A stretch of 64,000 nt of DNA from Hoyosella subflava DQS3-9A1 (GTDB taxonomy: Bacteria; Actinomycetota; Actinomycetes; Mycobacteriales; Mycobacteriaceae), in contig NC_015564.1 of NCBI RefSeq assembly GCF_000214175.1, positions 2,914,001 through 2,978,000 on the forward strand. Direction: 5' to 3'. The notes beneath the pieces are model-generated. The model searched no databases, was not told the origin of the DNA, and was given only the letters and a program-made list of their open reading frames with translations. How positions within the stretch are numbered: position 1 is the stretch's first letter; the number at the start of each line of letters is the position of its first letter. Made by a program: the position numbers and the translations under genes. This document shows, piece by piece, positions 1-64,000 of the stretch.

Positions 1-185
1 AGCCGGGGCGAGCTGAGTTGGATGCAGACACCGCCACTCCCCTTCGCTCCAATATTTGTCGCGCGTAAGGACTGTGAGATACCGGCTCCTACATCGCCTT
101 TGGCCTCAATCTACGACGATTGGCGACCTAGCAGAATCCGCATCTTTCGTGCCCCCAAAGCTGGGGGCGCAGACCACCGAACCCG
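1..185. other. Left-edge non-coding stretch with a hairpin
   Basis: No convincing gene is seen before the first stop codon at 186. A 7-bp perfect hairpin (GCCCCCA at 151-157, TGGGGGC at 162-168, 4-nt loop) lies just downstream of the minus-strand gene that ends at 186. It could act as that gene's terminator, though no T-run follows on the minus strand. Confidence 0.5.
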
Positions 186-2495
186 CTACTTGCCTGCTCC
201 TTCAGCGTGTGGGCGCGAGGTCAGCGCCTCGTCGATTTCGGGGTCACCGAGACTTCGTAGCCAAGCAATCAGCTCGTGGTAGGCGGATGGGTTCGCCGCC
301 ACTGTGGGACGCAGGTCGGGGCGTGCTCGCGCGATCCTCGTGAGTTCCCGCCTGGACGTGTGCGGGTCGGACGCTGCGGCACGCTCAGCATCCGGCTCGG
401 CCGCATCCGGCTCGGCAGCGGCGAGTGCCGTCGATCTGGAGCTTGGAAACAAAGCCATGCCCGCATACAGGTCACGGATCGGAGGTGCGAACAGAATCAC
501 GACCGCGACCATGACCATGAGACCGATCATCGCGTAATCCATCGTCACGAGGCGTCCAGCGCCGCCTACCGCGTCCGCAGCAACAATCCTGCCCAAAGCC
601 ATCAGGAGTGCTCCCGCCGCACAAACAAATGCGACGTGACGCTGCGGACGCGGATCCGCTCCCACGCCGTACCGAGCCTTTAGGCTGGCCATCCCGGCGA
701 CTGCGAGTAGACCTGTCGCAAATCCGAAGGCCGCCAGAACCGTTGACTGCGGCAGAGTCAGAACACCAGGTCCCAATAGGTATCCAACGTCCAATAGTTC
801 GAGCAGGACGAAGAGGGTTCCCCTTCCGAAGCTCCACACCGCGACGAGCGCGAACATATATCGGCACGCCACCAGCCACACATAACCGCGATGCCCCTCC
901 CCAATGACGCTCGGCGACCTCACCAGAACTGCGACGGCCATAGCTCCCGCAACCGCCCATAGCGGCATCGCGTAATACGAGCTGCTCAGGAAATATTCGA
1001 TCCCCTTCGATCCCGATGACGCGCGCAGAAGCCCCGCGAACAACACGGCGCCGGAAACGCACGCTAAGGCCACACACCACGGCGCCGGATCCCACCGCAT
1101 ACCGATCACCGCCATCATCGCGAGGATGATTCCGGGAAGGGAGACGGCCGCGACGCCGACGATCGCGTACAGCGAGTCCGCAGCAAACGAACTGGCCGCC
1201 GTCATTCCGGCGCTCGAGTTGAGCACGACGGACGTCACCGCGAGCAGCGCTGACAACCCGCACAGCACGAGAGCACACGTCATCACAGTCTGCATTGGAG
1301 CTAAGGGCCCGTTGATGTTTCGCGACGGAACGCCCTGCGGGTGACGCCAATAGATGGCGAGCGTTCCGCCAGCCAGCGCGAACCACACTCCCGGCCCGAC
1401 CCCCTTGCTCCAGACAGAGGCGTCGACCAGCACGAGCAGCGCACGAACAACGTCGACAACGAGAACCGCGGTCGCTGTCAGCAAGTACGCGGCAACCCCC
1501 ATCGTTCTAAACATCGAGTGAGCGCTGCGACGCGGTGAAGCGGCATCCACACCTGCCTGCGCCAGGTATGGCCACGCCACCCCAGTGATCGCCAGCAGGG
1601 TGGTGAGCCAGATGACGGCGGCGAGGTCCGGCGCAACGCTGAGCCGGACCCTCGCCAGTTCTTGGTTCCACGGCAACAACAGCGCGGTTAGCATCAGGAC
1701 GATCGCGGCACCGTCGCACAGCACGTGTGCGCGCGGTGCACGCGCCACCTCGGAACCGACTGTCCCCGCTCGCGCGCGGAGCGTTTCGAGGTCCGGCCAC
1801 GGCGAGGGCTGGTCTGCCGATTCCGACGGCCGATCGAGGGGCAGCCGGGACTGCTCGATATGCCGGTAGGAACCAGTGTCGCGATCGTCAACACGGGAGT
1901 CCGGTGAGGGAGGCAGCCAATGTGCTGACACTTCGGCGATATCCAGGTCACCGGCGCGACGCCCGGCCGACCGCGAGTCGCACCACTTCACGGTCTTCTG
2001 CGAAGCCGCGAGAAACAGGGTGACGATCGGGAAGGCCACCGCGAGTAGGGTAAGCCATCCCACGTACGCGATCGCGATCCCGAACACTTCGTCGAATCCT
2101 GGGGCATCGCTGAACGCCGCGCGGAAGCTCCGCGCGAGTTGAAACGAAGCCAAAAGAGTCACGGCATGGTTGACGAGCACGACAACGCACCCGTAGATGA
2201 TCATCGTCCGGCCAGATCGCTTCTTCTGAAGCAGCGCAGCTGCGCCTACCAGCAGGAGTACAGCGGTGAGCACATTGGACACCTGCCCGACGACAACCGC
2301 CGCTTGCCACCAGTCAAGCCCGCCGAGCCCAAAACCTGAGATTGCCAGAGCTGCTTCCCAACCGATATCCGCAACGAGGTCGAGGAACGCTCCCACGCCG
2401 AGCGCGGCGACCCCCCCGCCGAGTATCGCCAGCACCGCCGCAGCGATCGCCGTCGCTCCACTCGGCTGCGACGCGGGAACGTAACGCGAAGCCAT
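186..2495 (-). CDS. Large polytopic membrane protein with C-terminal LRV-like tail
   Basis: A 769-aa protein with roughly 16 hydrophobic segments: four near the N-terminus, a charged loop around residues 170-250, then a long membrane block to about residue 690. The cytoplasmic tail holds an AEPDAAEPDAE repeat. It ends in a helical module containing RPDLRPTVAANP and SLGDPEIDEAL, resembling the variant leucine-rich repeat (LRV_2) module common in actinobacterial membrane and kinase-associated proteins. The ATG at 2495 has AAAGAGGG 8 bases upstream. It follows the PQQ-propeller gene by 23 bases, so the two are probably one transcript and may act together at the membrane. The function is unknown; the family was judged only from motif style. 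Confidence 0.8.
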   Translation of the reverse strand: MASRYVPASQPSGATAIAAAVLAILGGGVAALGVGAFLDLVADIGWEAALAISGFGLGGLDWWQAAVVVGQVSNVLTAVLLLVGAAALLQKKRSGRTMIIYGCVVVLVNHAVTLLASFQLARSFRAAFSDAPGFDEVFGIAIAYVGWLTLLAVAFPIVTLFLAASQKTVKWCDSRSAGRRAGDLDIAEVSAHWLPPSPDSRVDDRDTGSYRHIEQSRLPLDRPSESADQPSPWPDLETLRARAGTVGSEVARAPRAHVLCDGAAIVLMLTALLLPWNQELARVRLSVAPDLAAVIWLTTLLAITGVAWPYLAQAGVDAASPRRSAHSMFRTMGVAAYLLTATAVLVVDVVRALLVLVDASVWSKGVGPGVWFALAGGTLAIYWRHPQGVPSRNINGPLAPMQTVMTCALVLCGLSALLAVTSVVLNSSAGMTAASSFAADSLYAIVGVAAVSLPGIILAMMAVIGMRWDPAPWCVALACVSGAVLFAGLLRASSGSKGIEYFLSSSYYAMPLWAVAGAMAVAVLVRSPSVIGEGHRGYVWLVACRYMFALVAVWSFGRGTLFVLLELLDVGYLLGPGVLTLPQSTVLAAFGFATGLLAVAGMASLKARYGVGADPRPQRHVAFVCAAGALLMALGRIVAADAVGGAGRLVTMDYAMIGLMVMVAVVILFAPPIRDLYAGMALFPSSRSTALAAAEPDAAEPDAERAAASDPHTSRRELTRIARARPDLRPTVAANPSAYHELIAWLRSLGDPEIDEALTSRPHAEGAGK

Positions 2496-2518
2496 TATTC
2501 AGCCCTCTTTCGGCCTTG

Positions 2519-4906
2519 TCAGCGATAACGCGTGGTGCCAGCCGATCCGCGGTGCGCGCTGATCAGTTTGGCGTAGCAATGTTCCATTTCGATTCCGCGA
2601 TCGTGACACCATCCGATCGCCGGTCCGGAGTCCTCGAATGTGAGCCCCGCGACCGTCACCCACCACCCTTTGAGGTCGAACACAGGCCACTCGTCGGTGT
2701 ACAGAAGCCGCACCTCGGGATACAGGATGCGCAGTTCAAGGTGCTGCCGGAGAATCTCCTGTGCGCTCCAATGCACCATCGTGCCGTCGATGTCCGTCGC
2801 GTCGAGCCCGTACCGCTTCGAGGAAACCTGCGGCACCCATTTCCCTTCCAGACTCTCCGCGACGAATGGCCGGTCCGCGTTGGCCAGCGCGCGCAACGCA
2901 TCGATCGCAGCCTGTTCGCTGTCGATGCCTGGCGGTTCCGCAGCGCGAGCGGCTGACAACTTCAGCGCGTCGCCGGTGGTTTCCGTCGTGACTTCGCCGG
3001 ACACTGGACCGTGACTCGTCCCCTCATCGAGACACTCGACGGACTGCCTGAACGTGGCTCGCGACGAATCAACACCGGTGGAATCACCCACCATGATCGG
3101 CAGCCGCCAGAACGACCGAATTGGGAAGGCGAACTCCCTGACGACGTGCGCGTCCGATGCTGCTCCAGCCCTGCCCGAGGACCCATTGCGCGGCGGCAGA
3201 TACAACGGCGCCCCAGAGAAGTCGAACATTCCAGACGCCACCGCAGCGCCCTCATCGAACACCGAAACGCGCAGCGCATCCGTCGAAACGATGTCGCCGC
3301 TACCGCACGCCGAGACGACCTGCATGGTCACGATCAGCTCGTTGCCGTTGGTGCGGAAGTCGAGCGGAGTCATCTCCGGCGCCTGGTCGCATCGGGTGAC
3401 CACCAGCTGGTCGGGCTGCGAGCTGGAGGCTCGCTCTTCCAGCCCGACTCCAGCGTTCTGGGGCGGACGCGCGGGCCCGCCCGTTGGCGGATAAAACACG
3501 AGTTCGTGCTCGTTCACGATGACGAAACCCATGCCCGCTGGCTTGAGAACTGCCCATCCTTCGACGCTCCGCGTCTGCCACTCCTGCACACCGGTCCGCA
3601 AGTTGTACGCCGAGTAGATGCCCGACGAGGCGCTGGTCGGCTCATAACCGATGACGCGTTCACCATCGGACGCGACCGGCACGAACAATCGCGAAACGCC
3701 AGTCCTCCACAACAACTCCCCGGTGTGGAGTGAGTAGCCAAACATGTGATCGGCGATGCCGACTGAGTCCCGGCTCCCAAGCACAAGATCACCGACAACG
3801 GTGTGGAGGGTGACGCCGCTGTCTACCGACCAGACAAGCTCACCGGTAGCGAAATCGTATGCGTTGTTGCCGAGTACCAACGGGCCACCACCAGCGCGGT
3901 CCGGCACAAGAACGGACGCAGGCCGCTGCCCTGGGCCGAACACGACGTTCGTGTGGCCACCGGTACTCGCGACGGTGTGCATGCGCGGATCGAAGATCCC
4001 CTGATCCCACTGACATTCGGTTCCCACGACGCCTTGGTGGGGGTAGAGGTAAGGATCGTCGAGTACCTGAGGAGTCAGCGCCTCGCCCGTTTCTACCGCC
4101 ACCGATGCGCCGTGGTGACCACCCCACAGCCGGGCAATGCCCCCCGCTACCGTGAAACCACTGCCACCGCCTGGGCGACACTTTCCCATCCGGAACTCTT
4201 GCCGCCAGTCTTCGGTGACATCAGCGACCTCCCCCTTCGCGATCCACATCGTCTCTGTCGTCGAACCAGCGACGAATACGGCGGCGTTGTAGACATCGAC
4301 GTATCGCGCGTCCGGAACACGCTGGGTGCGCACGACTTGCCCGTCAGACAAGCGATAGAATCGGACCTCCGATACGTCCGGCCCCTCCCCGGGCGCCCGC
4401 GCTGGCGCGACGCACGGAACTAGTCCGTCGATCGATGTGGTCGCGCACTCCTGCACCAGAAAGCTGACATCATCGACGCGCCACCGAACAGCGCCAGTTG
4501 CCGCGTCGATCGCCACTAAGGCGTTGGAGCGGAACTCGGGATCCTGCAAAGAAACGAGTAGCGTGCCATCGAGATCGCGCACCTCGGGGCCAGTCATCAT
4601 CCCCAGTCCGCCCAAGCTCACCCCGGGTTCGAGATCGTCCGACCGCACCGTCCAAGCCCGCGTAGGCTCCGTCGGGTAGGTGCCGCGCAGCTGCGCTGCC
4701 GCATACTCGTCCGTCCCGCTTCCGAGACCGTCCCGCACGACGACAATCGCGCCTGCGCTCAGCACAACTGCAACCACGCTGAGCGCCAGCAAAAGCCACG
4801 GCATTCGTGGCCATGGGGCGGTGGGTGGCGGAGGTGCAGGCCAGGACGGTCTCGCCGGATGATCCCGGTCCTGAGGATCCGGCGTCGGTCCATTTCCCGA
4901 CAGCAT
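2519..4906 (-). CDS. Membrane-anchored PQQ-like beta-propeller protein
   Basis: A 795-aa protein from the ATG at 4906; an upstream in-frame extension to 5026 looks non-coding. It has a Pro-rich cytoplasmic N-terminus, one transmembrane helix at about residues 32-58, then an extracytoplasmic region with repeated VAIDAATGAVRW, AYDFATGELVW and GYSLHTGELLW segments. These are typical blades of a PQQ-like propeller. The last 130 residues (SAQEILRQHLELR to CYAKLISAHR) match, from memory, a domain seen at the end of mycobacterial membrane and zinc-ribbon proteins. No catalytic PQQ ligands can be assigned. It is likely an envelope assembly or sensing protein working with its downstream neighbour; the role is inferred. 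Confidence 0.8.
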   Translation of the reverse strand: MLSGNGPTPDPQDRDHPARPSWPAPPPPTAPWPRMPWLLLALSVVAVVLSAGAIVVVRDGLGSGTDEYAAAQLRGTYPTEPTRAWTVRSDDLEPGVSLGGLGMMTGPEVRDLDGTLLVSLQDPEFRSNALVAIDAATGAVRWRVDDVSFLVQECATTSIDGLVPCVAPARAPGEGPDVSEVRFYRLSDGQVVRTQRVPDARYVDVYNAAVFVAGSTTETMWIAKGEVADVTEDWRQEFRMGKCRPGGGSGFTVAGGIARLWGGHHGASVAVETGEALTPQVLDDPYLYPHQGVVGTECQWDQGIFDPRMHTVASTGGHTNVVFGPGQRPASVLVPDRAGGGPLVLGNNAYDFATGELVWSVDSGVTLHTVVGDLVLGSRDSVGIADHMFGYSLHTGELLWRTGVSRLFVPVASDGERVIGYEPTSASSGIYSAYNLRTGVQEWQTRSVEGWAVLKPAGMGFVIVNEHELVFYPPTGGPARPPQNAGVGLEERASSSQPDQLVVTRCDQAPEMTPLDFRTNGNELIVTMQVVSACGSGDIVSTDALRVSVFDEGAAVASGMFDFSGAPLYLPPRNGSSGRAGAASDAHVVREFAFPIRSFWRLPIMVGDSTGVDSSRATFRQSVECLDEGTSHGPVSGEVTTETTGDALKLSAARAAEPPGIDSEQAAIDALRALANADRPFVAESLEGKWVPQVSSKRYGLDATDIDGTMVHWSAQEILRQHLELRILYPEVRLLYTDEWPVFDLKGWWVTVAGLTFEDSGPAIGWCHDRGIEMEHCYAKLISAHRGSAGTTRYR

Positions 4907-4980
4907 GACGGCGAACCTACGGCACCGGGTATGCGCCCACAATCTCTCAAACAGCCGACATTGAGCCCGCAAAATGTGGA

Positions 4981-4994
4981 CCCCAGCGCTGGGG
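4981..4994. repeat. 14-bp perfect palindrome between divergent genes
   Basis: CCCCAGCGCTGGGG is its own reverse complement. It sits midway in the 247-bp gap between the divergent genes starting at 4906 (minus) and 5154 (plus), flanked by two direct TTGTGGA/TGTGGA words. It is a candidate regulator-binding site; no regulator is suggested by context. Confidence 0.4.
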
Positions 4995-5153
4995 GCGTCA
5001 AACTTGTGGATTCCTGTCAGACCCAAGTAGCTCTAGCGTTTCCCGTAGCAGTCACGCGGAAGCACCTCAGGAGCGACGTTGCAGGGCGCTCAACAGCTTT
5101 CAGTCCCGAACCGCGCGACCGCATCTCCGGAACTTCTTATCAAAGGAACACCC

Positions 5154-5435
5154 ATGAAAACGCTCATTCGTACCAGCGCCGTATCTGCAATACTCGCGTC
5201 ATCGATACTGCTGACAGGTCCGCTGGCGAACGCTCAAGATCTCTCGTCAACGCTGTCAATCGGCAGCATCGAGTTGATGTCGAACCTCCCGTATTACGGG
5301 TATTCCCCGTACTACTGGGGCTACGGATATGGGTACGTGCCGCAGGTGTTCGACCTTGGAGGTTTGGCGATCGGAGAGGGCGCAGGTATTGCGAGGGACG
5401 CGATCACCACAATTCCCCAGCTCCTTCCCTGGTAG
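5154..5435 (+). CDS. Small secreted Tyr/Gly-rich protein
   Basis: A 93-aa protein. The ATG at 5154 is chosen over the upstream start at 5079 because AAAGGA precedes it by 6-7 bases and the product then begins with a textbook Sec signal peptide: MKTL, a hydrophobic core, and an ANA-QD cleavage site near residue 27. The mature part of about 66 residues opens with SSTLSIGSIELMSNL, has an aromatic YYGYSPYYWGYGYGY stretch, then a Gly/Ala/Ile-rich tail ending PQLLPW. No cysteines, lipobox or known domain is visible. Function unknown; a small exported envelope protein is the only claim supported. Confidence 0.75.
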   Translation: MKTLIRTSAVSAILASSILLTGPLANAQDLSSTLSIGSIELMSNLPYYGYSPYYWGYGYGYVPQVFDLGGLAIGEGAGIARDAITTIPQLLPW

Positions 5436-5466
5436 ACGGGACTGTGCGGACCCGCTGGGGCTCCCC

Positions 5467-6546
5467 CTAAGCTCCAGCCTCAGCGGGCTCCACCACTCCC
5501 TCGCTCGCCCCGACCCGGCCCTGCGGATCAACTTCGATCAGCCGCTCCCCTTCGGTGTCTTGCACTAACACGGTCGCAAGCACTTCTCGTCCAGGTGGGT
5601 GAACTCGGGCGGTAATGCTCCCCGAACGCGCCCGCTCGAGCGCGGCGCACAGCTGAGCGCGGACCGTCTGTATGTAGTGTTCCGGTTGCGCTTCTGCGCC
5701 CCCGTCGTCAAGAAGTGTCACCGTGACACCGCGTTGGCGCGCCGCTCGGGCAAGTTCGATAACTCGCTCATCCACAAGGGCGCTGCCCCGGATCCGGTCG
5801 CGAAGCTGAGCATCGAGGAGCAGGCACTCAGCTTGTTCCTCGAGCGTCAACTCGGCTCCGGAGGCAATGCGTTCCATAATCGGACGCACCAAGCGGTCAA
5901 CTTCTGCAAGGCCACGGTCTCGTTCATCGCTGGCCGCGAGCGCCGCCGCTTGCTGCGCGGCACGCTGGTTGGCCTCGTCACAAAGGACGACGATCGCGCG
6001 CGCGACGGGACGGACCTTGTAGGCAAAGAATGTGGCCATCAAAAGTGGAACAAGGTTCATCGCCGTCAATGCGAAGCCCACCACGACGCCCTGTCCCGTC
6101 ATAGATGCCCACGCAATGACGGTCAACGTCTGAATGAGCATGCCAGCCCATGCGCAGCCGACAGCGCCACGGACACACATGAACACCAAGTAGGCAACCA
6201 GGAAGGGGTGGAACCATAACTGGCCCGCATGGGCAACGGGGACTGGCAGCTGACTGAGAACGAGTACTGACGCTATCGGCGCAGTGAATGCCAATGCGAT
6301 CGCAGATTGGAGGGGAAGTGGGTCTCCGGGCAGTAGCATGACTCCAGCGACCGCACCGCTGAGGAGAACCCACGCCACGACGATGATCCATACGTGCCGG
6401 ATCCCGTCGGTGCTGTTCAGCGCCTGGGCCAACTGAACTGCGCAGAATACAACTGCCAGCATCCGACCGAAAGTAGTGCGCATCCCGGTGGCGTCCCTGA
6501 CATCCCACCTGCGTCCAGCAGCGAGGGTGCTCCGTTGAGCAGTCAT
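5467..6546 (-). CDS. Kinase-like membrane protein without kinase motifs
   Basis: A 359-aa protein with about five or six N-terminal transmembrane helices (residues 20-180), a coiled-coil-like linker (NQRAAQQAAALAASDERDRG) and a soluble C-terminus. It looks like the membrane half of a NarL-type sensor kinase. The C-terminal part lacks a recognisable phosphoacceptor His and the N, G1 and G2 ATP-binding boxes. The chosen ATG at 6546 overlaps the TGA of the preceding kinase gene in ATGA, which indicates translational coupling; an ATG 12 bases upstream is possible. It is probably an accessory or pseudokinase partner of the kinase encoded at 6543-7718. The function is inferred from position. Confidence 0.75.
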   Translation of the reverse strand: MTAQRSTLAAGRRWDVRDATGMRTTFGRMLAVVFCAVQLAQALNSTDGIRHVWIIVVAWVLLSGAVAGVMLLPGDPLPLQSAIALAFTAPIASVLVLSQLPVPVAHAGQLWFHPFLVAYLVFMCVRGAVGCAWAGMLIQTLTVIAWASMTGQGVVVGFALTAMNLVPLLMATFFAYKVRPVARAIVVLCDEANQRAAQQAAALAASDERDRGLAEVDRLVRPIMERIASGAELTLEEQAECLLLDAQLRDRIRGSALVDERVIELARAARQRGVTVTLLDDGGAEAQPEHYIQTVRAQLCAALERARSGSITARVHPPGREVLATVLVQDTEGERLIEVDPQGRVGASEGVVEPAEAGA

Positions 6547-7718
6547 GCGATGTTCCACCTCATCGACACCAGTGTTCCGCGCCCTCGTGCCGACTCAACG
6601 TACGAGCTGCCGCCCTCCAGTTGGGCGAAGCGATCCCTGATGCTTCCCCGCAAGCCCAGTCTGTGCGCAGGCACCGATTTCGTCTCAAAGCCAGCCCCAT
6701 CATCGACGACGTCGACTCTGATTCCGGGCCCGACCAGCGCGCGAACCTCACAGTTCGCTCCCAGTCCAGCGTGACGCTGCACGTTCCGTAGAGATTCCGC
6801 GACGCCCGCCGAGAACGCCTGGGTGACATGCGCCGGAATCTGAACCATGTGGCCCTGCGGCTCAGTTGTCACGACTAGCCGCGCGCTATCCTCGATTTCC
6901 GACACCGTGGCGCGCAAGCTGGTGAGGAATTGGTGTGGACTCATCGCCTCTATATGCCCGTCGTCCTCCCGAGCTCGTTTGAGTTCCCCGAGCGATGACG
7001 ACGCTTGGCGCGCGAGCTCAGCGCAGTTCTGTGTCCTTGCCGCAGCGATCAGCGTCGCCATGACGCCGTCATGTATTAACGCGTTGACGCGCCTCCGCTC
7101 TGCGGTCCGGGCTTCGGTTACCGAAGTCTGAACCGCCTGAACTCGCGCGGCACGCGCCGTCGCATCGAGCAAGCGCCCAGACCGAACGAGCGCGAACACG
7201 GCTGCAGCAAACAGGAGGGAAAACAGCACTCCGCCGACGAGAACCGAGGCAAGCGGCTCGTCTCCCTCCTGCCAGCGCGCCGTGTAACCGGTGTATGTTC
7301 CTAGCGGGGTCACCAGCGCCACATACACGAGGACCGAACTCAAGCGCCAGATGATTGCCCCCGCCACCGCCGCGAGGCCCGGGAAGTAGCTAATCCACGT
7401 GCCCGTCTCGGTTGGCAGCCGCTCCCCTGTCCACGTCAGCAGCCAGCTCACAGAGGCCAGCACGTTGATCACCGCGTACAGATTGATGGTGCGCTTCAGT
7501 GCTCTGTAGCTGCCCCACCTACTGACAGGAATCAGTGCGATCGAGGTGCCGAACATCAAAACCACAAACAGCGGAGTCCACCACCACGGATTAAGTGAAA
7601 CCTGCGACATCACGAGCGGAACCATCGTTGCGGCGTAGAACACCGCACCCCATCCGATGAACTGCGCAAAGCTCCGCGCTAGTTTCTCAGCTGAGCCCCG
7701 CTCGGCATCTCCTTGCAC
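6543..7718 (-). CDS. NarL-type sensor histidine kinase
   Basis: A 391-aa membrane histidine kinase. Residues 20-190 contain about five transmembrane segments. A linker leads to the dimerisation helix with RRRVNALIHDGVMATL, the phosphoacceptor His being near residue 216. An ATPase domain follows with an N box (ESLRNVQRHAG), a G1 box (VVDDGAGF) and a glycine-rich GLRGSIRDRF segment. It would phosphorylate a response regulator on sensing an unknown signal. The regulator gene ends 3 bases upstream and the pseudokinase gene overlaps its stop, so the three form one operon. The cognate regulator has a degenerate receiver, which leaves open how signalling works. Confidence 0.88.
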   Translation of the reverse strand: MQGDAERGSAEKLARSFAQFIGWGAVFYAATMVPLVMSQVSLNPWWWTPLFVVLMFGTSIALIPVSRWGSYRALKRTINLYAVINVLASVSWLLTWTGERLPTETGTWISYFPGLAAVAGAIIWRLSSVLVYVALVTPLGTYTGYTARWQEGDEPLASVLVGGVLFSLLFAAAVFALVRSGRLLDATARAARVQAVQTSVTEARTAERRRVNALIHDGVMATLIAAARTQNCAELARQASSSLGELKRAREDDGHIEAMSPHQFLTSLRATVSEIEDSARLVVTTEPQGHMVQIPAHVTQAFSAGVAESLRNVQRHAGLGANCEVRALVGPGIRVDVVDDGAGFETKSVPAHRLGLRGSIRDRFAQLEGGSSYVESARGRGTLVSMRWNIA

Positions 7719-7720
7719 GT

Positions 7721-8374
7721 TTAGCCTCCGTCATGGGAGCGCGTGCGGCGTTTTCGCGGCAGCGGCAACCACCCATCTTCGAGAGCACGTTTATAGAGGT
7801 CCATCTTCGTCGGGGCCGGCCTGCCGACTTCGGCGTATTTGCGTCGTATCCGGCCGAGATAGTCGTTGACGGTCTCGACGGAGAGGTTGGTTCTCCGTGC
7901 CACGCTTGCCGCCTTCTCGCCCGACGCGTACAGCGCAAGCACTTCCCGTTGCCGGTCTGTCAATTGAACGTCGTGGAGTTCGGGGTCGCTGTCGATGGCT
8001 GCAGCCCAATCGATGGTCACGACTGGTCGTCCTGCTGCGGCTTCACGAATCGCATCGAGGGCGACCGCGGGCGGTTCGGATTTGAGGACGACTCCGAGCA
8101 CTCCTCCTTTGGCCGCCGACCGGATCAGGTAGCGATCGTCACCGGAAGTCAGCACCAGCACATTCAGTCCGTGCTCATGGAGTGTGACGACATTAGCGCG
8201 CGAGCCCTGGGTTTGGCCCACCTGCGTCACGGCAACGGCGCCGCCCGTATGACAGTCTCTAAGAAAGCGCAGGTTGAGAGCAATGTCCGGTTCCCTGCAA
8301 ACGTGGATGGACTTTGGATGGACTTCCCGAATCGCATTGCTGCCTGCAGGTTTTTTGTTCGACGATGTCTTCAT
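7721..8374 (-). CDS. LuxR-family regulator with degenerate receiver
   Basis: A 217-aa protein. The C-terminal half is a clear LuxR/NarL HTH (LTDRQREVLALYASGEKAASVARRTNLS, then VETVNDYLGRIRRKYAEVG). The N-terminal half keeps late receiver features (VLVLTSGDD and the VLKSE lysine). Where the conserved phosphoacceptor Asp strand should be, it reads AVAVTQVGQTQGSRANVV, with no Asp in place. It is the first gene of the kinase operon. It may be a phosphorylation-independent regulator or be controlled by protein contact. No strong ribosome binding site precedes the ATG at 8374, so the start is less certain than the frame. Confidence 0.85.
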   Translation of the reverse strand: MKTSSNKKPAGSNAIREVHPKSIHVCREPDIALNLRFLRDCHTGGAVAVTQVGQTQGSRANVVTLHEHGLNVLVLTSGDDRYLIRSAAKGGVLGVVLKSEPPAVALDAIREAAAGRPVVTIDWAAAIDSDPELHDVQLTDRQREVLALYASGEKAASVARRTNLSVETVNDYLGRIRRKYAEVGRPAPTKMDLYKRALEDGWLPLPRKRRTRSHDGG

Positions 8375-8439
8375 TCCGATGTCGTTATTCCGACGACACC
8401 CGGCAGGGCCTTCCGGGTCCCCTCAACTAGGAGTTGCTC
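8375..8439. promoter_or_regulatory. Divergent promoter region of the LuxR pair
   Basis: These 65 bases separate the LuxR-type regulator (minus) from the stand-alone LuxR domain gene (plus), so both promoters must overlap here or extend into the genes. No clear -35/-10 pair was assigned. The arrangement suggests that one or both HTH proteins bind here. Confidence 0.4.
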
Positions 8440-8712
8440 ATGATGATGTCTACCGTGCACCGATACCACCATCCTCCGCCGCTGCCGCGACCGTCGCTGT
8501 CTCGACGCGAAGTGGAGGTTCTGCGGACGTGGTTTGCGTGCGACTCGAAGTCCGAAGTGGGTGTTCGGCTCCACGTCTCCCTCGGGACGATCAACACGCA
8601 CCTCGGGCGTATACGGGCGAAGTACAGTGCGGTCGGTCGCGCTGCACCGACGAAAGCGTCACTCGTTGCCCGGGCTCTCCAAGACGGCATCGTGGATATA
8701 GAAGAACTCTGA
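8440..8712 (+). CDS. Stand-alone LuxR-type HTH protein
   Basis: A 90-aa protein consisting almost wholly of a LuxR HTH (SLSRREVEVLRTWFACDSKSE, then TINTHLGRIRAKYSAVGRAAPTK). The start is the first of three ATG codons, at 8440, with AGGAG 6 bases upstream. It is closely similar to the C-terminal domain of the divergently encoded regulator: TVNDYLGRIRRKYAEVGRPAPTK against TINTHLGRIRAKYSAVGRAAPTK. It therefore looks like a receiver-less paralog. It could compete for or heterodimerise at the same DNA sites. That role is inference. Confidence 0.82.
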   Translation: MMMSTVHRYHHPPPLPRPSLSRREVEVLRTWFACDSKSEVGVRLHVSLGTINTHLGRIRAKYSAVGRAAPTKASLVARALQDGIVDIEEL

Positions 8713-8769
8713 TTGCCATAAATTTCCCTTTACGTGTAAAGGGGATGAAAGTCGTTTAGCGTATTCGTC

Positions 8770-11700
8770 GTGAAGGCCGATGCCACCGATCCATCAACTG
8801 TTGAGAACCGGCTCGATCTAGGCGCGGCCCTGACCGCGCTGCGCGAGGAAGCCGGGCTCACCGTTCGTGAGGTCGCCGACAAATCCCGCGTTCCGTACGG
8901 GACGACGTCAGGCTGGTTTTCTGGACAGCATGTCCCAACTAAAGCGATGCAGGACGGGTTCTTTGGTGTGCTCAACACGCTTGGCGTCACCGACTCAGCG
9001 TCCAGACGCACGTGGTGGGACGCCGTGGCACGGGCGCGCCGCACTCCCGGGCGCGGCAGCAAAGAAATCACCGTCCCTTACAAAGGTCTCGACAGCTTCA
9101 CTGAGGCCGATGCGCAGTGGTACTTCGGACGCAACGCTCTTGTTTCCTCCGCTATTGAACAACTCGTTTCGAGACCGCACGTTCCGCTTGTCATTATTGG
9201 GCCGTCCGGCTCTGGTAAATCGTCGCTGATTCGTGCGGGGATCGCAGCGACGATTCAAAGCGGCAAAGCCGGGATTAACGGTGCGGTGTTGCATGTGATC
9301 ACTCCGGGGCAGCATCCTTATGCCACGCTAAATGATGTAGGTATTTCGAAGGACAATAGGAACGCAATTCTTTGCATCGACCAGTTTGAAGAAGTCTGGT
9401 CCCAGTGCAATGACGCTCACGAGCGTAGGCAGTTCCTGAAGAAACTCTTATCGTATCCGCCGGAGGTTCGGCTGGTTATCGGTCTCCGCGCGGATTTCTA
9501 CAGTCACGCGGTGGCCGAACCCTTGCTCGTCCGGGCCCTGAACGAAAATTCACTCGTCGTCGGGACCCTGTCGGCGGAAGAATTGCGCGCTGCGATCACC
9601 GAACCCGCGCACGTCGCCGGGTACATCATCGATGACGAACTTGTCCGCGTGCTGACCGATGACCTCGCGCCCCGCGACTCTCCTGCAACGCACGACGCGG
9701 GCGCACTCCCGCTACTTTCACACGCATTGCTGAGCACCTGTGCGTTGTCGAAGCGGAAACGTATGACGGTCGCCGATTACTACGCGACGGGCGGCATTAA
9801 GGAAGCCGTCCAGCAGACCGCCGACCGGGTATTCGACGGTCTGACACCCGCGCAGCAGACCGCGGCGCGGCGCGTATTTCAGCGGCTCGTCAGCACCGAC
9901 GGTACGACGGAAACGCGACGTCGAGCACCCCTCACCGAGGTCCTTGACGTCGAGCGCCCGGACGACGTGCGGGAGGTGATCGAAGCCTTCACCGATCAGC
10001 GCATGCTCACCGTGACGCAAGACAGTGTCGAAGTAACGCACGAGGTTCTGCTGCGCGAATGGCCCCGGCTGCAGGGGTGGATCCAGGACAACAAGGACGG
10101 CCTCGTCGTGCATCGCCGTCTCACGTCCGCCGCACAGGTGTGGGTCGATTCGGACCGCGATAGAAGCGCTCTGCTGGGCGCCGGACGGCTCGAAGTGTTC
10201 GGGCAGTGGGCCCGCACCGACGACCACGAACGCGACCTCAACAATCTGGAACGCGAATACCTGGCCGCCAGCGCGGCACACCATCACGAGCTTGCCGAAG
10301 CGGAACGCCAGCGCCGCCGCAAGCTCCATCGGCTCAACGTCACTCTCGCCGTCATCGCCGTCATCGCCGTGGTGGCCGCACTCGGGGCTGTCGGCGCCGG
10401 CGTGTACGCCAACAACCAGCGCCAGTCCGCCGAGCTCAGCCGCAACGAGGCGCTCTCCCGCCAAGTAGCTCTCGAGTCCCGGCTCATGCGTGCTGACTCC
10501 CCCGAGCTCGCCGCCCAACTAGCTCTGGCCGCGTATCGCATCTTCCCAACGACGGAGGCGACCACGGCGCTGATGGACGCGACAGCGGTGGGGACCCCCA
10601 CGCGACTGGTGCACAGCCCCGGATCGATGGGCGTGGCAATCAGTCCTGACGGTTCGATGCTGGTGACGTCGACGGCAGACGGGATCGCACGGATCTACCA
10701 ACTGACCGCTGAAGGCGCGCCTGTGCTGACCGCGGAGTTCGCTTCCGAGGCTGAACGACATGTCTCGTTCGCTGTTGCCTTCACCCCTGACAGTTCCCTC
10801 GTGGCGCTGGGCGGGAGTGACGGCGTCGAGCTGTGGGGAGTCGACGGGTCTGCGCCCGAATTCGTCACAGCGCTGGACACCGACGGCGACTCCATCCACG
10901 CTGTCGCGGTCAGCCCGGACGGCCAGATGCTCGCGGCGGGCACACCCGACGGCGGAGTGCTTCGCTGGGACATCACCAACCTGCAGCAGCCTGTCAGCCT
11001 CCCACCCGTTGACGTCGACGCCCCGCTCTCGATAGCGGCTTCGGCGATCGCCTTTACGGACGACGGCCAGTTTATGGCGACGTCCGCTGCCGACAGTCAA
11101 GTGAAGCTGTGGGATGTCAGCGATCCAGCATCGGAACCGAGCGAAGTCGCGAGCGTTCCCCTTGACGGTGACGGCGCTATCGTCGCTATGGGCCTAGCGT
11201 TCAGCCCGGACGGACGGTTTCTCGCAGCAGCGACAAGCGCCACCGATGTCCAGCGATGGGACATCAGCAACCTTGACGCACCTCTCGTGCTCGAGTCCTT
11301 TTCGGGTTTCGACAGCTGGGTGAACGACGTTGCGTTCACTCGCGACGGCCGTCATCTTGCGGTCGGGAGTTCGGACCAGACCGCGCAGATACGTGACTGG
11401 AGCGACGGCGCTATCGTCTCGAGTTTCCAGACCCCCGGCCTGGTCACGTCAGTTGCCTTCACACCCGATGAGCAGACACTCATCGCAGGTGCGAGCGACG
11501 GCATCGCACGGCTCTGGCAAGTACCCGGGCCAGTGGTTGAAGGAATCACCGGCGTGGTCTTCCAGATGCGCTACAACAACGAGCGGGACAGGATAATCGT
11601 CACCGCGGGGCGCGGTGATCGCGCGGTGCACGTCTTCGACGTCCAGGATCCCGCGAAGCCAGCGCGGCTCAGCCGGGTCGAAGTCGACGAGCACAGCGCC

Positions 11701-12573
11701 GCAGGCGACGTTTCCGCCGACGGCGAGTTCCTCGCGGCGGGCACCCTCGAGGGTGACATCCTGCTGTTCGACCTGGGAGATGGGCACACACCCCGGCAGG
11801 TCGGCCAGCTCAGTAACAACGGCGACTCACTCATCCCTTCGCTCGCCGTTGCCCCGGATAAGTCACTGGTCGCCGCACCGTCATACGCCGGCGCGTACGT
11901 CTTCGTCTGGGATGTCCGTGACCCCGAAGCTCCCCAGGAACTTCCTGACCTCGACCTGGGCGGTGGCCACGGCGAAATGATCGACTTCAGCCCGAATGGG
12001 AAACTCCTCGCCGCAGGCTCGTCTGCCAGTGAGTTCAAACTGTGGCGTGTCATCGACACAACCAACTTTGAGCCCGCACGGGGCGACTTCGGAACGTTCA
12101 GCGGATCAGTGCCCGCTGTGAAGTTCAACCACGACAGCACCATGCTCGCCGTAGCGGGCGGGGGTGGCGACAACATCATCCGGCTGTACGGCGTAGAGGA
12201 CCCAGATGACGTCACCATTCTCGCGACTCTCACAGGTCCGCGCTCTGAGGTCACGTCCCTCGACTTCAGTCCTGATGGGCGCGCTCTGTCCGCGACAGCG
12301 GGAGAGAACATCTGGCTCTGGGACGTCACCGACCCTGCTGACGTGTCGTTGATCGGCACTCCGGCCGCCTATGAGGGCCGGGTGAATGACGCCGTGTTCA
12401 TTGGCGATGGAAGCCGCCTCGCGGCCTCGGGCTGGTCGTACCACGTCAAGGTATGGAGCACCGACCCTGAGGCCGCCGCGGCCGATATCTGCCGCCAGCG
12501 CGGCACCCCGATCAGTGCCGATGAGTGGGACCAGTACGTCGAGGGCGCGGAGCAGTTCGAACTGTGTGATTGA
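8770..12573 (+). CDS. XRE-HTH / STAND NTPase / WD40 membrane protein
   Basis: A 1267-aa multidomain protein. Residues 15-75 form an XRE-like HTH (LGAALTALREEAGLTVREVADKS). Residues 100-480 form an nSTAND1-type NTPase, opened by VPYKGLDSFTEADAQWYFGR, with a P-loop GPSGSGKSS (about 144-152) and Walker B ILCIDQFEE (about 200-208). A short charged coiled coil follows, then one transmembrane helix (about 523-548). From about residue 610 to the end there are a dozen or more WD40-type blades (SPDGQMLAAGTPDGGVLRWDI, FSPDGRFLAAAT and others), enough for two propellers. This architecture is known in actinobacteria as signalling or conflict STAND proteins; the trigger and output are unknown. The start is GTG at 8770. 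Confidence 0.9.
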   Translation: MKADATDPSTVENRLDLGAALTALREEAGLTVREVADKSRVPYGTTSGWFSGQHVPTKAMQDGFFGVLNTLGVTDSASRRTWWDAVARARRTPGRGSKEITVPYKGLDSFTEADAQWYFGRNALVSSAIEQLVSRPHVPLVIIGPSGSGKSSLIRAGIAATIQSGKAGINGAVLHVITPGQHPYATLNDVGISKDNRNAILCIDQFEEVWSQCNDAHERRQFLKKLLSYPPEVRLVIGLRADFYSHAVAEPLLVRALNENSLVVGTLSAEELRAAITEPAHVAGYIIDDELVRVLTDDLAPRDSPATHDAGALPLLSHALLSTCALSKRKRMTVADYYATGGIKEAVQQTADRVFDGLTPAQQTAARRVFQRLVSTDGTTETRRRAPLTEVLDVERPDDVREVIEAFTDQRMLTVTQDSVEVTHEVLLREWPRLQGWIQDNKDGLVVHRRLTSAAQVWVDSDRDRSALLGAGRLEVFGQWARTDDHERDLNNLEREYLAASAAHHHELAEAERQRRRKLHRLNVTLAVIAVIAVVAALGAVGAGVYANNQRQSAELSRNEALSRQVALESRLMRADSPELAAQLALAAYRIFPTTEATTALMDATAVGTPTRLVHSPGSMGVAISPDGSMLVTSTADGIARIYQLTAEGAPVLTAEFASEAERHVSFAVAFTPDSSLVALGGSDGVELWGVDGSAPEFVTALDTDGDSIHAVAVSPDGQMLAAGTPDGGVLRWDITNLQQPVSLPPVDVDAPLSIAASAIAFTDDGQFMATSAADSQVKLWDVSDPASEPSEVASVPLDGDGAIVAMGLAFSPDGRFLAAATSATDVQRWDISNLDAPLVLESFSGFDSWVNDVAFTRDGRHLAVGSSDQTAQIRDWSDGAIVSSFQTPGLVTSVAFTPDEQTLIAGASDGIARLWQVPGPVVEGITGVVFQMRYNNERDRIIVTAGRGDRAVHVFDVQDPAKPARLSRVEVDEHSAAGDVSADGEFLAAGTLEGDILLFDLGDGHTPRQVGQLSNNGDSLIPSLAVAPDKSLVAAPSYAGAYVFVWDVRDPEAPQELPDLDLGGGHGEMIDFSPNGKLLAAGSSASEFKLWRVIDTTNFEPARGDFGTFSGSVPAVKFNHDSTMLAVAGGGGDNIIRLYGVEDPDDVTILATLTGPRSEVTSLDFSPDGRALSATAGENIWLWDVTDPADVSLIGTPAAYEGRVNDAVFIGDGSRLAASGWSYHVKVWSTDPEAAAADICRQRGTPISADEWDQYVEGAEQFELCD

Positions 12574-12592
12574 CACGTGCCGAGAAGCGCAC
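12574..12592 (+). repeat. Single arm of the palindromic repeat family
   Basis: CACGTGCCGAGAAGCGCAC differs at one position from the reverse complement of 27417-27435 and resembles the other arms of the 58-bp palindromic family. No matching second arm is seen within about 60 bases, so this is a half element or chance fragment directly after the WD40 gene stop. Confidence 0.55.
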
Positions 12593-12618
12593 CATCGAAA
12601 CGGCCTCGGTTTCGGTGG
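12592..12618. terminator. Bidirectional hairpin between convergent genes
   Basis: A 12-bp stem with two mismatches (CCATCGAAACGG, loop CCT, CGGTTTCGGTGG) lies between the stop of the WD40 gene (12573) and the stop of the convergent TetR gene (12651). It is a likely shared factor-independent terminator, although no strong T-run is present on either side. Confidence 0.55.
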
Positions 12619-12650
12619 GTCCTTGCAACACCTGGATTTTGGCGATTACG

Positions 12651-13289
12651 TCACCGAGTTCCACAGTCAGGCAAGGGCCGCGACACGATCTCCCGCGCCT
12701 CCTCGCTGGAAAGACCGAACATGCGCAGCATGTTTCTGGCCACTTCGTCGGCAGTCTGGTCGATTTCCATGCCCGAGCGGCCTTCCATGATGTGCAGGGC
12801 ACCGAGGATCGCGCCACCGGTGCAGGCCAGTGCGACCACCGGATCTTCGACGTCGAAGCGGTCGGCGTCTAGGGCGTGCTGAATGTCGCGGAGCGCCCGC
12901 GGCGCCAATCCAGTGCTTGACTTCAGGTAGGCAGGCCCTGTGTTGGTGATGATTTGCGCGAGCTGCTGATGTGTGCGAAAGAGCCGGACAGTGAGCCGGA
13001 CACCCGCGGCGAACACTTCAGCTGGGTCTTCGATGCCTTGGGTGACCTGGTCGACCAACGCGCCGTGCTCTTCGAGCGTTTCCGCCACTGCGGCATCGAA
13101 CAATTCTGCCTTCGTGGTGAAGTGATTGTAGAAGGATCCGAAACCGACGTCAGCGAGGTCAGTGATCTCCTGGATGCTCGCTTCCGTCCCGCCGTCGCGG
13201 GCGAGTAGTGTGCGCGCGGCCGCGATCAGAGCGGCTCGCGTCCGCGCCTTGCGCCGCTCGAGTCGATTCACGGCAACTGGCTCAGTCAT
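12651..13289 (-). CDS. TetR-family repressor of the catabolic operon
   Basis: A 212-aa TetR regulator. The HTH lies at about residues 10-55 (RKARTRAALIAAARTLLARDGG, then ITDLADVGFGSFYNHFTTKAELFDAA). A variable ligand-binding helical domain follows. The ATG at 13289 has GGAG 4 bases upstream and is preferred over a GTG at 13298. It is transcribed away from the dioxygenase/P450 operon. Two copies of the palindrome ACTGATG-N4-CATCAGT lie in the intervening region. It is therefore the probable local repressor, released by an aromatic or acyl-CoA intermediate. The ligand is not predictable from sequence. Confidence 0.88.
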   Translation of the reverse strand: MTEPVAVNRLERRKARTRAALIAAARTLLARDGGTEASIQEITDLADVGFGSFYNHFTTKAELFDAAVAETLEEHGALVDQVTQGIEDPAEVFAAGVRLTVRLFRTHQQLAQIITNTGPAYLKSSTGLAPRALRDIQHALDADRFDVEDPVVALACTGGAILGALHIMEGRSGMEIDQTADEVARNMLRMFGLSSEEAREIVSRPLPDCGTR

Positions 13290-13309
13290 GCACTCCACGC
13301 TAACACAAA

Positions 13310-13327
13310 ACTGATTCTTTCATCAGT
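13310..13327. promoter_or_regulatory. TetR operator copy 1
   Basis: ACTGATT-CTTT-CATCAGT: 7-bp arms with one mismatch and a 4-base spacer, 20 bases upstream of the tetR start. It is the same motif as the copy at 13359-13376, with centres 49 bp apart. Position and repetition support a binding site for the adjacent TetR. Confidence 0.75.
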
Positions 13328-13338
13328 CTTGAGAGTTG

Positions 13339-13376
13339 TTGACAACTAGCCTCCCGTAACTGATGCTGTCATCAGT
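13339..13376 (+). promoter_or_regulatory. Catabolic operon promoter with TetR operator copy 2
   Basis: A perfect TTGACA (13339-13344) is a good -35. The expected -10 region about 17 bases later falls inside ACTGATG-CTGT-CATCAGT (13359-13376), a perfect 7-bp-arm inverted repeat. Repressor bound here would block RNA polymerase. The -10 hexamer itself is weak. Confidence 0.7.
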
Positions 13377-13395
13377 ACCGCGGAAGGAATCGGAT

Positions 13396-14529
13396 ATGAC
13401 CATACCAACCAAGGACGTTCACGAGGGGCTGCACAGCGAGCAGGGCGCCGTGCGTGGAGACCGCGTGCACAAGGCCAAAAACCCGGTAATCAAAGTCGAA
13501 GATCTCGCGTGGCTAGAGTTCGAGAAGCCCGACCTCGACGCGGCTGAACGCTTCGCGCACGACTTCGGCTTCATCACCGCCGCCCGCACCGCGGACACGC
13601 TCTATCTGCGCGGCGCGCTCGCCGGAACACACTGCGTCGTCATCCGCCAGGGCGAGAAGTCGCGCTTCGTCGGCCCGGCCTTCAAGGCGGCCGACATCGC
13701 TGACGTGCACAGACTTGCCCGGGCGGCGAATACATCGGCCTACACGCTGCCGAGTCCAGGTGGTGGTGTCGGCGTCGATCTCCTCGATCCGTCCGGGATC
13801 CCGCTCCGCGTTGTCGCCGGCGTCGAGGAACTCCCCGAGCTTCCGATCCTCCAGCGGAAGCTCATCTTCAACACCAACGGTGAGCTGAACCGCGTCAACG
13901 CCACTCAGCGGCCGCCGCGTGAACCGGCGCGGGTCGAGCGACTGGGCCACGTCGTGCTCGAATCCACGAACTTCAACAAGGCACTCGACTGGTACCAGCA
14001 GAAACTCGGCCTGATCGTCAGCGACTTTCTCTACTTCCCCGGTCAGCGTGACCAAGGGCCCACGATGGCGTTCATCCGCTGCGACCGCGGCAGCACCCCG
14101 GCCGACCACCACACCCTCGCGATGACGCTCGGACCCGGCCGCAAGTACATCCACTCCGCGTTCCAGGTCGCCGATCTCGATGCACTCGCCGCGGGCAGTG
14201 AGTACTTGAAGGAAAACCGCTACAAGCACTCGTGGGGCATCGGGCGCCACATCGAAGGCAGCCAACTATTCGACTACTGGCGCGATCCGGACGGCTTCCT
14301 CGTCGAACACTTCACTGACGGCGACATGTTCGACAACACCGTCGAACCGGGCTGGGCCGAGATGTCAGCCAGCAGACTCTCGCAGTGGGGTCCGGCCGTC
14401 ACCCGTGACTTCCTCGAAGCCAACCCGTCTCCGCACTTCATCAAGCAGATCGCGTCGGCACTCGCCGACCGCGACAACGAATTCACCGCCCGGCGCCTGC
14501 TGGGCCTTGCGAAAGTAGCCCTGAAATGA
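13396..14529 (+). CDS. Extradiol (VOC) ring-cleavage dioxygenase
   Basis: A 377-aa type I extradiol dioxygenase with two VOC modules. The metal triad is visible in the C-terminal module: His185 (RLGHVVLES), His253 (KYIHSAFQV) and Glu304 (FLVEHFTDG). The family cleaves catechols next to the hydroxyls using Fe(II) and O2. The extra C-terminal 70 residues make it longer than the usual 290-300-aa BphC enzymes. The ATG at 13396 has AAGGA 7 bases upstream. It is the first gene of the operon and overlaps the hydrolase gene by ATGA. The substrate is probably the dihydroxylated product of the monooxygenase two genes downstream. Confidence 0.87.
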   Translation: MTIPTKDVHEGLHSEQGAVRGDRVHKAKNPVIKVEDLAWLEFEKPDLDAAERFAHDFGFITAARTADTLYLRGALAGTHCVVIRQGEKSRFVGPAFKAADIADVHRLARAANTSAYTLPSPGGGVGVDLLDPSGIPLRVVAGVEELPELPILQRKLIFNTNGELNRVNATQRPPREPARVERLGHVVLESTNFNKALDWYQQKLGLIVSDFLYFPGQRDQGPTMAFIRCDRGSTPADHHTLAMTLGPGRKYIHSAFQVADLDALAAGSEYLKENRYKHSWGIGRHIEGSQLFDYWRDPDGFLVEHFTDGDMFDNTVEPGWAEMSASRLSQWGPAVTRDFLEANPSPHFIKQIASALADRDNEFTARRLLGLAKVALK

Positions 14530-15464
14530 GCAACAACCTGATCCGGTACAGCGACGGCTGGGGTGTCGTCCGCGGCACCGACATACTCCCGCTGCCAAGC
14601 ACCTACGAGACCACTGCAGAGGTTCTCAGCGAGGGGGTCAAGGCCGCCCGCGAGGTGCTGGCCAACCCTAAAGCCAAAGGAATTCCACTCGCGGACGTCA
14701 CACCGTTGAATCCCCTGCCTGGCGCACGGGTGCATTGCCAGGGCGCGAACTACCGGTCGCACATGATTGAGTCCGGCATGGATCCGAACCGGGCGTTCAA
14801 CATGCTGTTCACCAAATCAACCGCCTCGATGTGCGGCGCCGAAGACGACATCGTCCGCCCGCCGCATGTGCAATTGCTCGACTACGAAGTCGAACTCGGG
14901 ATCGTTGTTGGTAAGCCGATCACGGAACCGGTAACCGTGACGCCGCAGAACCTAGCCGAATACGTCGGCGCCTTCGTGGTCGCGAACGATGTCAGCGCCA
15001 GGGACATCCAGTTGCCGCAAGGCCAGTGGTACAAGGGCAAGAGTTACCGCACCTTCTGCCCGGTCGGACCCTACCTGTGTGTACCGGAGAACGCTGACGA
15101 GGTCGCCCGCTGGGCGGAACTGCGGCTCACGCTGTCAGTCAACGGCACCAAGCGGCAGGACGCGCTCGCCGACGACATGGTGTTCAAGCCCGCAGCAACC
15201 CTCACCGAATTCTCCCAGCTTGAGAACTTCGAGATAGGTGACCTGATCCTCACCGGCACGCCGGGTGGTGTCGCCCTGCAGCCGCCGAAAGCAATCGCGC
15301 AGAAGGTCGGTGGACTGCTCCCTGAAGACACCAAATGGCAGATCTTCATCAAAGGACAAGCCAAACGCAGCGCGTATCTCAAGCCCGGCGACCGGGTCGT
15401 AACTTCGATCCGCACCGACGATGGCGCGCTCGACCTCGGAACTCAGCACAACACGGTTCGGTAA
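14526..15464 (+). CDS. Fumarylacetoacetate hydrolase-family enzyme
   Basis: A 312-aa FAH-family protein. It has the conserved core VHCQGANYRSHMIESG, the acidic metal ligands in LLDYEVELGIV, the ANDVSARDIQ motif and the GDLILTGTPGGVAL loop. The family covers hydrolases, decarboxylases and hydratases of acylpyruvates and ring-cleavage products. Here it would process the product of the upstream dioxygenase. The start codon overlaps the dioxygenase stop (ATGA at 14526), showing coupling. Which FAH reaction applies cannot be told from sequence. Confidence 0.87.
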   Translation: MSNNLIRYSDGWGVVRGTDILPLPSTYETTAEVLSEGVKAAREVLANPKAKGIPLADVTPLNPLPGARVHCQGANYRSHMIESGMDPNRAFNMLFTKSTASMCGAEDDIVRPPHVQLLDYEVELGIVVGKPITEPVTVTPQNLAEYVGAFVVANDVSARDIQLPQGQWYKGKSYRTFCPVGPYLCVPENADEVARWAELRLTLSVNGTKRQDALADDMVFKPAATLTEFSQLENFEIGDLILTGTPGGVALQPPKAIAQKVGGLLPEDTKWQIFIKGQAKRSAYLKPGDRVVTSIRTDDGALDLGTQHNTVR

Positions 15465-15469
15465 ACGAC

Positions 15470-17014
15470 ATGCTGTACATCCCAGCCGTGGTGATTGGGG
15501 CCGGCCCCACCGGTGCTAGCGCCGCGATCATGCTCGGCCAGCGCAACATTCAGACACTGGTACTCGAACGCTGGCCGGAGGTTTACCCCCTCCCCCGCGC
15601 CGTCCACTTCGACGACGAGATCTTCCGGATCTTCGCCGCGATGGACCTCGAAGATGACGTGAATGCGATCTCCCGGCCAGCGCCTGGTATGCGCCTCACG
15701 GACGCCCGGCATCGCGTTCTTACCGATCTTCGCCGCGAGCGTCAGATTCATGGTTACCCCCAAGCAAACATGTTCGATCAACCCGACCTCGAAGGTGTGC
15801 TGCGCAAAGCGCTCGACAAGTACCCCTCGGTCGAGTTCCGCGGCGGCGTTGAGGTCTTCGCAGTCGTACAAGCACCCGGGGGCCCTGGGGCCGTGCGCGT
15901 TCGGTACCGCGAAGGCGACACCGAACATGAGGTCTGGACCGATGCAGTACTCGGCTGCGATGGCGCAAACAGCCTGACTCGCGGTGTGGTCGGCGCCAAG
16001 ATGGAGAACTTCCGCTTTCAGCAGCAATGGCTGGTCGTCGACATTGCCACCACGGAACCGCTCGATGTCTACGACGGAGTCCAGCAGGTATGCGACAGTG
16101 ACCGCGCGGCAACATTCATGCCGATAACTCCCGAGCGCTACCGTTGGGAGTTCCGACTCAAGGCAGGCGAGCGCCCGGAGGATTTCACCCATGATCGGGT
16201 GCTACAACTGACCCGGCATTGGCTCGAAGGCATCGACTTGGAGAAGGTCACCTTCCTGCGCCAGACCTGCTACACGTTCCGCGGTGTCGTCGCCGACAAG
16301 TGGCAGCGAGGCCGGGTGTTCTTGCTCGGAGACGCGGCACATCAGACCCCGCCCTTTATCGGTCAAGGCCTGTGCGCCGGTATACGCGACGTTGCGAACC
16401 TCGTCTGGAAGCTCGCCCTCGTACTGGACGGCACGGCTGACGATCGGATTCTCGGCACCTACGAGGCGGAACGCCGACCGTACGCCCGCCGCGTTGTACA
16501 ACTGGCGATCGTCGTCGGCGCCGCGATGACCGGCGGTCCGGCGCAATTCAACTCGGCACGCAACGGCGCGATCCGCGCGGTCACTCGGCTAACCGGCGGC
16601 GAGGACGAGTTCGTCGCCGCGCTGTGGCCCACCTTTGGCAAGGGCCCACTCGTTCACCATGGCGGCCGAGGCAAACGGACCGGCGATGTCTTCGCTCAGC
16701 CAGTCATCGGCGGTCAACGCCTCGATGCACTGATCGGACTGAATTGGGCGATCATCTATCGCGGCGCGGACCGCACGGCCGCCTTCGACGCCGAGACCCG
16801 TAGTTTCTTCGAATCACTGGGCCTGTCAGTTGTTCGAGTCGGTGCTGACGACACTGAAGCACAGGCACTACTCGACTTCTACCGCGCCGATGCCGTGCTG
16901 ATTCGCCCGGACCGCATCGTCGCGGCCGCCGCTGGCTCCCCCGACCTGCGAACGTGGCAGCGGCAGCTCGCCGCGGCCGGCATCAACCCGACGACCGTCA
17001 AGGAATTCCGATGA
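15470..17014 (+). CDS. MhpA-like FAD aromatic hydroxylase
   Basis: A 514-aa class A flavoprotein monooxygenase. The N-terminal dinucleotide motif is VIGAGPTGASAA (G10-x-G12). The DG-type motif is VLGCDGANSLTR, and the second FAD motif GRVFLLGDAAHQTPP lies near residue 284. The C-terminus is a thioredoxin-like domain, as in MhpA (3-(3-hydroxyphenyl)propionate hydroxylase) and phenol hydroxylases. It would ortho-hydroxylate a phenol to the catechol cleaved by the first enzyme of the operon. The ATG at 15470 starts 5 bases after the FAH gene stop; an upstream in-frame extension overlaps that gene and is rejected. The real substrate may be larger than a phenylpropionate, given the P450 and acyl-CoA ligase nearby. 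Confidence 0.87.
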   Translation: MLYIPAVVIGAGPTGASAAIMLGQRNIQTLVLERWPEVYPLPRAVHFDDEIFRIFAAMDLEDDVNAISRPAPGMRLTDARHRVLTDLRRERQIHGYPQANMFDQPDLEGVLRKALDKYPSVEFRGGVEVFAVVQAPGGPGAVRVRYREGDTEHEVWTDAVLGCDGANSLTRGVVGAKMENFRFQQQWLVVDIATTEPLDVYDGVQQVCDSDRAATFMPITPERYRWEFRLKAGERPEDFTHDRVLQLTRHWLEGIDLEKVTFLRQTCYTFRGVVADKWQRGRVFLLGDAAHQTPPFIGQGLCAGIRDVANLVWKLALVLDGTADDRILGTYEAERRPYARRVVQLAIVVGAAMTGGPAQFNSARNGAIRAVTRLTGGEDEFVAALWPTFGKGPLVHHGGRGKRTGDVFAQPVIGGQRLDALIGLNWAIIYRGADRTAAFDAETRSFFESLGLSVVRVGADDTEAQALLDFYRADAVLIRPDRIVAAAAGSPDLRTWQRQLAAAGINPTTVKEFR

Positions 17015-18783
17015 CGACTCAAGCACCGCCCCTGGCCCACTCATCAACCGCCGCACTGTTTCTCGAACAGTGTCACCGTTCGGCCGACCGTGAGGCATTT
17101 CGCACTCCCGCAGAAGACGGCAAGTGGCGTTCGCTCACATGGGCCGATACAGAATTGCGGGCGCGGGAACTCGCCGCTGGGCTCCTCGCTCTCGGTGTTC
17201 AGCGCGAGCAGCGGGCAGCGATCGCTGCGACAACCAGGCTCGAATGGGTGCTGGCCGATGTGGCGGTGGCACTGGCCGCCGCCGCAACCACCACCGTCTA
17301 TCCGAGCACCAACGCCGACGATGTCGACTACATTCTCCGTGACTGCGGAGCCGTCGTTGTGTTCGCTGAAGACGAGACACAGCTAGCGAAGTTGCGCAGC
17401 GGCCGCAAGTTCGTCGGCGACGTCACGCACGTCGTGCTGTTCGACGGCGCCGGCGATGGTGACAGGGTGCTGTCGCTCGGCCAACTCGCGGAACTCGGCC
17501 GCGATCACCTCAGCGAACACCCAGACCTCGTCGACCAGGCAGTCGCCGGGATCACGCCCGACAGCCTCGCGACGATTGTCTACACCTCCGGCACCACCGG
17601 ACGTCCCAAAGGCGTTGAACTCACGCACCGCAACTGGCTCTACCTCGGGGCGGCGGTCGCCTCGGAGAACGTCATCCGGCACGATCACGTGCAGTTCCTG
17701 TGGCTGCCGCTGTCCCACGTGTTCGGCAAGCTACTGCTCGCCGCGCAGTATGAGGTCGGTTTCATCACCGCCATCGACGGCCGCATCGACCGCATCGTGG
17801 ACAACATCGGACTCATCCAGCCGTCCTTCATGGCCGCTGCGCCGCGCGTCTTCGAGAAGATCTACAGCCGCGTCGTCTCCACCACCGAGAGCGAGGGCGG
17901 ACTCAAGGCCAAGATCTTCGCGTGGGCGTTCAAGGTCGGCATCGACGCGGTGCGTCGCAAGGCTGCGGGCAAAGTCGTCCCGCCGTGGCGGGCCGCGCAA
18001 CTGGCCATCGCTGATCGCCTGGTGTTCAGCAAGATTCGCGCACGCTTTGGCGGCAACCTCGAATACCTCGTTTCGGGGAGCGCCGCTCTTCCGCCGCGGA
18101 TCGCCGAGTGGTTCGCGGCCGCGGGTCTGCCGATTCTGGAAGGTTACGGACTCACCGAAACCACAGGCGCTTCCTTCGTCAACCGGCCCGGCAACGTCAA
18201 GATCGGCACAGTCGGGCAACCATTCCCGGGTACTGAAGTACGTATCGCCGATGATGGCGAGATACTGCTGCGCGGCCCGGGCGTCATGCGCGGCTACCAC
18301 AATCTCCCCGATAAGACCGCCGAGGTGATCGACAGCGACGGCTGGTTCGCCACCGGTGACATCGGCGAACTCGATGATGAGAATTTCCTCGCGATCACCG
18401 ACCGCAAGAAGGACCTGTTTAAAACCAGCGGCGGCAAGTACATCGCGCCAACGGCGATCGAATCTGCGATCAAGGCCGAATGCCCGATGATCTCGAACGC
18501 AATAGTCGTCGCCGACGGCCGCAACTTCGCGAGTGTGCTGCTGACCCTCGACCCCGACGCCATCGGCCAGGCCGCGGACGCCGAGGCAACGATCACCGGT
18601 GCACTCAAGAAGGTCAACGCGGGACTGAACAAGTGGGAGACGGTCAAGCAATACCGCATCCTCCCCCGCGAACTCACTGTCGAAAGCGGTGAACTGACGC
18701 CGAGCCTGAAGGTGAAGCGTCCCGTGGTCATGCGTAACTACGCCTCGCTCATCGACGACATCTACTCAGGAAAACGCGCATGA
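17011..18783 (+). CDS. Long-chain acyl-CoA ligase (FadD15-like)
   Basis: A 590-aa AMP-forming synthetase. It has the P-loop IVYTSGTTGRPKG (about 189-201), GYGLTETTG, WFATGDIGELDD and the A10 lysine region LKVKRP. Length and the DRKKDLFKTSGGKYIAP signature fit the long-chain FadD15 type. It converts a carboxylate to its CoA thioester through an acyl-adenylate. ATG at 17011 overlaps the hydroxylase stop. In this operon it suggests that the aromatic substrate carries, or yields, a carboxylated side chain or ring that is then beta-oxidised. Confidence 0.9.
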   Translation: MTTQAPPLAHSSTAALFLEQCHRSADREAFRTPAEDGKWRSLTWADTELRARELAAGLLALGVQREQRAAIAATTRLEWVLADVAVALAAAATTTVYPSTNADDVDYILRDCGAVVVFAEDETQLAKLRSGRKFVGDVTHVVLFDGAGDGDRVLSLGQLAELGRDHLSEHPDLVDQAVAGITPDSLATIVYTSGTTGRPKGVELTHRNWLYLGAAVASENVIRHDHVQFLWLPLSHVFGKLLLAAQYEVGFITAIDGRIDRIVDNIGLIQPSFMAAAPRVFEKIYSRVVSTTESEGGLKAKIFAWAFKVGIDAVRRKAAGKVVPPWRAAQLAIADRLVFSKIRARFGGNLEYLVSGSAALPPRIAEWFAAAGLPILEGYGLTETTGASFVNRPGNVKIGTVGQPFPGTEVRIADDGEILLRGPGVMRGYHNLPDKTAEVIDSDGWFATGDIGELDDENFLAITDRKKDLFKTSGGKYIAPTAIESAIKAECPMISNAIVVADGRNFASVLLTLDPDAIGQAADAEATITGALKKVNAGLNKWETVKQYRILPRELTVESGELTPSLKVKRPVVMRNYASLIDDIYSGKRA

Positions 18784-19529
18784 CGACCACACACAGCGCC
18801 GCGGCTAACCTTGTCCGCCGGGCCGGATTGGCGATCGTTCGCCGCCACAACCAGCATGAGTTGCACGTCGACTCGCCGTTGCCATCCGCACCGGCACTGC
18901 TGGTGAGCAACCACGGACACGGGGGAATCACCGACCTCAACGTCTGCGCCCTCGGCGCCACACTCGACGAACTAGGTGTTAGCGACAGCGTCGTCTTCCT
19001 GACCCACCAGATTGCCTGGACACTGGGCTTTGGCAGGATCGCCGAGCGACTGGGATGCCGACCGGCCAGCAAAGAGTCGGCCGACGAAGCCTTCGCTGCC
19101 CGACAGTATGTCGCCGTCTTTCCCGGCGGTGACGTCGATGCGGCCAAACCGTACCAGGAGCGCCATCGCATCAAGTTCGGTGGACGAAGCGGCTACGCGC
19201 GGCTCGCGATGAAACACGAGGTCCCGGTCGTACCCGTGGTCACGGCCGGTGCTGGCAACTCCTTGTTCGTGCTGTCCGACGGGCAGAAACTGGCGAAGGC
19301 ACTCTCCCTCCCCCGCCTCCTGCGCGTGAAAACGCTGCCGGTGACACTGTCGATTCCCTGGGGGTTGACGATCGGAATCACCACGATCCTCCCGTACCTG
19401 CCACTGCCCGTGAAGATCACCACAGCGGTGCTTCCGGCGATGCACCCCGAAGCGGGTGAAAGGCCTGAAGACTTCGCCGCCCGGGTGGAGCAGGCGATGC
19501 AGGCACGCCTCGATGGATTGGTCCGATGA
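18780..19529 (+). CDS. PlsC-like acyltransferase
   Basis: A 249-aa lysophospholipid-acyltransferase-fold protein. The HX4D catalytic motif is in NHGHGGITD, and the acceptor-binding FPGGDVDA segment precedes KPYQERHRIKFGGRSGYARLA. No clear membrane segment beyond a mildly hydrophobic stretch near residues 180-215. It overlaps the ligase stop by ATGA. An acyltransferase in a ring-cleavage operon is unusual. It might acylate a lipid with the CoA ester made upstream, or remodel membranes on exposure to a hydrophobic substrate; both are inference. Confidence 0.82.
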   Translation: MTTTHSAAANLVRRAGLAIVRRHNQHELHVDSPLPSAPALLVSNHGHGGITDLNVCALGATLDELGVSDSVVFLTHQIAWTLGFGRIAERLGCRPASKESADEAFAARQYVAVFPGGDVDAAKPYQERHRIKFGGRSGYARLAMKHEVPVVPVVTAGAGNSLFVLSDGQKLAKALSLPRLLRVKTLPVTLSIPWGLTIGITTILPYLPLPVKITTAVLPAMHPEAGERPEDFAARVEQAMQARLDGLVR

Positions 19530-20692
19530 AGAGTCTCAGTGTCCCTTCGGTTGACATCGACCTGTACAGCAATGCCACGCTGAAGAATCCGCAGCCCGTC
19601 TACCGGCAGATACGCGACACTGGTCCACTCGTGTGGCTGCCCCGGCATCGAATGTGGGCGATGGGCCGGTTCGACGATGTGCGCGAAGCGTTGCGCGACG
19701 ATACGACCTACCTCAGTAAACAAGGTGTCGCGGCCAACCCGATTGCCAACGCGCTCGGGCGATACACCACACTCTCCAGTGACAGTTCAACCCACCTGAC
19801 GCGCCGCATGATCCTGATGCGGTCGCTGACATCGCGGGCGCTTTCACCGTCCGCGGACGTGTTCGCGGCTGAAGCCGTGGAGACGGTCGAACGGTTACTC
19901 GAGCAGGACTCTTTCGACGGCGTCGCAGACTTCTCCGCCCGGCTCCCTGTGCAGGCGGTCGCGGAACTTGTCGGCGTCAAGGTCACTCCGCACCATATGC
20001 TGCGATGGGCCGGGGCAACTTTTGACGGGCTCGGTCCGGCTAACCTGCGGTCACTGTCAACCTTTCATCGCTCGCTCGCTCTGTACCTGTACACGCTGCG
20101 TCTGAACCGTGCGGCCGTGAAGCCTGGCAGCTGGGCGTCCTCGATCTTCGACGCAGCCGATCGCGGCGAAATCTCCACGATCGAAGCCAAGAACATGATC
20201 ATCGACTTCGTGGCACCCAGCCTGGACACCACGATTCTTGCTACAGCACAGCTGCTCTGGAGTTTGGGAACAGTGCCCGGTGTCTGGCGGCAGTTGCGCG
20301 AAGATCCCAGCCTCGTCCCGACAGCGGTCGTGGAGGCCGTTCGACTGGCATCTCCAATTCGCGGGTTCACTCGAATGGTCGCGCAGAACACCGAACTGCA
20401 CGGCATCCGACTCGACCGGGGAGAGCGAGTGGTCCTGCTCTACGCCGCGGGCAACATGGACGAACGCCACTTCGACCAGCCCGAAAGATTCACGTTGAAC
20501 CGGCGCGGAAGCAACCTCGGCTGGGGTCACGGCATCCACACCTGCGTCGGCATGCAACTGTCGAAACTCGAGATGCAGACCCTCCTGCACGCCATGCTCC
20601 CGCGGGTCGACACGATCACCGTCAGCGATCCAGTACCTGTACTGAACAACACCCTCCAGGGCTTCGCCTCGTTCACCGCCCGATTCAACTGA
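19526..20692 (+). CDS. Cytochrome P450
   Basis: A 388-aa soluble bacterial P450. The heme loop is LGWGHGIHTCVGMQL with the axial Cys at residue 340. The K-helix ExxR is E270-R273 (VVEAVRLASP). The I-helix oxygen-activation region reads VAPSLDTTILA. The usual acidic/alcohol pair is kept as D-T-T. It hydroxylates an unknown substrate using O2 and electrons from the ferredoxin/reductase encoded 15 bases downstream. ATG at 19526 overlaps the acyltransferase stop. The CYP family cannot be assigned here. Confidence 0.92.
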   Translation: MKSLSVPSVDIDLYSNATLKNPQPVYRQIRDTGPLVWLPRHRMWAMGRFDDVREALRDDTTYLSKQGVAANPIANALGRYTTLSSDSSTHLTRRMILMRSLTSRALSPSADVFAAEAVETVERLLEQDSFDGVADFSARLPVQAVAELVGVKVTPHHMLRWAGATFDGLGPANLRSLSTFHRSLALYLYTLRLNRAAVKPGSWASSIFDAADRGEISTIEAKNMIIDFVAPSLDTTILATAQLLWSLGTVPGVWRQLREDPSLVPTAVVEAVRLASPIRGFTRMVAQNTELHGIRLDRGERVVLLYAAGNMDERHFDQPERFTLNRRGSNLGWGHGIHTCVGMQLSKLEMQTLLHAMLPRVDTITVSDPVPVLNNTLQGFASFTARFN

Positions 20693-20707
20693 TACACAAG
20701 GAATTCG

Positions 20708-22357
20708 ATGGCACACGTCATTACGCAGGCCTGCTGCAACGACGCCAGCTGTCTGTCGGTCTGCCCCGTCGACTGCATTCATCCCAGCCCTGACGAACCC
20801 GGCTTCGCGACCGCCGAGATGCTCTACATCGATCCGGCCGGCTGTATCGATTGCGGCGCGTGCGTCGACGAATGCCCCGTCTCAGCGATCAAACCCGACG
20901 ACAAACTCGACGAGACCAATCGCCACTTCATCGACCTCAATGCCGCGTACTACACCGACCACCAGCCGATTCGGCGTAAGCCAGTCGCGCTGCCACTGCC
21001 GTCGCCGCCTCGGCGCGCGCACATTGCTGTCATCGGCAGCGGCCCGTCGGCGTTCTATGCTGCAGAGCAACTGCTTTCACAGCCTGGAGTGTCGGTCGAT
21101 ATGTTCGAGCGCCTGCCCACCCCGTATGGACTGGTGCGGGCTGGGGTCGCGCCCGATCACCAGTCCACGAAAGCGGTCACGCGGATGTTCGCCGCCACCG
21201 CTGCAAGGAGGTTGTTCCGCTACTTCCTCAACGTCGAAGTCGGGCGTGACATCACTCTCGACGAGTTGACCACGCGTTACGACGCTGTGCTACACGCCAG
21301 CGGTGCCGCACATGATCGACGGCTTGGTATCGACGGGGAGGATTTGCACGGCTCAGTCTCCGCGACCCGATTCGTCGCCTGGTATAACGGCCATCCCGAC
21401 TTCGCCCACGAGCAGTTCGATCTATCCGGTGAGACTGCGGTTATCGTCGGAAATGGCAACGTCGCCCTCGACGTGGCCCGGATCCTCGTCAGTGATCCGG
21501 AGTCCCTGGCGCCCACCGATATCGCTGATCACGCCCTCGCGGCGCTGCGACGTTCGAAAGTGCGCGAGGTGGTGGTACTGGGTCGGCGAGGGATTGCTGA
21601 CGCCGCCCACACCATCGGTGAGTTCGCTGCGCTGGGCAACCTACGAGGAGTCGACATCGTGATCGATCCCGATGACCTGCGGCTCCCCGCAGCAACGGCG
21701 GCGGCCCTCGCCGATGGCACGCTCGACTCGATGCTCGCCGCGAAAATCCGTATCGCCCAAAGGTTTTCCGCCCAGCCGATCACGCCCGGCAACCGGCGCA
21801 TCGTGATGCGCTACCTTGTCGCCCCCGAATCGATCATTGGAGAAAGCACCGTAGCTGGGATTTCGTGCGTCCACAACGTCTACGCCGAAGACTCGAAAGT
21901 CACCGCGACCTCCCTGCGTTTCACGACCGACACTGGTCTAGTCATCCGCGCCGCCGGCTATCGCGGCAGCCCTATCCCGGGTTTACCCTTCGACTCAGGA
22001 CGTTGCGTTGTGCCAAATGACGAAGGCCGAGTATCGCAGACCCGAGGACATTACGTTGCGGGGTGGATCAAACGAGGCCCCACCGGCGGTATCGGGATGA
22101 ACCGAATCTGCGGCCGGGAAACCGCCCGCACAATCCTCGCCGACCTCGCTTCCGGTCAACTTCGCTCACCCGAGATCCCGCGCGGCGACGTCATGGATCT
22201 CCTCAAGACCCGCGGCGCTCACCTCATCGACGCAGACGGATGGTCGCGGATCGATCAGCACGAGCGATCCGCGGGTCATCGAGCCGGGCGACCTCGAGTA
22301 AAACTCGTCGATGCCGCCGAGTTGGAGGCGGTTGCGCGTCGTCCGAAGCACGAGTAG
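20708..22357 (+). CDS. Ferredoxin/NADPH-ferredoxin reductase fusion (FprB-like)
   Basis: A 549-aa fusion. The N-terminal ferredoxin carries two Cys clusters (CCNDASCLSVCPVDC at about residues 9-23 and CIDCGACVDECP at about 46-57), typical of a 7Fe/8Fe bacterial ferredoxin. From about residue 100 an adrenodoxin-reductase-like flavoprotein follows (IGSGPSAFYAAEQL, then LVRAGVAPDHQSTK, then VGNGNVALDVARIL for NADPH). Length and layout match mycobacterial FprB. It is the obvious electron donor to the P450 and closes the operon. The start ATG lies 15 bases after the P450 stop. Confidence 0.9.
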   Translation: MAHVITQACCNDASCLSVCPVDCIHPSPDEPGFATAEMLYIDPAGCIDCGACVDECPVSAIKPDDKLDETNRHFIDLNAAYYTDHQPIRRKPVALPLPSPPRRAHIAVIGSGPSAFYAAEQLLSQPGVSVDMFERLPTPYGLVRAGVAPDHQSTKAVTRMFAATAARRLFRYFLNVEVGRDITLDELTTRYDAVLHASGAAHDRRLGIDGEDLHGSVSATRFVAWYNGHPDFAHEQFDLSGETAVIVGNGNVALDVARILVSDPESLAPTDIADHALAALRRSKVREVVVLGRRGIADAAHTIGEFAALGNLRGVDIVIDPDDLRLPAATAAALADGTLDSMLAAKIRIAQRFSAQPITPGNRRIVMRYLVAPESIIGESTVAGISCVHNVYAEDSKVTATSLRFTTDTGLVIRAAGYRGSPIPGLPFDSGRCVVPNDEGRVSQTRGHYVAGWIKRGPTGGIGMNRICGRETARTILADLASGQLRSPEIPRGDVMDLLKTRGAHLIDADGWSRIDQHERSAGHRAGRPRVKLVDAAELEAVARRPKHE

Positions 22358-22399
22358 CGGAGTAGGCAGCGGCTATTCGAATCGCGCGCAAGGAGCGTT

Positions 22400-22417
22400 A
22401 CCTGAAGCTCCTCAGGT
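22400..22417. terminator. Hairpin between convergent genes
   Basis: ACCTGA-AGCTCC-TCAGGT, a 6-bp-arm inverted repeat, is in the 77-bp gap between the ferredoxin/reductase stop (22357) and the lipoprotein stop (22435). It may terminate both; the stem is short and no T-run is seen. Confidence 0.4.
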
Positions 22418-22434
22418 GGGTTCGATTGAAGCCG

Positions 22435-23310
22435 TCAGCAGCTCCCTGCGGCGCCCGCCTGAGTGACGTGGAGTGTTTCGTCGAACCCGTCCCGGAGCAT
22501 CCTGTGCTGGCCGTACTCGTCAATCGTGCAGGGCGAGGTGCGCCCGCGTATCCCTTCCACCTGGACGCAGTCGAGCGATGAAGTCACCGCAACGCTGCCG
22601 TCGGCTGCGGTCGCCCCGGTGTAGAAGACACCGGATCCGCCGGTGCAGCGGGACACCGTGAGCTCGCGGCCAGCGACAGGGTCACCTGTTTCTGAATCGA
22701 CGAGCCGGAAAGTTCCGGTGATCGCTGGACTGTCATCGAGGAATAGCAGGTCGACTGTTTTCTCCTGTCCGGCAACCAATTGCGTTCCCAGGTAGCTTGT
22801 CGGCAGTGGGTTGGCTTCGATGGGAAGTTCGACGAGCCCGAACCCGTAGCACCCTGCGGGCAGGTCGCTCAGTATTGCTGTGCCATCGCCGCCAGTTGTC
22901 GGCATACCTGCCGTTGGCAGCTGGAAGTCTGTGGGTTCCACGGATTCACAGTGGTTTGAACCGGTCACGGTGACGGATACGCCAGGGATTGGCACACCCG
23001 ATTCGGTGGCCGCCGAGATGATGAAAGTACCGGTACCAGTCGCGTCGTTACCTTCTGCGCTGCCTGAATCTACTGGCTCGGTGGGACTCGAGGGTTCTTG
23101 AGCCGCTGGCGATACGGGCGCATTCCCGCCCGCGTTGTCAGCCTCATTTACCGGGACGGTCGTTGTCGCGGCTTCGCTAGTTGCCGGTGTAGCCCCTGTT
23201 GCTGTGGCAGACGTGATTTCGGTGTCTGCACCGCATGCCGTCAGAAAAAACACCGGCAGTACGGCAGCGGCCGCAACCCAACTCTTGTGACTCACAGATA
23301 GCCTTCCCAT
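22435..23310 (-). CDS. Lipoprotein with Cna-B-like repeats
   Basis: A 291-aa exported lipoprotein. The signal peptide ends in the lipobox LTAC (Cys about residue 26). A Thr/Ala/Pro-rich linker to about residue 95 follows, then two transthyretin/Cna-B-like beta modules: GTFIISAATESGVPIPGVSVTV and GTFRLVDSETGDPVAGRELTV, each with a DG and LPAGCYGF-like ending. Six or more Cys suggest disulfides. It is likely a cell-surface carrier or adhesin-like protein. Convergent with the catabolic operon and not obviously related to it. Confidence 0.82.
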   Translation of the reverse strand: MGRLSVSHKSWVAAAAVLPVFFLTACGADTEITSATATGATPATSEAATTTVPVNEADNAGGNAPVSPAAQEPSSPTEPVDSGSAEGNDATGTGTFIISAATESGVPIPGVSVTVTGSNHCESVEPTDFQLPTAGMPTTGGDGTAILSDLPAGCYGFGLVELPIEANPLPTSYLGTQLVAGQEKTVDLLFLDDSPAITGTFRLVDSETGDPVAGRELTVSRCTGGSGVFYTGATAADGSVAVTSSLDCVQVEGIRGRTSPCTIDEYGQHRMLRDGFDETLHVTQAGAAGSC

Positions 23311-23409
23311 TATTGAACGCGTACGTTCCGGTCAATCGAGGGCTGGAGAGAGTCCGTTACGTCTTATTGCCGTTTGTGATCTTGTCGAGTTGCGCTCGTT
23401 ACCTCCGCG

Positions 23410-23934
23410 TTGCTCAGCATGTTCCGCGCCGCCGCTACGATCGACGGCGTGCCCCACGACAGACGAGAAGCTTTGCGGCGCAAGTATCTGAGTCTTGGCG
23501 TGGGAGAACTTGTAGCTGCAGGGGTCTTCGCTGTCGTCCTGCCGCGCCTGACCTCCGCTGAGAACACCGCGGCGATGTGGTGTGCGCTCGTCCCGTTGCT
23601 GGCAATCCTCGTGCAGGCCGGCCTCTACTGGCTCGCCGCACGCAGCTGGGTTCATTCCCGACCGATGCCAGCCCGAATCGCCGCTGTTTACAGAGGGTTT
23701 CGCGTATTCAACGTCGCGCTCCTCGCCGCTGGACTGGTCGGCGTCCTGGTCTGGATGCCCAGCACCATGGGCGCTGCGATCCTCGTTCTCGCGGTGTGGG
23801 CATTCGGGGTCGTCGAGTACGTCAATTACTTCGTCGTGCGACTGTCCTACCCAGTCGGGTCCTGGCTGTCCAGAGTTGGCCAGCGGCGCACGCCTCGACT
23901 GGTTCAGGACATCCAGTCGAGCGAGCCACGCTAG
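23410..23934 (+). CDS. Small four-helix membrane protein
   Basis: Up to 174 aa, with four hydrophobic segments: GVGELVAAGVFAVVL, MWCALVPLLAILVQAGLYWLAA, VFNVALLAAGLVGVLVW and AAILVLAVWAFGVVEYVNYFVV. It ends in a basic tail. The start is uncertain: TTG 23410, ATG 23419 or GTG 23449, with none having a strong ribosome binding site. No domain is recognised. It is transcribed away from the lipoprotein gene with 99 bases between them, and its stop precedes a palindromic repeat element. Confidence 0.65.
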   Translation: MLSMFRAAATIDGVPHDRREALRRKYLSLGVGELVAAGVFAVVLPRLTSAENTAAMWCALVPLLAILVQAGLYWLAARSWVHSRPMPARIAAVYRGFRVFNVALLAAGLVGVLVWMPSTMGAAILVLAVWAFGVVEYVNYFVVRLSYPVGSWLSRVGQRRTPRLVQDIQSSEPR

Positions 23935-23954
23935 GTCGCGCAGGGAACGTCCCA

Positions 23955-24012
23955 CTAGTGCGGGGAAACGCACCGTCCCGCTCGCTGATCCGCGTGCGTT
24001 TCTCTGCACGCG
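23955..24012. repeat. 58-bp palindromic element A
   Basis: Left arm CTAGTGCGGGGAAACGCAC (23955-23973) pairs with right arm GTGCGTTTCTCTGCACGCG (23994-24012) at 15 of 19 positions, around a 20-nt loop. It has the same dimensions as elements at 27379, 33305 and 51905. It lies between a membrane protein gene and a TetR gene, upstream of the latter's promoter. Confidence 0.7.
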
Positions 24013-24035
24013 TCGAGAGCATGAAAACTACTCCC

Positions 24036-24071
24036 TCGACACCCACTGGCCGTCTGTGCTATTTTTTGGCT
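24036..24071 (+). promoter_or_regulatory. Leaderless promoter of the ABC-linked TetR
   Basis: TCGACA (24036-24041), an 18-base spacer, TATTTT (24060-24065), then 6 bases to GTG at 24072. This spacing puts the transcript start on the GTG, so the gene is probably leaderless, and decides the start over the ATG at 24021. Confidence 0.65.
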
Positions 24072-24719
24072 GTGCAGCCAGATTCTAAAGCAGATAGCCA
24101 AAGCGCGCGGTCCTTCATCGAGCAAGCTCGCCGTGCGCAGATCATCGACGCCGCCATCACGACGATCGCGGATTCTGGCTATTCCAGCGCTTCGATGGCG
24201 CAGATCGCGAAAACCGCTGGCATCAGCAGGGGTTTGATTTCGTACCACTTCGCGAACAAGGACGAACTGATCGCGCAACTGGTGATCAAGGTCTACACCG
24301 ACGCGGGTGAATACATGGGGGCCCGTGTCAGCACCGAATCGACACCGGCCGGACAGCTGCGCGAGTACATCGCGTCCAACCTCGACTACATGGCGGTTCA
24401 TCCCAAGGGAATCATCGCTCTCGTCGAGATCTTCTCGAGCGGAGCACTCGCGAACCTCCCCGGCATCGACGCGAGCGAAGGCGAAGAACAGTCGCTCGCA
24501 CCCGTCGTCGAGGTCTTCGAGCGCGGACAGCAGCTGGGGCAGTTCGCCGACTTCAACCCGCGGTTCATGGCACAAGCGCTTCGGAACGTCATTGATGGGG
24601 TGTCACCTCACCTCTCCGATCCGCAGCTCGACCTGGAGATGTACAAGCAGCAAATCATCACCATGTTCGAACGCGCCACCGGCGCCCAGCACCCATCTGA
24701 GGAGGTTCCGGAGACATGA
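24072..24719 (+). CDS. TetR regulator of ABC exporter
   Basis: A 215-aa TetR regulator. The N-terminal HTH reads RRAQIIDAAITTIADSGYSSASMAQIAKTAGISRGLISYHFANKDELI. A C-terminal helical domain of the AcrR/BetI type follows. The GTG at 24072 is chosen from the promoter spacing; a long in-frame extension back to 23577 is out-of-frame read-through of the previous gene. The ABC ATPase and permease genes follow on the same strand after a 140-bp gap. It is therefore likely to control that exporter. Confidence 0.85.
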   Translation: MQPDSKADSQSARSFIEQARRAQIIDAAITTIADSGYSSASMAQIAKTAGISRGLISYHFANKDELIAQLVIKVYTDAGEYMGARVSTESTPAGQLREYIASNLDYMAVHPKGIIALVEIFSSGALANLPGIDASEGEEQSLAPVVEVFERGQQLGQFADFNPRFMAQALRNVIDGVSPHLSDPQLDLEMYKQQIITMFERATGAQHPSEEVPET

Positions 24720-24859
24720 TCGAGCTTCACAACAGAGCACGCGATTCTCGCTAGCGAGAGCACTGGTCAGGCGTGGCCTGTTCTCCCCCATCAGCTTCCG
24801 GCTCCGTTCGCCTTTCCGGAACCGCCGGAGTTGATGACCAACCACACCGAGGTGATGTC

Positions 24860-25741
24860 ATGACCAGCCCCATCATGCGCGTGCGCGACGTGACCCGCCG
24901 TTACGGCGACGTCGTCGCAGTGGACGGCGTGTCCCTCGACATCGCACCGGGAGAACTCGTCGGACTGCTCGGCCCGAACGGGGCCGGCAAGACGACGCTG
25001 ATCAACCTTCTTGTTGGGTTACGCCGCCCGGACTCCGGCACGGTCGAGTTGTGTGGCGGCAACCCGCGCGATGAGGCAACACGCCAGGCCATCGGGGTCA
25101 CCCCGCAACAAACAGCGCTTCCGGAGGCGTGGCGCGTCGGCGAACTCATCGACTTCATCGCCGCGCATTATCCGAACCCGACGAATCGCGATGACCTGCT
25201 CGCACGCTTCGACCTGCAGGACTTGTGTTCCCGCCAGATCGGTGGGTTGTCGGGCGGCCAGCAGCGTCGCGTCGCGGTGGCGCTGGCGTTCGCGGGGAAC
25301 CCGCGAGTAGTTTTCCTCGACGAACCGTCAACAGGCCTTGATGTCGAGGCGCGACGGCAACTCTGGACCGGAATCCGCGCGTTCCACGACGAAGGCGGAA
25401 CGGTGTTGCTCACGAGCCACTACCTCGAAGAGGTCGAGGCACTCGCGCAAAGGGTCGCCGTGGTCGACCGCGGTCGTGTCATCGCGGACGGAAGTGTCCG
25501 CGACGTTCGGGGCCTTGTCAGCCTGAAACGGGTTTCGCTGATCTGTCCCGAGCTGCCCTCGATCCCTGGTGTCGCGCGCGTCGAACACAACGACCGCGGC
25601 AACACCACCGTCCTGACGAATGATGCGGACCACTTCGTGCGCGAGCTTGTCACCTCCGGAGCGTCGTTCTCCGAACTCGAGATTCGTTCTGCGTCACTCG
25701 AAGACGCGTTCCTCTCGATCACCAGCAAGCACGTCGCCTGA
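24860..25741 (+). CDS. ABC exporter ATP-binding protein
   Basis: A 293-aa ABC ATPase of the drug/antibiotic (DrrA/CcmA) type. It has Walker A LLGPNGAGKTT, a Q-loop TPQQT, the signature LSGGQQRR, Walker B VVFLDEPSTGLD and the switch His in LLTSHYLEE. The C-terminal extension of about 70 residues is typical for this group. ATG at 24860 has GAGGTGA upstream; a longer start at 24773 is not supported. The permease gene lies 17 bases downstream. Together they would export a hydrophobic compound. Confidence 0.92.
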   Translation: MTSPIMRVRDVTRRYGDVVAVDGVSLDIAPGELVGLLGPNGAGKTTLINLLVGLRRPDSGTVELCGGNPRDEATRQAIGVTPQQTALPEAWRVGELIDFIAAHYPNPTNRDDLLARFDLQDLCSRQIGGLSGGQQRRVAVALAFAGNPRVVFLDEPSTGLDVEARRQLWTGIRAFHDEGGTVLLTSHYLEEVEALAQRVAVVDRGRVIADGSVRDVRGLVSLKRVSLICPELPSIPGVARVEHNDRGNTTVLTNDADHFVRELVTSGASFSELEIRSASLEDAFLSITSKHVA

Positions 25742-25758
25742 CCGCGGAAGGCCCCGAG

Positions 25759-26496
25759 ATGTCTCTCACTGCCCTGTACACCAAGCGCCAACTCATCGAA
25801 ACCGCGCGGACACCCGTCTCATTCCTCGCAATCACGCTGACACCGATCGCTGTGATGGTGTTCTTCATCGTCCCGTTTCTGTCCGACGACCCCGCGGCCA
25901 TGACGGGTGCGACCGCGACGATGGTGGTGTTCGCTGTGCTGCTCGGCTGCGTCGGGCACTTCTCGTTCACCGTGTCCGCACTCCGCGAATCGCCGTGGGG
26001 CGCCTACATGCGCACATTGCCGGGCGGACTCGGCCCTCAGTTCATGAGCAACATTCTCACCGGACTCGCCGTCGTGCTCGCAGGGGTCATTCCTATCGTC
26101 CTCGTGGCAGCCCTTTTCACGGAGGCCACGGCACCGTTGAGCCGCGTTCTTCTCGCAACCCTCGCACTGCTGCCTGTGATTGTGTCGTTCACGATCATGG
26201 GCATTGCGATCGGCTACAACCTGTCCGCGCGGGCCACGATGATCACGAACAGCATCATTTTCATCCCTCTCGCTGTGGCGGGCGGAATGTTCTTCGACGC
26301 CAACGACACTCCAGCGCTAGTTGAGACGATCGCGCCGTATGTCCCAACGCGTGGCGCGACCGATCTTGTTGTCGGCGCGCTGACAGACTATTCACCGAGC
26401 CCGCTGGCCCTGGCGATGCTCGCCTTCTGGACGGCCGTGCTCGCGGTTGCAGCGGTATGGGGCTATCAGCGTGACGAAGGCAGGCGATTCCAGTAG
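25759..26496 (+). CDS. ABC-2 type permease
   Basis: A 245-aa membrane protein with six predicted transmembrane segments, the usual size for an ABC-2 permease. Hydrophobic blocks include VSFLAITLTPIAVMVFFIVPFL, TATMVVFAVLLGCVGHFSF, ILTGLAVVLAGVIPIVLVAAL, LLATLALLPVIVSFTIMGIAI and LALAMLAFWTAVLAVAAVW. It forms the channel for the ATPase encoded upstream. It is convergent with the DUF559 gene, with only 7 bases between the stops. Confidence 0.88.
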   Translation: MSLTALYTKRQLIETARTPVSFLAITLTPIAVMVFFIVPFLSDDPAAMTGATATMVVFAVLLGCVGHFSFTVSALRESPWGAYMRTLPGGLGPQFMSNILTGLAVVLAGVIPIVLVAALFTEATAPLSRVLLATLALLPVIVSFTIMGIAIGYNLSARATMITNSIIFIPLAVAGGMFFDANDTPALVETIAPYVPTRGATDLVVGALTDYSPSPLALAMLAFWTAVLAVAAVWGYQRDEGRRFQ

Positions 26497-26503
26497 GCAC
26501 ATT

Positions 26504-27343
26504 TCAGGCGGCATCTACGCGGGACGCGTCGTGCAACGTCTCTTCGATGTGGCGAATCAGCAGCTCTGGCCTTCGCAGGTGCTCATTGACAACTCGTATG
26601 ACACGCCACCCTGCGCGCAGGTAGGCATTCGCGCGCAGGACATCTTTGCGGGCCTGTTTCGGGTCCTCGAAGTGATGTGCCCCGTCGTATTCGACAGCGA
26701 CCTTCCATTGCGGCCAGGCCAGGTCAGCACGCGCGATGAACCGCCCCGCCGCGTCACGCACAGTGTGCTGACTTACCGGCCGTGGCAGGCCTGCCCGGAC
26801 GATCAGAAGGCGGAGGCGTGTCTCGCGGGGAGACTCTGCACCGGGATCCGCGAGTAGCAGAACTTCACGCAGCGCAGTGATTCCACGGCTGCCGCGCTTG
26901 CGTTCCGCGTACTCAGCGAGCATGCCAGGAGTGAGTGGTGTGGCCTGGTACAGCGCATCAATCAGCGCCACAGCATGATCGGGTTCGCGGCGCCGCGCGA
27001 TATCGAATGCCGTGCGCGCCGGTGTGGTGAGCCGCATCCCATGTTTGCTCATCACCTCGTGCTCCTCGAGCCGGTCACGGTGGATGACCAGGCCGCGGAC
27101 CTGCGCAGCCTTCCGGGTGACGATTTCAGCCGACTGGTCGGGCAGATATCTGACGTTGTGCACAGCAGCTGCGGAAACACCGGAAAGGACACACTCCCCT
27201 GCCGCCCACACCCATGCTGCACGCGCTTTCACGAGTGGCGTCAACTCGGCGGCGCGCTCGATGTAGACGCCTCGCACAACACGCTGGTATCCGCGCAACT
27301 GGCCGCGTGTGAGTCCACGCTGCGCTGGTGTGAATGGGTGCAC
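26504..27343 (-). CDS. DUF559 (Vsr-like endonuclease fold) protein, full length
   Basis: About 279 aa from GTG at 27343, or longer from GTG 27379 or the start at 27472. N-terminal region: AbiEi-like winged helix (VHPFTPAQRGLTRGQLRGYQRVVRGVYI). Middle: LSGVSAAAVHNVRYLP and a TPARTAFDIARRREPDHAV segment. C-terminal DUF559 domain: GRFIARADLAWPQWKVAVEYDGAHHFEDPKQARKD, with the D, E-Y-D-G and K residues expected for a PD-(D/E)XK/Vsr nuclease fold. The biological role of these proteins is not established. A palindromic element overlaps the proposed 5' end. A shorter paralog lies at 51967-52665. Confidence 0.82.
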   Translation of the reverse strand: MHPFTPAQRGLTRGQLRGYQRVVRGVYIERAAELTPLVKARAAWVWAAGECVLSGVSAAAVHNVRYLPDQSAEIVTRKAAQVRGLVIHRDRLEEHEVMSKHGMRLTTPARTAFDIARRREPDHAVALIDALYQATPLTPGMLAEYAERKRGSRGITALREVLLLADPGAESPRETRLRLLIVRAGLPRPVSQHTVRDAAGRFIARADLAWPQWKVAVEYDGAHHFEDPKQARKDVLRANAYLRAGWRVIRVVNEHLRRPELLIRHIEETLHDASRVDAA

Positions 27344-27378
27344 GCCTAACCAGACGCACGGCACGGCGGTGCGGATCA

Positions 27379-27435
27379 CATGTGCAGAGAAAATCACAGG
27401 ATCTGGCGATTCGGGCGTGCGCTTCTCTGCACGTG
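27379..27435. repeat. 57-bp palindromic element B, 5' of DUF559 gene
   Basis: Left arm CATGTGCAGAGAAAATCAC (27379-27397) pairs with right arm GTGCGCTTCTCTGCACGTG (27417-27435) at 15 of 19 positions, around a 19-nt loop. It sits directly upstream of the proposed GTG start of the DUF559 gene and ends 19 bases before the PadR operator. It may be a repeat insertion, a hairpin in the DUF559 leader, or both. Confidence 0.7.
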
Positions 27436-27450
27436 CCGAACACATGATGC

Positions 27451-27487
27451 TAGACAATAATGTGTGACACACAGTATTGTGTTAGGC
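27451..27487 (+). promoter_or_regulatory. PadR promoter overlain by a 27-bp palindrome
   Basis: TAGACA (27451-27456), an 18-base spacer and TATTGT (27475-27480), with the ATG 8 bases after the -10, so probably leaderless. A near-perfect palindrome spans 27454-27480, with outer arms ACAATA and TATTGT and inner TGTGTG and CACACA. It covers the promoter and is a likely autoregulatory PadR operator. Confidence 0.72.
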
Positions 27488-27829
27488 ATGACGAGGGACG
27501 AAGTGCTACCGGGGCACATACAAGAGTTACGCCGAGGCACCGTCGTACTAGCTTGCTTGGCAACGCTTTCAGAGCCGCGCTACGGCTACGCACTGCTCGA
27601 ATCGCTGAGCTCAGCAGGCTTCAGTGTCGATGGCAACACTCTCTACCCGCTGCTGCGACGCCTCGAGAAGCAGGGTCTGCTCGAAAGCGAGTGGAACACC
27701 GACGAGCCGCGGCCACGCAAGTTCTATCGCGTCAGCGCACTGGGCACGGCCATCCTCAACGACCTGATCGACGAGTGGCGGACCCTCAACACATCGATCG
27801 AATCACTTTCACGGGGAGGAACAGAATGA
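27488..27829 (+). CDS. PadR-family regulator
   Basis: A 113-aa PadR winged-helix protein: IQELRRGTVVLACLATLSEPRYGYALLESLSSAGFSVDGNTLYPLLRRLEKQGLLESEW, then PRKFYRVSALG. The ATG at 27488 is preferred to GTG 27464 because the latter lies inside the operator palindrome and the promoter predicts a leaderless start at 27487-27488. Its stop overlaps the start of the membrane protein gene (ATGA). PadR-HAAS pairs are commonly co-transcribed; PadR would repress the pair. Confidence 0.88.
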   Translation: MTRDEVLPGHIQELRRGTVVLACLATLSEPRYGYALLESLSSAGFSVDGNTLYPLLRRLEKQGLLESEWNTDEPRPRKFYRVSALGTAILNDLIDEWRTLNTSIESLSRGGTE

Positions 27830-28785
27830 CCACCTTGACCGAACGCTACGTGTGGGACGTCGCACGGCGCCTTCCGGAAAAGCAGCGCGGAGACATCGCC
27901 GCAGAACTCACCGTGACGATCACTGACATGGTGGACGCACGCACGGACGCCGGCCAGCCGCGTACTGACGCTGAGCGCGCGGTGCTGATCGAACTCGGCG
28001 AACCACGCGCCCTCGCCGGCAGATACCGTGACCGGCCGCAGTACTTGATCGGGCCCGAGATCTTCCCTGACTATCTAAGACTGATCCAGCTGCTCACCTC
28101 GATCGTCCTACCCGTAATTGCCGTCGTGATACTTGCGGTCAAACTGGTCGAGGATGAACCGATCGGCGGTGCGCTGGGTTCAGCGATCGGCGTTACCATC
28201 GAGGTCGCGATCCACCTCGTGTTCTGGGTGACGCTGGTCTTCGCGATCATTGAACGATCCGGAAACCAGAAGGACGTCGTAGCGCACGAAGAATGGGACC
28301 CTGATTCCCTGCCAGCAGGCACCGGCGCAACGACGATATCCAAGGGTGAAACAGTCACCGGGATGGTGTTCGTCGTAATCGCTATCGGGTTCCTGTTCTG
28401 GCAGCATCTGCGCTCACCCGTTTCCACGCTCGACGACGCGCGCGTACCCCTCCTCAACCCCGAGCTGTGGAACGGCTGGATGCAGGTCATCATTGCCATC
28501 CTCGTCTTGTCACTCGCGATTGAGGTAGCGAAATACGTTCGCGGCCACTGGAACTACCCCATCGCCATCGCGAACACAGCGGTGAACCTGGCGTTCCTCG
28601 CGGTCGTCGGGTGGCTGGCTATCGCCGACGAGTTGATCAACCCGACCCTCCTGGCGACGATCGCGGAACGCGCGCAATGGGACTCCGTACCCACCGTCAA
28701 CCCGTGGCTCATCATTCTCGTCGTCGCTGTGATCGCGATCTGGGACAGCGCAGACGGCCTGCGCAAGGCAAGCGCTGCTACGTAG
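27826..28785 (+). CDS. HAAS-domain membrane protein
   Basis: A 319-aa protein. The first 75 residues (TERYVWDVARRLPEKQRGDIAAELTVTITDMV, then AVLIELGEPRALAGRYRDRPQYLIGP) form a HAAS-type helical domain, often paired with PadR regulators. About seven transmembrane segments follow. The start overlaps the padR stop by ATGA and has GGGGAGGA upstream. The probable role is an envelope-stress or membrane signalling partner of PadR. An in-frame upstream extension to 27460 is rejected. Confidence 0.85.
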   Translation: MTTLTERYVWDVARRLPEKQRGDIAAELTVTITDMVDARTDAGQPRTDAERAVLIELGEPRALAGRYRDRPQYLIGPEIFPDYLRLIQLLTSIVLPVIAVVILAVKLVEDEPIGGALGSAIGVTIEVAIHLVFWVTLVFAIIERSGNQKDVVAHEEWDPDSLPAGTGATTISKGETVTGMVFVVIAIGFLFWQHLRSPVSTLDDARVPLLNPELWNGWMQVIIAILVLSLAIEVAKYVRGHWNYPIAIANTAVNLAFLAVVGWLAIADELINPTLLATIAERAQWDSVPTVNPWLIILVVAVIAIWDSADGLRKASAAT

Positions 28786-28823
28786 TCTCGCCTCGGAAGA
28801 GATAACGTCGCACAATTGACAGC

Positions 28824-30860
28824 GTGACCGCACACCCTTCTGAGGCCGCGACCATCGCGGATCGGCTGCGAGCGGCGCGCCGCGCCCGATTCGTCGGCCG
28901 GCGCGGTGAGCTCGAATTGTTCCGGGCAGCGCTCGACTCCGATTCACCGCCGTTTGCGGTCCTGTACCTCTACGGCCCAGGCGGTATCGGCAAATCGGCG
29001 CTGCTCGATCAATTCCAGGAAATCTCGCTGTCGTACCGGCGCCGCGTCATCGCTCTCGATGCCCGCAATCTCGATCCGTCGCCGGCCGCCTTCCTTGATG
29101 CTCTTGGCGGTGAACTTCCCTCCGAGCCAGCCGTCCTGCTGCTCGACACATACGAGGTGCTCGCACCTTTGGATGTGTGGCTGCGCGGCGAGTTCCTGCC
29201 CTCGCTGCCGAGCGACGTCACCGTGGTGATAGCGGGCCGGAATCCACCCTCCCCAGAGTGGCTTGCTGACCCTGGATGGCAGGACCTTCTGCGCGTGGTG
29301 TCGCTCCGCAATCTCGCGCCAGAAGACACACGCACGTTCCTTGCTGCAGCAGGTGTTGCTGCGGCACGCCATGACGTCGCACTCCAGCTCACCCATGGCC
29401 ATCCACTGTCTCTCGCGCTGATGACTGAGGTGCTGCGGGCTGAGCACTTAGCGGACAGTGACCTCGCGCTAGCACCGAACATCGTCGCCGCGCTGCTGCA
29501 CCGATTTGTGGATGCGGTGCCCTCCCTGCTTCACAGGTCCGCAGTGGAAGTGTGTTCCCTCGCGCAGTACACGACGGAGGCTTTGCTGCGCGATGTCCTT
29601 CCCGGTGATGACGTGCCCGACCTGTTCACCTGGCTGCGTGCGGTGTCGTTCGTCGAAGAAGGACCGTGGGGCGTTTTCCCGCACGACGCAGCACGTGACG
29701 CGCTCGACGCGGACCTTCGCTGGCGTGACGAAAACAGATACGTCGAGCTGCACGATAAAGTTCGTGAGCACGTCCTGCGAACAATCGCCGCGACCACGGG
29801 CCGCACCCAGCTGCGACATGTTCATGCGCTGGCATACCTGCACCGGCGCAACCGTGCAGTAAGCGGCTTCTGGGATTGGGCGACATTCGGCCAGGCGTAC
29901 ACCGACGAACTGTCCCCCTCCGACCACGCGGCCATCATCGCGATGACCGAACAGCATCAGGGGCCAGAACAGGCTGACTATGTGCGGTTCTGGCTCGAAC
30001 ATCAGCCTTCCGCGTTCATAGTGTTTCGCGCCGGCGAGCCCGGACCTATCGGCTTCGCCTGCCGCCTCGAACTGCACGGAATGGACCCAGCTGAACGTGA
30101 TGCGGACCCCGGCACCCGCGCGATGTGGCGCTACGTGGTGCAGACCGCGCCTCCGCTGCCCGGTGAAACCGTCTACGCGGCGAGGTTCCTGATAGATGCC
30201 ATCCACAATCAGGAACCATCAATGTCGCAGAACCTCATCAGTGTGCGACACACCCAGGAACTCCTCCGCGCGACGTCGCCAGCATGGGATCTCATCGGTG
30301 CCTATGCCGACGGCGAGCGCTGGGCGCCGCTCTTCGACTACCTGGACTTCCACCGTGCAACCGCCGCTGAGTACGACGTAGGCGGCGCCCATTACTCCGT
30401 GTTTGCGCACGACTGGCGCCGCAAGAACATCAGCGACTGGCTAGACATGATGGGCAGACGTGAGGTTGGAGAGGACATCACGCCACCCACTGCTCCGGTA
30501 CCGGAAGTTGCCCTGTCGCAGCCCGACTTCGAGCACGCAGTGCGCGATGCGCTGAAACATTTCCGCGATCCGGCGCGCCTTGCCCGCAACCCGCTGGCAA
30601 CGTCGCGCCTCACCCGCGGAGCAGCACACCCGGTTGCCGAGCTCCAGCGGCAGATCACCGCGGCCGCCGAAAGCCTGGGTGAAGACCCGCGCAGCGAGAA
30701 GCTCTATCGCGTGATCAACCGCACGTACCTCCACCCGGCAGTGACGCAGGAGAAAGCCGCGGAAGTGCTCGGCCTTCCGTTCTCGACCTATCGCCGTCAC
30801 TTGACGCGCGGTGTGGAGCGGATCGCCGCTGATCTCTGGCACCGCGAGCTCTACGGTTAG
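28824..30860 (+). CDS. STAND/AAA ATPase with C-terminal HTH
   Basis: A 678-aa protein. N-terminal ATPase: FVGRRGELELFRAAL, P-loop LYGPGGIGKSALL (about residues 51-61), a Walker B-like LLLDTYEVL, then a helical STAND-type arm to about residue 330. The middle part (about 330-560) includes a GNAT-like segment (ERDADPGTRAMWRYVVQ). The C-terminal 90 residues end in LHPAVTQEKAAEVLGLPFSTYRRHLTRGVERIAADL, a sigma-70 region 4-like HTH. GTG at 28824 is the start, 38 bases after the membrane gene. It is likely an ATP-dependent transcription regulator. Target unknown. Confidence 0.82.
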   Translation: MTAHPSEAATIADRLRAARRARFVGRRGELELFRAALDSDSPPFAVLYLYGPGGIGKSALLDQFQEISLSYRRRVIALDARNLDPSPAAFLDALGGELPSEPAVLLLDTYEVLAPLDVWLRGEFLPSLPSDVTVVIAGRNPPSPEWLADPGWQDLLRVVSLRNLAPEDTRTFLAAAGVAAARHDVALQLTHGHPLSLALMTEVLRAEHLADSDLALAPNIVAALLHRFVDAVPSLLHRSAVEVCSLAQYTTEALLRDVLPGDDVPDLFTWLRAVSFVEEGPWGVFPHDAARDALDADLRWRDENRYVELHDKVREHVLRTIAATTGRTQLRHVHALAYLHRRNRAVSGFWDWATFGQAYTDELSPSDHAAIIAMTEQHQGPEQADYVRFWLEHQPSAFIVFRAGEPGPIGFACRLELHGMDPAERDADPGTRAMWRYVVQTAPPLPGETVYAARFLIDAIHNQEPSMSQNLISVRHTQELLRATSPAWDLIGAYADGERWAPLFDYLDFHRATAAEYDVGGAHYSVFAHDWRRKNISDWLDMMGRREVGEDITPPTAPVPEVALSQPDFEHAVRDALKHFRDPARLARNPLATSRLTRGAAHPVAELQRQITAAAESLGEDPRSEKLYRVINRTYLHPAVTQEKAAEVLGLPFSTYRRHLTRGVERIAADLWHRELYG

Positions 30861-30943
30861 GCGCCAGATCGAGCAATAAATGGCCTGGATAGTGAACAGT
30901 TCCCGGCGGTATCGTCACTCTATCCCGATTTGAGGAGGCAGCG

Positions 30944-32344
30944 ATGTCACTGTCCACCACCAGCCACGAACACGCCATTGTTCTCGGCGCCAGCATGGCA
31001 GGACTGCTTGCTGCGCGTGTGCTGTCGGAGACCTTTGAACGGGTGACGATTCTCGAACGCGACGCCCTGCCCACCGCAGCGGAACCGCGTCTCGGGGTTC
31101 CGCAAAGCCGGCAAGCTCATCTGCTGCTGCCGGGTGGCGCTCAGGTCATCGAGTCACTGTTCCCTGGCTTCCTGTCCGATCTCAAGGCGATGAATGTCCC
31201 TGTGCTCCGCACCTGCCGCGAGATCAAATTCATCGTTGGCGGCCACACGTTGAGTCAGGAAGGCGTCATCGAGGACCCGACCTATCAGCCGTCCCGGCCA
31301 CTGCTAGAGCGTCAGCTCCGCGCCCGGCTAGAGCGTCTACCGAACGTGGCCCTGATCGATCGCTGCGACGTCGTCGGATTGCACACCACACCGAACGGAC
31401 GCATACCTCGCGTGACCGGGGTGAACGTCGTGCAGCGGCGGTCCGGCAGCGCGGCCGAGGTACGTGCGGCGGACCTCGTTGTCGACGCAACCGGACGCCG
31501 CAGCCGGGTACCCGAGTGGATCAGCGCACTCGGGTGCACGCCTCCAGCGAAGAGCGAGCTTCGGGTCGACCTGAAGTACGTGAGCCAGACGCTACGGTTG
31601 CAGGAAGGTGCCCTCGGCGAGTTGCAGCTCTATTTACACGGCCCGGTACCGGGCAACCCCAGAGGGATGGTGCTGATCAGGCAAGAAAACGATCACTGGA
31701 AGCTGCTTGTCTTCGGGTACGGAACACACCGCCCCTCAGCCGATCCATTGCGGCATAGGGAATTCGTTGCGCATGTCGCGCCGCCTGAGGTGTTGCGCGC
31801 GATCCAGCAGGCGGAGGCGCTGGACGCGCCGGTCGGTCACGGATTCCCGTCGAATCTGCGCCGCCACTATGAGAAGCTCACCGACTTCCCCACGGGGCTG
31901 CTCGTGATCGGCGACGCAGCGTGCAGCTTCAATCCGCTGTACGCCCAGGGCATGTCGGTCGCTGCGCTTCAGGCGATGGCGCTGCGAAAGAGCCTGGCTG
32001 GGAACCATCGCACCCTCGCCCGCAGGTATTTCCGTGCCGCGGCCAAACCAATCGGCGTCGCGTGGCAGACCGCGATCGGCGGGGATCTGGCGCTGCCGGA
32101 AGTTGAGGGTGAGCGGACACTCGCCACCCGCCTGGCGGAACGGTACGTCTCGCGGATTCAGGCCGCCGCCGAAACCGATCCCTTCGTCGCGCGTACGTTC
32201 CTGAGGGTATCGGCGTTCATGGAGCCGCCCTCGCGGCTCTTCAGCCCGCGCATGCTGCGACGAGTGCTGCGCCCGCCCACCCAGATCCCGCCGCACGATC
32301 CAAAGATCGGTGACACGTCCACACATGTGACTCACGCACTCTGA
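30944..32344 (+). CDS. FAD-dependent oxidoreductase / hydroxylase
   Basis: A 466-aa flavoprotein. The N-terminal FAD motif is VLGASMAGLLAARVLSETFERVTILERD, and the DAxG region reads ADLVVDATGRRSRVPEW. The second FAD motif GLLVIGDAACSFNPLYAQGMSVAALQA closes the site. This is the geranylgeranyl-reductase/UbiH-like monooxygenase group common in actinobacteria; substrate not predictable. The ATG has GAGGAGG about 8 bases upstream. It stands alone, convergent with the VOC gene (2 bases between stops). Confidence 0.85.
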   Translation: MSLSTTSHEHAIVLGASMAGLLAARVLSETFERVTILERDALPTAAEPRLGVPQSRQAHLLLPGGAQVIESLFPGFLSDLKAMNVPVLRTCREIKFIVGGHTLSQEGVIEDPTYQPSRPLLERQLRARLERLPNVALIDRCDVVGLHTTPNGRIPRVTGVNVVQRRSGSAAEVRAADLVVDATGRRSRVPEWISALGCTPPAKSELRVDLKYVSQTLRLQEGALGELQLYLHGPVPGNPRGMVLIRQENDHWKLLVFGYGTHRPSADPLRHREFVAHVAPPEVLRAIQQAEALDAPVGHGFPSNLRRHYEKLTDFPTGLLVIGDAACSFNPLYAQGMSVAALQAMALRKSLAGNHRTLARRYFRAAAKPIGVAWQTAIGGDLALPEVEGERTLATRLAERYVSRIQAAAETDPFVARTFLRVSAFMEPPSRLFSPRMLRRVLRPPTQIPPHDPKIGDTSTHVTHAL

Positions 32345-32346
32345 AT

Positions 32347-32745
32347 TTAGTTTGCGGGCGCCGCGAAGAACTCCAGCGCGTTTCCGTCGGGGTCGCGGAA
32401 GGAGAGCCCGGAGCCATACGGGGCGTCCTTGATCCCTCCATTCTTGACCCCCAACTCATCCAGTTTCACCTTCCATGCTTCGAGCTCGCTGCGGCTCCCG
32501 CAGTGGAAGGACACATGGTCAAGCCCGATGCGAACTTCATCGAATGTGTCTTCTTTCGGGGTGCCTGGATGTTCATGGATTCCGAGCAAGCCGCCGCCGG
32601 GCAATGCCCACACGACGTGATACCAGGGGCCGGTGTCTTCGTCGATGACGGGCTGGGTGCCGAACAAAGCTTGGTACCAGGGGCGGCTGACGTCGCAGCT
32701 CTTCACAGTGAGAGCCACGTGACCTAATGGCGGAAACTCAGACAT
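32347..32745 (-). CDS. VOC/glyoxalase-fold protein
   Basis: A 132-aa single-module VOC protein: LGHVALTVKSCDVSRPWYQALFG, then RIGLDHVSFHCGSRSELEAWKVKLDELGV and SGLSFRDPDGNALEFFA. His in GHVAL and DHVSF and Glu in ALEFF fit the metal sites of the fold. It could be an isomerase, dioxygenase-like or resistance protein; nothing in context decides. ATG has GGGAG upstream. Confidence 0.85.
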   Translation of the reverse strand: MSEFPPLGHVALTVKSCDVSRPWYQALFGTQPVIDEDTGPWYHVVWALPGGGLLGIHEHPGTPKEDTFDEVRIGLDHVSFHCGSRSELEAWKVKLDELGVKNGGIKDAPYGSGLSFRDPDGNALEFFAAPAN

Positions 32746-32817
32746 GGCCGACGCTCCCTTCAGCAGCCCTCCTGCCGGGCGCTGGATCGAATTTTACTCC
32801 CGGATTCCACGGCCAGC

Positions 32818-32829
32818 TATGCTGCGGGC
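32818..32829 (+). promoter_or_regulatory. Probable leaderless -10 of the Nudix gene
   Basis: TATGCT at 32818-32823 is followed by 6 bases and then the GTG start at 32830, the spacing of a leaderless transcript. The -35 is poor. Confidence 0.45.
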
Positions 32830-33318
32830 GTGGCTGAAAGCGCGGGCATTCTGCTGTACCGGATGAGCAGCTCGCTAGAAGTGTTCCTCGCACACATGGG
32901 CGGTCCCTTCTGGGCGCGCAGGACCGAGGGCGCCTGGACGATCCCGAAGGGCGAGTGCATGCCCGGTGAGGACGCGCTCGCGACCGCTCACCGTGAGTTC
33001 GCCGAAGAGATCGGCTCCGCAGCGCCCGATGTTGCGTACTTCAAGCTCGGGTCGTTTCGTTATGCATCGGGCAAGGTAGTGCACGTTTTCGCTGGCGAGG
33101 CGGCTCTATTTGAGGTCGATGCGGTCAGCAGCAACACGTTCGAGCTCGAGTGGCCGCCACGTTCGGGCCGCCGACGGGCATTCCCCGAGATTGACGACGC
33201 CCGCTGGGTTCCGGTGGCGGAAGCCCGCCCACTTCTCGTCGCGGGACAGCGGCCGATGCTCGACGCCCTCGCCGCGACAGTTCGCGAACCGCCCGGCGAG
33301 GCCACACGTGCTGAATAA
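32830..33318 (+). CDS. Nudix hydrolase
   Basis: A 162-aa Nudix protein. The Nudix box GECMPGEDALATAHREFAEEIG fits GX5EX7REUXEEXGU, within a domain beginning AGILLYRMSSSLEVFLAHMGGPFWARR. The ending RWVPVAEARPLLVAGQRPMLDAL is typical of the NTP-pyrophosphohydrolase DR1025-like group. It hydrolyses a nucleoside-diphosphate-linked substrate. The GTG at 32830 follows a probable leaderless promoter. Confidence 0.88.
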   Translation: MAESAGILLYRMSSSLEVFLAHMGGPFWARRTEGAWTIPKGECMPGEDALATAHREFAEEIGSAAPDVAYFKLGSFRYASGKVVHVFAGEAALFEVDAVSSNTFELEWPPRSGRRRAFPEIDDARWVPVAEARPLLVAGQRPMLDALAATVREPPGEATRAE

Positions 33319-33362
33319 CGCACCGCGAAACGCGACGTGGCACGACCATTTCTCGGCACATG
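33305..33362. repeat. 58-bp palindromic element C (degenerate)
   Basis: Left arm CACGTGCTGAATAACGCAC (33305-33323) pairs with GACCATTTCTCGGCACATG (33344-33362) at 12 of 19 positions, with a 20-nt loop. Dimensions match elements A, B and E, and the outer CAYGTGC core is shared. It spans the end of the Nudix gene and the gap before the convergent LmeA-like gene, so it could also terminate transcription. Confidence 0.5.
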
Positions 33363-33392
33363 TGAGGGGCACGCCCACTGCCCCGCCGAACG

Positions 33393-34112
33393 TCAAGGTT
33401 GCGCGTTGTTCAGCTCGCTCAGTGCCAATGATTGCCCGGCGAGATAAACGTCGACACCGTCCGCGGTCACCTCGACGCGTTCCGCCACCAATCCGTCGGG
33501 CAGCACGGCGACTGATTCCTGTGTACCGCTCCGGATGGCGGAGAAGATTTGGTCCGGGATCGGGAAGCCGAGAATCGAGCCACCGTCTGTCTCGGTGACG
33601 ATCTCGCCATTCTGGACGAGCGGTGTGACGAACACCGACGCGGCACCTTCAGCGAGAACCACTTCGATCGCGTTACGGTCCGGACGGGCCACCACGTCAT
33701 CGATCGTCACCACAACGCCTAGTGGGAGCTGGACGCCGCCCCCACCTTGGGCCTCGATCGCCTCGAGGATCGTCTGAGTGGTGACACGCGCCGTGATGTT
33801 CACCTGCTCGGCAACCGGGTTGGCGCGGTCACTGATATCGGTGCCGTCCAGCTTGATGAGCACCGACGAACCGCTCAGGCTGCCCCTCGTGATGGTGTCA
33901 GATTCGATGGTCATCTCACCGACCCGGTCATTGAGGAGGCCAGGTATCAGCGGTTGAGTCCCGAACGAGGTGGAAACGCTGGTCTGCCACGTGTCACTCA
34001 GCGGCTCACTGACTTCCCGGCCGACAAAGTAGCGCGCGAGCGCCTCTCCCACAGCTGCGGCAGCCACAACGACCACCACGAGACCGATGAGAAGTTTGAT
34101 CAGTGTCCGCAT
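33393..34112 (-). CDS. DUF2993/LmeA-like periplasmic lipid-binding protein
   Basis: A 239-aa protein with an N-terminal membrane anchor or signal (LIKLLIGLVVVVVAAAAVGEALARYFV) and a DUF2993 body (VGEMTIESDTITRGSLSGSS, then NITARVTTQTILEAIE). In mycobacteria LmeA of this family binds phospholipid in the periplasm and is needed for mannan elongation of lipomannan. AGAGGA lies 7 bases before the ATG. The family assignment supports a mycolata-type envelope; orthology to LmeA itself is not proven. Confidence 0.82.
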   Translation of the reverse strand: MRTLIKLLIGLVVVVVAAAAVGEALARYFVGREVSEPLSDTWQTSVSTSFGTQPLIPGLLNDRVGEMTIESDTITRGSLSGSSVLIKLDGTDISDRANPVAEQVNITARVTTQTILEAIEAQGGGGVQLPLGVVVTIDDVVARPDRNAIEVVLAEGAASVFVTPLVQNGEIVTETDGGSILGFPIPDQIFSAIRSGTQESVAVLPDGLVAERVEVTADGVDVYLAGQSLALSELNNAQP

Positions 34113-34204
34113 TCCAGTCCTCTCCCTCTCTCCCGCTGGATCGTGCTTCGGGATCGGCCACGACAGTATGCGGCGATTCCCAACCCTTCAAACTTCGCCC
34201 GCGT

Positions 34205-35602
34205 CTATTCCGCCGGTATCTTCCCGTTCTTCACCGCATCGACCAGCGCCTGATGGTCTTCCTCGGTCTGGTCGGCGTACGCCTTGGCGAACTTGCTGAG
34301 CGACTCCGCGACCTTGTCGCTTTTCCCCAGATACCCAGCGATCATTGACGCGCCACTGGTCCGCGCATGTCCTTTCGCGAGGAGGTGGCCGCAAATGCGG
34401 GCATAGTCCGCGAGCGCCTCGGTGTCAATGTCGTCGATGTCGATCGCGCCCTTCATGTTCCGGAACTGGCGGACATAGAACTGCCGGCCGTCGAAGGACG
34501 TCCAGCCGAGCAGTGGGTCACTCGCCGTTTGCAGTGCGTGCTGATATTCGACGACGCGCTGACCCTGGTGCGCATGCCACGCGTCATCGCCGTGGACGAA
34601 CCGCGCAATGACGGATCGTCGGGCCTGCTTCAACTGCAAGAAGAGGACGTCGTCGGGACTGCTGCCTTCACATAGCACCACGTAGGCGCGCAGACCGACG
34701 CTCCCCACACCAACCACCTTGTGGGCGACGTCGCGCACCGTGTAGCCGGCGAGTACGCGCCGCCACTGCGACGGCACGGATTCGAGGTACTGATCGAGCG
34801 CCTCAGCTAGCCGGGTGGCTTCCTTCTCGCCGAGGCTGGTGATCAGCGGTGGTTCTTCGACAATGCGGCGCTGCCCGTCGCGCTCTTCGGTGAACCGTGG
34901 CAGTGCACGGTCACTGGTGCGTTTGCGGGCCCGTTTGGCGGACCGCTCTATCTGGTGGCGCAAGCTGCTGTCGTTGGCGGTGGCGCGCAGCCTATCGACG
35001 TCAAGGCGTTCGAAATGACGCTGCAGCAGAGGCATCTCCGCGAGGCGGCGCAACTGGCCTCGGTACGCCTCCACGCACGAATGTGTGGCTTCCCCGCACT
35101 GACCTTCGGAGGCACCGTTCTGCCGTCCCGCTACCCAGATGCTGGCAACGAGCCGCCGCAGGTCCCATTCCCAGCCCCCGGGATGTGCTTCGTCGAAGTC
35201 GTTCAGATCGAAAACGAGTTCACGTTCCGGTGACGCGTAGAAACCGAAGTTACCCATATGCGAGTCTCCGCAGATCACAGGCATGATTCCGGTCGCGGGG
35301 AGCGTCGCAACATCAGTAGCCATCAGTCCCGCGGTGCCACGCAGAAAGCCGTAGGGTGACGCGATCATGCGTCCGACCCGCACCGGGACCAGCCAGTCCA
35401 GCCGCCCTTGATGCGATACGTTCACTTGCTCGACCGGATCGGCACGGTCATTCGGTTTTTTCCACTCGGCCAAAGATGACCGGGGCACACTGTGCCGCAA
35501 CTCCTGACCCACCTTGTACCGTTCGTCGCGCGATACCGGCTGATCCCGCATCGAGCCGTAGGCGCGGCTATCTGCATCGGCCAGGACGCGGTGGTTCATC
35601 AT
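34205..35602 (-). CDS. DUF2252 protein
   Basis: About 465 aa from ATG 35602, the typical length for DUF2252. Core motifs: RYKVGQELRHSVPRSS at the start, MPVICGDSHMGNFGFYASPERELVFDLNDFDEAHPGGWEWDLRRL in the middle, and the VVGVGSVGLRAYVVLCEG loop. The fold resembles aminoglycoside phosphotransferase/kinase-like proteins (HGDxHxxN and DFD analogues). Biochemical activity is unknown. AGGAAGA lies 11 bases upstream of the ATG. An N-terminal extension to 35968 looks non-coding and is left out. Confidence 0.85.
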   Translation of the reverse strand: MMNHRVLADADSRAYGSMRDQPVSRDERYKVGQELRHSVPRSSLAEWKKPNDRADPVEQVNVSHQGRLDWLVPVRVGRMIASPYGFLRGTAGLMATDVATLPATGIMPVICGDSHMGNFGFYASPERELVFDLNDFDEAHPGGWEWDLRRLVASIWVAGRQNGASEGQCGEATHSCVEAYRGQLRRLAEMPLLQRHFERLDVDRLRATANDSSLRHQIERSAKRARKRTSDRALPRFTEERDGQRRIVEEPPLITSLGEKEATRLAEALDQYLESVPSQWRRVLAGYTVRDVAHKVVGVGSVGLRAYVVLCEGSSPDDVLFLQLKQARRSVIARFVHGDDAWHAHQGQRVVEYQHALQTASDPLLGWTSFDGRQFYVRQFRNMKGAIDIDDIDTEALADYARICGHLLAKGHARTSGASMIAGYLGKSDKVAESLSKFAKAYADQTEEDHQALVDAVKNGKIPAE

Positions 35603-36014
35603 GCGTTTCAGTATCTTCCTCGACGACGCCGGTGTGGGTACATTGCCGTCATGGTCCCATGCTCCCGAGCATCGTGGGCAACGAACGTCTTGCTGACGTG
35701 CAGCGCAGAGGCGTAATATTGATGGACCGACTGGAATGCGGTGAGTTCTACTGCAGAGGGACTCACATATCCATACAGCCCGGCCGCTGGATCCGGAAAA
35801 CAGCGACCCCGGGGGACTGGATGCGCAGGAAGGCGCGGTTGAAAACACGGATGCGTAAGACACCCGCAAAAGTGAAGAGCCGCTAGAGACTTCGGCAAGA
35901 AGTTGACCATGCCGGCCAGCATGGTAGGACGAATTGCCCCAGCCTGACTCTTGAACGTGAGCGCCCAATTCCCCGTTTGGGCGCTTGCGTCCTGTCTGGG
36001 GTCAGTACCGATCG
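35603..36014. other. 412-bp gap without a recognised gene
   Basis: Between the DUF2252 gene start and the MarR gene stop. Open frames here have poor composition and no ribosome binding site. The only structure noted is a 9-bp-arm hairpin (AGCGCCCAA at 35960-35968, TTGGGCGCT at 35977-35985) just downstream of the MarR gene, a possible terminator without a T-run. Confidence 0.5.
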
Positions 36015-36452
36015 TCACATGTACGGGTCAGTGACTTCCCGCAGTTCGAACAGCGCGCGGCGCAACTGATCCATATGTCGTTTCCCCAAATGCGCTTCCC
36101 ATTCGGCCTCGACTTCCGCGACGGCGGCATTGGCGGCGGCCGAGAGCCTCTTCCCGTGTTCGGTAAACCGGACGAGCCGTGCCCGCTTATCCATCGGGTC
36201 GGGCACTCGTTCCACGAGGCCCGATTTCTCCAGCTGGTCGACGAGGAAGCCTGCTGTTTGTTTGGTGATTTGCGCCTGCTCGGCGAGGTCGGTGAGGCGG
36301 CTGCCCCCCGGCGCAATCCTGGCTGCGACTCGGCCTTGCGCGATGCTCACGTCTCCGTACCCTGCGGCCTCAAGTGCCTCATGCACGCGGCCTTCGAGGT
36401 ACCGGAACGAAATGAACATCAGCAGCCCAACGGGCAATTCGTCGTTCGCCAT
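36015..36452 (-). CDS. MarR-family regulator
   Basis: A 145-aa MarR protein. The winged helix includes LTDLAEQAQITKQTAGFLVDQLEKSGLVERVPDPMDKRARLVRFTEHG, with the DxR wing as usual. The ATG at 36452 is preferred to the GTG at 36461, with GAGGTG about 8 bases upstream. It is divergent from the cupin/DinB pair. A palindrome lies in the shared promoter. Likely an autoregulated repressor of the cupin operon. Confidence 0.9.
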   Translation of the reverse strand: MANDELPVGLLMFISFRYLEGRVHEALEAAGYGDVSIAQGRVAARIAPGGSRLTDLAEQAQITKQTAGFLVDQLEKSGLVERVPDPMDKRARLVRFTEHGKRLSAAANAAVAEVEAEWEAHLGKRHMDQLRRALFELREVTDPYM

Positions 36453-36466
36453 TTCCCTCACACCTC

Positions 36467-36494
36467 TTGAATTAGTCAGTTAATCTGACTACAT
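36467..36494 (+). promoter_or_regulatory. Cupin promoter with MarR operator
   Basis: TTGAAT (36467-36472), a 16-base spacer and TACATT (36489-36494) form a good promoter toward the cupin gene. The spacer is almost exactly filled by TAGTCAG-TTAAT-CTGACTA (36473-36491), a perfect 7-bp-arm palindrome. This fits a MarR operator that blocks the promoter. Confidence 0.75.
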
Positions 36495-36535
36495 TGGTGA
36501 GTGTATCGAACTTTTTGGAAATCGTGGAGACAACC

Positions 36536-36997
36536 ATGAACAGCCACTACAGCGCACCCGGCGACGGTATCGCTCTCGACACATTCGATGGCATTCACGT
36601 CGTCAAGGCGAGCGCCGCGACGACTGGCGGCGCATACGAACTATTCGAGGTCGACGTGCGGCCCGGACCGCTCGTTCCTCTTCACACCTCGCCCTGGGGA
36701 GCGACGGCCTACGTGCTCGAAGGCACGATCACCTTCGTCTCGGAAACCGTGCAGCACACGCTCACGCGAGGCGCGAGCATCACAATCACGCCAGGCACTC
36801 CCTATACATGGAACGCTGCCGCGCCAGGTGCCCGCATACTGGCGTTCACAACCGGGGACGGCGCGGGATCATTCTTTGCCGACATCGCACGACTGCCCCG
36901 GGATCGCACAATGGATGAAACGATGTCAGTCATGGCTGAGATCGCGCACCGACATGGTGTTTCCGTTGGGACAAGCCCCCAGTCGGCTATCGGGTGA
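36536..36997 (+). CDS. Cupin-domain protein
   Basis: A 153-aa single-cupin protein (PLVPLHTSPWGATAYVLEGTITFVSE, then GASITITPGTPYTWNAAAPGARILAFTTG). Only one His of the usual cupin metal set (LHTSPWGA) is present, so metal binding is uncertain. The ATG at 36536 has GGAG 6 bases upstream and is preferred to the ATG at 36494, which lies on the -10. It is under the MarR-controlled promoter, with the DinB-fold gene 10 bases downstream. Confidence 0.8.
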   Translation: MNSHYSAPGDGIALDTFDGIHVVKASAATTGGAYELFEVDVRPGPLVPLHTSPWGATAYVLEGTITFVSETVQHTLTRGASITITPGTPYTWNAAAPGARILAFTTGDGAGSFFADIARLPRDRTMDETMSVMAEIAHRHGVSVGTSPQSAIG

Positions 36998-37007
36998 CAG
37001 CAACCTC

Positions 37008-37637
37008 ATGGATCACGAAGCTAGGTGGTATGCAATCGAGCAGGAACGGCTACATCTCGCTGACATGCTCGAGTCACTTACCCCCCATGAATGGGATGCT
37101 CCCTCACTGTGCGAGGGATGGCGCGTACGCGACGTCGCGGCGCATGTCGCGCTGGGCGCTAACCCGCCGCTCCGCGCCGCCGCACGAGAAGCCATACGCA
37201 CCTACGGCCGCTTCAACAAAATGAACCAGGCGCTCGGAATCGCCTATGGCAGTCGCCCAGTGGACCAGATCGTCGCGGCGCTTCGCAAGCATGCGGCGTC
37301 ACGCAAACTTCCGCCGATAACCAATCAGCGAAACATTCTCGCCGACACACTCATCCACGCTCAGGACATCGCTCTCCCCCTCAGCCGCGATCATCACATG
37401 CCAGTCGAACTCGCGCGCGACAGCGCCGACCGGCTCTGGGAGATGATCTGGCCGATGTGGGCGAAACGGCGCTACCGCGGAGTCCGCTTCACCGCGACCG
37501 ACACCGCCTGGAGTGCAGGACGCGGCTCAGACGTGCACGGCCCGATCAGCGCATTGCTGATGGTGCTCGGCGGACGTCGTGCCACACTTTCGCACCTCAG
37601 CGGAGATGGGCTCCCCCACCTCACCCCGCGCGTCTGA
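37008..37637 (+). CDS. Mycothiol-type maleylpyruvate-isomerase-fold protein
   Basis: A 209-aa protein of the TIGR03083/DinB_2 group. The signature is SLTPHEWDAPSLCEGWRVRDVAAHVALGA; a later HAQDIALPL supplies a second His. In actinobacteria such proteins often use mycothiol or bind a metal. The ATG at 37008 is 10 bases after the cupin stop. The stop overlaps the 3' end of the convergent 2-hydroxyacid dehydrogenase gene by 17 bases. Role undetermined; perhaps detoxification together with the cupin. Confidence 0.82.
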   Translation: MDHEARWYAIEQERLHLADMLESLTPHEWDAPSLCEGWRVRDVAAHVALGANPPLRAAAREAIRTYGRFNKMNQALGIAYGSRPVDQIVAALRKHAASRKLPPITNQRNILADTLIHAQDIALPLSRDHHMPVELARDSADRLWEMIWPMWAKRRYRGVRFTATDTAWSAGRGSDVHGPISALLMVLGGRRATLSHLSGDGLPHLTPRV

Positions 37638-38661
37638 CGTTCGGGGCGACGGCGTTCTCGAGCGCCTCACCGCGCAGGAACCGGCCGGTTTCCGCAGCAA
37701 CTATCTTTGCCGCGTTGTGCGCGGTCTGTTTGCTGGCTCCCGCGAGGTGCGGTGTCATGACGATCCCGGGTGTGGCTAGCAGTCGCGAACCCACGGGAAT
37801 CGGCTCCTCGGGAAACACGTCGAACGCTGCCCCGAAAAGGTGACCGCTCTCCAGCGCGTCACATACAGCGTCGTAGTCGAGCAGCCCCCCGCGCGCACAG
37901 TTGACGATGATGCTTCCGTTCGGCATCGCGGCGATCTCTTTCGCCCCGATCATGCCCGCGTTGTCTTTGGTGAGCCTGGCATGCAGTGAGACAACCTGCG
38001 ACCGGTTCAGCAGCTCATCGAGACCAACAAGCTCATCAACATCAGTCACGGCATCGGACCGTATGTACGGGTCGTACACCAGCACCGTCGCACCGAAGCC
38101 CTTGAGGATACGGGCGACGCGCTTGCCGATGGCTCCGTAACCGACGAGCCCGACGCAGGAGCCTTCGAGTTCGACACCAACCTGGTCGTACTGGTAGTAG
38201 TCGCCACGCCACACACCGCCCATCAGCTCGCCGTGAGTATGCGGGATGCGCCGGGCAGCTGCCATCATCATCGCGACGGTGTGCTCAGACGTCGCGACCG
38301 CGTTCCGGCCCGGCGCGCAGGTAACTGTTACGCCATGACGGGCGGCAGCATCGACGTTCGCGTTTACCGGTCCGCCACGGCCCACCGCGAACAGTTCCAG
38401 ACTGGGGCACGCCTGGAGAATCCGTTCGGTGAGCGGCGCCATCTGGGTCACACAGATACGCACGCCTCGCAGCGCCTCTATCATCTGTTCTTCACTGCCC
38501 GACGCTTCGTCCACTTCTGCGATTCGCCTGAACGGTTCGACCGGCCAGGGCAGTTCCAGCGTCGACACGTCGACCGTGTTGCCGAGTTCCTGGTGCAGGG
38601 CGTGCACGAGCAGGCCGGGACGGACGAACTGGTCACCTGCGGCGAGAATGCGGACAGTCAT
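37621..38661 (-). CDS. D-2-hydroxyacid dehydrogenase
   Basis: A 346-aa NAD-dependent D-isomer 2-hydroxyacid dehydrogenase. The Rossmann motif is VGLVGYGAIGKRVARILKGFG. The catalytic Arg lies in NCARGGLLD, Glu in FPEEP and His in TPHLAGAS. It interconverts a 2-hydroxy acid and a 2-keto acid. ATG at 38661 overlaps the stop of the phosphatase gene (ATGA). As the last gene of the polyol/sugar operon, it likely acts on a hydroxy or phospho-hydroxy acid intermediate. Confidence 0.9.
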   Translation of the reverse strand: MTVRILAAGDQFVRPGLLVHALHQELGNTVDVSTLELPWPVEPFRRIAEVDEASGSEEQMIEALRGVRICVTQMAPLTERILQACPSLELFAVGRGGPVNANVDAAARHGVTVTCAPGRNAVATSEHTVAMMMAAARRIPHTHGELMGGVWRGDYYQYDQVGVELEGSCVGLVGYGAIGKRVARILKGFGATVLVYDPYIRSDAVTDVDELVGLDELLNRSQVVSLHARLTKDNAGMIGAKEIAAMPNGSIIVNCARGGLLDYDAVCDALESGHLFGAAFDVFPEEPIPVGSRLLATPGIVMTPHLAGASKQTAHNAAKIVAAETGRFLRGEALENAVAPNVRRAG

Positions 38662-39302
38662 GGGGTCATGTCCTTTCCTGGGTCGTATGCGGGGAAGTCG
38701 ATGGGGGTGTTGTATTCGATCAATGCGGCGTGCCCCGTTCCGTCCCAACGGATTGTGGTGACGCCGCAGTTACGGACATTCGGGAACATGTCTCGGTAAT
38801 GGCGCAGCGGGATACCAAGCAGATGGCAGAGCACCAGACGTTTCACTGTCCCGTGGCCAACTACCAGAACCCGGCCCGACGGATGCTCGTGGGCAATGTC
38901 TTTCAGACAGTCGATCGCCCGGTCCGTTGCTCGGCGCGGATCTTCACTGCCTGGCAAGTGCCCCGCAACGGGGTCCCGTTCGAACGCGCGCCGCGCGTCT
39001 GGGAACTGTGCGAGCATCTCCCCGCTGGTCAGTCCTTCGCCTGCGCCGAAGTCAAGTTCGGCGAGCCGCTTGTCCACGGATGCGGTGAGGCCGGTGGCAC
39101 GCTCGCAAGGGGCTGCCGTGTCACGTGCCCGCCCCAGCGGTGACACCCAGATCGCGTTCAAATGGGCTTGTTCCGCCCAGCTCGCAAGCTGGTCAGCTTG
39201 TTGACGACCCCGTTCTGTCAGTGCGATATCGGTGCTTCCGGTGTAGCGATTATCCGCATGCCAGACGGTTTCTCCATGGCGCACCAAAGTCAGGTCAGTC
39301 AC
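38658..39302 (-). CDS. Histidine phosphatase (phosphoglycerate-mutase-like)
   Basis: A 214-aa histidine phosphatase. The RHG motif is TLVRHGETVWHADNRYTGSTD, and WVSPLGRARDTA and VLVVGHGTVKRLV supply the second Arg and His. It removes or transfers phosphate on a small phosphorylated metabolite. It is coupled at both ends: start overlaps the FGGY kinase stop, and stop overlaps the dehydrogenase start. The presence of a phosphatase beside two kinases suggests that a phosphorylated intermediate is dephosphorylated later in the pathway. Confidence 0.88.
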   Translation of the reverse strand: MTDLTLVRHGETVWHADNRYTGSTDIALTERGRQQADQLASWAEQAHLNAIWVSPLGRARDTAAPCERATGLTASVDKRLAELDFGAGEGLTSGEMLAQFPDARRAFERDPVAGHLPGSEDPRRATDRAIDCLKDIAHEHPSGRVLVVGHGTVKRLVLCHLLGIPLRHYRDMFPNVRNCGVTTIRWDGTGHAALIEYNTPIDFPAYDPGKDMTP

Positions 39303-40759
39303 CGGTTTCTCCTCCTCCGCGCGTGACGGGCCACCGAGTCCGGCAGCCAGCCTCGCTTGTGTAGCTCATCGATCAGCGTCAGATAGCTGTCGTCGTGCAT
39401 CGTCGTCTGGTCACTGCGGGGTTCGAATTTCGTTGCCCGACGGCTGAATCCATGAGCGCCGTCGGCCAGCGGGCCGGTACCCGCACGAGCCAGAATCGCC
39501 ATACCCATTGCCGCGTCGGCATGTTCGGGTACGACGATGCTCCGCTGTAAAACGTCGGCTCGCAATTGATTCCAATAGCTGCTTCGCGCACCGCCACCGG
39601 TGACGCTGAGCGTGCCATGTGTCGGCGCGCCGAGCAGGTCGAGATAGTCGAAACACAGCCGCTCCACATACGCGACACCGCGCAGCAATGACGCGTAATA
39701 GTCGATGTCGTCGGCTACTTCACCGATGGTGAAACGCCGCAGTTCGGGCGCCACGAACGGGAACCGCTCCCCCTGCGACACAATGGGATACGTAATTGCA
39801 GTGCCACCTCGCTCCGCAGCTTTCGAATTCATCGCATCGAGGTTCGCGCCAGGAAACTCGGCGGACAGCACACCTGCGCCTGCACTGGACGCACCACCCG
39901 GCAGCCAATTGCCGTCAGGCGCGCGGTGGCTGTAGACAACACCGAGCGGATCGCGCAGCCGCGTGTCCGTCACGCCTTTCAGCACCAGCGTTGTGCCCAG
40001 AACAGCGTTCCACGAACCCACCCCCAGTGCTCCGGAGCCGAGCAGTGCCGCGCAGCCATCTGTCATACCAGCTTTGACGGGCGTTCCCGCGGGGATGCCC
40101 GTCGCGTCGGCAGCGGCCGCACCGACCACGCCGAGTTCCGTTCCCGGCCGGACCACGTCGGGCAGCATCGATGCGGGAACACCGATTGCGTCGAACACGT
40201 CTACAGGCCATTTCTCGTTTTCGAGGTCGTACCCGGTTTTCAGAGCATGGCTCGAATCCGCCGCGGTGGGGTGTCCCGTGAGGAGGCTCGTTAGGTAGTC
40301 AGCCTGGTGCTGCAGCACCGCGTGCTCGGGAAGGTCTGCGTGCCGGTACAGCCACAACAGTTTCGGCAGTGCCCAGGACGCTTGCGGCCTGTAGCCCAGT
40401 GACCGCCAGAGATCCTCTCCCGCTTCTTGCACCGTGACAGCCTCGCCCGCCGCACGTGCGTCGTCGTACATGAGGCCGGGTGTGACCGGCCTGCCAGCGC
40501 GATCAGTCAGCACGATCGTCCCCGACGTGGCGTCGAGCGCGACGCCACGGACGGTGACATCCGCCTGTGCTAGTGCTGCCCGGCTAGCGGTTGCGAGCGC
40601 TTCCCACCATGATTCAGGTTTTTGTTCATGCCGATCTCCGCTCCGGTAACTCGTCAGCGGGTGTGCACCGGAGCCCGCGACCCGGCCATCTGCGGTGACC
40701 GCGACGCACCGCACGCTCTGAGTACCAACATCGATGCCAAGCCAGACCTCGTCAGACAT
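39299..40759 (-). CDS. FGGY-family carbohydrate kinase 1
   Basis: A 486-aa FGGY kinase (WLGIDVGTQSVRCVAVTADGRV at the N-terminus; GMTDGCAALLGSGAL and SVTGGGARSSYWNQLRADVLQ in the C-terminal ATP domain). The pattern is closest to ribulokinase/xylulokinase-type enzymes. It phosphorylates a keto-sugar or polyol at a terminal hydroxyl. ATG at 40759 overlaps the stop of the second FGGY kinase by 8 bases. The exact sugar cannot be read from the sequence. Confidence 0.88.
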   Translation of the reverse strand: MSDEVWLGIDVGTQSVRCVAVTADGRVAGSGAHPLTSYRSGDRHEQKPESWWEALATASRAALAQADVTVRGVALDATSGTIVLTDRAGRPVTPGLMYDDARAAGEAVTVQEAGEDLWRSLGYRPQASWALPKLLWLYRHADLPEHAVLQHQADYLTSLLTGHPTAADSSHALKTGYDLENEKWPVDVFDAIGVPASMLPDVVRPGTELGVVGAAAADATGIPAGTPVKAGMTDGCAALLGSGALGVGSWNAVLGTTLVLKGVTDTRLRDPLGVVYSHRAPDGNWLPGGASSAGAGVLSAEFPGANLDAMNSKAAERGGTAITYPIVSQGERFPFVAPELRRFTIGEVADDIDYYASLLRGVAYVERLCFDYLDLLGAPTHGTLSVTGGGARSSYWNQLRADVLQRSIVVPEHADAAMGMAILARAGTGPLADGAHGFSRRATKFEPRSDQTTMHDDSYLTLIDELHKRGWLPDSVARHARRRRNR

Positions 40760-42260
40760 GAGTTACTCCCTCTGGCGTGCCCTTCGGCTGGGCCTGAATT
40801 TCCCAGCCGCGCCGGGCCACGTCACGCAACTGGCGGAACTCGCGGTAAAGCGAGGTGTAGAACGCGGCGCGGTCTGGGTCCGGGTCACAACTCGTGTGTG
40901 TGCGCACATACCTGATCGCCGCGGCCTCCAGATCGGGTGCCGCACCCGTTGCGACGAGTCCTGCCAGGAACGCACCTTTCGCTCCCGACTCACTGTCGGC
41001 AGACCGCACCACCCGCACACCCACGACATCGGCGATGAGCTTGCACCACAGCATGTTTGCCGCACCTCCACCGCAAACTCGCAGTTCTTCTGTGCGGGCG
41101 CCGGACGCTTCGAGGCAATCCCGGATCACCAGGGTCAGGCCTTCGAGCACGGCCCGGGCGATGTCAGCGCGACCGTGTTCAAGACTGAGCCCCCAGAACG
41201 TCCCTCGCGCATGCGTGTCAAGAAAGGGTGCGCGCTCCCCCGCTGGGGATAAATACGGGAGGAACACCAGTCCCCGCGCACCGGGCACTGACTGCTCTGA
41301 GAGGGTCACCAGGTCGCGCGGATGCGAGACACTGAGCAGTTCCGCCGCCCACACCAGAACTTCTGCCCCAGCGAGAGTCGGGAACGCACGCAGCACTTTT
41401 CCATGCGAGTCAAGCGCGATAGTGAGGCCGGCAGGTTCTCCGTCTGTGTCGACCGTATCGCGGACCACTTCAGTGCAGAGCGTTGTCCCGAGAATCGTGC
41501 AGGCCTGCCCGGGTGACGTGGCGCCCGCACCGATCGAGGTCGATACGATGTCATAGGGAGCGAGGACAACGGGCAACCCCTCTGGAAGGCCGAGTTCCGC
41601 GGCTGCCTGCGGGCTGAGCTTGCCGGCACGCTGATCATCTGAACAGACATCAGGCATCAATCGTTCGGCCCACTCCATTCCGAACATCGACCTGATCTCC
41701 GGTGCGTAGGTTCGTGAGCGCAGATCGAGGAACGGAGCCGACGCATCGGACTCGTCGACGGCGCATCGGCCCGTGAAGCGAAGGTACAGCCATCCTCCCG
41801 CATAAAGTGACACCGCGGAGCGTTCAAGACGCCCCGGGTCGTGGCTGGCAAGCCACGTGAGGATCGCGTTCGGGAGGCCGGGGAACGTCAGCGATCCGTT
41901 GCACCGGAAGGCCTTCTCGAGCAGTCCTTCATCACGCCAGGTGTCGACTATGTCAGCGGCGCGCCCGTCGGACCAGAGGATCGCGGGACCTGTAGGTGCG
42001 CCATCCTCATCGACAAGCCAGCAACCGTCGCCTTGCGCGGTGATCGAAAGGAACTGGACAGGCGTGGCCGCCTGAGGGAGGACGCTGCGGATCGTGAACA
42101 GCACCGCGTTCCACACCGCCATCATGTCTTGCTCGGCCCACCCTGGCTGGGGGCGCTGAACCTCGGTGGCCTGCCGCGACACGGTAACTTCGTCACCGTT
42201 GTCGCTGAACAGCACCGTCTTGATCATGGACGTGCCGACGTCTACAGCAAGGGCAGTCAT
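40752..42260 (-). CDS. FGGY-family carbohydrate kinase 2
   Basis: A 502-aa FGGY kinase: ALAVDVGTSMIKTVLFSDNGDEV, FLSITAQGDGCWLVDEDG, LAPYDIVSTSIGAGATSPGQACTILGT and LRVCGGGAANMLWCKLIADVVG. The style recalls erythritol/erythrulose-type or LsrK-like kinases more than xylulokinases, from memory. ATG at 42260 overlaps the HAD stop (ATGA); the upstream frame to 42437 is an out-of-frame extension. Two different FGGY kinases in one operon suggest two substrates or epimers feeding one pathway. Confidence 0.87.
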   Translation of the reverse strand: MTALAVDVGTSMIKTVLFSDNGDEVTVSRQATEVQRPQPGWAEQDMMAVWNAVLFTIRSVLPQAATPVQFLSITAQGDGCWLVDEDGAPTGPAILWSDGRAADIVDTWRDEGLLEKAFRCNGSLTFPGLPNAILTWLASHDPGRLERSAVSLYAGGWLYLRFTGRCAVDESDASAPFLDLRSRTYAPEIRSMFGMEWAERLMPDVCSDDQRAGKLSPQAAAELGLPEGLPVVLAPYDIVSTSIGAGATSPGQACTILGTTLCTEVVRDTVDTDGEPAGLTIALDSHGKVLRAFPTLAGAEVLVWAAELLSVSHPRDLVTLSEQSVPGARGLVFLPYLSPAGERAPFLDTHARGTFWGLSLEHGRADIARAVLEGLTLVIRDCLEASGARTEELRVCGGGAANMLWCKLIADVVGVRVVRSADSESGAKGAFLAGLVATGAAPDLEAAAIRYVRTHTSCDPDPDRAAFYTSLYREFRQLRDVARRGWEIQAQPKGTPEGVTHV

Positions 42261-44349
42261 CGTGGCGCCTCGACCTTCGCTGCTGAGTGGACCCGGACTG
42301 CCGAGGGTGGCGTGGGTTCCCTGCCTGCGAAACGCTCGAGTACGAGTGGCAACCCTGTGAGCGAGCTGATCACCGCGTCTGGTTCCGAAAGCTGACGTTC
42401 GGTCGGCGCTGGCGGGGCTTCTCCGCGCAGCATCCATACTGCCCGCATGCCGAGCGACTGTGCCGGCCGGATGTCCGTATCCAGCCTGTTGCCGACATAG
42501 ACTGTCCGGTCAGCGCGGATACCCGCCTCGCGCAGCGCGTGCTGGAAGATCCTGCGGTCCGGTTTCACGGCACCCACGTGATCCGCGAGCGTGGTGACGG
42601 TGAAAAGGTCCCGCAGCCCATCGCGTTCCAGCGCGTCAAGAACGTTCTCCCGCGAGTTCGCGATGATGCCGAGCTGATACTGCTGGGCGAGTGCTGAAAG
42701 CACCGGTCGCACATCGGTATACAGCGAGGACTGCGGATAGTCCCAGTGGGCCCGTGCACGTCCGTCGAGTTCAGCGCGGCGCCCAGCCGCGAACCGCTCA
42801 GCGATGGTCGTGCGCAGCGACCCTTTCGCATATTGCCGTGCGCGTCGTACACGGCCCAGAACTCGGGATCCGTGACGGCAGGGTTCAGCTCGTGCACCGC
42901 TTTGAGGAGCGCCTGTGCGAAGCAATCGTCGTCGTAAATGGTGCCGCCGACGTCGAAGAAGATCGCGTCGACACGGTCTTCCGGACTGGGCTTGCGCAGC
43001 ATGATCGGGTGCCCAAGTACGCTGCCTCCAGCCATGGCTGCCAAATGGCCCACGGCGCTTCCCTCGGCTTCAGGGCGTGCTTCTGCCTCGCCGGGCAGCT
43101 TGAGGAACAGCACCAGAACCGCACTGAAGACGTACATTCCCGCGAAGATGATCATCACGCCCTGAACTCCGAGCGGCCCGAGGAAGATCCCGGCGATCGC
43201 GGGACCAACCATCACGCTGGCGCCCGCTCCAAGGTTCAGCGCTGCCATCGCCTGCCCCTTGTGTTCCGGTGCGAGCGAAGGCATCAGGGCAGATAGGGGC
43301 ACGTACCCAGCAAGTGTCGCGCCGTAGAGCCCAGCGACTAGCAGTGCCAGTGCATAGTTGGCACCGGCCGCGACTGGCACGTAGTAAAGCAGCAGGATGC
43401 TGACCGCAGAACCGATTCCACCGAACCAGCAGACCGTGGTGCGCCAGCCGACCTTGTCACCCACGACGCCAAAGATCAGATTGAACACGATGTTGACCGC
43501 GAACATCACAGTAAGCAGACGCAGCCACTCGCTGAGCGTGAATCCGATTGTCTCCGTGAAGAACGTCGGCATGAACACCAGGAAGCCGAACTGCGGCGCG
43601 GTGTTGATGGTCCGGACGATGGCACCAGCCCCGATCCTTGGGTTTCGCCACAGGATGGACACGCTGCCCAGCAGCGTTTTGACTGGATGCTCGCCTTCCG
43701 GTGCGAGCCGATGATAACCGGTGCGTTCTTTGACAGCGAGGAGCGCGAGCAGACCACCAAGAATGATGAGTATCAGCGCGAACCAGAGCGTCTCGTACTC
43801 TCCGATAAGGGGAATCATCCCGGCGGCGACGAGCGCTCCCAGCGTCGGCAGTCCGCCGGTGAATGCGAACCAGAACCACCCAACGGCGGTACCGAGGCGC
43901 CGCTGCGGTGTGGCTGCGGCGATCCAGACAAGGAAGCCATACGCGAAGAGCGGATAGCCAAAGCCGCGCAAACCAAACGCGATGAGGATGAGGGTGAAGT
44001 TCATCGAGGGGATCGCGATCGCGAGCAGCAGCACTTGCAGTGCAGCCCAGATCCCAAGCCCAAGCCACATGACCTTGCGAGGCCCCCATAGATCTGAGAG
44101 TGCTCCAGACAGCCACGCGGCGATACCGACGGTGACTCCGTACAACGTCCACATGAGCGCGATCTGTTCGCCCGACAGGCCGCGGTCCATCATGAATGGC
44201 GACAGATAGCCGGCCTCGACGCCGTCACCGATCATGAAGATTAAGAGGCCAACGTAGCCCCACAGCAGGGCTCGTGGCATTCCGAACCGGTCTGCCCACG
44301 ACCGCTTGGGCTCGATGCCCTGCTGCGGGAGACCTAATGAAGTCGTCAT
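42257..44349 (-). CDS. MFS polyol transporter fused to HAD phosphatase, with -1 frame shift
   Basis: The first frame (44349 to about 42820) encodes a 12-TM MFS permease of the RbtT/DalT/CsbX polyol type (MPRALLWGYVGLLIFMIGDGVEAG; SGALSDLWGPRKVMW). Without a stop it continues into a HAD phosphatase start (DAIFFDVGGTIYDDD). The frame then changes by -1 at A_AAG_GGT (42826-42820). The rest of the HAD domain (IIANSREN, GAVKPDRRIF, YVGNRLDTDI) is in the second frame to 42257. Read through, the product is about 697 aa; unshifted, 594 aa with a nonsense tail to 42565. Either programmed frameshifting, a mutation in the G run, or a sequence error. GGAGAGAG precedes the ATG. Confidence 0.75.
42820..42826 (-). 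promoter_or_regulatory. Candidate -1 slippery heptamer in MFS-HAD gene
   Basis: On the minus strand A_AAG_GGT fits X_XXY_YYZ exactly: tRNAs on AAG/GGT can re-pair on AAA/GGG. The -1 frame continues as SLRTTIAERF and contains all later HAD motifs. A single-base loss from the G run would look the same. Confidence 0.5.
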
Positions 44350-44445
44350 GTCTCTCTCCGTTCCTTGCCTCCATTCGGTGGGTTTTCCGAGGTGGAGGAG
44401 CTACTGATAGGAGACAGCTTCGACTGTGACTCAGACAACAAGATT

Positions 44446-44474
44446 GGGGAAGCAAACGTGATGTTTGCTTCCCC
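44446..44474. promoter_or_regulatory. Perfect palindrome, candidate DeoR operator
   Basis: GGGGAAGCAAAC (44446-44457), spacer GTGAT, GTTTGCTTCCCC (44463-44474): 12-bp arms without a mismatch. It lies about 100 bp upstream of both the MFS start and the DeoR start, so it is neither gene's terminator. It probably controls both directions. Confidence 0.72.
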
Positions 44475-44574
44475 GCATGTGAAGTTGTCGCTCCCATGTA
44501 GGGCACACAGCTGCGGTTCTCGATGAGAGATGTGATTTTCGCGTTAAGATAACACTGGCTACACAGGAGCTGAA

Positions 44575-45363
44575 ATGACCGGAATCGAACCCAGCACGAC
44601 CCAGGAGGAACGGCGAAACCGCATTCGGGAACGCGTCACCAGCGAAGGTTTCGCCCGAGCCCGGGAGTTCGCCGACGAGTTCAGCGTCAGTCTCATGACG
44701 ATTCACCGTGACCTTGACGTCCTGCAGGCTCAGGGCTGGTTGCGGAAGGTACGCGGCGGCGCGACCTCCGTCCCTTCCGCGGTCTTCCACGGAAACGTGA
44801 ACGAGCGGATGGCAGCGAAGTCCGACATCAAGCAGGCGCTCGCGAAAGCTGCACTGGAACTCGTCGTACCGGGTCAGACCATCATGATCGACGAGAGCAC
44901 GACGTGCCTGCACTTGGCGCAGTACCTGCCTGACCGGACGCCACTGACACTGATCACGAACTTTCAGCCGCTCATCGCGATGCACGCCGCCACGCCGGGG
45001 ATCACACTGATCGCGCTCGGTGGCGAGTATTTTCCGGCTTACGAAGCATTCCTGGGCCTGTACACGGCCGAAGGTGTCGCCAAGGTTCGCGCTGACACTC
45101 TATTCATGTCGACAACCGCGATCTCTCGCGGGCGGTGCTATCACCAATCGCAGGAAACTGTGCAGGTCAAAAGGGGCATGCTCCAGGCATCATCACGGCG
45201 GATTCTGCTGGTCGATCACACCAAGTTCCGCCGCGAAGGACTGTACGCGCTCACGTCACTCAATGAGTTCGACCTCGTCATCTCAGATGACGGGCTGCCG
45301 CTAGGAGAACAGCGCGCCATCAGGGACGCAGGCGTCGAATTAAGGATTGTGAAGGTGCATTAG
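44575..45363 (+). CDS. DeoR-family regulator of the polyol/sugar operon
   Basis: A 262-aa DeoR regulator: RIRERVTSEGFARAREFADEFSVSLMTIHRDLDVLQAQGWLRKVRGGA (HTH), then a sugar-phosphate sensor domain with IMIDESTTCLHLAQYLPD, LIALGGEYFPAYEAFLG and RRILLVDHTKFRREGLY. Such regulators usually respond to a phosphorylated sugar made by the operon's kinase. ATG has AGGAG 6 bases upstream and a TAAGAT -10 at 44545. It is divergent from the MFS-HAD/FGGY operon. Confidence 0.92.
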   Translation: MTGIEPSTTQEERRNRIRERVTSEGFARAREFADEFSVSLMTIHRDLDVLQAQGWLRKVRGGATSVPSAVFHGNVNERMAAKSDIKQALAKAALELVVPGQTIMIDESTTCLHLAQYLPDRTPLTLITNFQPLIAMHAATPGITLIALGGEYFPAYEAFLGLYTAEGVAKVRADTLFMSTTAISRGRCYHQSQETVQVKRGMLQASSRRILLVDHTKFRREGLYALTSLNEFDLVISDDGLPLGEQRAIRDAGVELRIVKVH

Positions 45364-45366
45364 CCT

Positions 45367-45654
45367 TCAGGCCGCCCAGGGTTCTTGCGCAGCCACCCAG
45401 CCAGGGCTCTTACGGATCGCGGATCGTGTGAGACGGTCGCGGAGGGACGGCTTCTTCACCCAGTCCAGGTCACCGGCCAGAATGTACTTCCCGGCAGCGC
45501 CATCTAACACGGTGAAGTAGGGCAGGCCAGAGGGATACACGCTGTGCGGACCATACACCGGGATCTCGCGCCCTTGGTGGTGCGCCACATAGTTACCCTG
45601 AGGCGCCGAGCGAGGGTCTAAGCGCCCTGGACCAGCAGAAAGTACCGTGCACAT
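45367..45654 (-). CDS. Hypothetical 95-aa protein
   Basis: A 95-aa protein with a strong AAGGAGGG 6 bases before the ATG. It reads ordinarily (GNYVAHHQGREIPVYGPHSVYPSGLPYFTVLDGAAGKYILAGDLDWVKKPSLRDRL) with no signal peptide or membrane helix, ending EPWAA. No family recognised. It is convergent with DeoR, 3 bases between the stops. Confidence 0.72.
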   Translation of the reverse strand: MCTVLSAGPGRLDPRSAPQGNYVAHHQGREIPVYGPHSVYPSGLPYFTVLDGAAGKYILAGDLDWVKKPSLRDRLTRSAIRKSPGWVAAQEPWAA

Positions 45655-45772
45655 AACAGACCCTCCTTTCAGGCAGATTCGTGAACTACTTACTTAGGCA
45701 ACGATCTGTCTGCGAGGGGTGTTCCCAGGAAGGCTAGTGTTTCCGATCACCGCCGGACTGGATCGCGAAATT

Positions 45773-46588
45773 TCATGCGCTCACGCGGGCTGCCACACGG
45801 CCCATACTGCGTACGGTGAGTATCTGACTTGCGTACCCCACCTGGCCATCCTTGTCATGGAGGGTCGTAGTCGTGGTCCCTTGTCCCCCGGTTCCGAAAA
45901 CGACTGTCGTGTCGAGGCCCACCCACCTTCCGTGTGGCTGACGGAAGAGATGGATCGTCAGATCGAGGTTGGGGAACATCCATTCACTCGGTGACTGTCG
46001 TACGGCAATTCCATTGGCGGTGTCGATGAGGCCGACAAAGTGAGCCAGGGCGCTCGCGGGCTCGTTGCCCACAAGCGTGACGTCTGTACTCACCCATGCG
46101 GTGGTGCGGCCCGGCTGCGGCGGGTTAGCCGTGCGCACATCAAGGGAGGCGATGTAGCCACCGGGCCACAGTTGCGACATGTCCCATGAGTCCATGGCCT
46201 CGGGTGGCGCGAGCTGTGCGTGCACGCCGCCGGCCACCGCGCTGGTGTCCTCCACTGATAGTCGCCACACGCGCGCACGGACAGCGTGGCGCCCACCGGC
46301 AGTGACGGTCGCCTCGAGCAGTTCAATGGTCTTTCCCGGCCGGATGACGTCGACACGAATGTCGAAGTCATCGATGCTCAGGACGCCGAGAATGTCGACG
46401 CTGATTCGCGTGATCGCCAGGTTGTCCGGTTCACGCTTGGCGATGAACCGTTCCACCGCGTGGATCATCAGTCCGACGACTGGGCTGATGTGCTGCTCCG
46501 TCGGCGACCATGCACCGCCGGTCCGCTCTGTGGGCCGGTAACGATGCTCGTCGATCCGGGTGAAATAGCAGTCAGGTTCGTCACGCAC
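45773..46588 (-). CDS. Double-hotdog acyl-CoA thioesterase-like protein
   Basis: About 271 aa from GTG 46588, or 283 aa from the TTG at 46624. Two hotdog halves are suggested: RIDEHRYRPTERTGGAWSPTEQHISPVVGLMIHAVERF and, later, VGLIDTANGIAVRQSPSEWMFPNLDLTIHLFRQPHGRWVGLDTTVVFG. The second is typical of TesB/acyl-CoA thioesterase II-like proteins. It likely hydrolyses an acyl-CoA. It is divergent from a TetR gene with TTCAACC...GGTTGAA arms between them. Confidence 0.8.
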   Translation of the reverse strand: MRDEPDCYFTRIDEHRYRPTERTGGAWSPTEQHISPVVGLMIHAVERFIAKREPDNLAITRISVDILGVLSIDDFDIRVDVIRPGKTIELLEATVTAGGRHAVRARVWRLSVEDTSAVAGGVHAQLAPPEAMDSWDMSQLWPGGYIASLDVRTANPPQPGRTTAWVSTDVTLVGNEPASALAHFVGLIDTANGIAVRQSPSEWMFPNLDLTIHLFRQPHGRWVGLDTTVVFGTGGQGTTTTTLHDKDGQVGYASQILTVRSMGRVAARVSA

Positions 46589-46619
46589 ACAACCGACGTT
46601 ACGACCGCGAAGGTGGTTT

Positions 46620-46657
46620 TTCAACCCTAGAGTCGACTAAACGCCCTATTGGTTGAA
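46620..46657. promoter_or_regulatory. Inverted arms in thioesterase/TetR gap
   Basis: TTCAACC (46620-46626) and GGTTGAA (46651-46657) are perfect inverse complements 24 bases apart, enclosing the 8-bp palindrome AGTCGACT (46631-46638). They lie between divergent starts and may be TetR half sites. Confidence 0.45.
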
Positions 46658-46703
46658 TTGTGGTATTTTTGCGCAGATCCGTTCGCGAGTGAGGAGCACA
46701 GCC

Positions 46704-47336
46704 GTGGAAACCGTGGAGACTGGGGAAACACCGACCCGGCTCTCCCGGCGCCGTGAGCGCCGCAAGGCCGAAATCGTGCGTGTCGCGATCTCCTTGCTGG
46801 CAACCAGCGGTTACCAAGGGATGGGGCTAGACGATGTGGCCGACGGCGCCGATATCGCGAAACCCACTCTCTACCACTACTTTTCCAGCAAGGACGAACT
46901 GGTTTCCGCGGCGTTGGAGACGTTATCGAACAATGTCCTGAACCGACTGATCGCCGTACTCGACGATGCTCCCGGCGATGCACACCGAGACCGGCTGCGC
47001 GCTCTGGTCAACGAACAGATCCGGATTATGACGGAGGAGTATCCGGAGGTCGGCACGATTTTCGCGTGGCAGACGTCCTGGCCGGACATGCATGACGAGG
47101 CCCGGAAGTCGATGCGCCGCAGACACGATGCGGTCTTCCGTCAGGTCGTCGTCGCAGGACTCGAGGCAGGCGAACTCGATTGCGCGAACATCGATGTTGC
47201 TCTGCAATGCCTGCACGGCATCATCAACAATGCGTCAATCTGGCTCTCGCAAATGAAGGATTCCGAACAGACGCTCACCACCCAGCGCGACCTTGTCAGC
47301 GCCGTCATGCGGATCTTCACCACCGAGCACTCCTGA
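46704..47336 (+). CDS. TetR-family regulator
   Basis: A 210-aa TetR protein: RRERRKAEIVRVAISLLATSGYQGMGLDDVADGADIAKPTLYHYFSSKDELV, then a helical sensor domain. GTG at 46704 has GAGGAG 7 bases upstream and is preferred to the TTG at 46653. Next to an acyl-CoA thioesterase-like gene, it may respond to an acyl-CoA or fatty acid. Confidence 0.88.
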   Translation: METVETGETPTRLSRRRERRKAEIVRVAISLLATSGYQGMGLDDVADGADIAKPTLYHYFSSKDELVSAALETLSNNVLNRLIAVLDDAPGDAHRDRLRALVNEQIRIMTEEYPEVGTIFAWQTSWPDMHDEARKSMRRRHDAVFRQVVVAGLEAGELDCANIDVALQCLHGIINNASIWLSQMKDSEQTLTTQRDLVSAVMRIFTTEHS

Positions 47337-47361
47337 CGCTGCCATGTCCTGGGCGTCCTGC

Positions 47362-48258
47362 TCAATTGAACGTGAACGTTACTCCGGTCAATTCTTCGCT
47401 CATGTCCCACAATTCCGCAGCGAGCTTTTGATTCTGCGCCACTCGAGAGATTTTCGCCGCACCCGGCTTGCCGCGCGTCTCCATCAGCGCGCGCGGTCCG
47501 GTATAGCTACCGGGGCCCCCATTGTTCGCCGCGTACAGCGTGGGAAGTGCCCCAGCCTTTGCGGACTGACTGACCACCCGGGCACCGAGCGGCGCGAGCT
47601 TGCGCAGAACCGGGTTGCTGCCAAGTCCGTCGTCACTGCCGTACAAGCCCGTTGCTGAGAAACCCGGGTGAGCCGCATTACTGACAAGTGGCGAACCGGC
47701 CGCGCGCGCACGCCGGTCCAGTTCCAGCGCGAACATCAAGTTGGCGAGCTTAGAGCGTGCATACGCGCGGTGCGGATCGTAACTCCGGTCCTCCTGCGGA
47801 TCGTCGAAATCCAGCTGCCGCCGCTGACGGTGTGCGAGCGACGACACCGTCACCACGCGGGGCTCAGCGGCTTCGAGCAGCCGGGGCATCAGTAGCGCCG
47901 TCAGCGCGAAATGGCCGAGGTGATTTGTCCCGAACTGCAATTCGAAACCGTCGGCGGTTTCGAGACGGCGCGGGGGCATCATGACACCTGCATTGTTGAT
48001 CAGGAGGTCAAGGGAACCTGACTGGCTGTCTGCGAATTCGCGCACCGAATCGAGACTCGCGAGATCCAGTTTCGCGGATTCGACGTCCGCATTCGGGATC
48101 TCCGCCCGGATCTCTTCGGCAGCGGCGGCAGCCTTCTGCTCGTTCCGGCATGCGAGTACGACGCTATCGCCGGCGCGGGCGAGTTCTGCCGCAGTGAAAT
48201 AACCGATGCCCGAATTCGCCCCCGTGACGACGGCCCTGCGCCGCTGCGTGCCAGTCAT
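47362..48258 (-). CDS. Short-chain dehydrogenase/reductase
   Basis: A 298-aa SDR of the retinol-dehydrogenase/WWOX-like group. Cofactor motif [25 protein letters not shown] in LINNAGVMM, catalytic Ser in VVTVSSLAH and YARSK (Tyr/Lys). NADP preference is suggested by [14 protein letters not shown]. The ATG at 48258 has AGGG 8 bases upstream. It oxidises or reduces a hydroxyl/carbonyl on an unknown substrate. Confidence 0.9.
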
Positions 48259-48279
48259 GGGCACACCCTAACACTGAGT

Positions 48280-48735
48280 TCAGGGACGCGGCCTCCGTGT
48301 GCTGCCCCGCGGAGGTGCCTCACCAGGAGGGACGTCGCCCCGGTGGGTTGCGCCACGCGGCGAATTCGTCGACCCCGGACCCGTTCCTGGCGCGTCCGGA
48401 TCGAGCTTCGCGGCTCGTTCGAATTCTTGGTCCACCTTCGCACGCGCGCCGGTCGCCTCGGTGCGCTGTTCAGCGGCGCGATACCGCATTTGTTCTGCCT
48501 CCGCGGCCTTGGCCTCCGCCCGCGCTTTCGTCTCGCGCGCCCTCGCAGCAGCCGCTTCCGCCTCGGCTTCCTGCTCGGCGACCTCATGCTGGTGGGCCAC
48601 GGCACTACGACGTATTTCTTGCGCCTTGCGCCGCCGGTGTTCGGTCCGGCCGCGCATAACCATGGCGATGATCGCAGCGACTACGAGAACTGCGACGATG
48701 ATGATGACGATTGTGACGATCGTTGTGGTGTCCAT
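48280..48735 (-). CDS. Membrane-anchored coiled-coil protein
   Basis: A 151-aa protein. One N-terminal transmembrane helix (IVTIVIIIVAVLVVAAIIAMVM), a basic RGRTEHRRRK stop, then a long charged Ala/Glu/Arg coiled coil (about residues 45-110) and a Pro/Gly/Arg tail. Similar small proteins occur widely in actinobacteria without known function. GAGGTGAGGA precedes the ATG. Possibly co-transcribed with the SDR, 21 bases away. Confidence 0.8.
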   Translation of the reverse strand: MDTTTIVTIVIIIVAVLVVAAIIAMVMRGRTEHRRRKAQEIRRSAVAHQHEVAEQEAEAEAAAARARETKARAEAKAAEAEQMRYRAAEQRTEATGARAKVDQEFERAAKLDPDAPGTGPGSTNSPRGATHRGDVPPGEAPPRGSTRRPRP

Positions 48736-48950
48736 TGTGGTTCCTCACCTCGCGTGGCGTTGCACGGTGGTGCCGCTACAGCGGCCCGTGCATCGCGCCT
48801 AACGTGATGTGGATACCCGTAAAGACGTCCTTCATACCCTTAACATGGCGCTAATATTTGGACATTTCATGCATTCTTCGTGCCTGCCAGAGAATTCCAA
48901 CAAATGGAATCCGCGCTTCGCGGATCCCTCCATTCCATTAGAGTTCCTTT
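48736..48950. other. 215-bp divergent promoter gap
   Basis: Separates the coiled-coil gene (minus) from the pRiA4b-like gene (plus). It is locally AT-richer around 48841-48910. No clean promoter pair or palindrome was assigned. Confidence 0.4.
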
Positions 48951-50402
48951 GTGGCTCCCTCGAACGCTCCCGACGAACTGCCTGCGGATCAGCAACAGCT
49001 GCTGGATCAGTTCAAACAGCGCCTCGAGACGATGACGCCGTCCGAGCTTCACGAGGCGCTCGGTTCGATTCTCGTAGCCGGGCCGGCAGTCTCCGATCGC
49101 TACGCCGCCGCACGGCCCGACAACCGGCTCCCCCGGCGCGAAGATGTCGTCACGTTCGTCGTGCGAGTCGATATCAACGGAGCCGAACCTCCGCTGTGGC
49201 GACGCCTCGAGCTAGCGTCGGATCTGCTCCTCAACGAGGTCCACGATGTGCTGCAAGTCAGTTTCGGCTGGCAAGATCGTCATTTGCACCGCTTTTCGAG
49301 CGGCGGTGGCCCCTTCGACAGCGGCGCTGAACTTTACCTCTGCCCCTTCGACGCGGATGCAGGTGAAGACGAAGGCGTCCCCGAAGAAGAGGTCCGGCTC
49401 GACGAAGTCCTTTCCGAACCCGGAGATGTCCTCCACTACGTCTACGACTACGGCGATAACTGGATGCACTCCGTGAAGCTGGAAAAGGTGCAGCCTCGCA
49501 GTGGCGAAGAACCGGCCGCCCGGTGCACGGGCGGGCGGCGTCCGGGGCCGCCCGAAGACTGCGGCGGCGTGCGGGCATATGAGCTCGCCGTTCAGGACCC
49601 CCAGCGCTCACAGCTCGAACATCCGCTCATTCCATTCCGCGCCCGAGATATCAATGAAACCCTCCACGCGATGTTCGCCGACGTGGAAATGCCACCGTTC
49701 GTGCAACAGTTCACTGACTCGCTGCCAAGTACCTGCACGCGCCCAGTCCTACGGCTGATTACGGGCGCGAACCTCACTGCCGCCCCTGTGATCACGGAGG
49801 CGAACGCGGCTTCCATGGTGTCCCGCTATGCCTGGCTGCTGCGGCGCGCCGATAGCGACGGTATCCGACTCACCCAGGCCGGATACCTGCCGCCCAACGT
49901 GGTTCAGGAAGGCATACAGGCGCTCGAACTGGAGCCCACGATCTTCCAGGTGAATCGGGAAGTCAGCGTTGGGCCGCTGCTCCGACTGCGCAGGTCAGCA
50001 CAAGACAAGGGCTTACTACGAACAAAGAAGGGGACGCTCGTCCTCACTAAGCTCGGTCGTCGCCTGGCCCACGACCCACTGGCACTGTGGCACCACCTCG
50101 CGAGAACTGCCCCCGTCATCGCGGCGGACCCGTGCGAGTCGCACGCCTTGGTACTGCTGCTGCTGACGATCGCCGGTTTCGCCGACGATTCGGCACTCAC
50201 CCCGACAGCAGAATTGATGACAGAAATCGGGTGGCGCATGGATGACGAGCCACTCGATGCGATCGACGTGCTGGACTTGACGCAGCCGCTGTACCACGAC
50301 CTGTGCCTGGTCGGCGCTTTATCGCGGGAAGGCTGGGAACTGGACCACATCACCCCCGGCGGCGTCCAGTTCGCGCGCGCCGCGCTACAACGGCCCCTCT
50401 GA
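48951..50402 (+). CDS. pRiA4b ORF-3-like protein with extra C-terminal domain
   Basis: A 483-aa protein. Residues 65-215 form a plasmid pRiA4b ORF-3-like domain: VTFVVRVDINGAEPPLWRRLELASDLLLNEVHDVLQVSFGWQDRHLHRF, then HYVYDYGDNWMHSVKLEKV and RCTGGRRPGPPEDCGGV. The family is linked to plasmids and IS1096-type passengers; its biochemistry is unknown. A further 265-residue domain (GANLTAAPVITEANAASMVSRYAWLLRRADSDG, with LTKLGRRLAHDP) resembles a winged helix unit. GTG at 48951 is the start. No transposase is found nearby. Confidence 0.85.
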   Translation: MAPSNAPDELPADQQQLLDQFKQRLETMTPSELHEALGSILVAGPAVSDRYAAARPDNRLPRREDVVTFVVRVDINGAEPPLWRRLELASDLLLNEVHDVLQVSFGWQDRHLHRFSSGGGPFDSGAELYLCPFDADAGEDEGVPEEEVRLDEVLSEPGDVLHYVYDYGDNWMHSVKLEKVQPRSGEEPAARCTGGRRPGPPEDCGGVRAYELAVQDPQRSQLEHPLIPFRARDINETLHAMFADVEMPPFVQQFTDSLPSTCTRPVLRLITGANLTAAPVITEANAASMVSRYAWLLRRADSDGIRLTQAGYLPPNVVQEGIQALELEPTIFQVNREVSVGPLLRLRRSAQDKGLLRTKKGTLVLTKLGRRLAHDPLALWHHLARTAPVIAADPCESHALVLLLLTIAGFADDSALTPTAELMTEIGWRMDDEPLDAIDVLDLTQPLYHDLCLVGALSREGWELDHITPGGVQFARAALQRPL

Positions 50403-50510
50403 AACTGGGGAAACGAAGCCGAAGGTTACGAAACAGCCACTGCCGCAACGCAGCCGCTCCAGCCAACGTACGCTCCTGAGGAACATCCCCTCCCGGCAAA
50501 GGACAAGACC

Positions 50511-50660
50511 ATGCCCCCGTTCTCCGTTCTCGACTTTTCCACGCTCGGCGAAGACCAGCTCGGTATGCCCCGCGAGGAAATCTTCGACTCGATCTTCGGC
50601 ATCATGTACGCGCTCATCGAGATGCTCGGCCTCGGCGGAGCCACATTCCTGGGGCTTTAG
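50511..50660 (+). CDS. 49-aa small peptide gene
   Basis: Too short for routine gene calling, but AAAGGA lies 6-7 bases before the ATG and the frame fills the gap between the ORF-3-like gene and the convergent CHAP gene (4 bases before its stop). The product starts MPPFSVLDFSTLGEDQLGMP and continues with an amphipathic, then hydrophobic, tail ending GGATFLGL. There is no signal peptide. Its size and DFSTLG segment are reminiscent of corynebacterial PorA/PorH peptides; this resemblance is weak and is a suggestion only. Confidence 0.55.
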   Translation: MPPFSVLDFSTLGEDQLGMPREEIFDSIFGIMYALIEMLGLGGATFLGL

Positions 50661-50663
50661 CTG

Positions 50664-51272
50664 TTACAGCACCCCGTAGCCGATGATCCCCGAGTGGCCC
50701 GTGCTGACATTACGCGCGGCGACCTCTCCGTGAATGAACTCGTTGCCGCCGACGGTGGTCAAAGCCCCATCGTCGTTGCGGACGACGATGCTGGTGTGCT
50801 GGGTGAACTTGCTCCCTGGGGCATACAGGACCACATCACCAGCTTTCGGCTCGTAACCTGACTCGCGCGACTCGAAGCGGCCTTCCGCCCGGTAATACTC
50901 CTCGAGCGTGTACACGCCAGGGATTCGCCACCACCCAGAGTTCGGGTTCGCCAGCGGCATCCCAGCTTCGCGCATCACCCAGCTCACGAAGTTCGCGCAC
51001 CAGGCCTCGTCCGCGCCTTCTGAGTACTTCTCCCCCGGCGGATTCTCTGCGAACTCCGTACGAAGCACCTCGATCACCGCGGCCTGCCGTTCGTCGAGTT
51101 CAGTGACCTCGACAGCGGGGAACGTGCGGGGACGCACCATGTGCCACAGGTCAAAGTAGGCAGCAACCACCCAGACCAGGCCGATGATGAACACGAGAGA
51201 TGCCACCAGGAGCATTGCGACACGGTTTCGGCGCGGACGACGTGCAGCATGTTCATTCTGATCCCCTGGCAT
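50664..51272 (-). CDS. Membrane-anchored CHAP-domain amidase
   Basis: A 202-aa protein from ATG 51272 (GTG 51281 possible). N-terminal anchor VAMLLVASLVFIIGLVWVVAAYF, then a CHAP domain with the catalytic Cys in EAWCANFVSWVMREAGMP and His in KFTQHTSIVVRNDDG, plus GYEPKAGDVVLY. CHAP enzymes cleave peptidoglycan cross-bridges or stem peptides. Likely a periplasmic cell-wall hydrolase; no cell-wall binding domain is present. Confidence 0.87.
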   Translation of the reverse strand: MPGDQNEHAARRPRRNRVAMLLVASLVFIIGLVWVVAAYFDLWHMVRPRTFPAVEVTELDERQAAVIEVLRTEFAENPPGEKYSEGADEAWCANFVSWVMREAGMPLANPNSGWWRIPGVYTLEEYYRAEGRFESRESGYEPKAGDVVLYAPGSKFTQHTSIVVRNDDGALTTVGGNEFIHGEVAARNVSTGHSGIIGYGVL

Positions 51273-51354
51273 CGTCTGCACACCGCAAGTTTAGCTGCGT
51301 GCCCGCCTGTGGTTAGTAACGTGAGATCACCCCACTTTCGAAGGAGGCCGTCAC

Positions 51355-51657
51355 ATGTATGCCGTGGTGCGACTCAATCATTTCGACACCGAGAAACTCA
51401 CCGCCCACTCCACCGACGTCGCGGAATTCGACCGAATCCACGCCGAGCAGCCCGGGTTCATCGGCAGCCTCATCGTTGATCTCGGTGACGGCAAACAAGC
51501 CACCGTCAATCTGTGGGATAAGGAAGAAAGCGCGAAAACCGCGCTGCCGCGGATCGGGCCGGTGGTTGGACAGCTGCTCAATCCACTCATGGCAGCGCCC
51601 TCTGAACTGCTCGGCACTGGGCCCGTCATCAAGGGCGCTGACCTCGTCGAGAGCTGA
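51355..51657 (+). CDS. ABM-like (dimeric alpha-beta barrel) small protein
   Basis: A 100-aa protein with AAGGAGG 6 bases before the ATG. It reads MYAVVRLNHFDTEKL, then FDRIHAEQPGFIGSLIVDLGDGKQATVNLWDKEESAKTAL, the pattern of antibiotic-biosynthesis-monooxygenase-like ferredoxin folds. Catalytic residues are not conserved across this fold, so activity is open. Its stop is one base from the stop of the small membrane gene on the other strand. Confidence 0.8.
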   Translation: MYAVVRLNHFDTEKLTAHSTDVAEFDRIHAEQPGFIGSLIVDLGDGKQATVNLWDKEESAKTALPRIGPVVGQLLNPLMAAPSELLGTGPVIKGADLVES

Positions 51658-51658
51658 C

Positions 51659-51853
51659 TCACCTCGCGTCCCGAAAGGACTCGATGACAGTCACCTCACT
51701 CGGACTGCCCTCGCCCGGCAGCCCTGGGGTGCTGTAGCCGGGCCATTCGCCACCCGTCGCGACAAGCCACACACCAAGAGCGGTGCCGACGAATACTCCG
51801 GCTCCGATGCTCACCCTCCGAAGCCGCCGCCAAGTTATCTCGCACCAACGCAT
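51659..51853 (-). CDS. Small single-span membrane protein
   Basis: About 64 aa from ATG 51853 (80 aa from 51901). MRWCEITWRRLRRVS is followed by one hydrophobic segment SIGAGVFVGTALGVWLVATGG and a short exported tail. The composition is plausible and it fills the space, but no ribosome binding site is clear. Confidence 0.45.
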   Translation of the reverse strand: MRWCEITWRRLRRVSIGAGVFVGTALGVWLVATGGEWPGYSTPGLPGEGSPSEVTVIESFRDAR

Positions 51854-51904
51854 AACTAGAACTGACGCAGCGAAGCGCGCTGTGGTTCCATCAGCTGTCA
51901 CCGC

Positions 51905-51962
51905 GTCGTGTGCACAAACTCGCAGAAATCTGTCGCGCGGACCGCGAGTTTGTGCACACGAC
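51905..51962. repeat. 58-bp palindromic element E (perfect arms)
   Basis: GTCGTGTGCACAAACTCGC (51905-51923) and GCGAGTTTGTGCACACGAC (51944-51962) are perfect 19-bp inverse complements around a 20-nt loop. The element ends 4 bases before the 3' end of the DUF559 gene. Its loop and right arm recur at 52654-52691 (34 of 38 positions), just 5' of the same gene. Confidence 0.85.
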
Positions 51963-51966
51963 TGAG

Positions 51967-52665
51967 TCAGATTGGAGCACCGGCCGCGCGCAGAGTGCTG
52001 ATGATCTGGTTCAGCAACGCTTCCGGCTCACGGCTCAGCTCACTGAGCACACGGATTGTCCGCCAGTCCGCCTGCATATAAGCGCTCGCGCGCAGCGCGT
52101 CCCGCCGTGCCTGCACCGGATCATTGAAATGATGTGCACCCTCGTATTCGAGGGCGACTTTCCACTCTGGCGACGCCAGATCAGCACGCCCAATGAACCT
52201 GCCCCCACGATCACGGACCACATACTGTGTGACTGGTCGGGGCAGTCCAGCATCGAGAACCAGCAGCCTCAAAAGAGTCTCGCGCGGCGACTCCGCACCG
52301 GCATCTGACAACTCCATCACACGTCGCAGCTTCCGGATCCCCTTGTAACCGGGCCGCATGTCAGCCCATTCACGCAGGCTATCTGGGGAAAGCCCAGTGG
52401 CCTGGTAAAGCGCATCCATCAAGATGACCGCGTTAGCCTCGGGAAGCCATTTGACACGCCAAATCGCTGCGGCCGAAATACCCGACAGGATGCAGTTCCC
52501 GTCCGACCACACCCAGGCCGCGCGCGCTTTCACTGCGGGAGTCACCAGCACCGATCTGTCGACATACACGCCGTCGAGCAATCGCCGGTACTTCCGGCCA
52601 GCGGCGTAGATCGGGACGGCGCGACGGGCAGGCTTGAACGGTGAGCGAGTCTCGAAATCTGCCAC
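51967..52665 (-). CDS. DUF559 protein with internal deletion
   Basis: About 232 aa from GTG 52665 (252 aa from 52725). N-terminal half: RKYRRLLDGVYVDRSVLVTPAVKARAAWVWSDGNCILSGISAAAIWRVKWLP. The C-terminal DUF559 nuclease fold is intact (GRFIGRADLASPEWKVALEYEGAHHFNDPVQARRD). Compared with the 26504-27343 paralog, a block of about 53 residues between the two halves (QSAEIVTRKAAQVRGLVIHR to RRREPDHA) is missing, joined in frame at EANAVILMDALYQ. It may still fold, or may be a decaying copy. Bracketed by related palindromic elements. Confidence 0.78.
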   Translation of the reverse strand: MADFETRSPFKPARRAVPIYAAGRKYRRLLDGVYVDRSVLVTPAVKARAAWVWSDGNCILSGISAAAIWRVKWLPEANAVILMDALYQATGLSPDSLREWADMRPGYKGIRKLRRVMELSDAGAESPRETLLRLLVLDAGLPRPVTQYVVRDRGGRFIGRADLASPEWKVALEYEGAHHFNDPVQARRDALRASAYMQADWRTIRVLSELSREPEALLNQIISTLRAAGAPI

Positions 52666-52691
52666 GCGGCCCGCGAGTTTGTGCTCACGAC
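52654..52691. repeat. Decayed copy of element E
   Basis: A direct repeat of 51925-51962 (34 of 38 positions identical), including the loop and the right arm GCGAGTTTGTGCTCACGAC. The left arm to its left is poorly kept. It overlaps the proposed start of the deleted DUF559 gene, so element copies flank that gene about 730 bp apart. Confidence 0.75.
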
Positions 52692-52697
52692 GCGAGG

Positions 52698-53750
52698 TCA
52701 GTCGTCGTTCCGTCTGGCCAACCATTGACGGAACCGGCCTGGGGCCCCGCTCGCGGCGTGCGTGGTCGACTTGATCGCTTCGACCGCCTCGCGCACGGCA
52801 GCTTTGACCGCCGTCGCGACGACGGAGCCAGTGAGGACGTCGCGCGCAACCATCCCGGCGACCGGACGCACACCGCTGCGCACCACGTCGGCAACTGCAT
52901 GCGCTGCCGCCTCGCTCAAAAGCTCCTCAATTTCGGCGCGGGACTTGCCGTTCGCTTCGATGATGTCACCGATGGTGGTCACCACGGAGTTGCTCATCGC
53001 GACGGGGATGTCGACAATGACATCGCCTGTGACCGTCCGGACGATTTCGCCGCGAGCCTGCTCTGCGGCCCGCCCCAGGATTGGCGCGACGACGATTGCC
53101 GCGGCCCGCCTCGCCGTCAGGGAAACCGCTTTGACGAAGAAGCGCTGTGCGCCGGTGGTCACCGGGTTACCGGTAGCGAATGTTACTGCGTCAGTAATAC
53201 TCTCGTGCCCTCCGCCCACGGTGGTGGCACCGTGGAGCGCACCGGCTTTCACGACCTCGAACGCTGCATTCACGCCCGCTTCGACGAGCATTGGGATCGC
53301 CACGTCCACAGCCGCGTCGAGCGCGGCGTCAACAACCACACTGAGGGCCGCGTGGGTTGCGTCATTGACGAGCGCGGCACCTATTGTTTCCTTCGCCGCC
53401 CTATCGACGCGCCGCGTGACAGGACTCGCTGCCGCAAGCCCAGCTACGTCTCTTACCAAGCTGCCCATCGGCGTCCCCGACGCGAAGTAGGTCGCCTTCG
53501 TGGCCGCGCGGCCCACTGGACTCGCGACAGTGATGGCCGATGCCCGCACCGAGGTAGAGAAGACTGGGCTGTCGATCACCATGCTCGCGACTTCTTCAGC
53601 GATGCTCGACGCGGTTGCGGAAACTGCGTCTGCTGCGGCGTTCTCAGCAGCCCGGCGGACCGGTTCGAATGCCTTGTCGATTGCGCGGGCTGCGGCCTCA
53701 CGCCCGAACGCATGCGGGTCGGGTGCGGGCTCAGGCTTCCTGCGCCTCAC
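52698..53750 (-). CDS. Ala/Val-rich repetitive protein of unknown function
   Basis: A 350-aa protein with GGAG 8 bases before GTG 53750. It is unusually rich in Ala and Val (about 40 per cent together) with helical, quasi-repetitive segments such as AVSATASSIAEEVASMVIDS, VVVDAALDAAVDVAIPMLVEAGV and AAVREAVEAIKSTTHAASG. Some are hydrophobic enough to touch membranes, but no clean transmembrane helix or signal peptide is seen. Family not recognised. The DUF559 gene start lies 32 bases downstream. Confidence 0.75.
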   Translation of the reverse strand: MRRRKPEPAPDPHAFGREAAARAIDKAFEPVRRAAENAAADAVSATASSIAEEVASMVIDSPVFSTSVRASAITVASPVGRAATKATYFASGTPMGSLVRDVAGLAAASPVTRRVDRAAKETIGAALVNDATHAALSVVVDAALDAAVDVAIPMLVEAGVNAAFEVVKAGALHGATTVGGGHESITDAVTFATGNPVTTGAQRFFVKAVSLTARRAAAIVVAPILGRAAEQARGEIVRTVTGDVIVDIPVAMSNSVVTTIGDIIEANGKSRAEIEELLSEAAAHAVADVVRSGVRPVAGMVARDVLTGSVVATAVKAAVREAVEAIKSTTHAASGAPGRFRQWLARRNDD

Positions 53751-53837
53751 CGGGTTGGCTCCACGCTACAAGGCCGCGCGCCGCACGGTGCTTGGCATCT
53801 CGGCCTGCCGGTCTCCATAAGCGGATGATAGTTGTTG

Positions 53838-53852
53838 ACATGCAAAACATGT
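53838..53852. promoter_or_regulatory. Short palindrome overlapping a -35
   Basis: ACATG-CAAAA-CATGT overlaps TTGACA (53835-53840), 27-45 bases before the methyltransferase start. It may be an operator on the methyltransferase promoter; the -10 was not identified. Confidence 0.4.
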
Positions 53853-53878
53853 GGAGAATCCGCAGCTAGGAGTATCGA

Positions 53879-54622
53879 ATGACCTCCAATTCGCCAGACC
53901 GCGCGACGAGTTTCGGCCAGGCAGCAGCAGAATACGACCGTGCACGGCCTACTTATCCGCTGGAACTCCTCGCTCGGGTGCTGCCCACGACCGGGGGCCG
54001 CGTTATCGACTGCGGCGCGGGGACGGGGTTGCTCACACGAGCTCTCATCGAACTCGGTCACGATGTCGCCGCTGTCGATCCCGATGCTCTTATGCTGCAG
54101 CGACTTCGGGCCGAATCTCCAGGTCTCCCTGCTTTTCAGGGGACCGGTGAGTCGATGCCTCTTCCCGATTCCGCCGCGCGCGCACTGTTATTCGGGCAGG
54201 CGTGGCACTGGGTCGACCCTGTGGCCGCGTCACAAGAAGCGGACCGTGTCCTCGCACCAGACGGCCTCCTGATTCTGATCTGGAATATCCGAAACGAGGA
54301 CGTCGAGTGGGTACGCAAGCTGACGGCGATCATCGGGCACAGCCCGGCGGAAGAATTGATCCTCACATCCGAACCGGAGGTCGCCGCCCCGTTCCAGCTC
54401 GACCGGCTTGAGACGTGGGATTGGGAACGGCCGCTCACACCTGAGACGTTGCGCGAACTGGCGCGCAGCCGCAGCCCCTATCTGACCGCGTCTCCGGCGG
54501 AGCGACGCCGGGTTGATGAAGCGCTGGAACGGCTCCTCGCCGACGACGCGACGCTTCGAGACCGAGCGACCTTCACGTTGCCGTACCGGACGTATGCGTT
54601 CTGCTATTCGCGTCCGCAGTGA
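53879..54622 (+). CDS. Class I SAM-dependent methyltransferase
   Basis: A 247-aa UbiE/Methyltransf_11-type protein. Motif I is GRVIDCGAGTGLLTRALIELGHDVAAVDPD; the post-motif region SMPLPDSAARALLFGQAWHWVDP is typical of small-molecule methyltransferases. AGGAG lies 7 bases before the ATG. The last 50 bases overlap the convergent spermidine-synthase-like gene. Confidence 0.88.
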   Translation: MTSNSPDRATSFGQAAAEYDRARPTYPLELLARVLPTTGGRVIDCGAGTGLLTRALIELGHDVAAVDPDALMLQRLRAESPGLPAFQGTGESMPLPDSAARALLFGQAWHWVDPVAASQEADRVLAPDGLLILIWNIRNEDVEWVRKLTAIIGHSPAEELILTSEPEVAAPFQLDRLETWDWERPLTPETLRELARSRSPYLTASPAERRRVDEALERLLADDATLRDRATFTLPYRTYAFCYSRPQ

Positions 54623-55319
54623 TGGCGAGGTAGACGGTGTTTGCTGACTGGCCGCCCTGAAGTGGGTTGGGGAACTCGACGACACGAGCGTCAGCACTTG
54701 CGAACACTGCGCTGAGGCGCGTGATGAACCGATCATCGGGGGCGTCGTTGGACCACAGGGCGAAGACCCCGCCGGGCTGTATGTGGGTGGCGAGCTGACG
54801 CAGCCCGTCCACCGAATAGAACGCGGCATTCTTCGGGTGCAGCACATGCTTCGGCGAATGGTCGATATCAACGATGACCGCATCGAATCGCTGGTCCGGC
54901 CGCTGCGGATCCAGCGAACTGGTTCCGTTCAGTTCGAAAAAGTCGGCGCACACGAATCGGCAGCGCGAGTCGGCCATCAGTGTGCGGCCTGCGGGGATCA
55001 AGCCTTCTTCGTGCCACGAAATCACTTCCGCGAGTGCATCAATCACGATAAGTGAGTCGACTCGTGGGTCGTCGAGCACTGTGAGCGCGGTGTAGCCGAG
55101 CCCCAGCCCGCCGACCGCGACGTGCAGGTGCGCGCCGTCCAGATGTGTGAGCGCGATCCGGGCGAGATCTTCCTCAGCGACGGTGAACAAACTGGACATC
55201 AGATAGTCGTCGTCGAGCTTCACCTCATAGACGTCCTTCTGCACGGCCGGGTCCCACCGCCGCCGCAGGCTGACCTCACCAATAGCCGTTTGCTTGTGCG
55301 CCAGCTCTTCGAATCGCAT
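54573..55319 (-). CDS. Spermidine-synthase-like methyltransferase-fold protein
   Basis: A 248-aa protein of the polyamine-synthase-like Rossmann group: LHVAVGGLGLGYTALTVLDDPRVDSLIVIDALAEVISWH, then DAVIVDIDHSP, and FALWSNDAPDDRFI. Key Asp residues that bind polyamine in true spermidine synthases cannot be checked, and such proteins in actinobacteria are often misnamed. The ATG at 55319 is chosen over 55349. The 3' ends of this and the methyltransferase gene overlap by 50 bp. Confidence 0.82.
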   Translation of the reverse strand: MRFEELAHKQTAIGEVSLRRRWDPAVQKDVYEVKLDDDYLMSSLFTVAEEDLARIALTHLDGAHLHVAVGGLGLGYTALTVLDDPRVDSLIVIDALAEVISWHEEGLIPAGRTLMADSRCRFVCADFFELNGTSSLDPQRPDQRFDAVIVDIDHSPKHVLHPKNAAFYSVDGLRQLATHIQPGGVFALWSNDAPDDRFITRLSAVFASADARVVEFPNPLQGGQSANTVYLAITADANSRTHTSGTAT

Positions 55320-55372
55320 CTCCCTGACTCTACGACGTGAACCGGTCACGGGCCTCGCGGGCCGATTTCTGA

Positions 55373-55423
55373 CCGCCCACCTTGGCGCGACAACTTTCGG
55401 AACTGTCGCGCAGAGGTGGGCGG
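55373..55423. terminator. 20-bp hairpin between two minus genes
   Basis: CCGCCCACCTTGGCGCGACA (55373-55392) pairs with 55404-55423 at 18 of 20 positions around an 11-nt loop. It lies between the FabH-like gene stop (55444) and the start of the spermidine-synthase-like gene. It is a strong stem-loop, likely a terminator of the FabH-like gene. Its size differs from the 58-bp repeat family. Confidence 0.65.
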
Positions 55424-55443
55424 GAAGTAACCCTCGTCTGGCG

Positions 55444-56463
55444 TCAGTTAGCAGCGAGTCCCGGCATTGTCACGACTTGCGCCGCGAAGGACAGCCCCGC
55501 CCCGAACGCGATGAGTAATGCGAGCGATCCCTCACCGACCTCGCCGTCCTTCAGCAGAGTTTCCATCGCGAGGGGCACCGACGCGGCGGAGGTGTTGCCG
55601 GAATCGACGATGTCGCGGGCAATCGCCACATGTTCAGGGATCTTCAGGCTCCGCGACATCGTTTCGGTGATCCGCATGTTCGCCTGGTGCGGGATGAACG
55701 CATCAAGGTCGTCAATCGTGACGCCCGCCTTTTCGAGCGCTTTCCGCGCAACCGGGGCCATAGTGAACGGAGCCCACCGGAACACGGCAGTGCCCTCCAT
55801 CTTCACAACAGGACGCGGTATCGAGGAGTCTGCGCGGAACTCACCCCAGCTTGGCTCCTGCCGAATCGCCTGATACTGCGATCCATCCGAGCCCCACACG
55901 ACGGGACCGATGCCTGTGGTTTCCGAGGGTCCTACGATCACCGCGCCCGCGCCGTCAGCGAAAATGAACGCCGTAGATCTATCCGTGGGGTCCATGTTTT
56001 CACTGAGTTTCTCCACACCGACGACGAGGACATGCCCGGCGCTTCCCGCGCGCACCATGTCTGACGCGAGGGACAGGGCGTGGCAGAACCCGGCACAGCC
56101 CGCCGACACATCGAAGCCCGCTGCCCCCCTCATCCCCAGCTGGTAGGCGATCTGTGGCGCCGCGGCCGGTGTCTGATACAGGTATGTGGAGGTCGCGACG
56201 ATAACGCAGTCGACATCGCCCGCTTCGATCCCACTCGAGCGGATCGCCTGCTCCGCGGCGGCGACGGACATGGAGATCACTGTTTCGTCTTCGCCTGCGA
56301 ACCGGCGGTTGCGGATCCCGGACCGCGTCTGGATCCATTCATCTGACGAGTCGATCGCGCCGACGATGTCAGCGTTGGGCACCACGCGCTGCGGACGGTA
56401 CACGCCCAGCCCAAGTATTCGTGTATGAGCCGCGCCATTAATGGCTCTGATCTGAGGTGGCAT
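55444..56463 (-). CDS. Beta-ketoacyl-ACP synthase III (FabH-like) 1
   Basis: A 339-aa KASIII. Active-site Cys123 in DVSAGCAGF, His in FIPHQANMRI and Asn in DSGNTSAASVPLA complete the Cys-His-Asn triad. It would condense an acyl-CoA starter with malonyl-ACP. About half identical by eye to the second FabH-like protein at 57912-58979. The pair encloses an NTF2-fold gene and an AraC regulator; a dedicated starter or fatty-acid-like product is possible. ATG 56463. Confidence 0.9.
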   Translation of the reverse strand: MPPQIRAINGAAHTRILGLGVYRPQRVVPNADIVGAIDSSDEWIQTRSGIRNRRFAGEDETVISMSVAAAEQAIRSSGIEAGDVDCVIVATSTYLYQTPAAAPQIAYQLGMRGAAGFDVSAGCAGFCHALSLASDMVRAGSAGHVLVVGVEKLSENMDPTDRSTAFIFADGAGAVIVGPSETTGIGPVVWGSDGSQYQAIRQEPSWGEFRADSSIPRPVVKMEGTAVFRWAPFTMAPVARKALEKAGVTIDDLDAFIPHQANMRITETMSRSLKIPEHVAIARDIVDSGNTSAASVPLAMETLLKDGEVGEGSLALLIAFGAGLSFAAQVVTMPGLAAN

Positions 56464-56553
56464 TCAACCTACTTCCCGCTGTTTGCGGATATTGTCCAGG
56501 TTTTGATGCCAGGATCGCGGAATCGCCACACCCGGTGTCTACGCCTCCGAAAG

Positions 56554-56958
56554 TTACCGAGCCGTCGGTGGAGTTGCGGCGGCATAGTTCGGTGTCAGCG
56601 CTGACTGTACACAGCGCCACCCGTCCGCACGCCGAACGAAGGCTTCGCTGACCCATTCGTCGGCGCTGAAGGGTTCACCCTGCCATTCGCCTTTGTTCGT
56701 GCCGTGCGCAAGGACGAGCGCGATGTCGCCGAACCGTCGGACGTCGAGGATCTCGAATGTCATCTCCGAATGGGTCAGTTCGCCGGACCGCACGACCGCG
56801 AGAAAATCCGAGAGGCGTGACGGTCCGCCTTCGGGGCCCACAATCACCCAGTCAGGTTCCGCGAACGACGCGATCGCGTCGGCATCGTTCGCAACGATCG
56901 CTGCGGCCCAGCGGTCGAGAAGGTCGTGAAACTCAGCGTGCTCTGATGTGTCGTCCAT
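56554..56958 (-). CDS. SnoaL/DUF4440-like NTF2-fold protein
   Basis: A 134-aa NTF2-fold protein: EFHDLLDRWAAAIVANDADAIASFAEPDWVIVGPEGG, then MTFEILDVRRFGDIALVLAHGTNKGEWQG and DEWVSEAFVRRADGWRCVQSALT. Such proteins act as small enzymes, stress proteins or subunits. It lies 10 bases after the AraC gene in the same direction, so the two are probably co-transcribed. Confidence 0.85.
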   Translation of the reverse strand: MDDTSEHAEFHDLLDRWAAAIVANDADAIASFAEPDWVIVGPEGGPSRLSDFLAVVRSGELTHSEMTFEILDVRRFGDIALVLAHGTNKGEWQGEPFSADEWVSEAFVRRADGWRCVQSALTPNYAAATPPTAR

Positions 56959-56968
56959 TTCTTAAGGA

Positions 56969-57808
56969 TCACTCGTTGGCGGTGACGGATTCTTGAACCT
57001 TTGGAACCGACTCCGCCCTCGGCTCACGCGGCGTGCACCCCGCGAGTTCCAGACATTCGCGGGTGAAGTGCGCCTGGTCGGCAAAACCAGCGTGTTGCGC
57101 GATGTCGGCGAGAGGTGTTCCTGGCTGCGACCGCAATTCGCGTTGTGCCGCATCGAATCGGACAACACGGCTGGCGAGCTTCGGCCCCAGGCCGAACTCC
57201 GAACGAAACAGCCTCGTAAGGTGCTGGCGTGAATACCCCGTGTGCTCAGCGAGCGCGGCGACCCGCACCTGCCCCGCGGACCCGACGATGCCGCGCCAGC
57301 ACGCCGCCAGTTCCGGCGCGACGTGCCGAGCCGTCATCATCCGGGTAAGGACGTCATCGCAAACGTGAAAACGGTCACTCCAGGTTGGGGCGTACTGCAG
57401 CCGATCCCACAGCTCTTCGCCGCGCCGGCCGACGACATCACCGAACTCGAATGAGAGATCCCACAGTTCCCGGGCGGGCATCCCGAACAACGCGCGGCAG
57501 CCGAGCGGCGTCAGTTCGATCGCCACACCCTCCTGGCGGCCGTCATGCGAGATAACCGCAGATGAAGCCTGCAAACCGCTAAGGACACACCGGTAACGGT
57601 CCGGCCGCTGAACGGGACTGGTCTGCTCCACCACAACGATCGGCGAACCAATGCTGACAATGAAGGTCATGTGACTCGAGGGCAGGCCACGATGCAGTGC
57701 CGGAGCGAATCCTGACATCCGGTAACCGAGGTAACCATCTATGAGTCCGCGCAACGCCAATGGCGGCTCGCGCACCACGAGATCCAGCTCAGGATTACCC
57801 GGGATCAC
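56969..57808 (-). CDS. AraC-family regulator
   Basis: About 279 aa. C-terminal AraC HTH pair: VRVAALAEHTGYSRQHLTRLFRSEFGLGPKLASRVVRFDAAQRELR and LADIAQHAGFADQAHFTRECLELAG. The N-terminal sensor is the REPPLALRGLIDGYLGYRMSGF type. The start is uncertain: a TATACT -10 on the minus strand ends 7 bases before GTG 57808, suggesting a leaderless start there; ATG 57862 is an alternative. It is divergent from the second FabH-like gene and may regulate it. Confidence 0.8.
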   Translation of the reverse strand: MIPGNPELDLVVREPPLALRGLIDGYLGYRMSGFAPALHRGLPSSHMTFIVSIGSPIVVVEQTSPVQRPDRYRCVLSGLQASSAVISHDGRQEGVAIELTPLGCRALFGMPARELWDLSFEFGDVVGRRGEELWDRLQYAPTWSDRFHVCDDVLTRMMTARHVAPELAACWRGIVGSAGQVRVAALAEHTGYSRQHLTRLFRSEFGLGPKLASRVVRFDAAQRELRSQPGTPLADIAQHAGFADQAHFTRECLELAGCTPREPRAESVPKVQESVTANE

Positions 57809-57911
57809 GAGTACCAGTATATTTCTCTCCCAGAGACCCCCAGAACAACTGTCTAGCACCATCCACAAGATATGTTGGATATCTGCACGCAAGGCGAAGG
57901 AGCCGAGATCC

Positions 57912-58979
57912 ATGGTCAGCATTGCCTCCACTAAGGGCTACCAGAATGTGTCGATGCTCGGCATCGGTGCGTACCGTCCGCAGAGACTCGTCAGTAACGA
58001 CGAGGTGTGTGAGGTCCTCGACTCCTCCGACGAATGGATCTTCGAACGCAGCGGCATTCGCAACCGTCGCTTCGTCAGCGGCGATGAGACGCCGCGTTCT
58101 ATGGCTGTCGCAGCAGCCGACCGCGCGATCACGAGCAGCGGAATCGACAGGGCCGAGATTGGCGCAGTCATCCTCGCCACATCGACGTGGAAAACCCTCA
58201 CCCCGCACGGCGCTCCGACGGTTGCGTACGACCTAGGCATCAATGGTGTCGCGGCATTCGATGTGTGTGCTGGTTGCGCCGGCTTCGGCTACGCACTTTC
58301 GGTAGCGGCGGACCAGGTTCGCGCAGGTTCCGCGAAGTACGTTCTCGTGATCGGCCTGGAAACGATGTCACTGGGACTCGATCCCACAGACCGCGGCACC
58401 GCGTTCATCTTCGGTGACGGCGCTGGCGCCGTCATCGTGGGCCCGAGCGAGGAGAACGGTATCTCGCCGACGGTGTGGGGCAGCGATGGCGAGAACGCGA
58501 GCGCGATCGCACAGCAGTACGACCTCGTTGAATATATGGATCGGGCGAACTCTCTCCAGGGCACCGATCCGGAGGTAGAGCAGGTCGGACGCCTGGCAAT
58601 CAGGATGGAGGGCCCGCGTGTTTTCCGCTGGGCTGCTATCACGTTGCCGAAGGCGCTGTCGAGCGTTCTCGAGCAGTCGGGTGTCTCGACCGACGACATC
58701 GACGTGTTCATTCCGCACCAGGCGAATTCACGCATCAACGACCTGATGAAGAAGAACCTGGGCCTCGCTGAGAACGTGCCGGTCGCGAACGATATCGAGA
58801 ACACCGGCAACACGTCGGCCGCTTCGATCCCGCTCGCGATCGAAGAAATGCTCGTGAGCGGCAAGGCGCAGGGCGGGCAGATTGCGCTGCTGCTCGGCTT
58901 TGGTGCTGGCCTGAGTTACGCCGGGCAGGTTGTGAAGCTTCCGCCCGCCCCAGTCGAGCCCAGCTTCTCACCCGCTTGA
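57912..58979 (+). CDS. Beta-ketoacyl-ACP synthase III (FabH-like) 2
   Basis: A 355-aa KASIII with Cys122 in DVCAGCAGF, His in FIPHQANSRI and Asn in ENTGNTSAAS. ATG at 57912 has AAGGAG about 10 bases upstream; the longer frame to 57741 overlaps the promoter. It carries a 25-residue segment after ENASAIAQQYDLVEYMDRANSL that the first paralog partly lacks. Paralog of the enzyme at 55444-56463. Confidence 0.9.
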   Translation: MVSIASTKGYQNVSMLGIGAYRPQRLVSNDEVCEVLDSSDEWIFERSGIRNRRFVSGDETPRSMAVAAADRAITSSGIDRAEIGAVILATSTWKTLTPHGAPTVAYDLGINGVAAFDVCAGCAGFGYALSVAADQVRAGSAKYVLVIGLETMSLGLDPTDRGTAFIFGDGAGAVIVGPSEENGISPTVWGSDGENASAIAQQYDLVEYMDRANSLQGTDPEVEQVGRLAIRMEGPRVFRWAAITLPKALSSVLEQSGVSTDDIDVFIPHQANSRINDLMKKNLGLAENVPVANDIENTGNTSAASIPLAIEEMLVSGKAQGGQIALLLGFGAGLSYAGQVVKLPPAPVEPSFSPA

Positions 58980-59000
58980 TCGGTGCTGCCCGCCCCGCTG

Positions 59001-59729
59001 TCACTCTGATTCTGACGGCGGGCGCGGCACACGTGGGAGCGCAAAAGTGGCATGCCCTTCGTGGTCGAGATACGCGGGTGTGCACAGTCCGTCAATGATG
59101 ATCTGCCGGGCCTGATAGAGGCAGTCCGCGACTTCGTCACGCGGGAGCCGAAACGCATCGCCCAGAAGGCTCAGCGCCACCACTCCGTTCCAGGATCCCA
59201 GCAGAAACCGTGCGAAGTATGCACTGTCCACACGCTTGGCCTGCCCCGCATCGATTGCCGCCTCGATGCGGTTCTCCAGGTAGCTCAGTAGTTCTTCGAT
59301 ACGCTGCTTCATCCGCAGCGCAACGTCATCCTGGCTCGGCATCGGGAAGCCTGACGTCATGAAGCGCACAAGAAACGGGTAATCGAGCAGCAGATTCAGA
59401 TACGCGCTCCCTGTCGCGACTACCTGTTCAATCGGCACGTCGCTCGCCGAGTAGGCCACCTCGAGATAGTCGTGGATCCTGTCGAATACACGTTCCGCAG
59501 TGGCGAGAACCAGACCGTCCTTGTTGCCGAAGTGCGTGTAGACAGACCCCACTGAGACGTCCGCGGCCTCCGCGATCTGTTCGATCCGCACCGTGTCGTA
59601 TCCGTCTGCGGTGAACATCTGCTCTGCGACATCCAGCATGGCCTCGCGGTTGCGCGCGCGCCGTCGACTGACGCGCGAACCTTCACGCGCAGTCACGTCT
59701 TCGTCCGCCGTATCAGCCGGTCTCGCCAT
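59001..59729 (-). CDS. TetR-family regulator
   Basis: A 242-aa TetR protein: RRRARNREAMLDVAEQMFTADGYDTVRIEQIAEAADVSVGSVYTHFGNKDGLV, with a C-terminal sensor of the TetR_C_33-like kind. ATG at 59729 is preferred to the TTG at 59735. A perfect 10-bp-arm palindrome lies 42 bases upstream, between it and the divergent DUF2306 gene. Likely autoregulated and controlling that membrane protein. Confidence 0.88.
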   Translation of the reverse strand: MARPADTADEDVTAREGSRVSRRRARNREAMLDVAEQMFTADGYDTVRIEQIAEAADVSVGSVYTHFGNKDGLVLATAERVFDRIHDYLEVAYSASDVPIEQVVATGSAYLNLLLDYPFLVRFMTSGFPMPSQDDVALRMKQRIEELLSYLENRIEAAIDAGQAKRVDSAYFARFLLGSWNGVVALSLLGDAFRLPRDEVADCLYQARQIIIDGLCTPAYLDHEGHATFALPRVPRPPSESE

Positions 59730-59770
59730 AGACAACAGCGTAATAGGTCACACCGCCCTTCCACGATCGG

Positions 59771-59795
59771 CAAGAATGAACTAAATTCATTCTTG
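59771..59795. promoter_or_regulatory. Perfect 25-bp palindrome, TetR operator
   Basis: CAAGAATGAA-CTAAA-TTCATTCTTG: 10-bp arms without a mismatch, between the divergent TetR and DUF2306 genes. It is the cleanest single operator candidate in the window after the DeoR palindrome. Confidence 0.75.
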
Positions 59796-59875
59796 AATCT
59801 ACCTATAAATTGGCATCAGGATGCCCCCGCGAACGTGAGACCGGACGGGCACGCCAGCGTCGGCAGGAGCGATAC

Positions 59876-61030
59876 GTGAAGAACAAACAGGTCCGCACAG
59901 CGGCGTGGATCGGGCTTGCAGTCCTCTGCGTGGTGTACGGCCCGATGGCGATCGAATACATGATGCGCTTCTTCTTCCCGAGCGCGCCGTCGTTGTGGGA
60001 CGGCACTTTCGCGGCGGTCGTGGGCGATAGGATCGTCTACGGCGAGGGGTCTATTCACACTGATCAGCACGCTGCCTACGAGAACAGCCTTGGCTGGTTA
60101 CTCGTCCACACAGTGTTGGGCGGCCTCGCTATCCTGCTCGGCATCACCCAGTTCTCCCAACGATTTCGTACGCGGTACCTGCGGATTCACCGGAGAATCG
60201 GGCGAGCGCAGGTGACGATCGTGATCATTTCTATGATCGGTGCGATCGGCTATCTGGTTCGGACCGGGCCTGAAGGTACATTCTCCGGACCAGCGTTCTA
60301 TCTGCAGCTATGGGCTTTGGCACTTGCTACGCTCGCGACGTCCATTCTCGCGGTCGTTGCGATCGTTCGCGGGCATGTGCGGACACATCAAGCGCTCATG
60401 GCTGTCAACTTCGCGCTCCTGCTGTCGGCGCCGCTGCTGCGTATTGGATACTTGCTCTTCGGGCTCGCGTGGCCAGACATGACGCACTCCGTCATCAACG
60501 TCGCGAGCGGCGAAGTTGTACCGATTGTCCTTTTCCTCGGCGCTGTTTTCGCGATCCGGGCCGCCGACACGCGCCGAGTGTCAATTGTCAACCAGCCAAT
60601 CGTCGTGCCTCCGTGGGTCAGCCGCACCATCTACGCGACCTCAGCGGTTGCGCTCATCTCACTCGGTGCGGCAGTGAGTGTCTACATCGGCGGAATCGAT
60701 CGACTCCTGGCTGCGCATCTCGTCGCGTACCTCATCGCGCTGGTAGTCGTCGCCGCAATGCGACGGCAGGCTTTACGCGACGGCGACCTCCTCGGCGCGG
60801 CAGAATGGCGGGTGATCCACCTTGGCCTCGCTGCCGGCCCGGCCGCATTCGGAATCCTCTGGGCTGTTTACGCGATTCCGTTCTCCACCTCAGAGGCTTT
60901 CTACGGCGCTACTCTCACCGGAGTCGCCGTGACGCTCTTCGCCGCGTATGGGGTGGTCGCGTGGAACCGGCGAGTGATCAAGCCCGCAAATACGGGTTCT
61001 GCTGCCCGACAGCCTGTGATGCGACCGTAA
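59876..61030 (+). CDS. DUF2306 membrane protein
   Basis: A 384-aa membrane protein with about nine or ten helices. It has the DUF2306-type start (SLGWLLVHTVLGGLAILLGITQFSQRFRTRYLRIHRRIGRAQV) with His residues in HTV, IHRRIGR and HQALMAVN. These are similar to cytochrome b-type ligands, but heme binding is unproven. GTG at 59876 has AGGAG 7 bases upstream. The last 53 bases overlap the convergent protease gene. Confidence 0.85.
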   Translation: MKNKQVRTAAWIGLAVLCVVYGPMAIEYMMRFFFPSAPSLWDGTFAAVVGDRIVYGEGSIHTDQHAAYENSLGWLLVHTVLGGLAILLGITQFSQRFRTRYLRIHRRIGRAQVTIVIISMIGAIGYLVRTGPEGTFSGPAFYLQLWALALATLATSILAVVAIVRGHVRTHQALMAVNFALLLSAPLLRIGYLLFGLAWPDMTHSVINVASGEVVPIVLFLGAVFAIRAADTRRVSIVNQPIVVPPWVSRTIYATSAVALISLGAAVSVYIGGIDRLLAAHLVAYLIALVVVAAMRRQALRDGDLLGAAEWRVIHLGLAAGPAAFGILWAVYAIPFSTSEAFYGATLTGVAVTLFAAYGVVAWNRRVIKPANTGSAARQPVMRP

Positions 61031-62165
61031 GCGCGGCTGGGTGGCTGTGCGCGCGAGCACGGGCGTCATACAGACCGGCGACGAGTTCTCGTTCGAGTTT
61101 GGCGTAGTCGTCGCCGATCGCCCCGCGGGACTGACGGTCGTAGAGGATCGCCAGTTCGGTGATGACGGCGTGATAGTCCTTCACGCCTTTCGCAGCGTCC
61201 GCGCCCTGACGCTGCTGGACCGCAGCGCGCCAGCGGCCCCGGCTGGTCAGGCAGGCAAGTGGAGCCACTTCCCCGGGATGGATGAGCCCAGTGGACACCA
61301 TGCGTGGCAGTTGTTGCGCAACAACGCGCTGCAGACGCTTCCGCTGCCAGGTCACGATCACGATCGCGCCGATAAACACGGGCACCATGATGAGGGCGTA
61401 CACGATGAGGAATCCGGCACCGTCGAGCACCAGGATGGACCCGTTCCACAAGCCGTGCATCGCTATCGCGAGCGCCAGGCCGCATGCCGGCGCGAGGGCT
61501 TTGACCAGCGGCCTGGAGCTTTGCACCGCGAGCCCCAGTCCCACGCCGAACATGATCGTGAACAGCGGATGGGCAAACGGGCTGATCAGGCACCGCAGAA
61601 CGAACACGAAGAGCCCACCGGCGAGGCCACCTTCTTCGAGTGCCGCGCCGAGATAGAAAATGTTCTCCATGAAGGCAAAACCCAGACCCACCAGTCCGGC
61701 GTACACAATCCCGTCCACTACGCCGTCTATCTCACGCCTCCGGAACCAGAACAGCCACAGCAGGAACAGGCCTTTGCAGATTTCCTCCACCACCGGTGCC
61801 GTCACAGCCAGCCCCAGCGCATGCGTGTTCTCCGTGGCGAGTAGCCGCGACCACGTGATGTTCAGGACGAGACTGCCGATTAAGGCGGTGACGACCGCGA
61901 TGCTCGCGCCCCAGAGGAACGCGGCGAGCAGCAGCCTTCCGGGCTCTGGCTCCCAGCGGTCGATCCACAAGAACAGCATCGCGATGGGAATCACCGGTGC
62001 AAACGCGAGGAGCGTCGCAACAAGTCCAATAGCGATCCCGGTGCTCAGCGAAAACACTGCGACAAGGCCGACCGCGACCACCGCCATGATGACGATGACA
62101 GCGATGGGCACCAGCGCTCTGCGGTTGTGCTCCACCGACCACGGCACGTGCTGCGAACTCTGCAT
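60978..62165 (-). CDS. PrsW-family intramembrane protease
   Basis: A 395-aa membrane protein. Motifs of the PrsW/CAAX-protease-related family are present: APVVEEICKGL (EExxK), GFAFMENIFYL (FxxxE), AHPLF and HGLWNG (His). Eight or nine helices, then a cytoplasmic tail of about 120 residues ending YLRA. In Bacillus PrsW cleaves the RsiW anti-sigma factor; here no anti-sigma factor is nearby. ATG 62165 is chosen; the frame extends to 62204. Confidence 0.88.
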   Translation of the reverse strand: MQSSQHVPWSVEHNRRALVPIAVIVIMAVVAVGLVAVFSLSTGIAIGLVATLLAFAPVIPIAMLFLWIDRWEPEPGRLLLAAFLWGASIAVVTALIGSLVLNITWSRLLATENTHALGLAVTAPVVEEICKGLFLLWLFWFRRREIDGVVDGIVYAGLVGLGFAFMENIFYLGAALEEGGLAGGLFVFVLRCLISPFAHPLFTIMFGVGLGLAVQSSRPLVKALAPACGLALAIAMHGLWNGSILVLDGAGFLIVYALIMVPVFIGAIVIVTWQRKRLQRVVAQQLPRMVSTGLIHPGEVAPLACLTSRGRWRAAVQQRQGADAAKGVKDYHAVITELAILYDRQSRGAIGDDYAKLERELVAGLYDARARAHSHPAALTVASQAVGQQNPYLRA

Positions 62166-62249
62166 CGCCCCGTCCCCCGTTCGTTGTAGACCTGACGGAA
62201 GCACAGTACTGAGAATCCAGCACTGCCGCCATTGATACGCGGAGGCGCT

Positions 62250-62516
62250 GTGCTCTATACGAAACGCATCTACAAGCGCAGCGGATTTCTCACCAAATCT
62301 GGCCGCAGCATTCCGCTAATTCGCGTGAACGACGTATCGTTCAAAGCGTCGTTGTGGGAGCGCATCATGCGGTACGGCACGCTGACCATTCAGTCGGCTT
62401 CCGAACAGGGCAAGATGACGTTGCGGCACGTTCCGGACCCGGAAGGGCTCAAGGCACGCATCTACCGGGCTGTCTACGATGAACAACGCCGTCGCGACGA
62501 CGACCGCCGGGCTTAG
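62250..62516 (+). CDS. N-terminally truncated PH-domain (bPH2) protein
   Basis: An 88-aa protein that matches only the C-terminal half of actinobacterial PH-domain (bPH2/YdbS-like) membrane proteins: YTKRIYKRSGFLTKSGRSIPLIRVNDVSFKASLWERIMRYGTLTIQSASEQGKMTLRHVPDPEGLKARIYRAVYDEQRR. The usual two N-terminal membrane helices are absent; the region where they should be encoded is occupied by the protease gene on the other strand. GTG 62250 has GGAGG only 4 bases upstream. It is a 5'-truncated remnant or an unusually short form. Confidence 0.7.
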   Translation: MLYTKRIYKRSGFLTKSGRSIPLIRVNDVSFKASLWERIMRYGTLTIQSASEQGKMTLRHVPDPEGLKARIYRAVYDEQRRRDDDRRA

Positions 62517-62543
62517 CAGAACAACTCGGGAAAGAAGCGACCG

Positions 62544-64000
62544 TTGCTAGACGCTCTCCGCTCTGCTGCACAAGCAGTGCGCAACCTCGTGAGCCGGTCC
62601 CTCGATAACCTCGAGTCACCGCGCGGCGGATTCGACAGCACGCACCCGTGGTTCCTGACGGATCGAGAACGCGACAACCCGGCGACCACCCTCACTTCGT
62701 GGACATCCGGGAACGCGGTGCTCCCTCTGCCCCACGGGCACACGTATTTCGAACGTCTCGCGCACGCTTTAGATGCTGTCCGTGTCGGCGATCTTGTGCT
62801 TTTCACGGACTGGCGCGGAGATCCCGAGCAACTCCTTACCGACGACGGCCTCACCATCGTCGACGCGCTCGTTGGCGCCGCACATCGCGGAGCGATCGTC
62901 CGCGGTCTCATGTGGCGCTCGCACATGGACAGCATGGGATTCCACGGCCCGCAGAACCGCGAACTCGTCGAGAAGGTCAACGCCGCAGGCGGTGAAGTGG
63001 TCCTCGATCAGCGTGTGCTCGCGTTCGGCAGTCATCACCAGAAATTCGTGGTGATCAGATACTGTTCGCCCGAACTTGATGATGTCGCGTTCGTTGGCGG
63101 GATTGACCTTGCTCGCAGCCGCCGCGACGACGCCGACCACCACGGGGACCCTATCTCCCGCCCGTTCCCCGCCGAATACGGCGATACCCCGCCGTGGCAC
63201 GACGTGCAGGTCGAGCTTCGTGGTCCAGCGGTCGTCGACGTTGAGACGATCTTCCGGGAACGCTGGGACGATCCCGCCGCGCTGTCCCGGCTGCCGTGGC
63301 AGGCGATTCCGGACATCGTCCGGCCGCGAGTACCGCGCGAGCCGTCCGTGATCCCGTCGTTTCCGGATTCCTCGCCGCGCCGCGGTACCTGTGACGTTCA
63401 GCTGCTGCGCACCTATCCGCGACGGAAGCCGGCGTATCCGTTCGCGCCGCAGGGGGAACGCAGCGTCGCACGGGCGTATGCGAAGGCTTTACATCGCGCG
63501 CGTTCGCTGATTTACATCGAGGATCAGTACTTGTGGTCGCTCGACGTTGCGCGCGTTTTCGCGCACGCGCTCCGAGAGCATCCCACGCTGCGCATGATGG
63601 TGGTTGTGCCGCGATACCTCGACGAAGAAGGTGTGCTCACGATCCCGTCCGCGCTGCTCGGCCATGCCGAGGCGCTTGAGGAGTTGCGCTCCGCCGGACC
63701 CGACCGCGTTGCGGTGTACAATATCGAAAACCGCTCTGCTGTACCGGTTTATGTGCACGCTAAGGTGTGCATCATTGATGACGTGTGGGCGACAGTCGGC
63801 AGCGACAACTTCAATCGCCGCTCATGGACGCACGATTCGGAGCTGACCGCGGCGATTCTCGACACTCAGCGTGACGATCGTGCGCCGATTGATCCCGCTG
63901 GCCTCGGCGACGGCGCCCGCATGTTTGCCCGGAATCTGCGCCTTTCGCTAGCGCGGGAACACTTGGACCGGGACGAAGCTGACGTCGCTGACCTGTTTGA
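62544..64000 (+). CDS. Phospholipase D-family protein, partial at right edge
   Basis: Open without a stop to the window end, at least 485 aa from TTG 62544 (start uncertain; GTG codons follow). HKD motif 1: FGSHHQKFVVIR (His about residue 165, the usual Asp position is Arg), followed by DVAFVGGIDLARSRRDD. HKD motif 2: YVHAKVCIIDDVWATVGSDNFNRRSW, complete HxKxxxxD. This is the PLD/cardiolipin-synthase superfamily, acting on phosphodiesters. No signal peptide or membrane helix is visible at the N-terminus. Transcribed after the PH-domain remnant with 27 bases between. Confidence 0.85.
   Translation, partial: MLDALRSAAQAVRNLVSRSLDNLESPRGGFDSTHPWFLTDRERDNPATTLTSWTSGNAVLPLPHGHTYFERLAHALDAVRVGDLVLFTDWRGDPEQLLTDDGLTIVDALVGAAHRGAIVRGLMWRSHMDSMGFHGPQNRELVEKVNAAGGEVVLDQRVLAFGSHHQKFVVIRYCSPELDDVAFVGGIDLARSRRDDADHHGDPISRPFPAEYGDTPPWHDVQVELRGPAVVDVETIFRERWDDPAALSRLPWQAIPDIVRPRVPREPSVIPSFPDSSPRRGTCDVQLLRTYPRRKPAYPFAPQGERSVARAYAKALHRARSLIYIEDQYLWSLDVARVFAHALREHPTLRMMVVVPRYLDEEGVLTIPSALLGHAEALEELRSAGPDRVAVYNIENRSAVPVYVHAKVCIIDDVWATVGSDNFNRRSWTHDSELTAAILDTQRDDRAPIDPAGLGDGARMFARNLRLSLAREHLDRDEADVADLF

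Follow-up and report, generated by a model that had tools for sequence, protein, structure and literature searches.

What are the palindromes of about 58 bp that lie dispersed through this 64,000-nucleotide stretch of the Hoyosella subflava genome (hereafter the window)? A preliminary description of four of them, designated A, B, C and E, proposed a single repeat family under structural constraint, distinct from chance hairpins and from simple terminators. We find that H. subflava carries several families of hairpins of about 60 bases, many of which are located directly behind genes. To judge from sequence and position, their probable role is to mark message ends or to protect them. For this organism (strain DQS3-9A1), the genus name Amycolicicoccus is a synonym.

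Hairpin families in the genus Hoyosella

Recomputation of the 19-nucleotide arms gave exactly the values first proposed, namely 15 of 19 matches around a 20-nt loop for A, 15 of 19 around 19 nt for B, 12 of 19 around 20 nt for C and 19 of 19 around 20 nt for E. A, B and C are indeed members of one repeat family, here called T1; E falls outside it, in another family designated T2. A third family of the same design, T3, has one copy in the window (Table 1). Gene positions given here come from our own simple codon-usage gene caller trained on the region of the window, and not from annotation.

Table 1. Palindromic elements and related features, in positions of the window
Feature	Position	Strand	Structure	Gene context	Counterpart in H. 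altamirensis
T1 element A	23952..24015	.	64 bp; 21-bp arms; 20-nt loop	predicted stop codon 17 nt before	orthologue
T1 element B	27376..27438	.	63 bp; 19-nt loop	flanked by two predicted gene starts, one overlapped by 4 nt; no stop nearby	orthologue; right edge is the start of a 4.9-kb stretch missing at that place
T1 element C	33302..33365	.	64 bp	convergent genes either side; covers last 17 nt (3' end) of a NUDIX-domain gene	1.9 kb of different DNA in its place
T2 element E	51903..51964	.	62 bp	convergent genes; stop codon 2 nt away	orthologue; loop differs, as does the arm at one point, with a G-U pair retained (by eye)
Degenerate T2 copy	52646..52695	.	extent by eye		full T2 element, G002:C1:984518
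T3 element	55366..55430	.	16-bp arm of CCACCTCTGAGCGACA type; 11-nt loop; fold z -7.0	stop codon 24 nt off	G002:C1:981791
T1 left arm without right arm	12574..12592	+		directly after stop codon	
Insertion sequence (IS) end, remnant, presumed IS30 family	12605..12640	+	33 of 36 bases match the intact IS end (by eye)	12 nt into former T1 loop	part shared

Further copies are present both in this genome and in the sister species H. altamirensis. There are 14 T1 places in H. subflava, 7 in H. altamirensis and 1 seen in H. rhizosphaerae, and 9 and 10 T2 places in the first two species. The T1 counts include the weak place 1265305 and both members of an identical pair, although that place and the second member of the pair are absent from alignment A2. 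They omit a weak H. altamirensis match (C5:177767, E 0.31). The degenerate T2 copy, a T1 element split by an IS and the half T1 element are excluded throughout. The positional counts below concern 40 elements of two species (21 T1 and 19 T2), and a T3 sample of 17 elements that includes orthologues, duplicates and one doubtful row from genome G001. Nine of the 14 T1 copies in H. subflava are found within 113 kb, and three T1 copies have an identical loop and parts of their flanks in common.

Chance is a poor explanation for these elements, as had been argued. With as many as 3 mismatches allowed, the T1 arm pattern has 10 matches in the window versus 3.34 +/- 1.72 in shuffled sequence (100 shuffles, maximum 9). 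Similarly, hairpins with 15-bp arms, at least 14 Watson-Crick pairs and a loop of 3-26 nt number 17 in 384 kb, whereas the three first-order Markov controls yielded 1, 0 and 0.

Within the genomes searched, the arm sequences appear to be found in Hoyosella only. Matches to the T1 model in four other genera (G009, G016, G030 and G045) were on inspection other hairpins, with none obvious in G045; the G016 match has AAACGCACC in common with T1. Outside the genus, T2 gives weak matches in G007, G013 (two places), G016, G042 and G051. Those inspected (G007, one G013 place, G016 and G051) lie 4-13 nt after a stop codon, and their arms resemble T2 arms in part. A phage or virus origin was rejected, with no match among viral contigs, and a plasmid search with a half element gave no match. 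A role at the replication terminus was likewise rejected. The T1 cluster lies 0.55-0.66 Mb from C3:2288919, which we take to be a dif-like site from its pattern (1 mismatch), and there is no clear terminus pattern because three T1 copies (2327457-2379069) are closer to this site.

Position behind genes and conservation of stems

Most T2 elements, 17 of 19 (8/9 in H. subflava and 9/10 in H. altamirensis), have a stop codon within 40 nt, as do 12 of 21 T1 elements (7/14 and 5/7), versus 21% of random intergenic positions. The other nine T1 elements are farther than 40 nt from every called stop. This limit was set after seeing the data, and the picture is unchanged at 30, 50 and 100 nt; within 50 nt the counts are again 17/19 and 12/21, with a null of 24%. 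In the T3 sample, 11 of 17 elements are near a stop. Convergent gene pairs flank 5/14 T1 and 4/9 T2 elements in H. subflava and 2/7 and 5/10 in H. altamirensis (null 13%), and 3 of 21 T1 elements lie between divergent genes. Gene starts are avoided, with one within 40 nt of 1/14 T1 and 2/9 T2 elements in H. subflava and of 0/7 and 1/10 in H. altamirensis, versus a null of 37%. The statement that all elements are intergenic or at gene ends was roughly right: A and E lie near stops and C overlaps a gene end, but B sits between gene starts.

Predicted RNA folds of the 13 elements tested have z values of -1.95 to -7.67 relative to shuffles. The values are -3.4 for A, -3.1 for B, -2.6 for C, for which 1 of 200 shuffles folds equally well, and -6.4 for E. 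There is clear evidence of covariation in T2 (p = 0.0006, all 14 elements), wherein 11 pairs are altered on both sides versus 6.5 when shuffled, and 20 cells versus 9.6, a value reached by 0 of 500 shuffles. Leaving out the two G001 elements weakens the signal to p = 0.014, and to p = 0.31 for the outer half by itself. Divergence between the sister species amounts to 4.3% of positions in T2 arms and 18% in T2 loops. For T1, arms of the same element are 80.7% paired versus 79.9% with a shuffled partner, and a separate test gives p = 0.15. The outer half alone gives p = 0.007, for a split picked after seeing the data, and the inner half p = 0.89; four H. altamirensis orthologues of 20 were left out of these three tests. 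T1 loops and T1 arms are equally conserved. Arm agreement in T3 is borderline (p = 0.047). Compensatory arm changes, once named as what would support a constrained family, are therefore clear in the family of E and absent overall in that of A, B and C.

We consider it fairly probable that the elements are transcribed gene-end hairpins, which either terminate transcription without a U-tract or block 3' exonucleases, and that they are kept as REP-like repeats. The case is strong for T2 and moderate for T1, for which the missing overall covariation, the loops conserved like arms and the clustering are points against it. Transcription would place an element at the 3' end of a message, where its 15-21-bp stem might act as a U-less terminator. 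Alternatively, the stem might halt 3'-to-5' exonucleases following Rho-dependent termination. Because it is palindromic, one element could serve both strands. Copies would arise from local duplication and from copying inside the genus, REP-like in the broad sense, and some elements would also be landing sites for an IS30-family element.

The earlier claim that these are not simple terminators is unsupported, since position after a stop and the absence of a T-run are also features of U-less terminators as reviewed for mycobacteria. In a 2025 review (PMC12288462), mycobacterial genes are described as having predominantly 'I-shaped' terminators with no poly-U tail, located up to 50 bp after the stop, and Rho as the dominant termination route. 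The same review cites a 2014 paper titled as the mycobacterial polymerase requiring a U-tract and a 2020 paper titled as the U-tract being dispensable (PMC12288462). How genes end without U-tracts in high-GC actinobacteria is a disputed matter. Like the 'I-shaped' terminators, the elements are hairpins after a stop, often between convergent genes. A stable hairpin within some 50 bp of the stop is the rule for T2 and holds for just over half of T1, and none of the 40 elements has a U-tract (TTTT is absent from the 10 nt next to the stem base in all 80 flanks). They differ in their Hoyosella-only arm sequences and in their loops of about 20 nt, which are atypical of terminators. Near-stop hairpins in 800 kb of three other genomes of the taxonomic family (G010, G019 and G032), with a G+C content of 69-72% versus 62-63% here, have loops of 3-6 nt in 18 of 27 cases and of at least 17 nt in 4.

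TRIT (RNIE, Gardner 2011) is reportedly a sequence-conserved motif among the U-less terminators of mycobacteria. The TRIT model is named in PMC3526491. An Rfam search of the window at gathering scores gave no match; below the cut-offs, six loci gave five weak matches, four of them miRNA-like (T1 copies) and one snoRNA-like. With their numerous copies, their orthologues and their naturally varying stems, the Hoyosella gene-end families would allow the contributions of sequence, stem and loop length to be separated.

Insertion, copying and breaks in synteny

One T1 copy is split at its loop centre by an IS element with rve and HTH_38 domains, which we take to be of the IS30 family. The isolated arm at 12574, included in the preliminary description, is real and is explained by the adjoining remnant of such an element. 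This remnant sits at the same loop point and suggests a second insertion. IS30-family elements target palindromes, and the apparent insertion at equivalent points of two T1 loops resembles this behaviour. The IS end occurs at four places, however, and two of these are not T1: an apparently broken gene, and a plasmid site beside another palindrome. T1 points to an IS30-family element that selects, as its target, the middle of a repeated palindrome.

Strict REP elements have a GTAG/CTAC head and occur in genomes with a RAYT (Y1_Tnp) gene. We rejected this class, with the head present in 0/21 T1 and 2/19 T2 elements. No GTAG-type head is common to the families, nor are they linked to a RAYT transposase. 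In the broad definition given in PMC1525189, REPs are repeated, extragenic, palindromic, 21-65 nt long and targeted by IS elements at a fixed point. The elements (about 58-64 nt) fit this description, with C overlapping a gene end by 17 nt. Perhaps they are repeats without host function that some agent has copied and that are tolerated when they lie behind genes, as the three T1 copies with shared loops and flank parts might suggest. We regard this as quite improbable, given that T2 arms are retained between species while the loops change four times faster, and that no Y1 transposase was matched in H. altamirensis (G002) despite its 7 T1 and 10 T2 elements. Other Y1_Tnp matches are one partial in the genome of the window (C3:3346533) and five in G001, where elements are few.

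Integron attC sites (59-base elements) are about 60 bp long, with a two-part stem, a variable loop and the core sites RYYYAAC ... GTTRRRY. The size, the two-part stem and the variable loop of roughly 20 nt are similar here, and breaks in synteny with H. altamirensis coincide with the edge of B and with C, and another lies near 2908515; one flank at 989271 is unrelated. This raises the idea of recombination or cassette sites beside which DNA is inserted. It is very improbable: the core sites are present in 0 of 40 elements, which led us to reject membership of this class, and elements are often flanked by convergent genes. Moreover, comparison over 70 kb shows 16 breaks, of which three have a T1 element and one more is at the degenerate T2 copy (by eye), and A and E are colinear with H. 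altamirensis.

Shared geometry

A loop of about 20 nt is common to the three families. T1 arms are offset from one another by 36, except in 4 of 20 cases, where the value is 35; T2 arms are offset by 36 in the pairs measured. Offsets of T3 in H. altamirensis are 27 in 6 of 21 pairs and 36-38 in 10, with none at 28-35; these pairs are from 53 of 99 listed matches, the remainder partnerless by eye. The two T3 classes are about one helical turn apart.

One possibility is that T1, and perhaps all families, are double-stranded DNA sites, with inverted half-sites at a fixed spacing for a dimeric nucleoid-associated protein or regulator. We consider this unlikely, though the offsets count in its favour. 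The covarying arms of T2 are unneeded for DNA half-sites, one T2 orthologue (1413 pair) has a loop 3 longer, the elements avoid gene starts and the offsets were possibly inherited by descent. For T1, however, an additional role as a DNA site is possible, because its inner arms are conserved without covariation, its loops are conserved, its copies are clustered and one loop holds an IS30-family element.

Three families with unlike arms have one geometry in one genus, and therefore a genus-specific factor might read this geometry, either as a DNA dyad or as a long-loop RNA hairpin. The elements would then be gene-end marks of an undescribed kind and not passive terminators, which we judge rather unlikely. 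Gene-end hairpins themselves are already known, but a size common to unrelated families is unusual.

Hairpins with two arm sequences

The preliminary description had assigned four hairpins of the window (A, B, C and E) to one family with a 19-20-nt loop, and their positions and arm matches were confirmed on recomputation. The single family holds for A, B and C, which have a common arm with the consensus CACACGTGCNGAGAAACGCAC, but it does not extend to E, whose arm is TCGTGTGCACAAACTCGCA. We call the family of A, B and C T1 and that of E T2. Because the two arms can be superposed with partial agreement, and because one place in a further genome (G001 C15:40263) is matched by the covariance models of both families, T1 and T2 could possibly have a common origin.

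The T1 model was built from nine sequences representing ten places, two being identical. In the H. subflava genome it recovers these ten training places and four untrained ones, at 2379069 (E 9e-8), 2350585 (1.6e-6), 2327457 (0.03) and 1265305 (0.24), the last of which reaches E 2.6e-5 with a larger model trained without it. Thus, covariance models reveal further genomic copies of the A, B and C hairpin: there are 14 T1 places in H. subflava and 7 in H. altamirensis, and G001 adds a single weak match. At E 0.01, the first T1 model has matches in 7 of the 61 genomes searched, H. subflava included, and those in four other genera failed on reading. A degenerate T1 pattern run against GTDB contigs, which misses several true copies in a scan that possibly left out the window's own genome, returned one stretch in H. 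rhizosphaerae, two in H. altamirensis and two in other phyla that we judge to be chance matches. The T2 model, trained on five H. subflava elements, finds 9 places in that genome, the least significant of them at E 0.0097. H. altamirensis has 10 T2 places and G001 has 2, and weak matches occur in five other genomes among 40 searched.

Locations of the hairpins and associated features (C3, H. subflava contig)
Feature	Location	Remark
Hairpin A (T1)	window 23952-24015	
Hairpin B (T1)	window 27376-27438	
Hairpin C (T1)	window 33302-33365	
Hairpin E (T2)	window 51903-51964	
Single T1 arm	window 12574-12592	
T3 element	window 55366-55430	arm CCACCTCTGAGCGACA
NTPase gene	window 8770-12573	1267 aa, nSTAND1 with WD40 repeats; immediately upstream of the half T1 element
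DUF559-domain gene	window 26504-27379	adjoins element B
Stretch missing at this place in H. altamirensis	window 27439-32340	4.9 kb; begins at edge of element B
Identical T1 pair	C3:2841925 and 2842930	1 kb apart; partly duplicated flanks around a small PGRS-like gene
IS splitting a T1 element	C3:381398-382662	1265 bp; rve and HTH_38 domains
IS30-family copy	C3 about 4414189-4415453 (L156 about 4989-6253)	inside apparently broken gene
Possible fourth-family hairpins	C3:2808391 and 2830969; H. altamirensis C1 about 1078487	at gene ends; arm CAAAACGTACAG

Arm pairing, gene position and divergence

Arm covariation, which the preliminary description had named as support for its family, is present in T2 but on the whole not in T1, as judged from shuffles and from p values for arm agreement. 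Among 14 T2 elements, 85.0% of cells are paired versus 77.9% when shuffled, two-sided pair changes number 11 versus 6.5 and cells with such changes 20 versus 9.6. No more than 2 of 500 shuffles, which ignore relatedness, reach these values. Arm agreement in T2 gives p = 0.0006, with 0.004 for the outer and 0.022 for the inner half of the arm; when the two G001 elements are left out, the three values become 0.014, 0.31 and 0.020. For 20 T1 elements the paired fraction is 80.7% versus 79.9%, a value equalled or exceeded in 116 of 500 shuffles, and arm agreement among 16 elements, with orthologues left out, has p = 0.15. A post hoc split gives p = 0.007 for the outer ten T1 positions and p = 0.89 for the inner eleven.

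In seven orthologous T2 pairs from the two Hoyosella species, 12 of 282 arm positions, 25 of 138 loop positions and 76 of 845 positions in the partly coding 60-nt flanks differ. T2 thus changes in the manner of a hairpin whose loop is free to vary. The corresponding values for four T1 pairs are 10 of 168, 5 of 79 and 184 of 529, and the entire 64-bp block is conserved while its flanks change or are rearranged.

With stop codons taken from a simple gene caller and random intergenic placement as the null (21%), 8 of 9 T2 elements in H. subflava and 9 of 10 in H. altamirensis have a stop codon no more than 40 nt away, as do 7 of 14 and 5 of 7 T1 elements; these counts are not independent between species, since at least seven T2 and at least four T1 places are orthologous. 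The sequence TTTT is absent within 10 nt of the stem base on both sides of all 40 elements. In gene-end position and lack of TTTT, T1 and T2 resemble mycobacterial U-less terminators as reported (PMC12288462). The view of T2 as gene-end RNA hairpins is well supported as to structure and position; their action is inferred. T1 has the same form but may act on the DNA level as well or instead.

Insertions and clustering of T1

The IS30-family IS in another T1 element lies 11 nt into the loop, and the right arm sits beyond it. After the window's single arm come 12 nt and then 36 bases, 33 of which match the same IS end by eye. In H. altamirensis the outer bases of the arm are present too, with this IS remnant no more than one or two bases beyond them. 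The likely history of this half element, read from sequence, is an insertion at the same loop point with later loss of most of the IS and the right arm. The IS end is found at four places, two at T1 elements, one on the plasmid and one in an apparently broken gene, possibly an lsr2 paralogue.

Nine of the 14 H. subflava T1 places are inside 113,244 bp, where the maximum among 20,000 random draws was 7, reached once. Three copies with a common loop and partial flank identity look like duplicates; without two such copies, 7 of 12 places remain, versus a random maximum of 5. There is no comparable clustering of T2 (at most 2 of 9). The region C3:2841000-2845500 has partial matches in G001 and none in H. 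altamirensis.

The 4.9-kb stretch next to element B carries genes for a PadR regulator, a HAAS-like protein (below cut-off), an AAA ATPase and an FAD-binding protein, and its far end contains a segment that resembles, by eye, a shrunken T1 element. The H. altamirensis orthologue of the DUF559-domain gene has an additional AbiEi-like match, also below cut-off.

A third family and loop length

Scanning 384 kb of the H. subflava genome for long hairpins gave 17, of which 15 are intergenic, 11 are within 60 nt of a stop codon and two belong to a third family, T3, with copies in both Hoyosella genomes. In H. altamirensis there are 21 T3 arm pairs within 100 nt, with offsets of 22 (one pair), 27 (six), 36-38 (ten) and 40, 41, 67 and 70 (one each), and none of 28-35; the offset is 36 or 35 in T1 and 36 in T2. 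Arm agreement in T3 is slightly higher within than between elements (p = 0.047, 17 elements). T3, analysed here in less depth, looks like T2. In kind, the three families fall with gene-end hairpins and REP-like palindromes, of which they form a Hoyosella-specific variant. The words repeat, palindrom and hairpin are absent from the main text of the H. subflava genome article (PMC3743902), and a limited search of titles on Hoyosella palindromes gave nothing on these hairpins; a prior description in print is possible.

Loops of at least 17 nt occur in 7 of 11 near-stop hairpins in the 384 kb of H. subflava. Counts by eye give 7 of 13 for H. altamirensis (295 kb) versus 4 of 27 for three other genomes (G010, G019 and G032; 800 kb together), in which loops of 3-6 nt prevail (18 of 27). 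Long loops are therefore more frequent in the Hoyosella samples, and a difference in G+C content may contribute to this contrast. Both Hoyosella genomes also contain gene-end hairpins that may form a fourth family.
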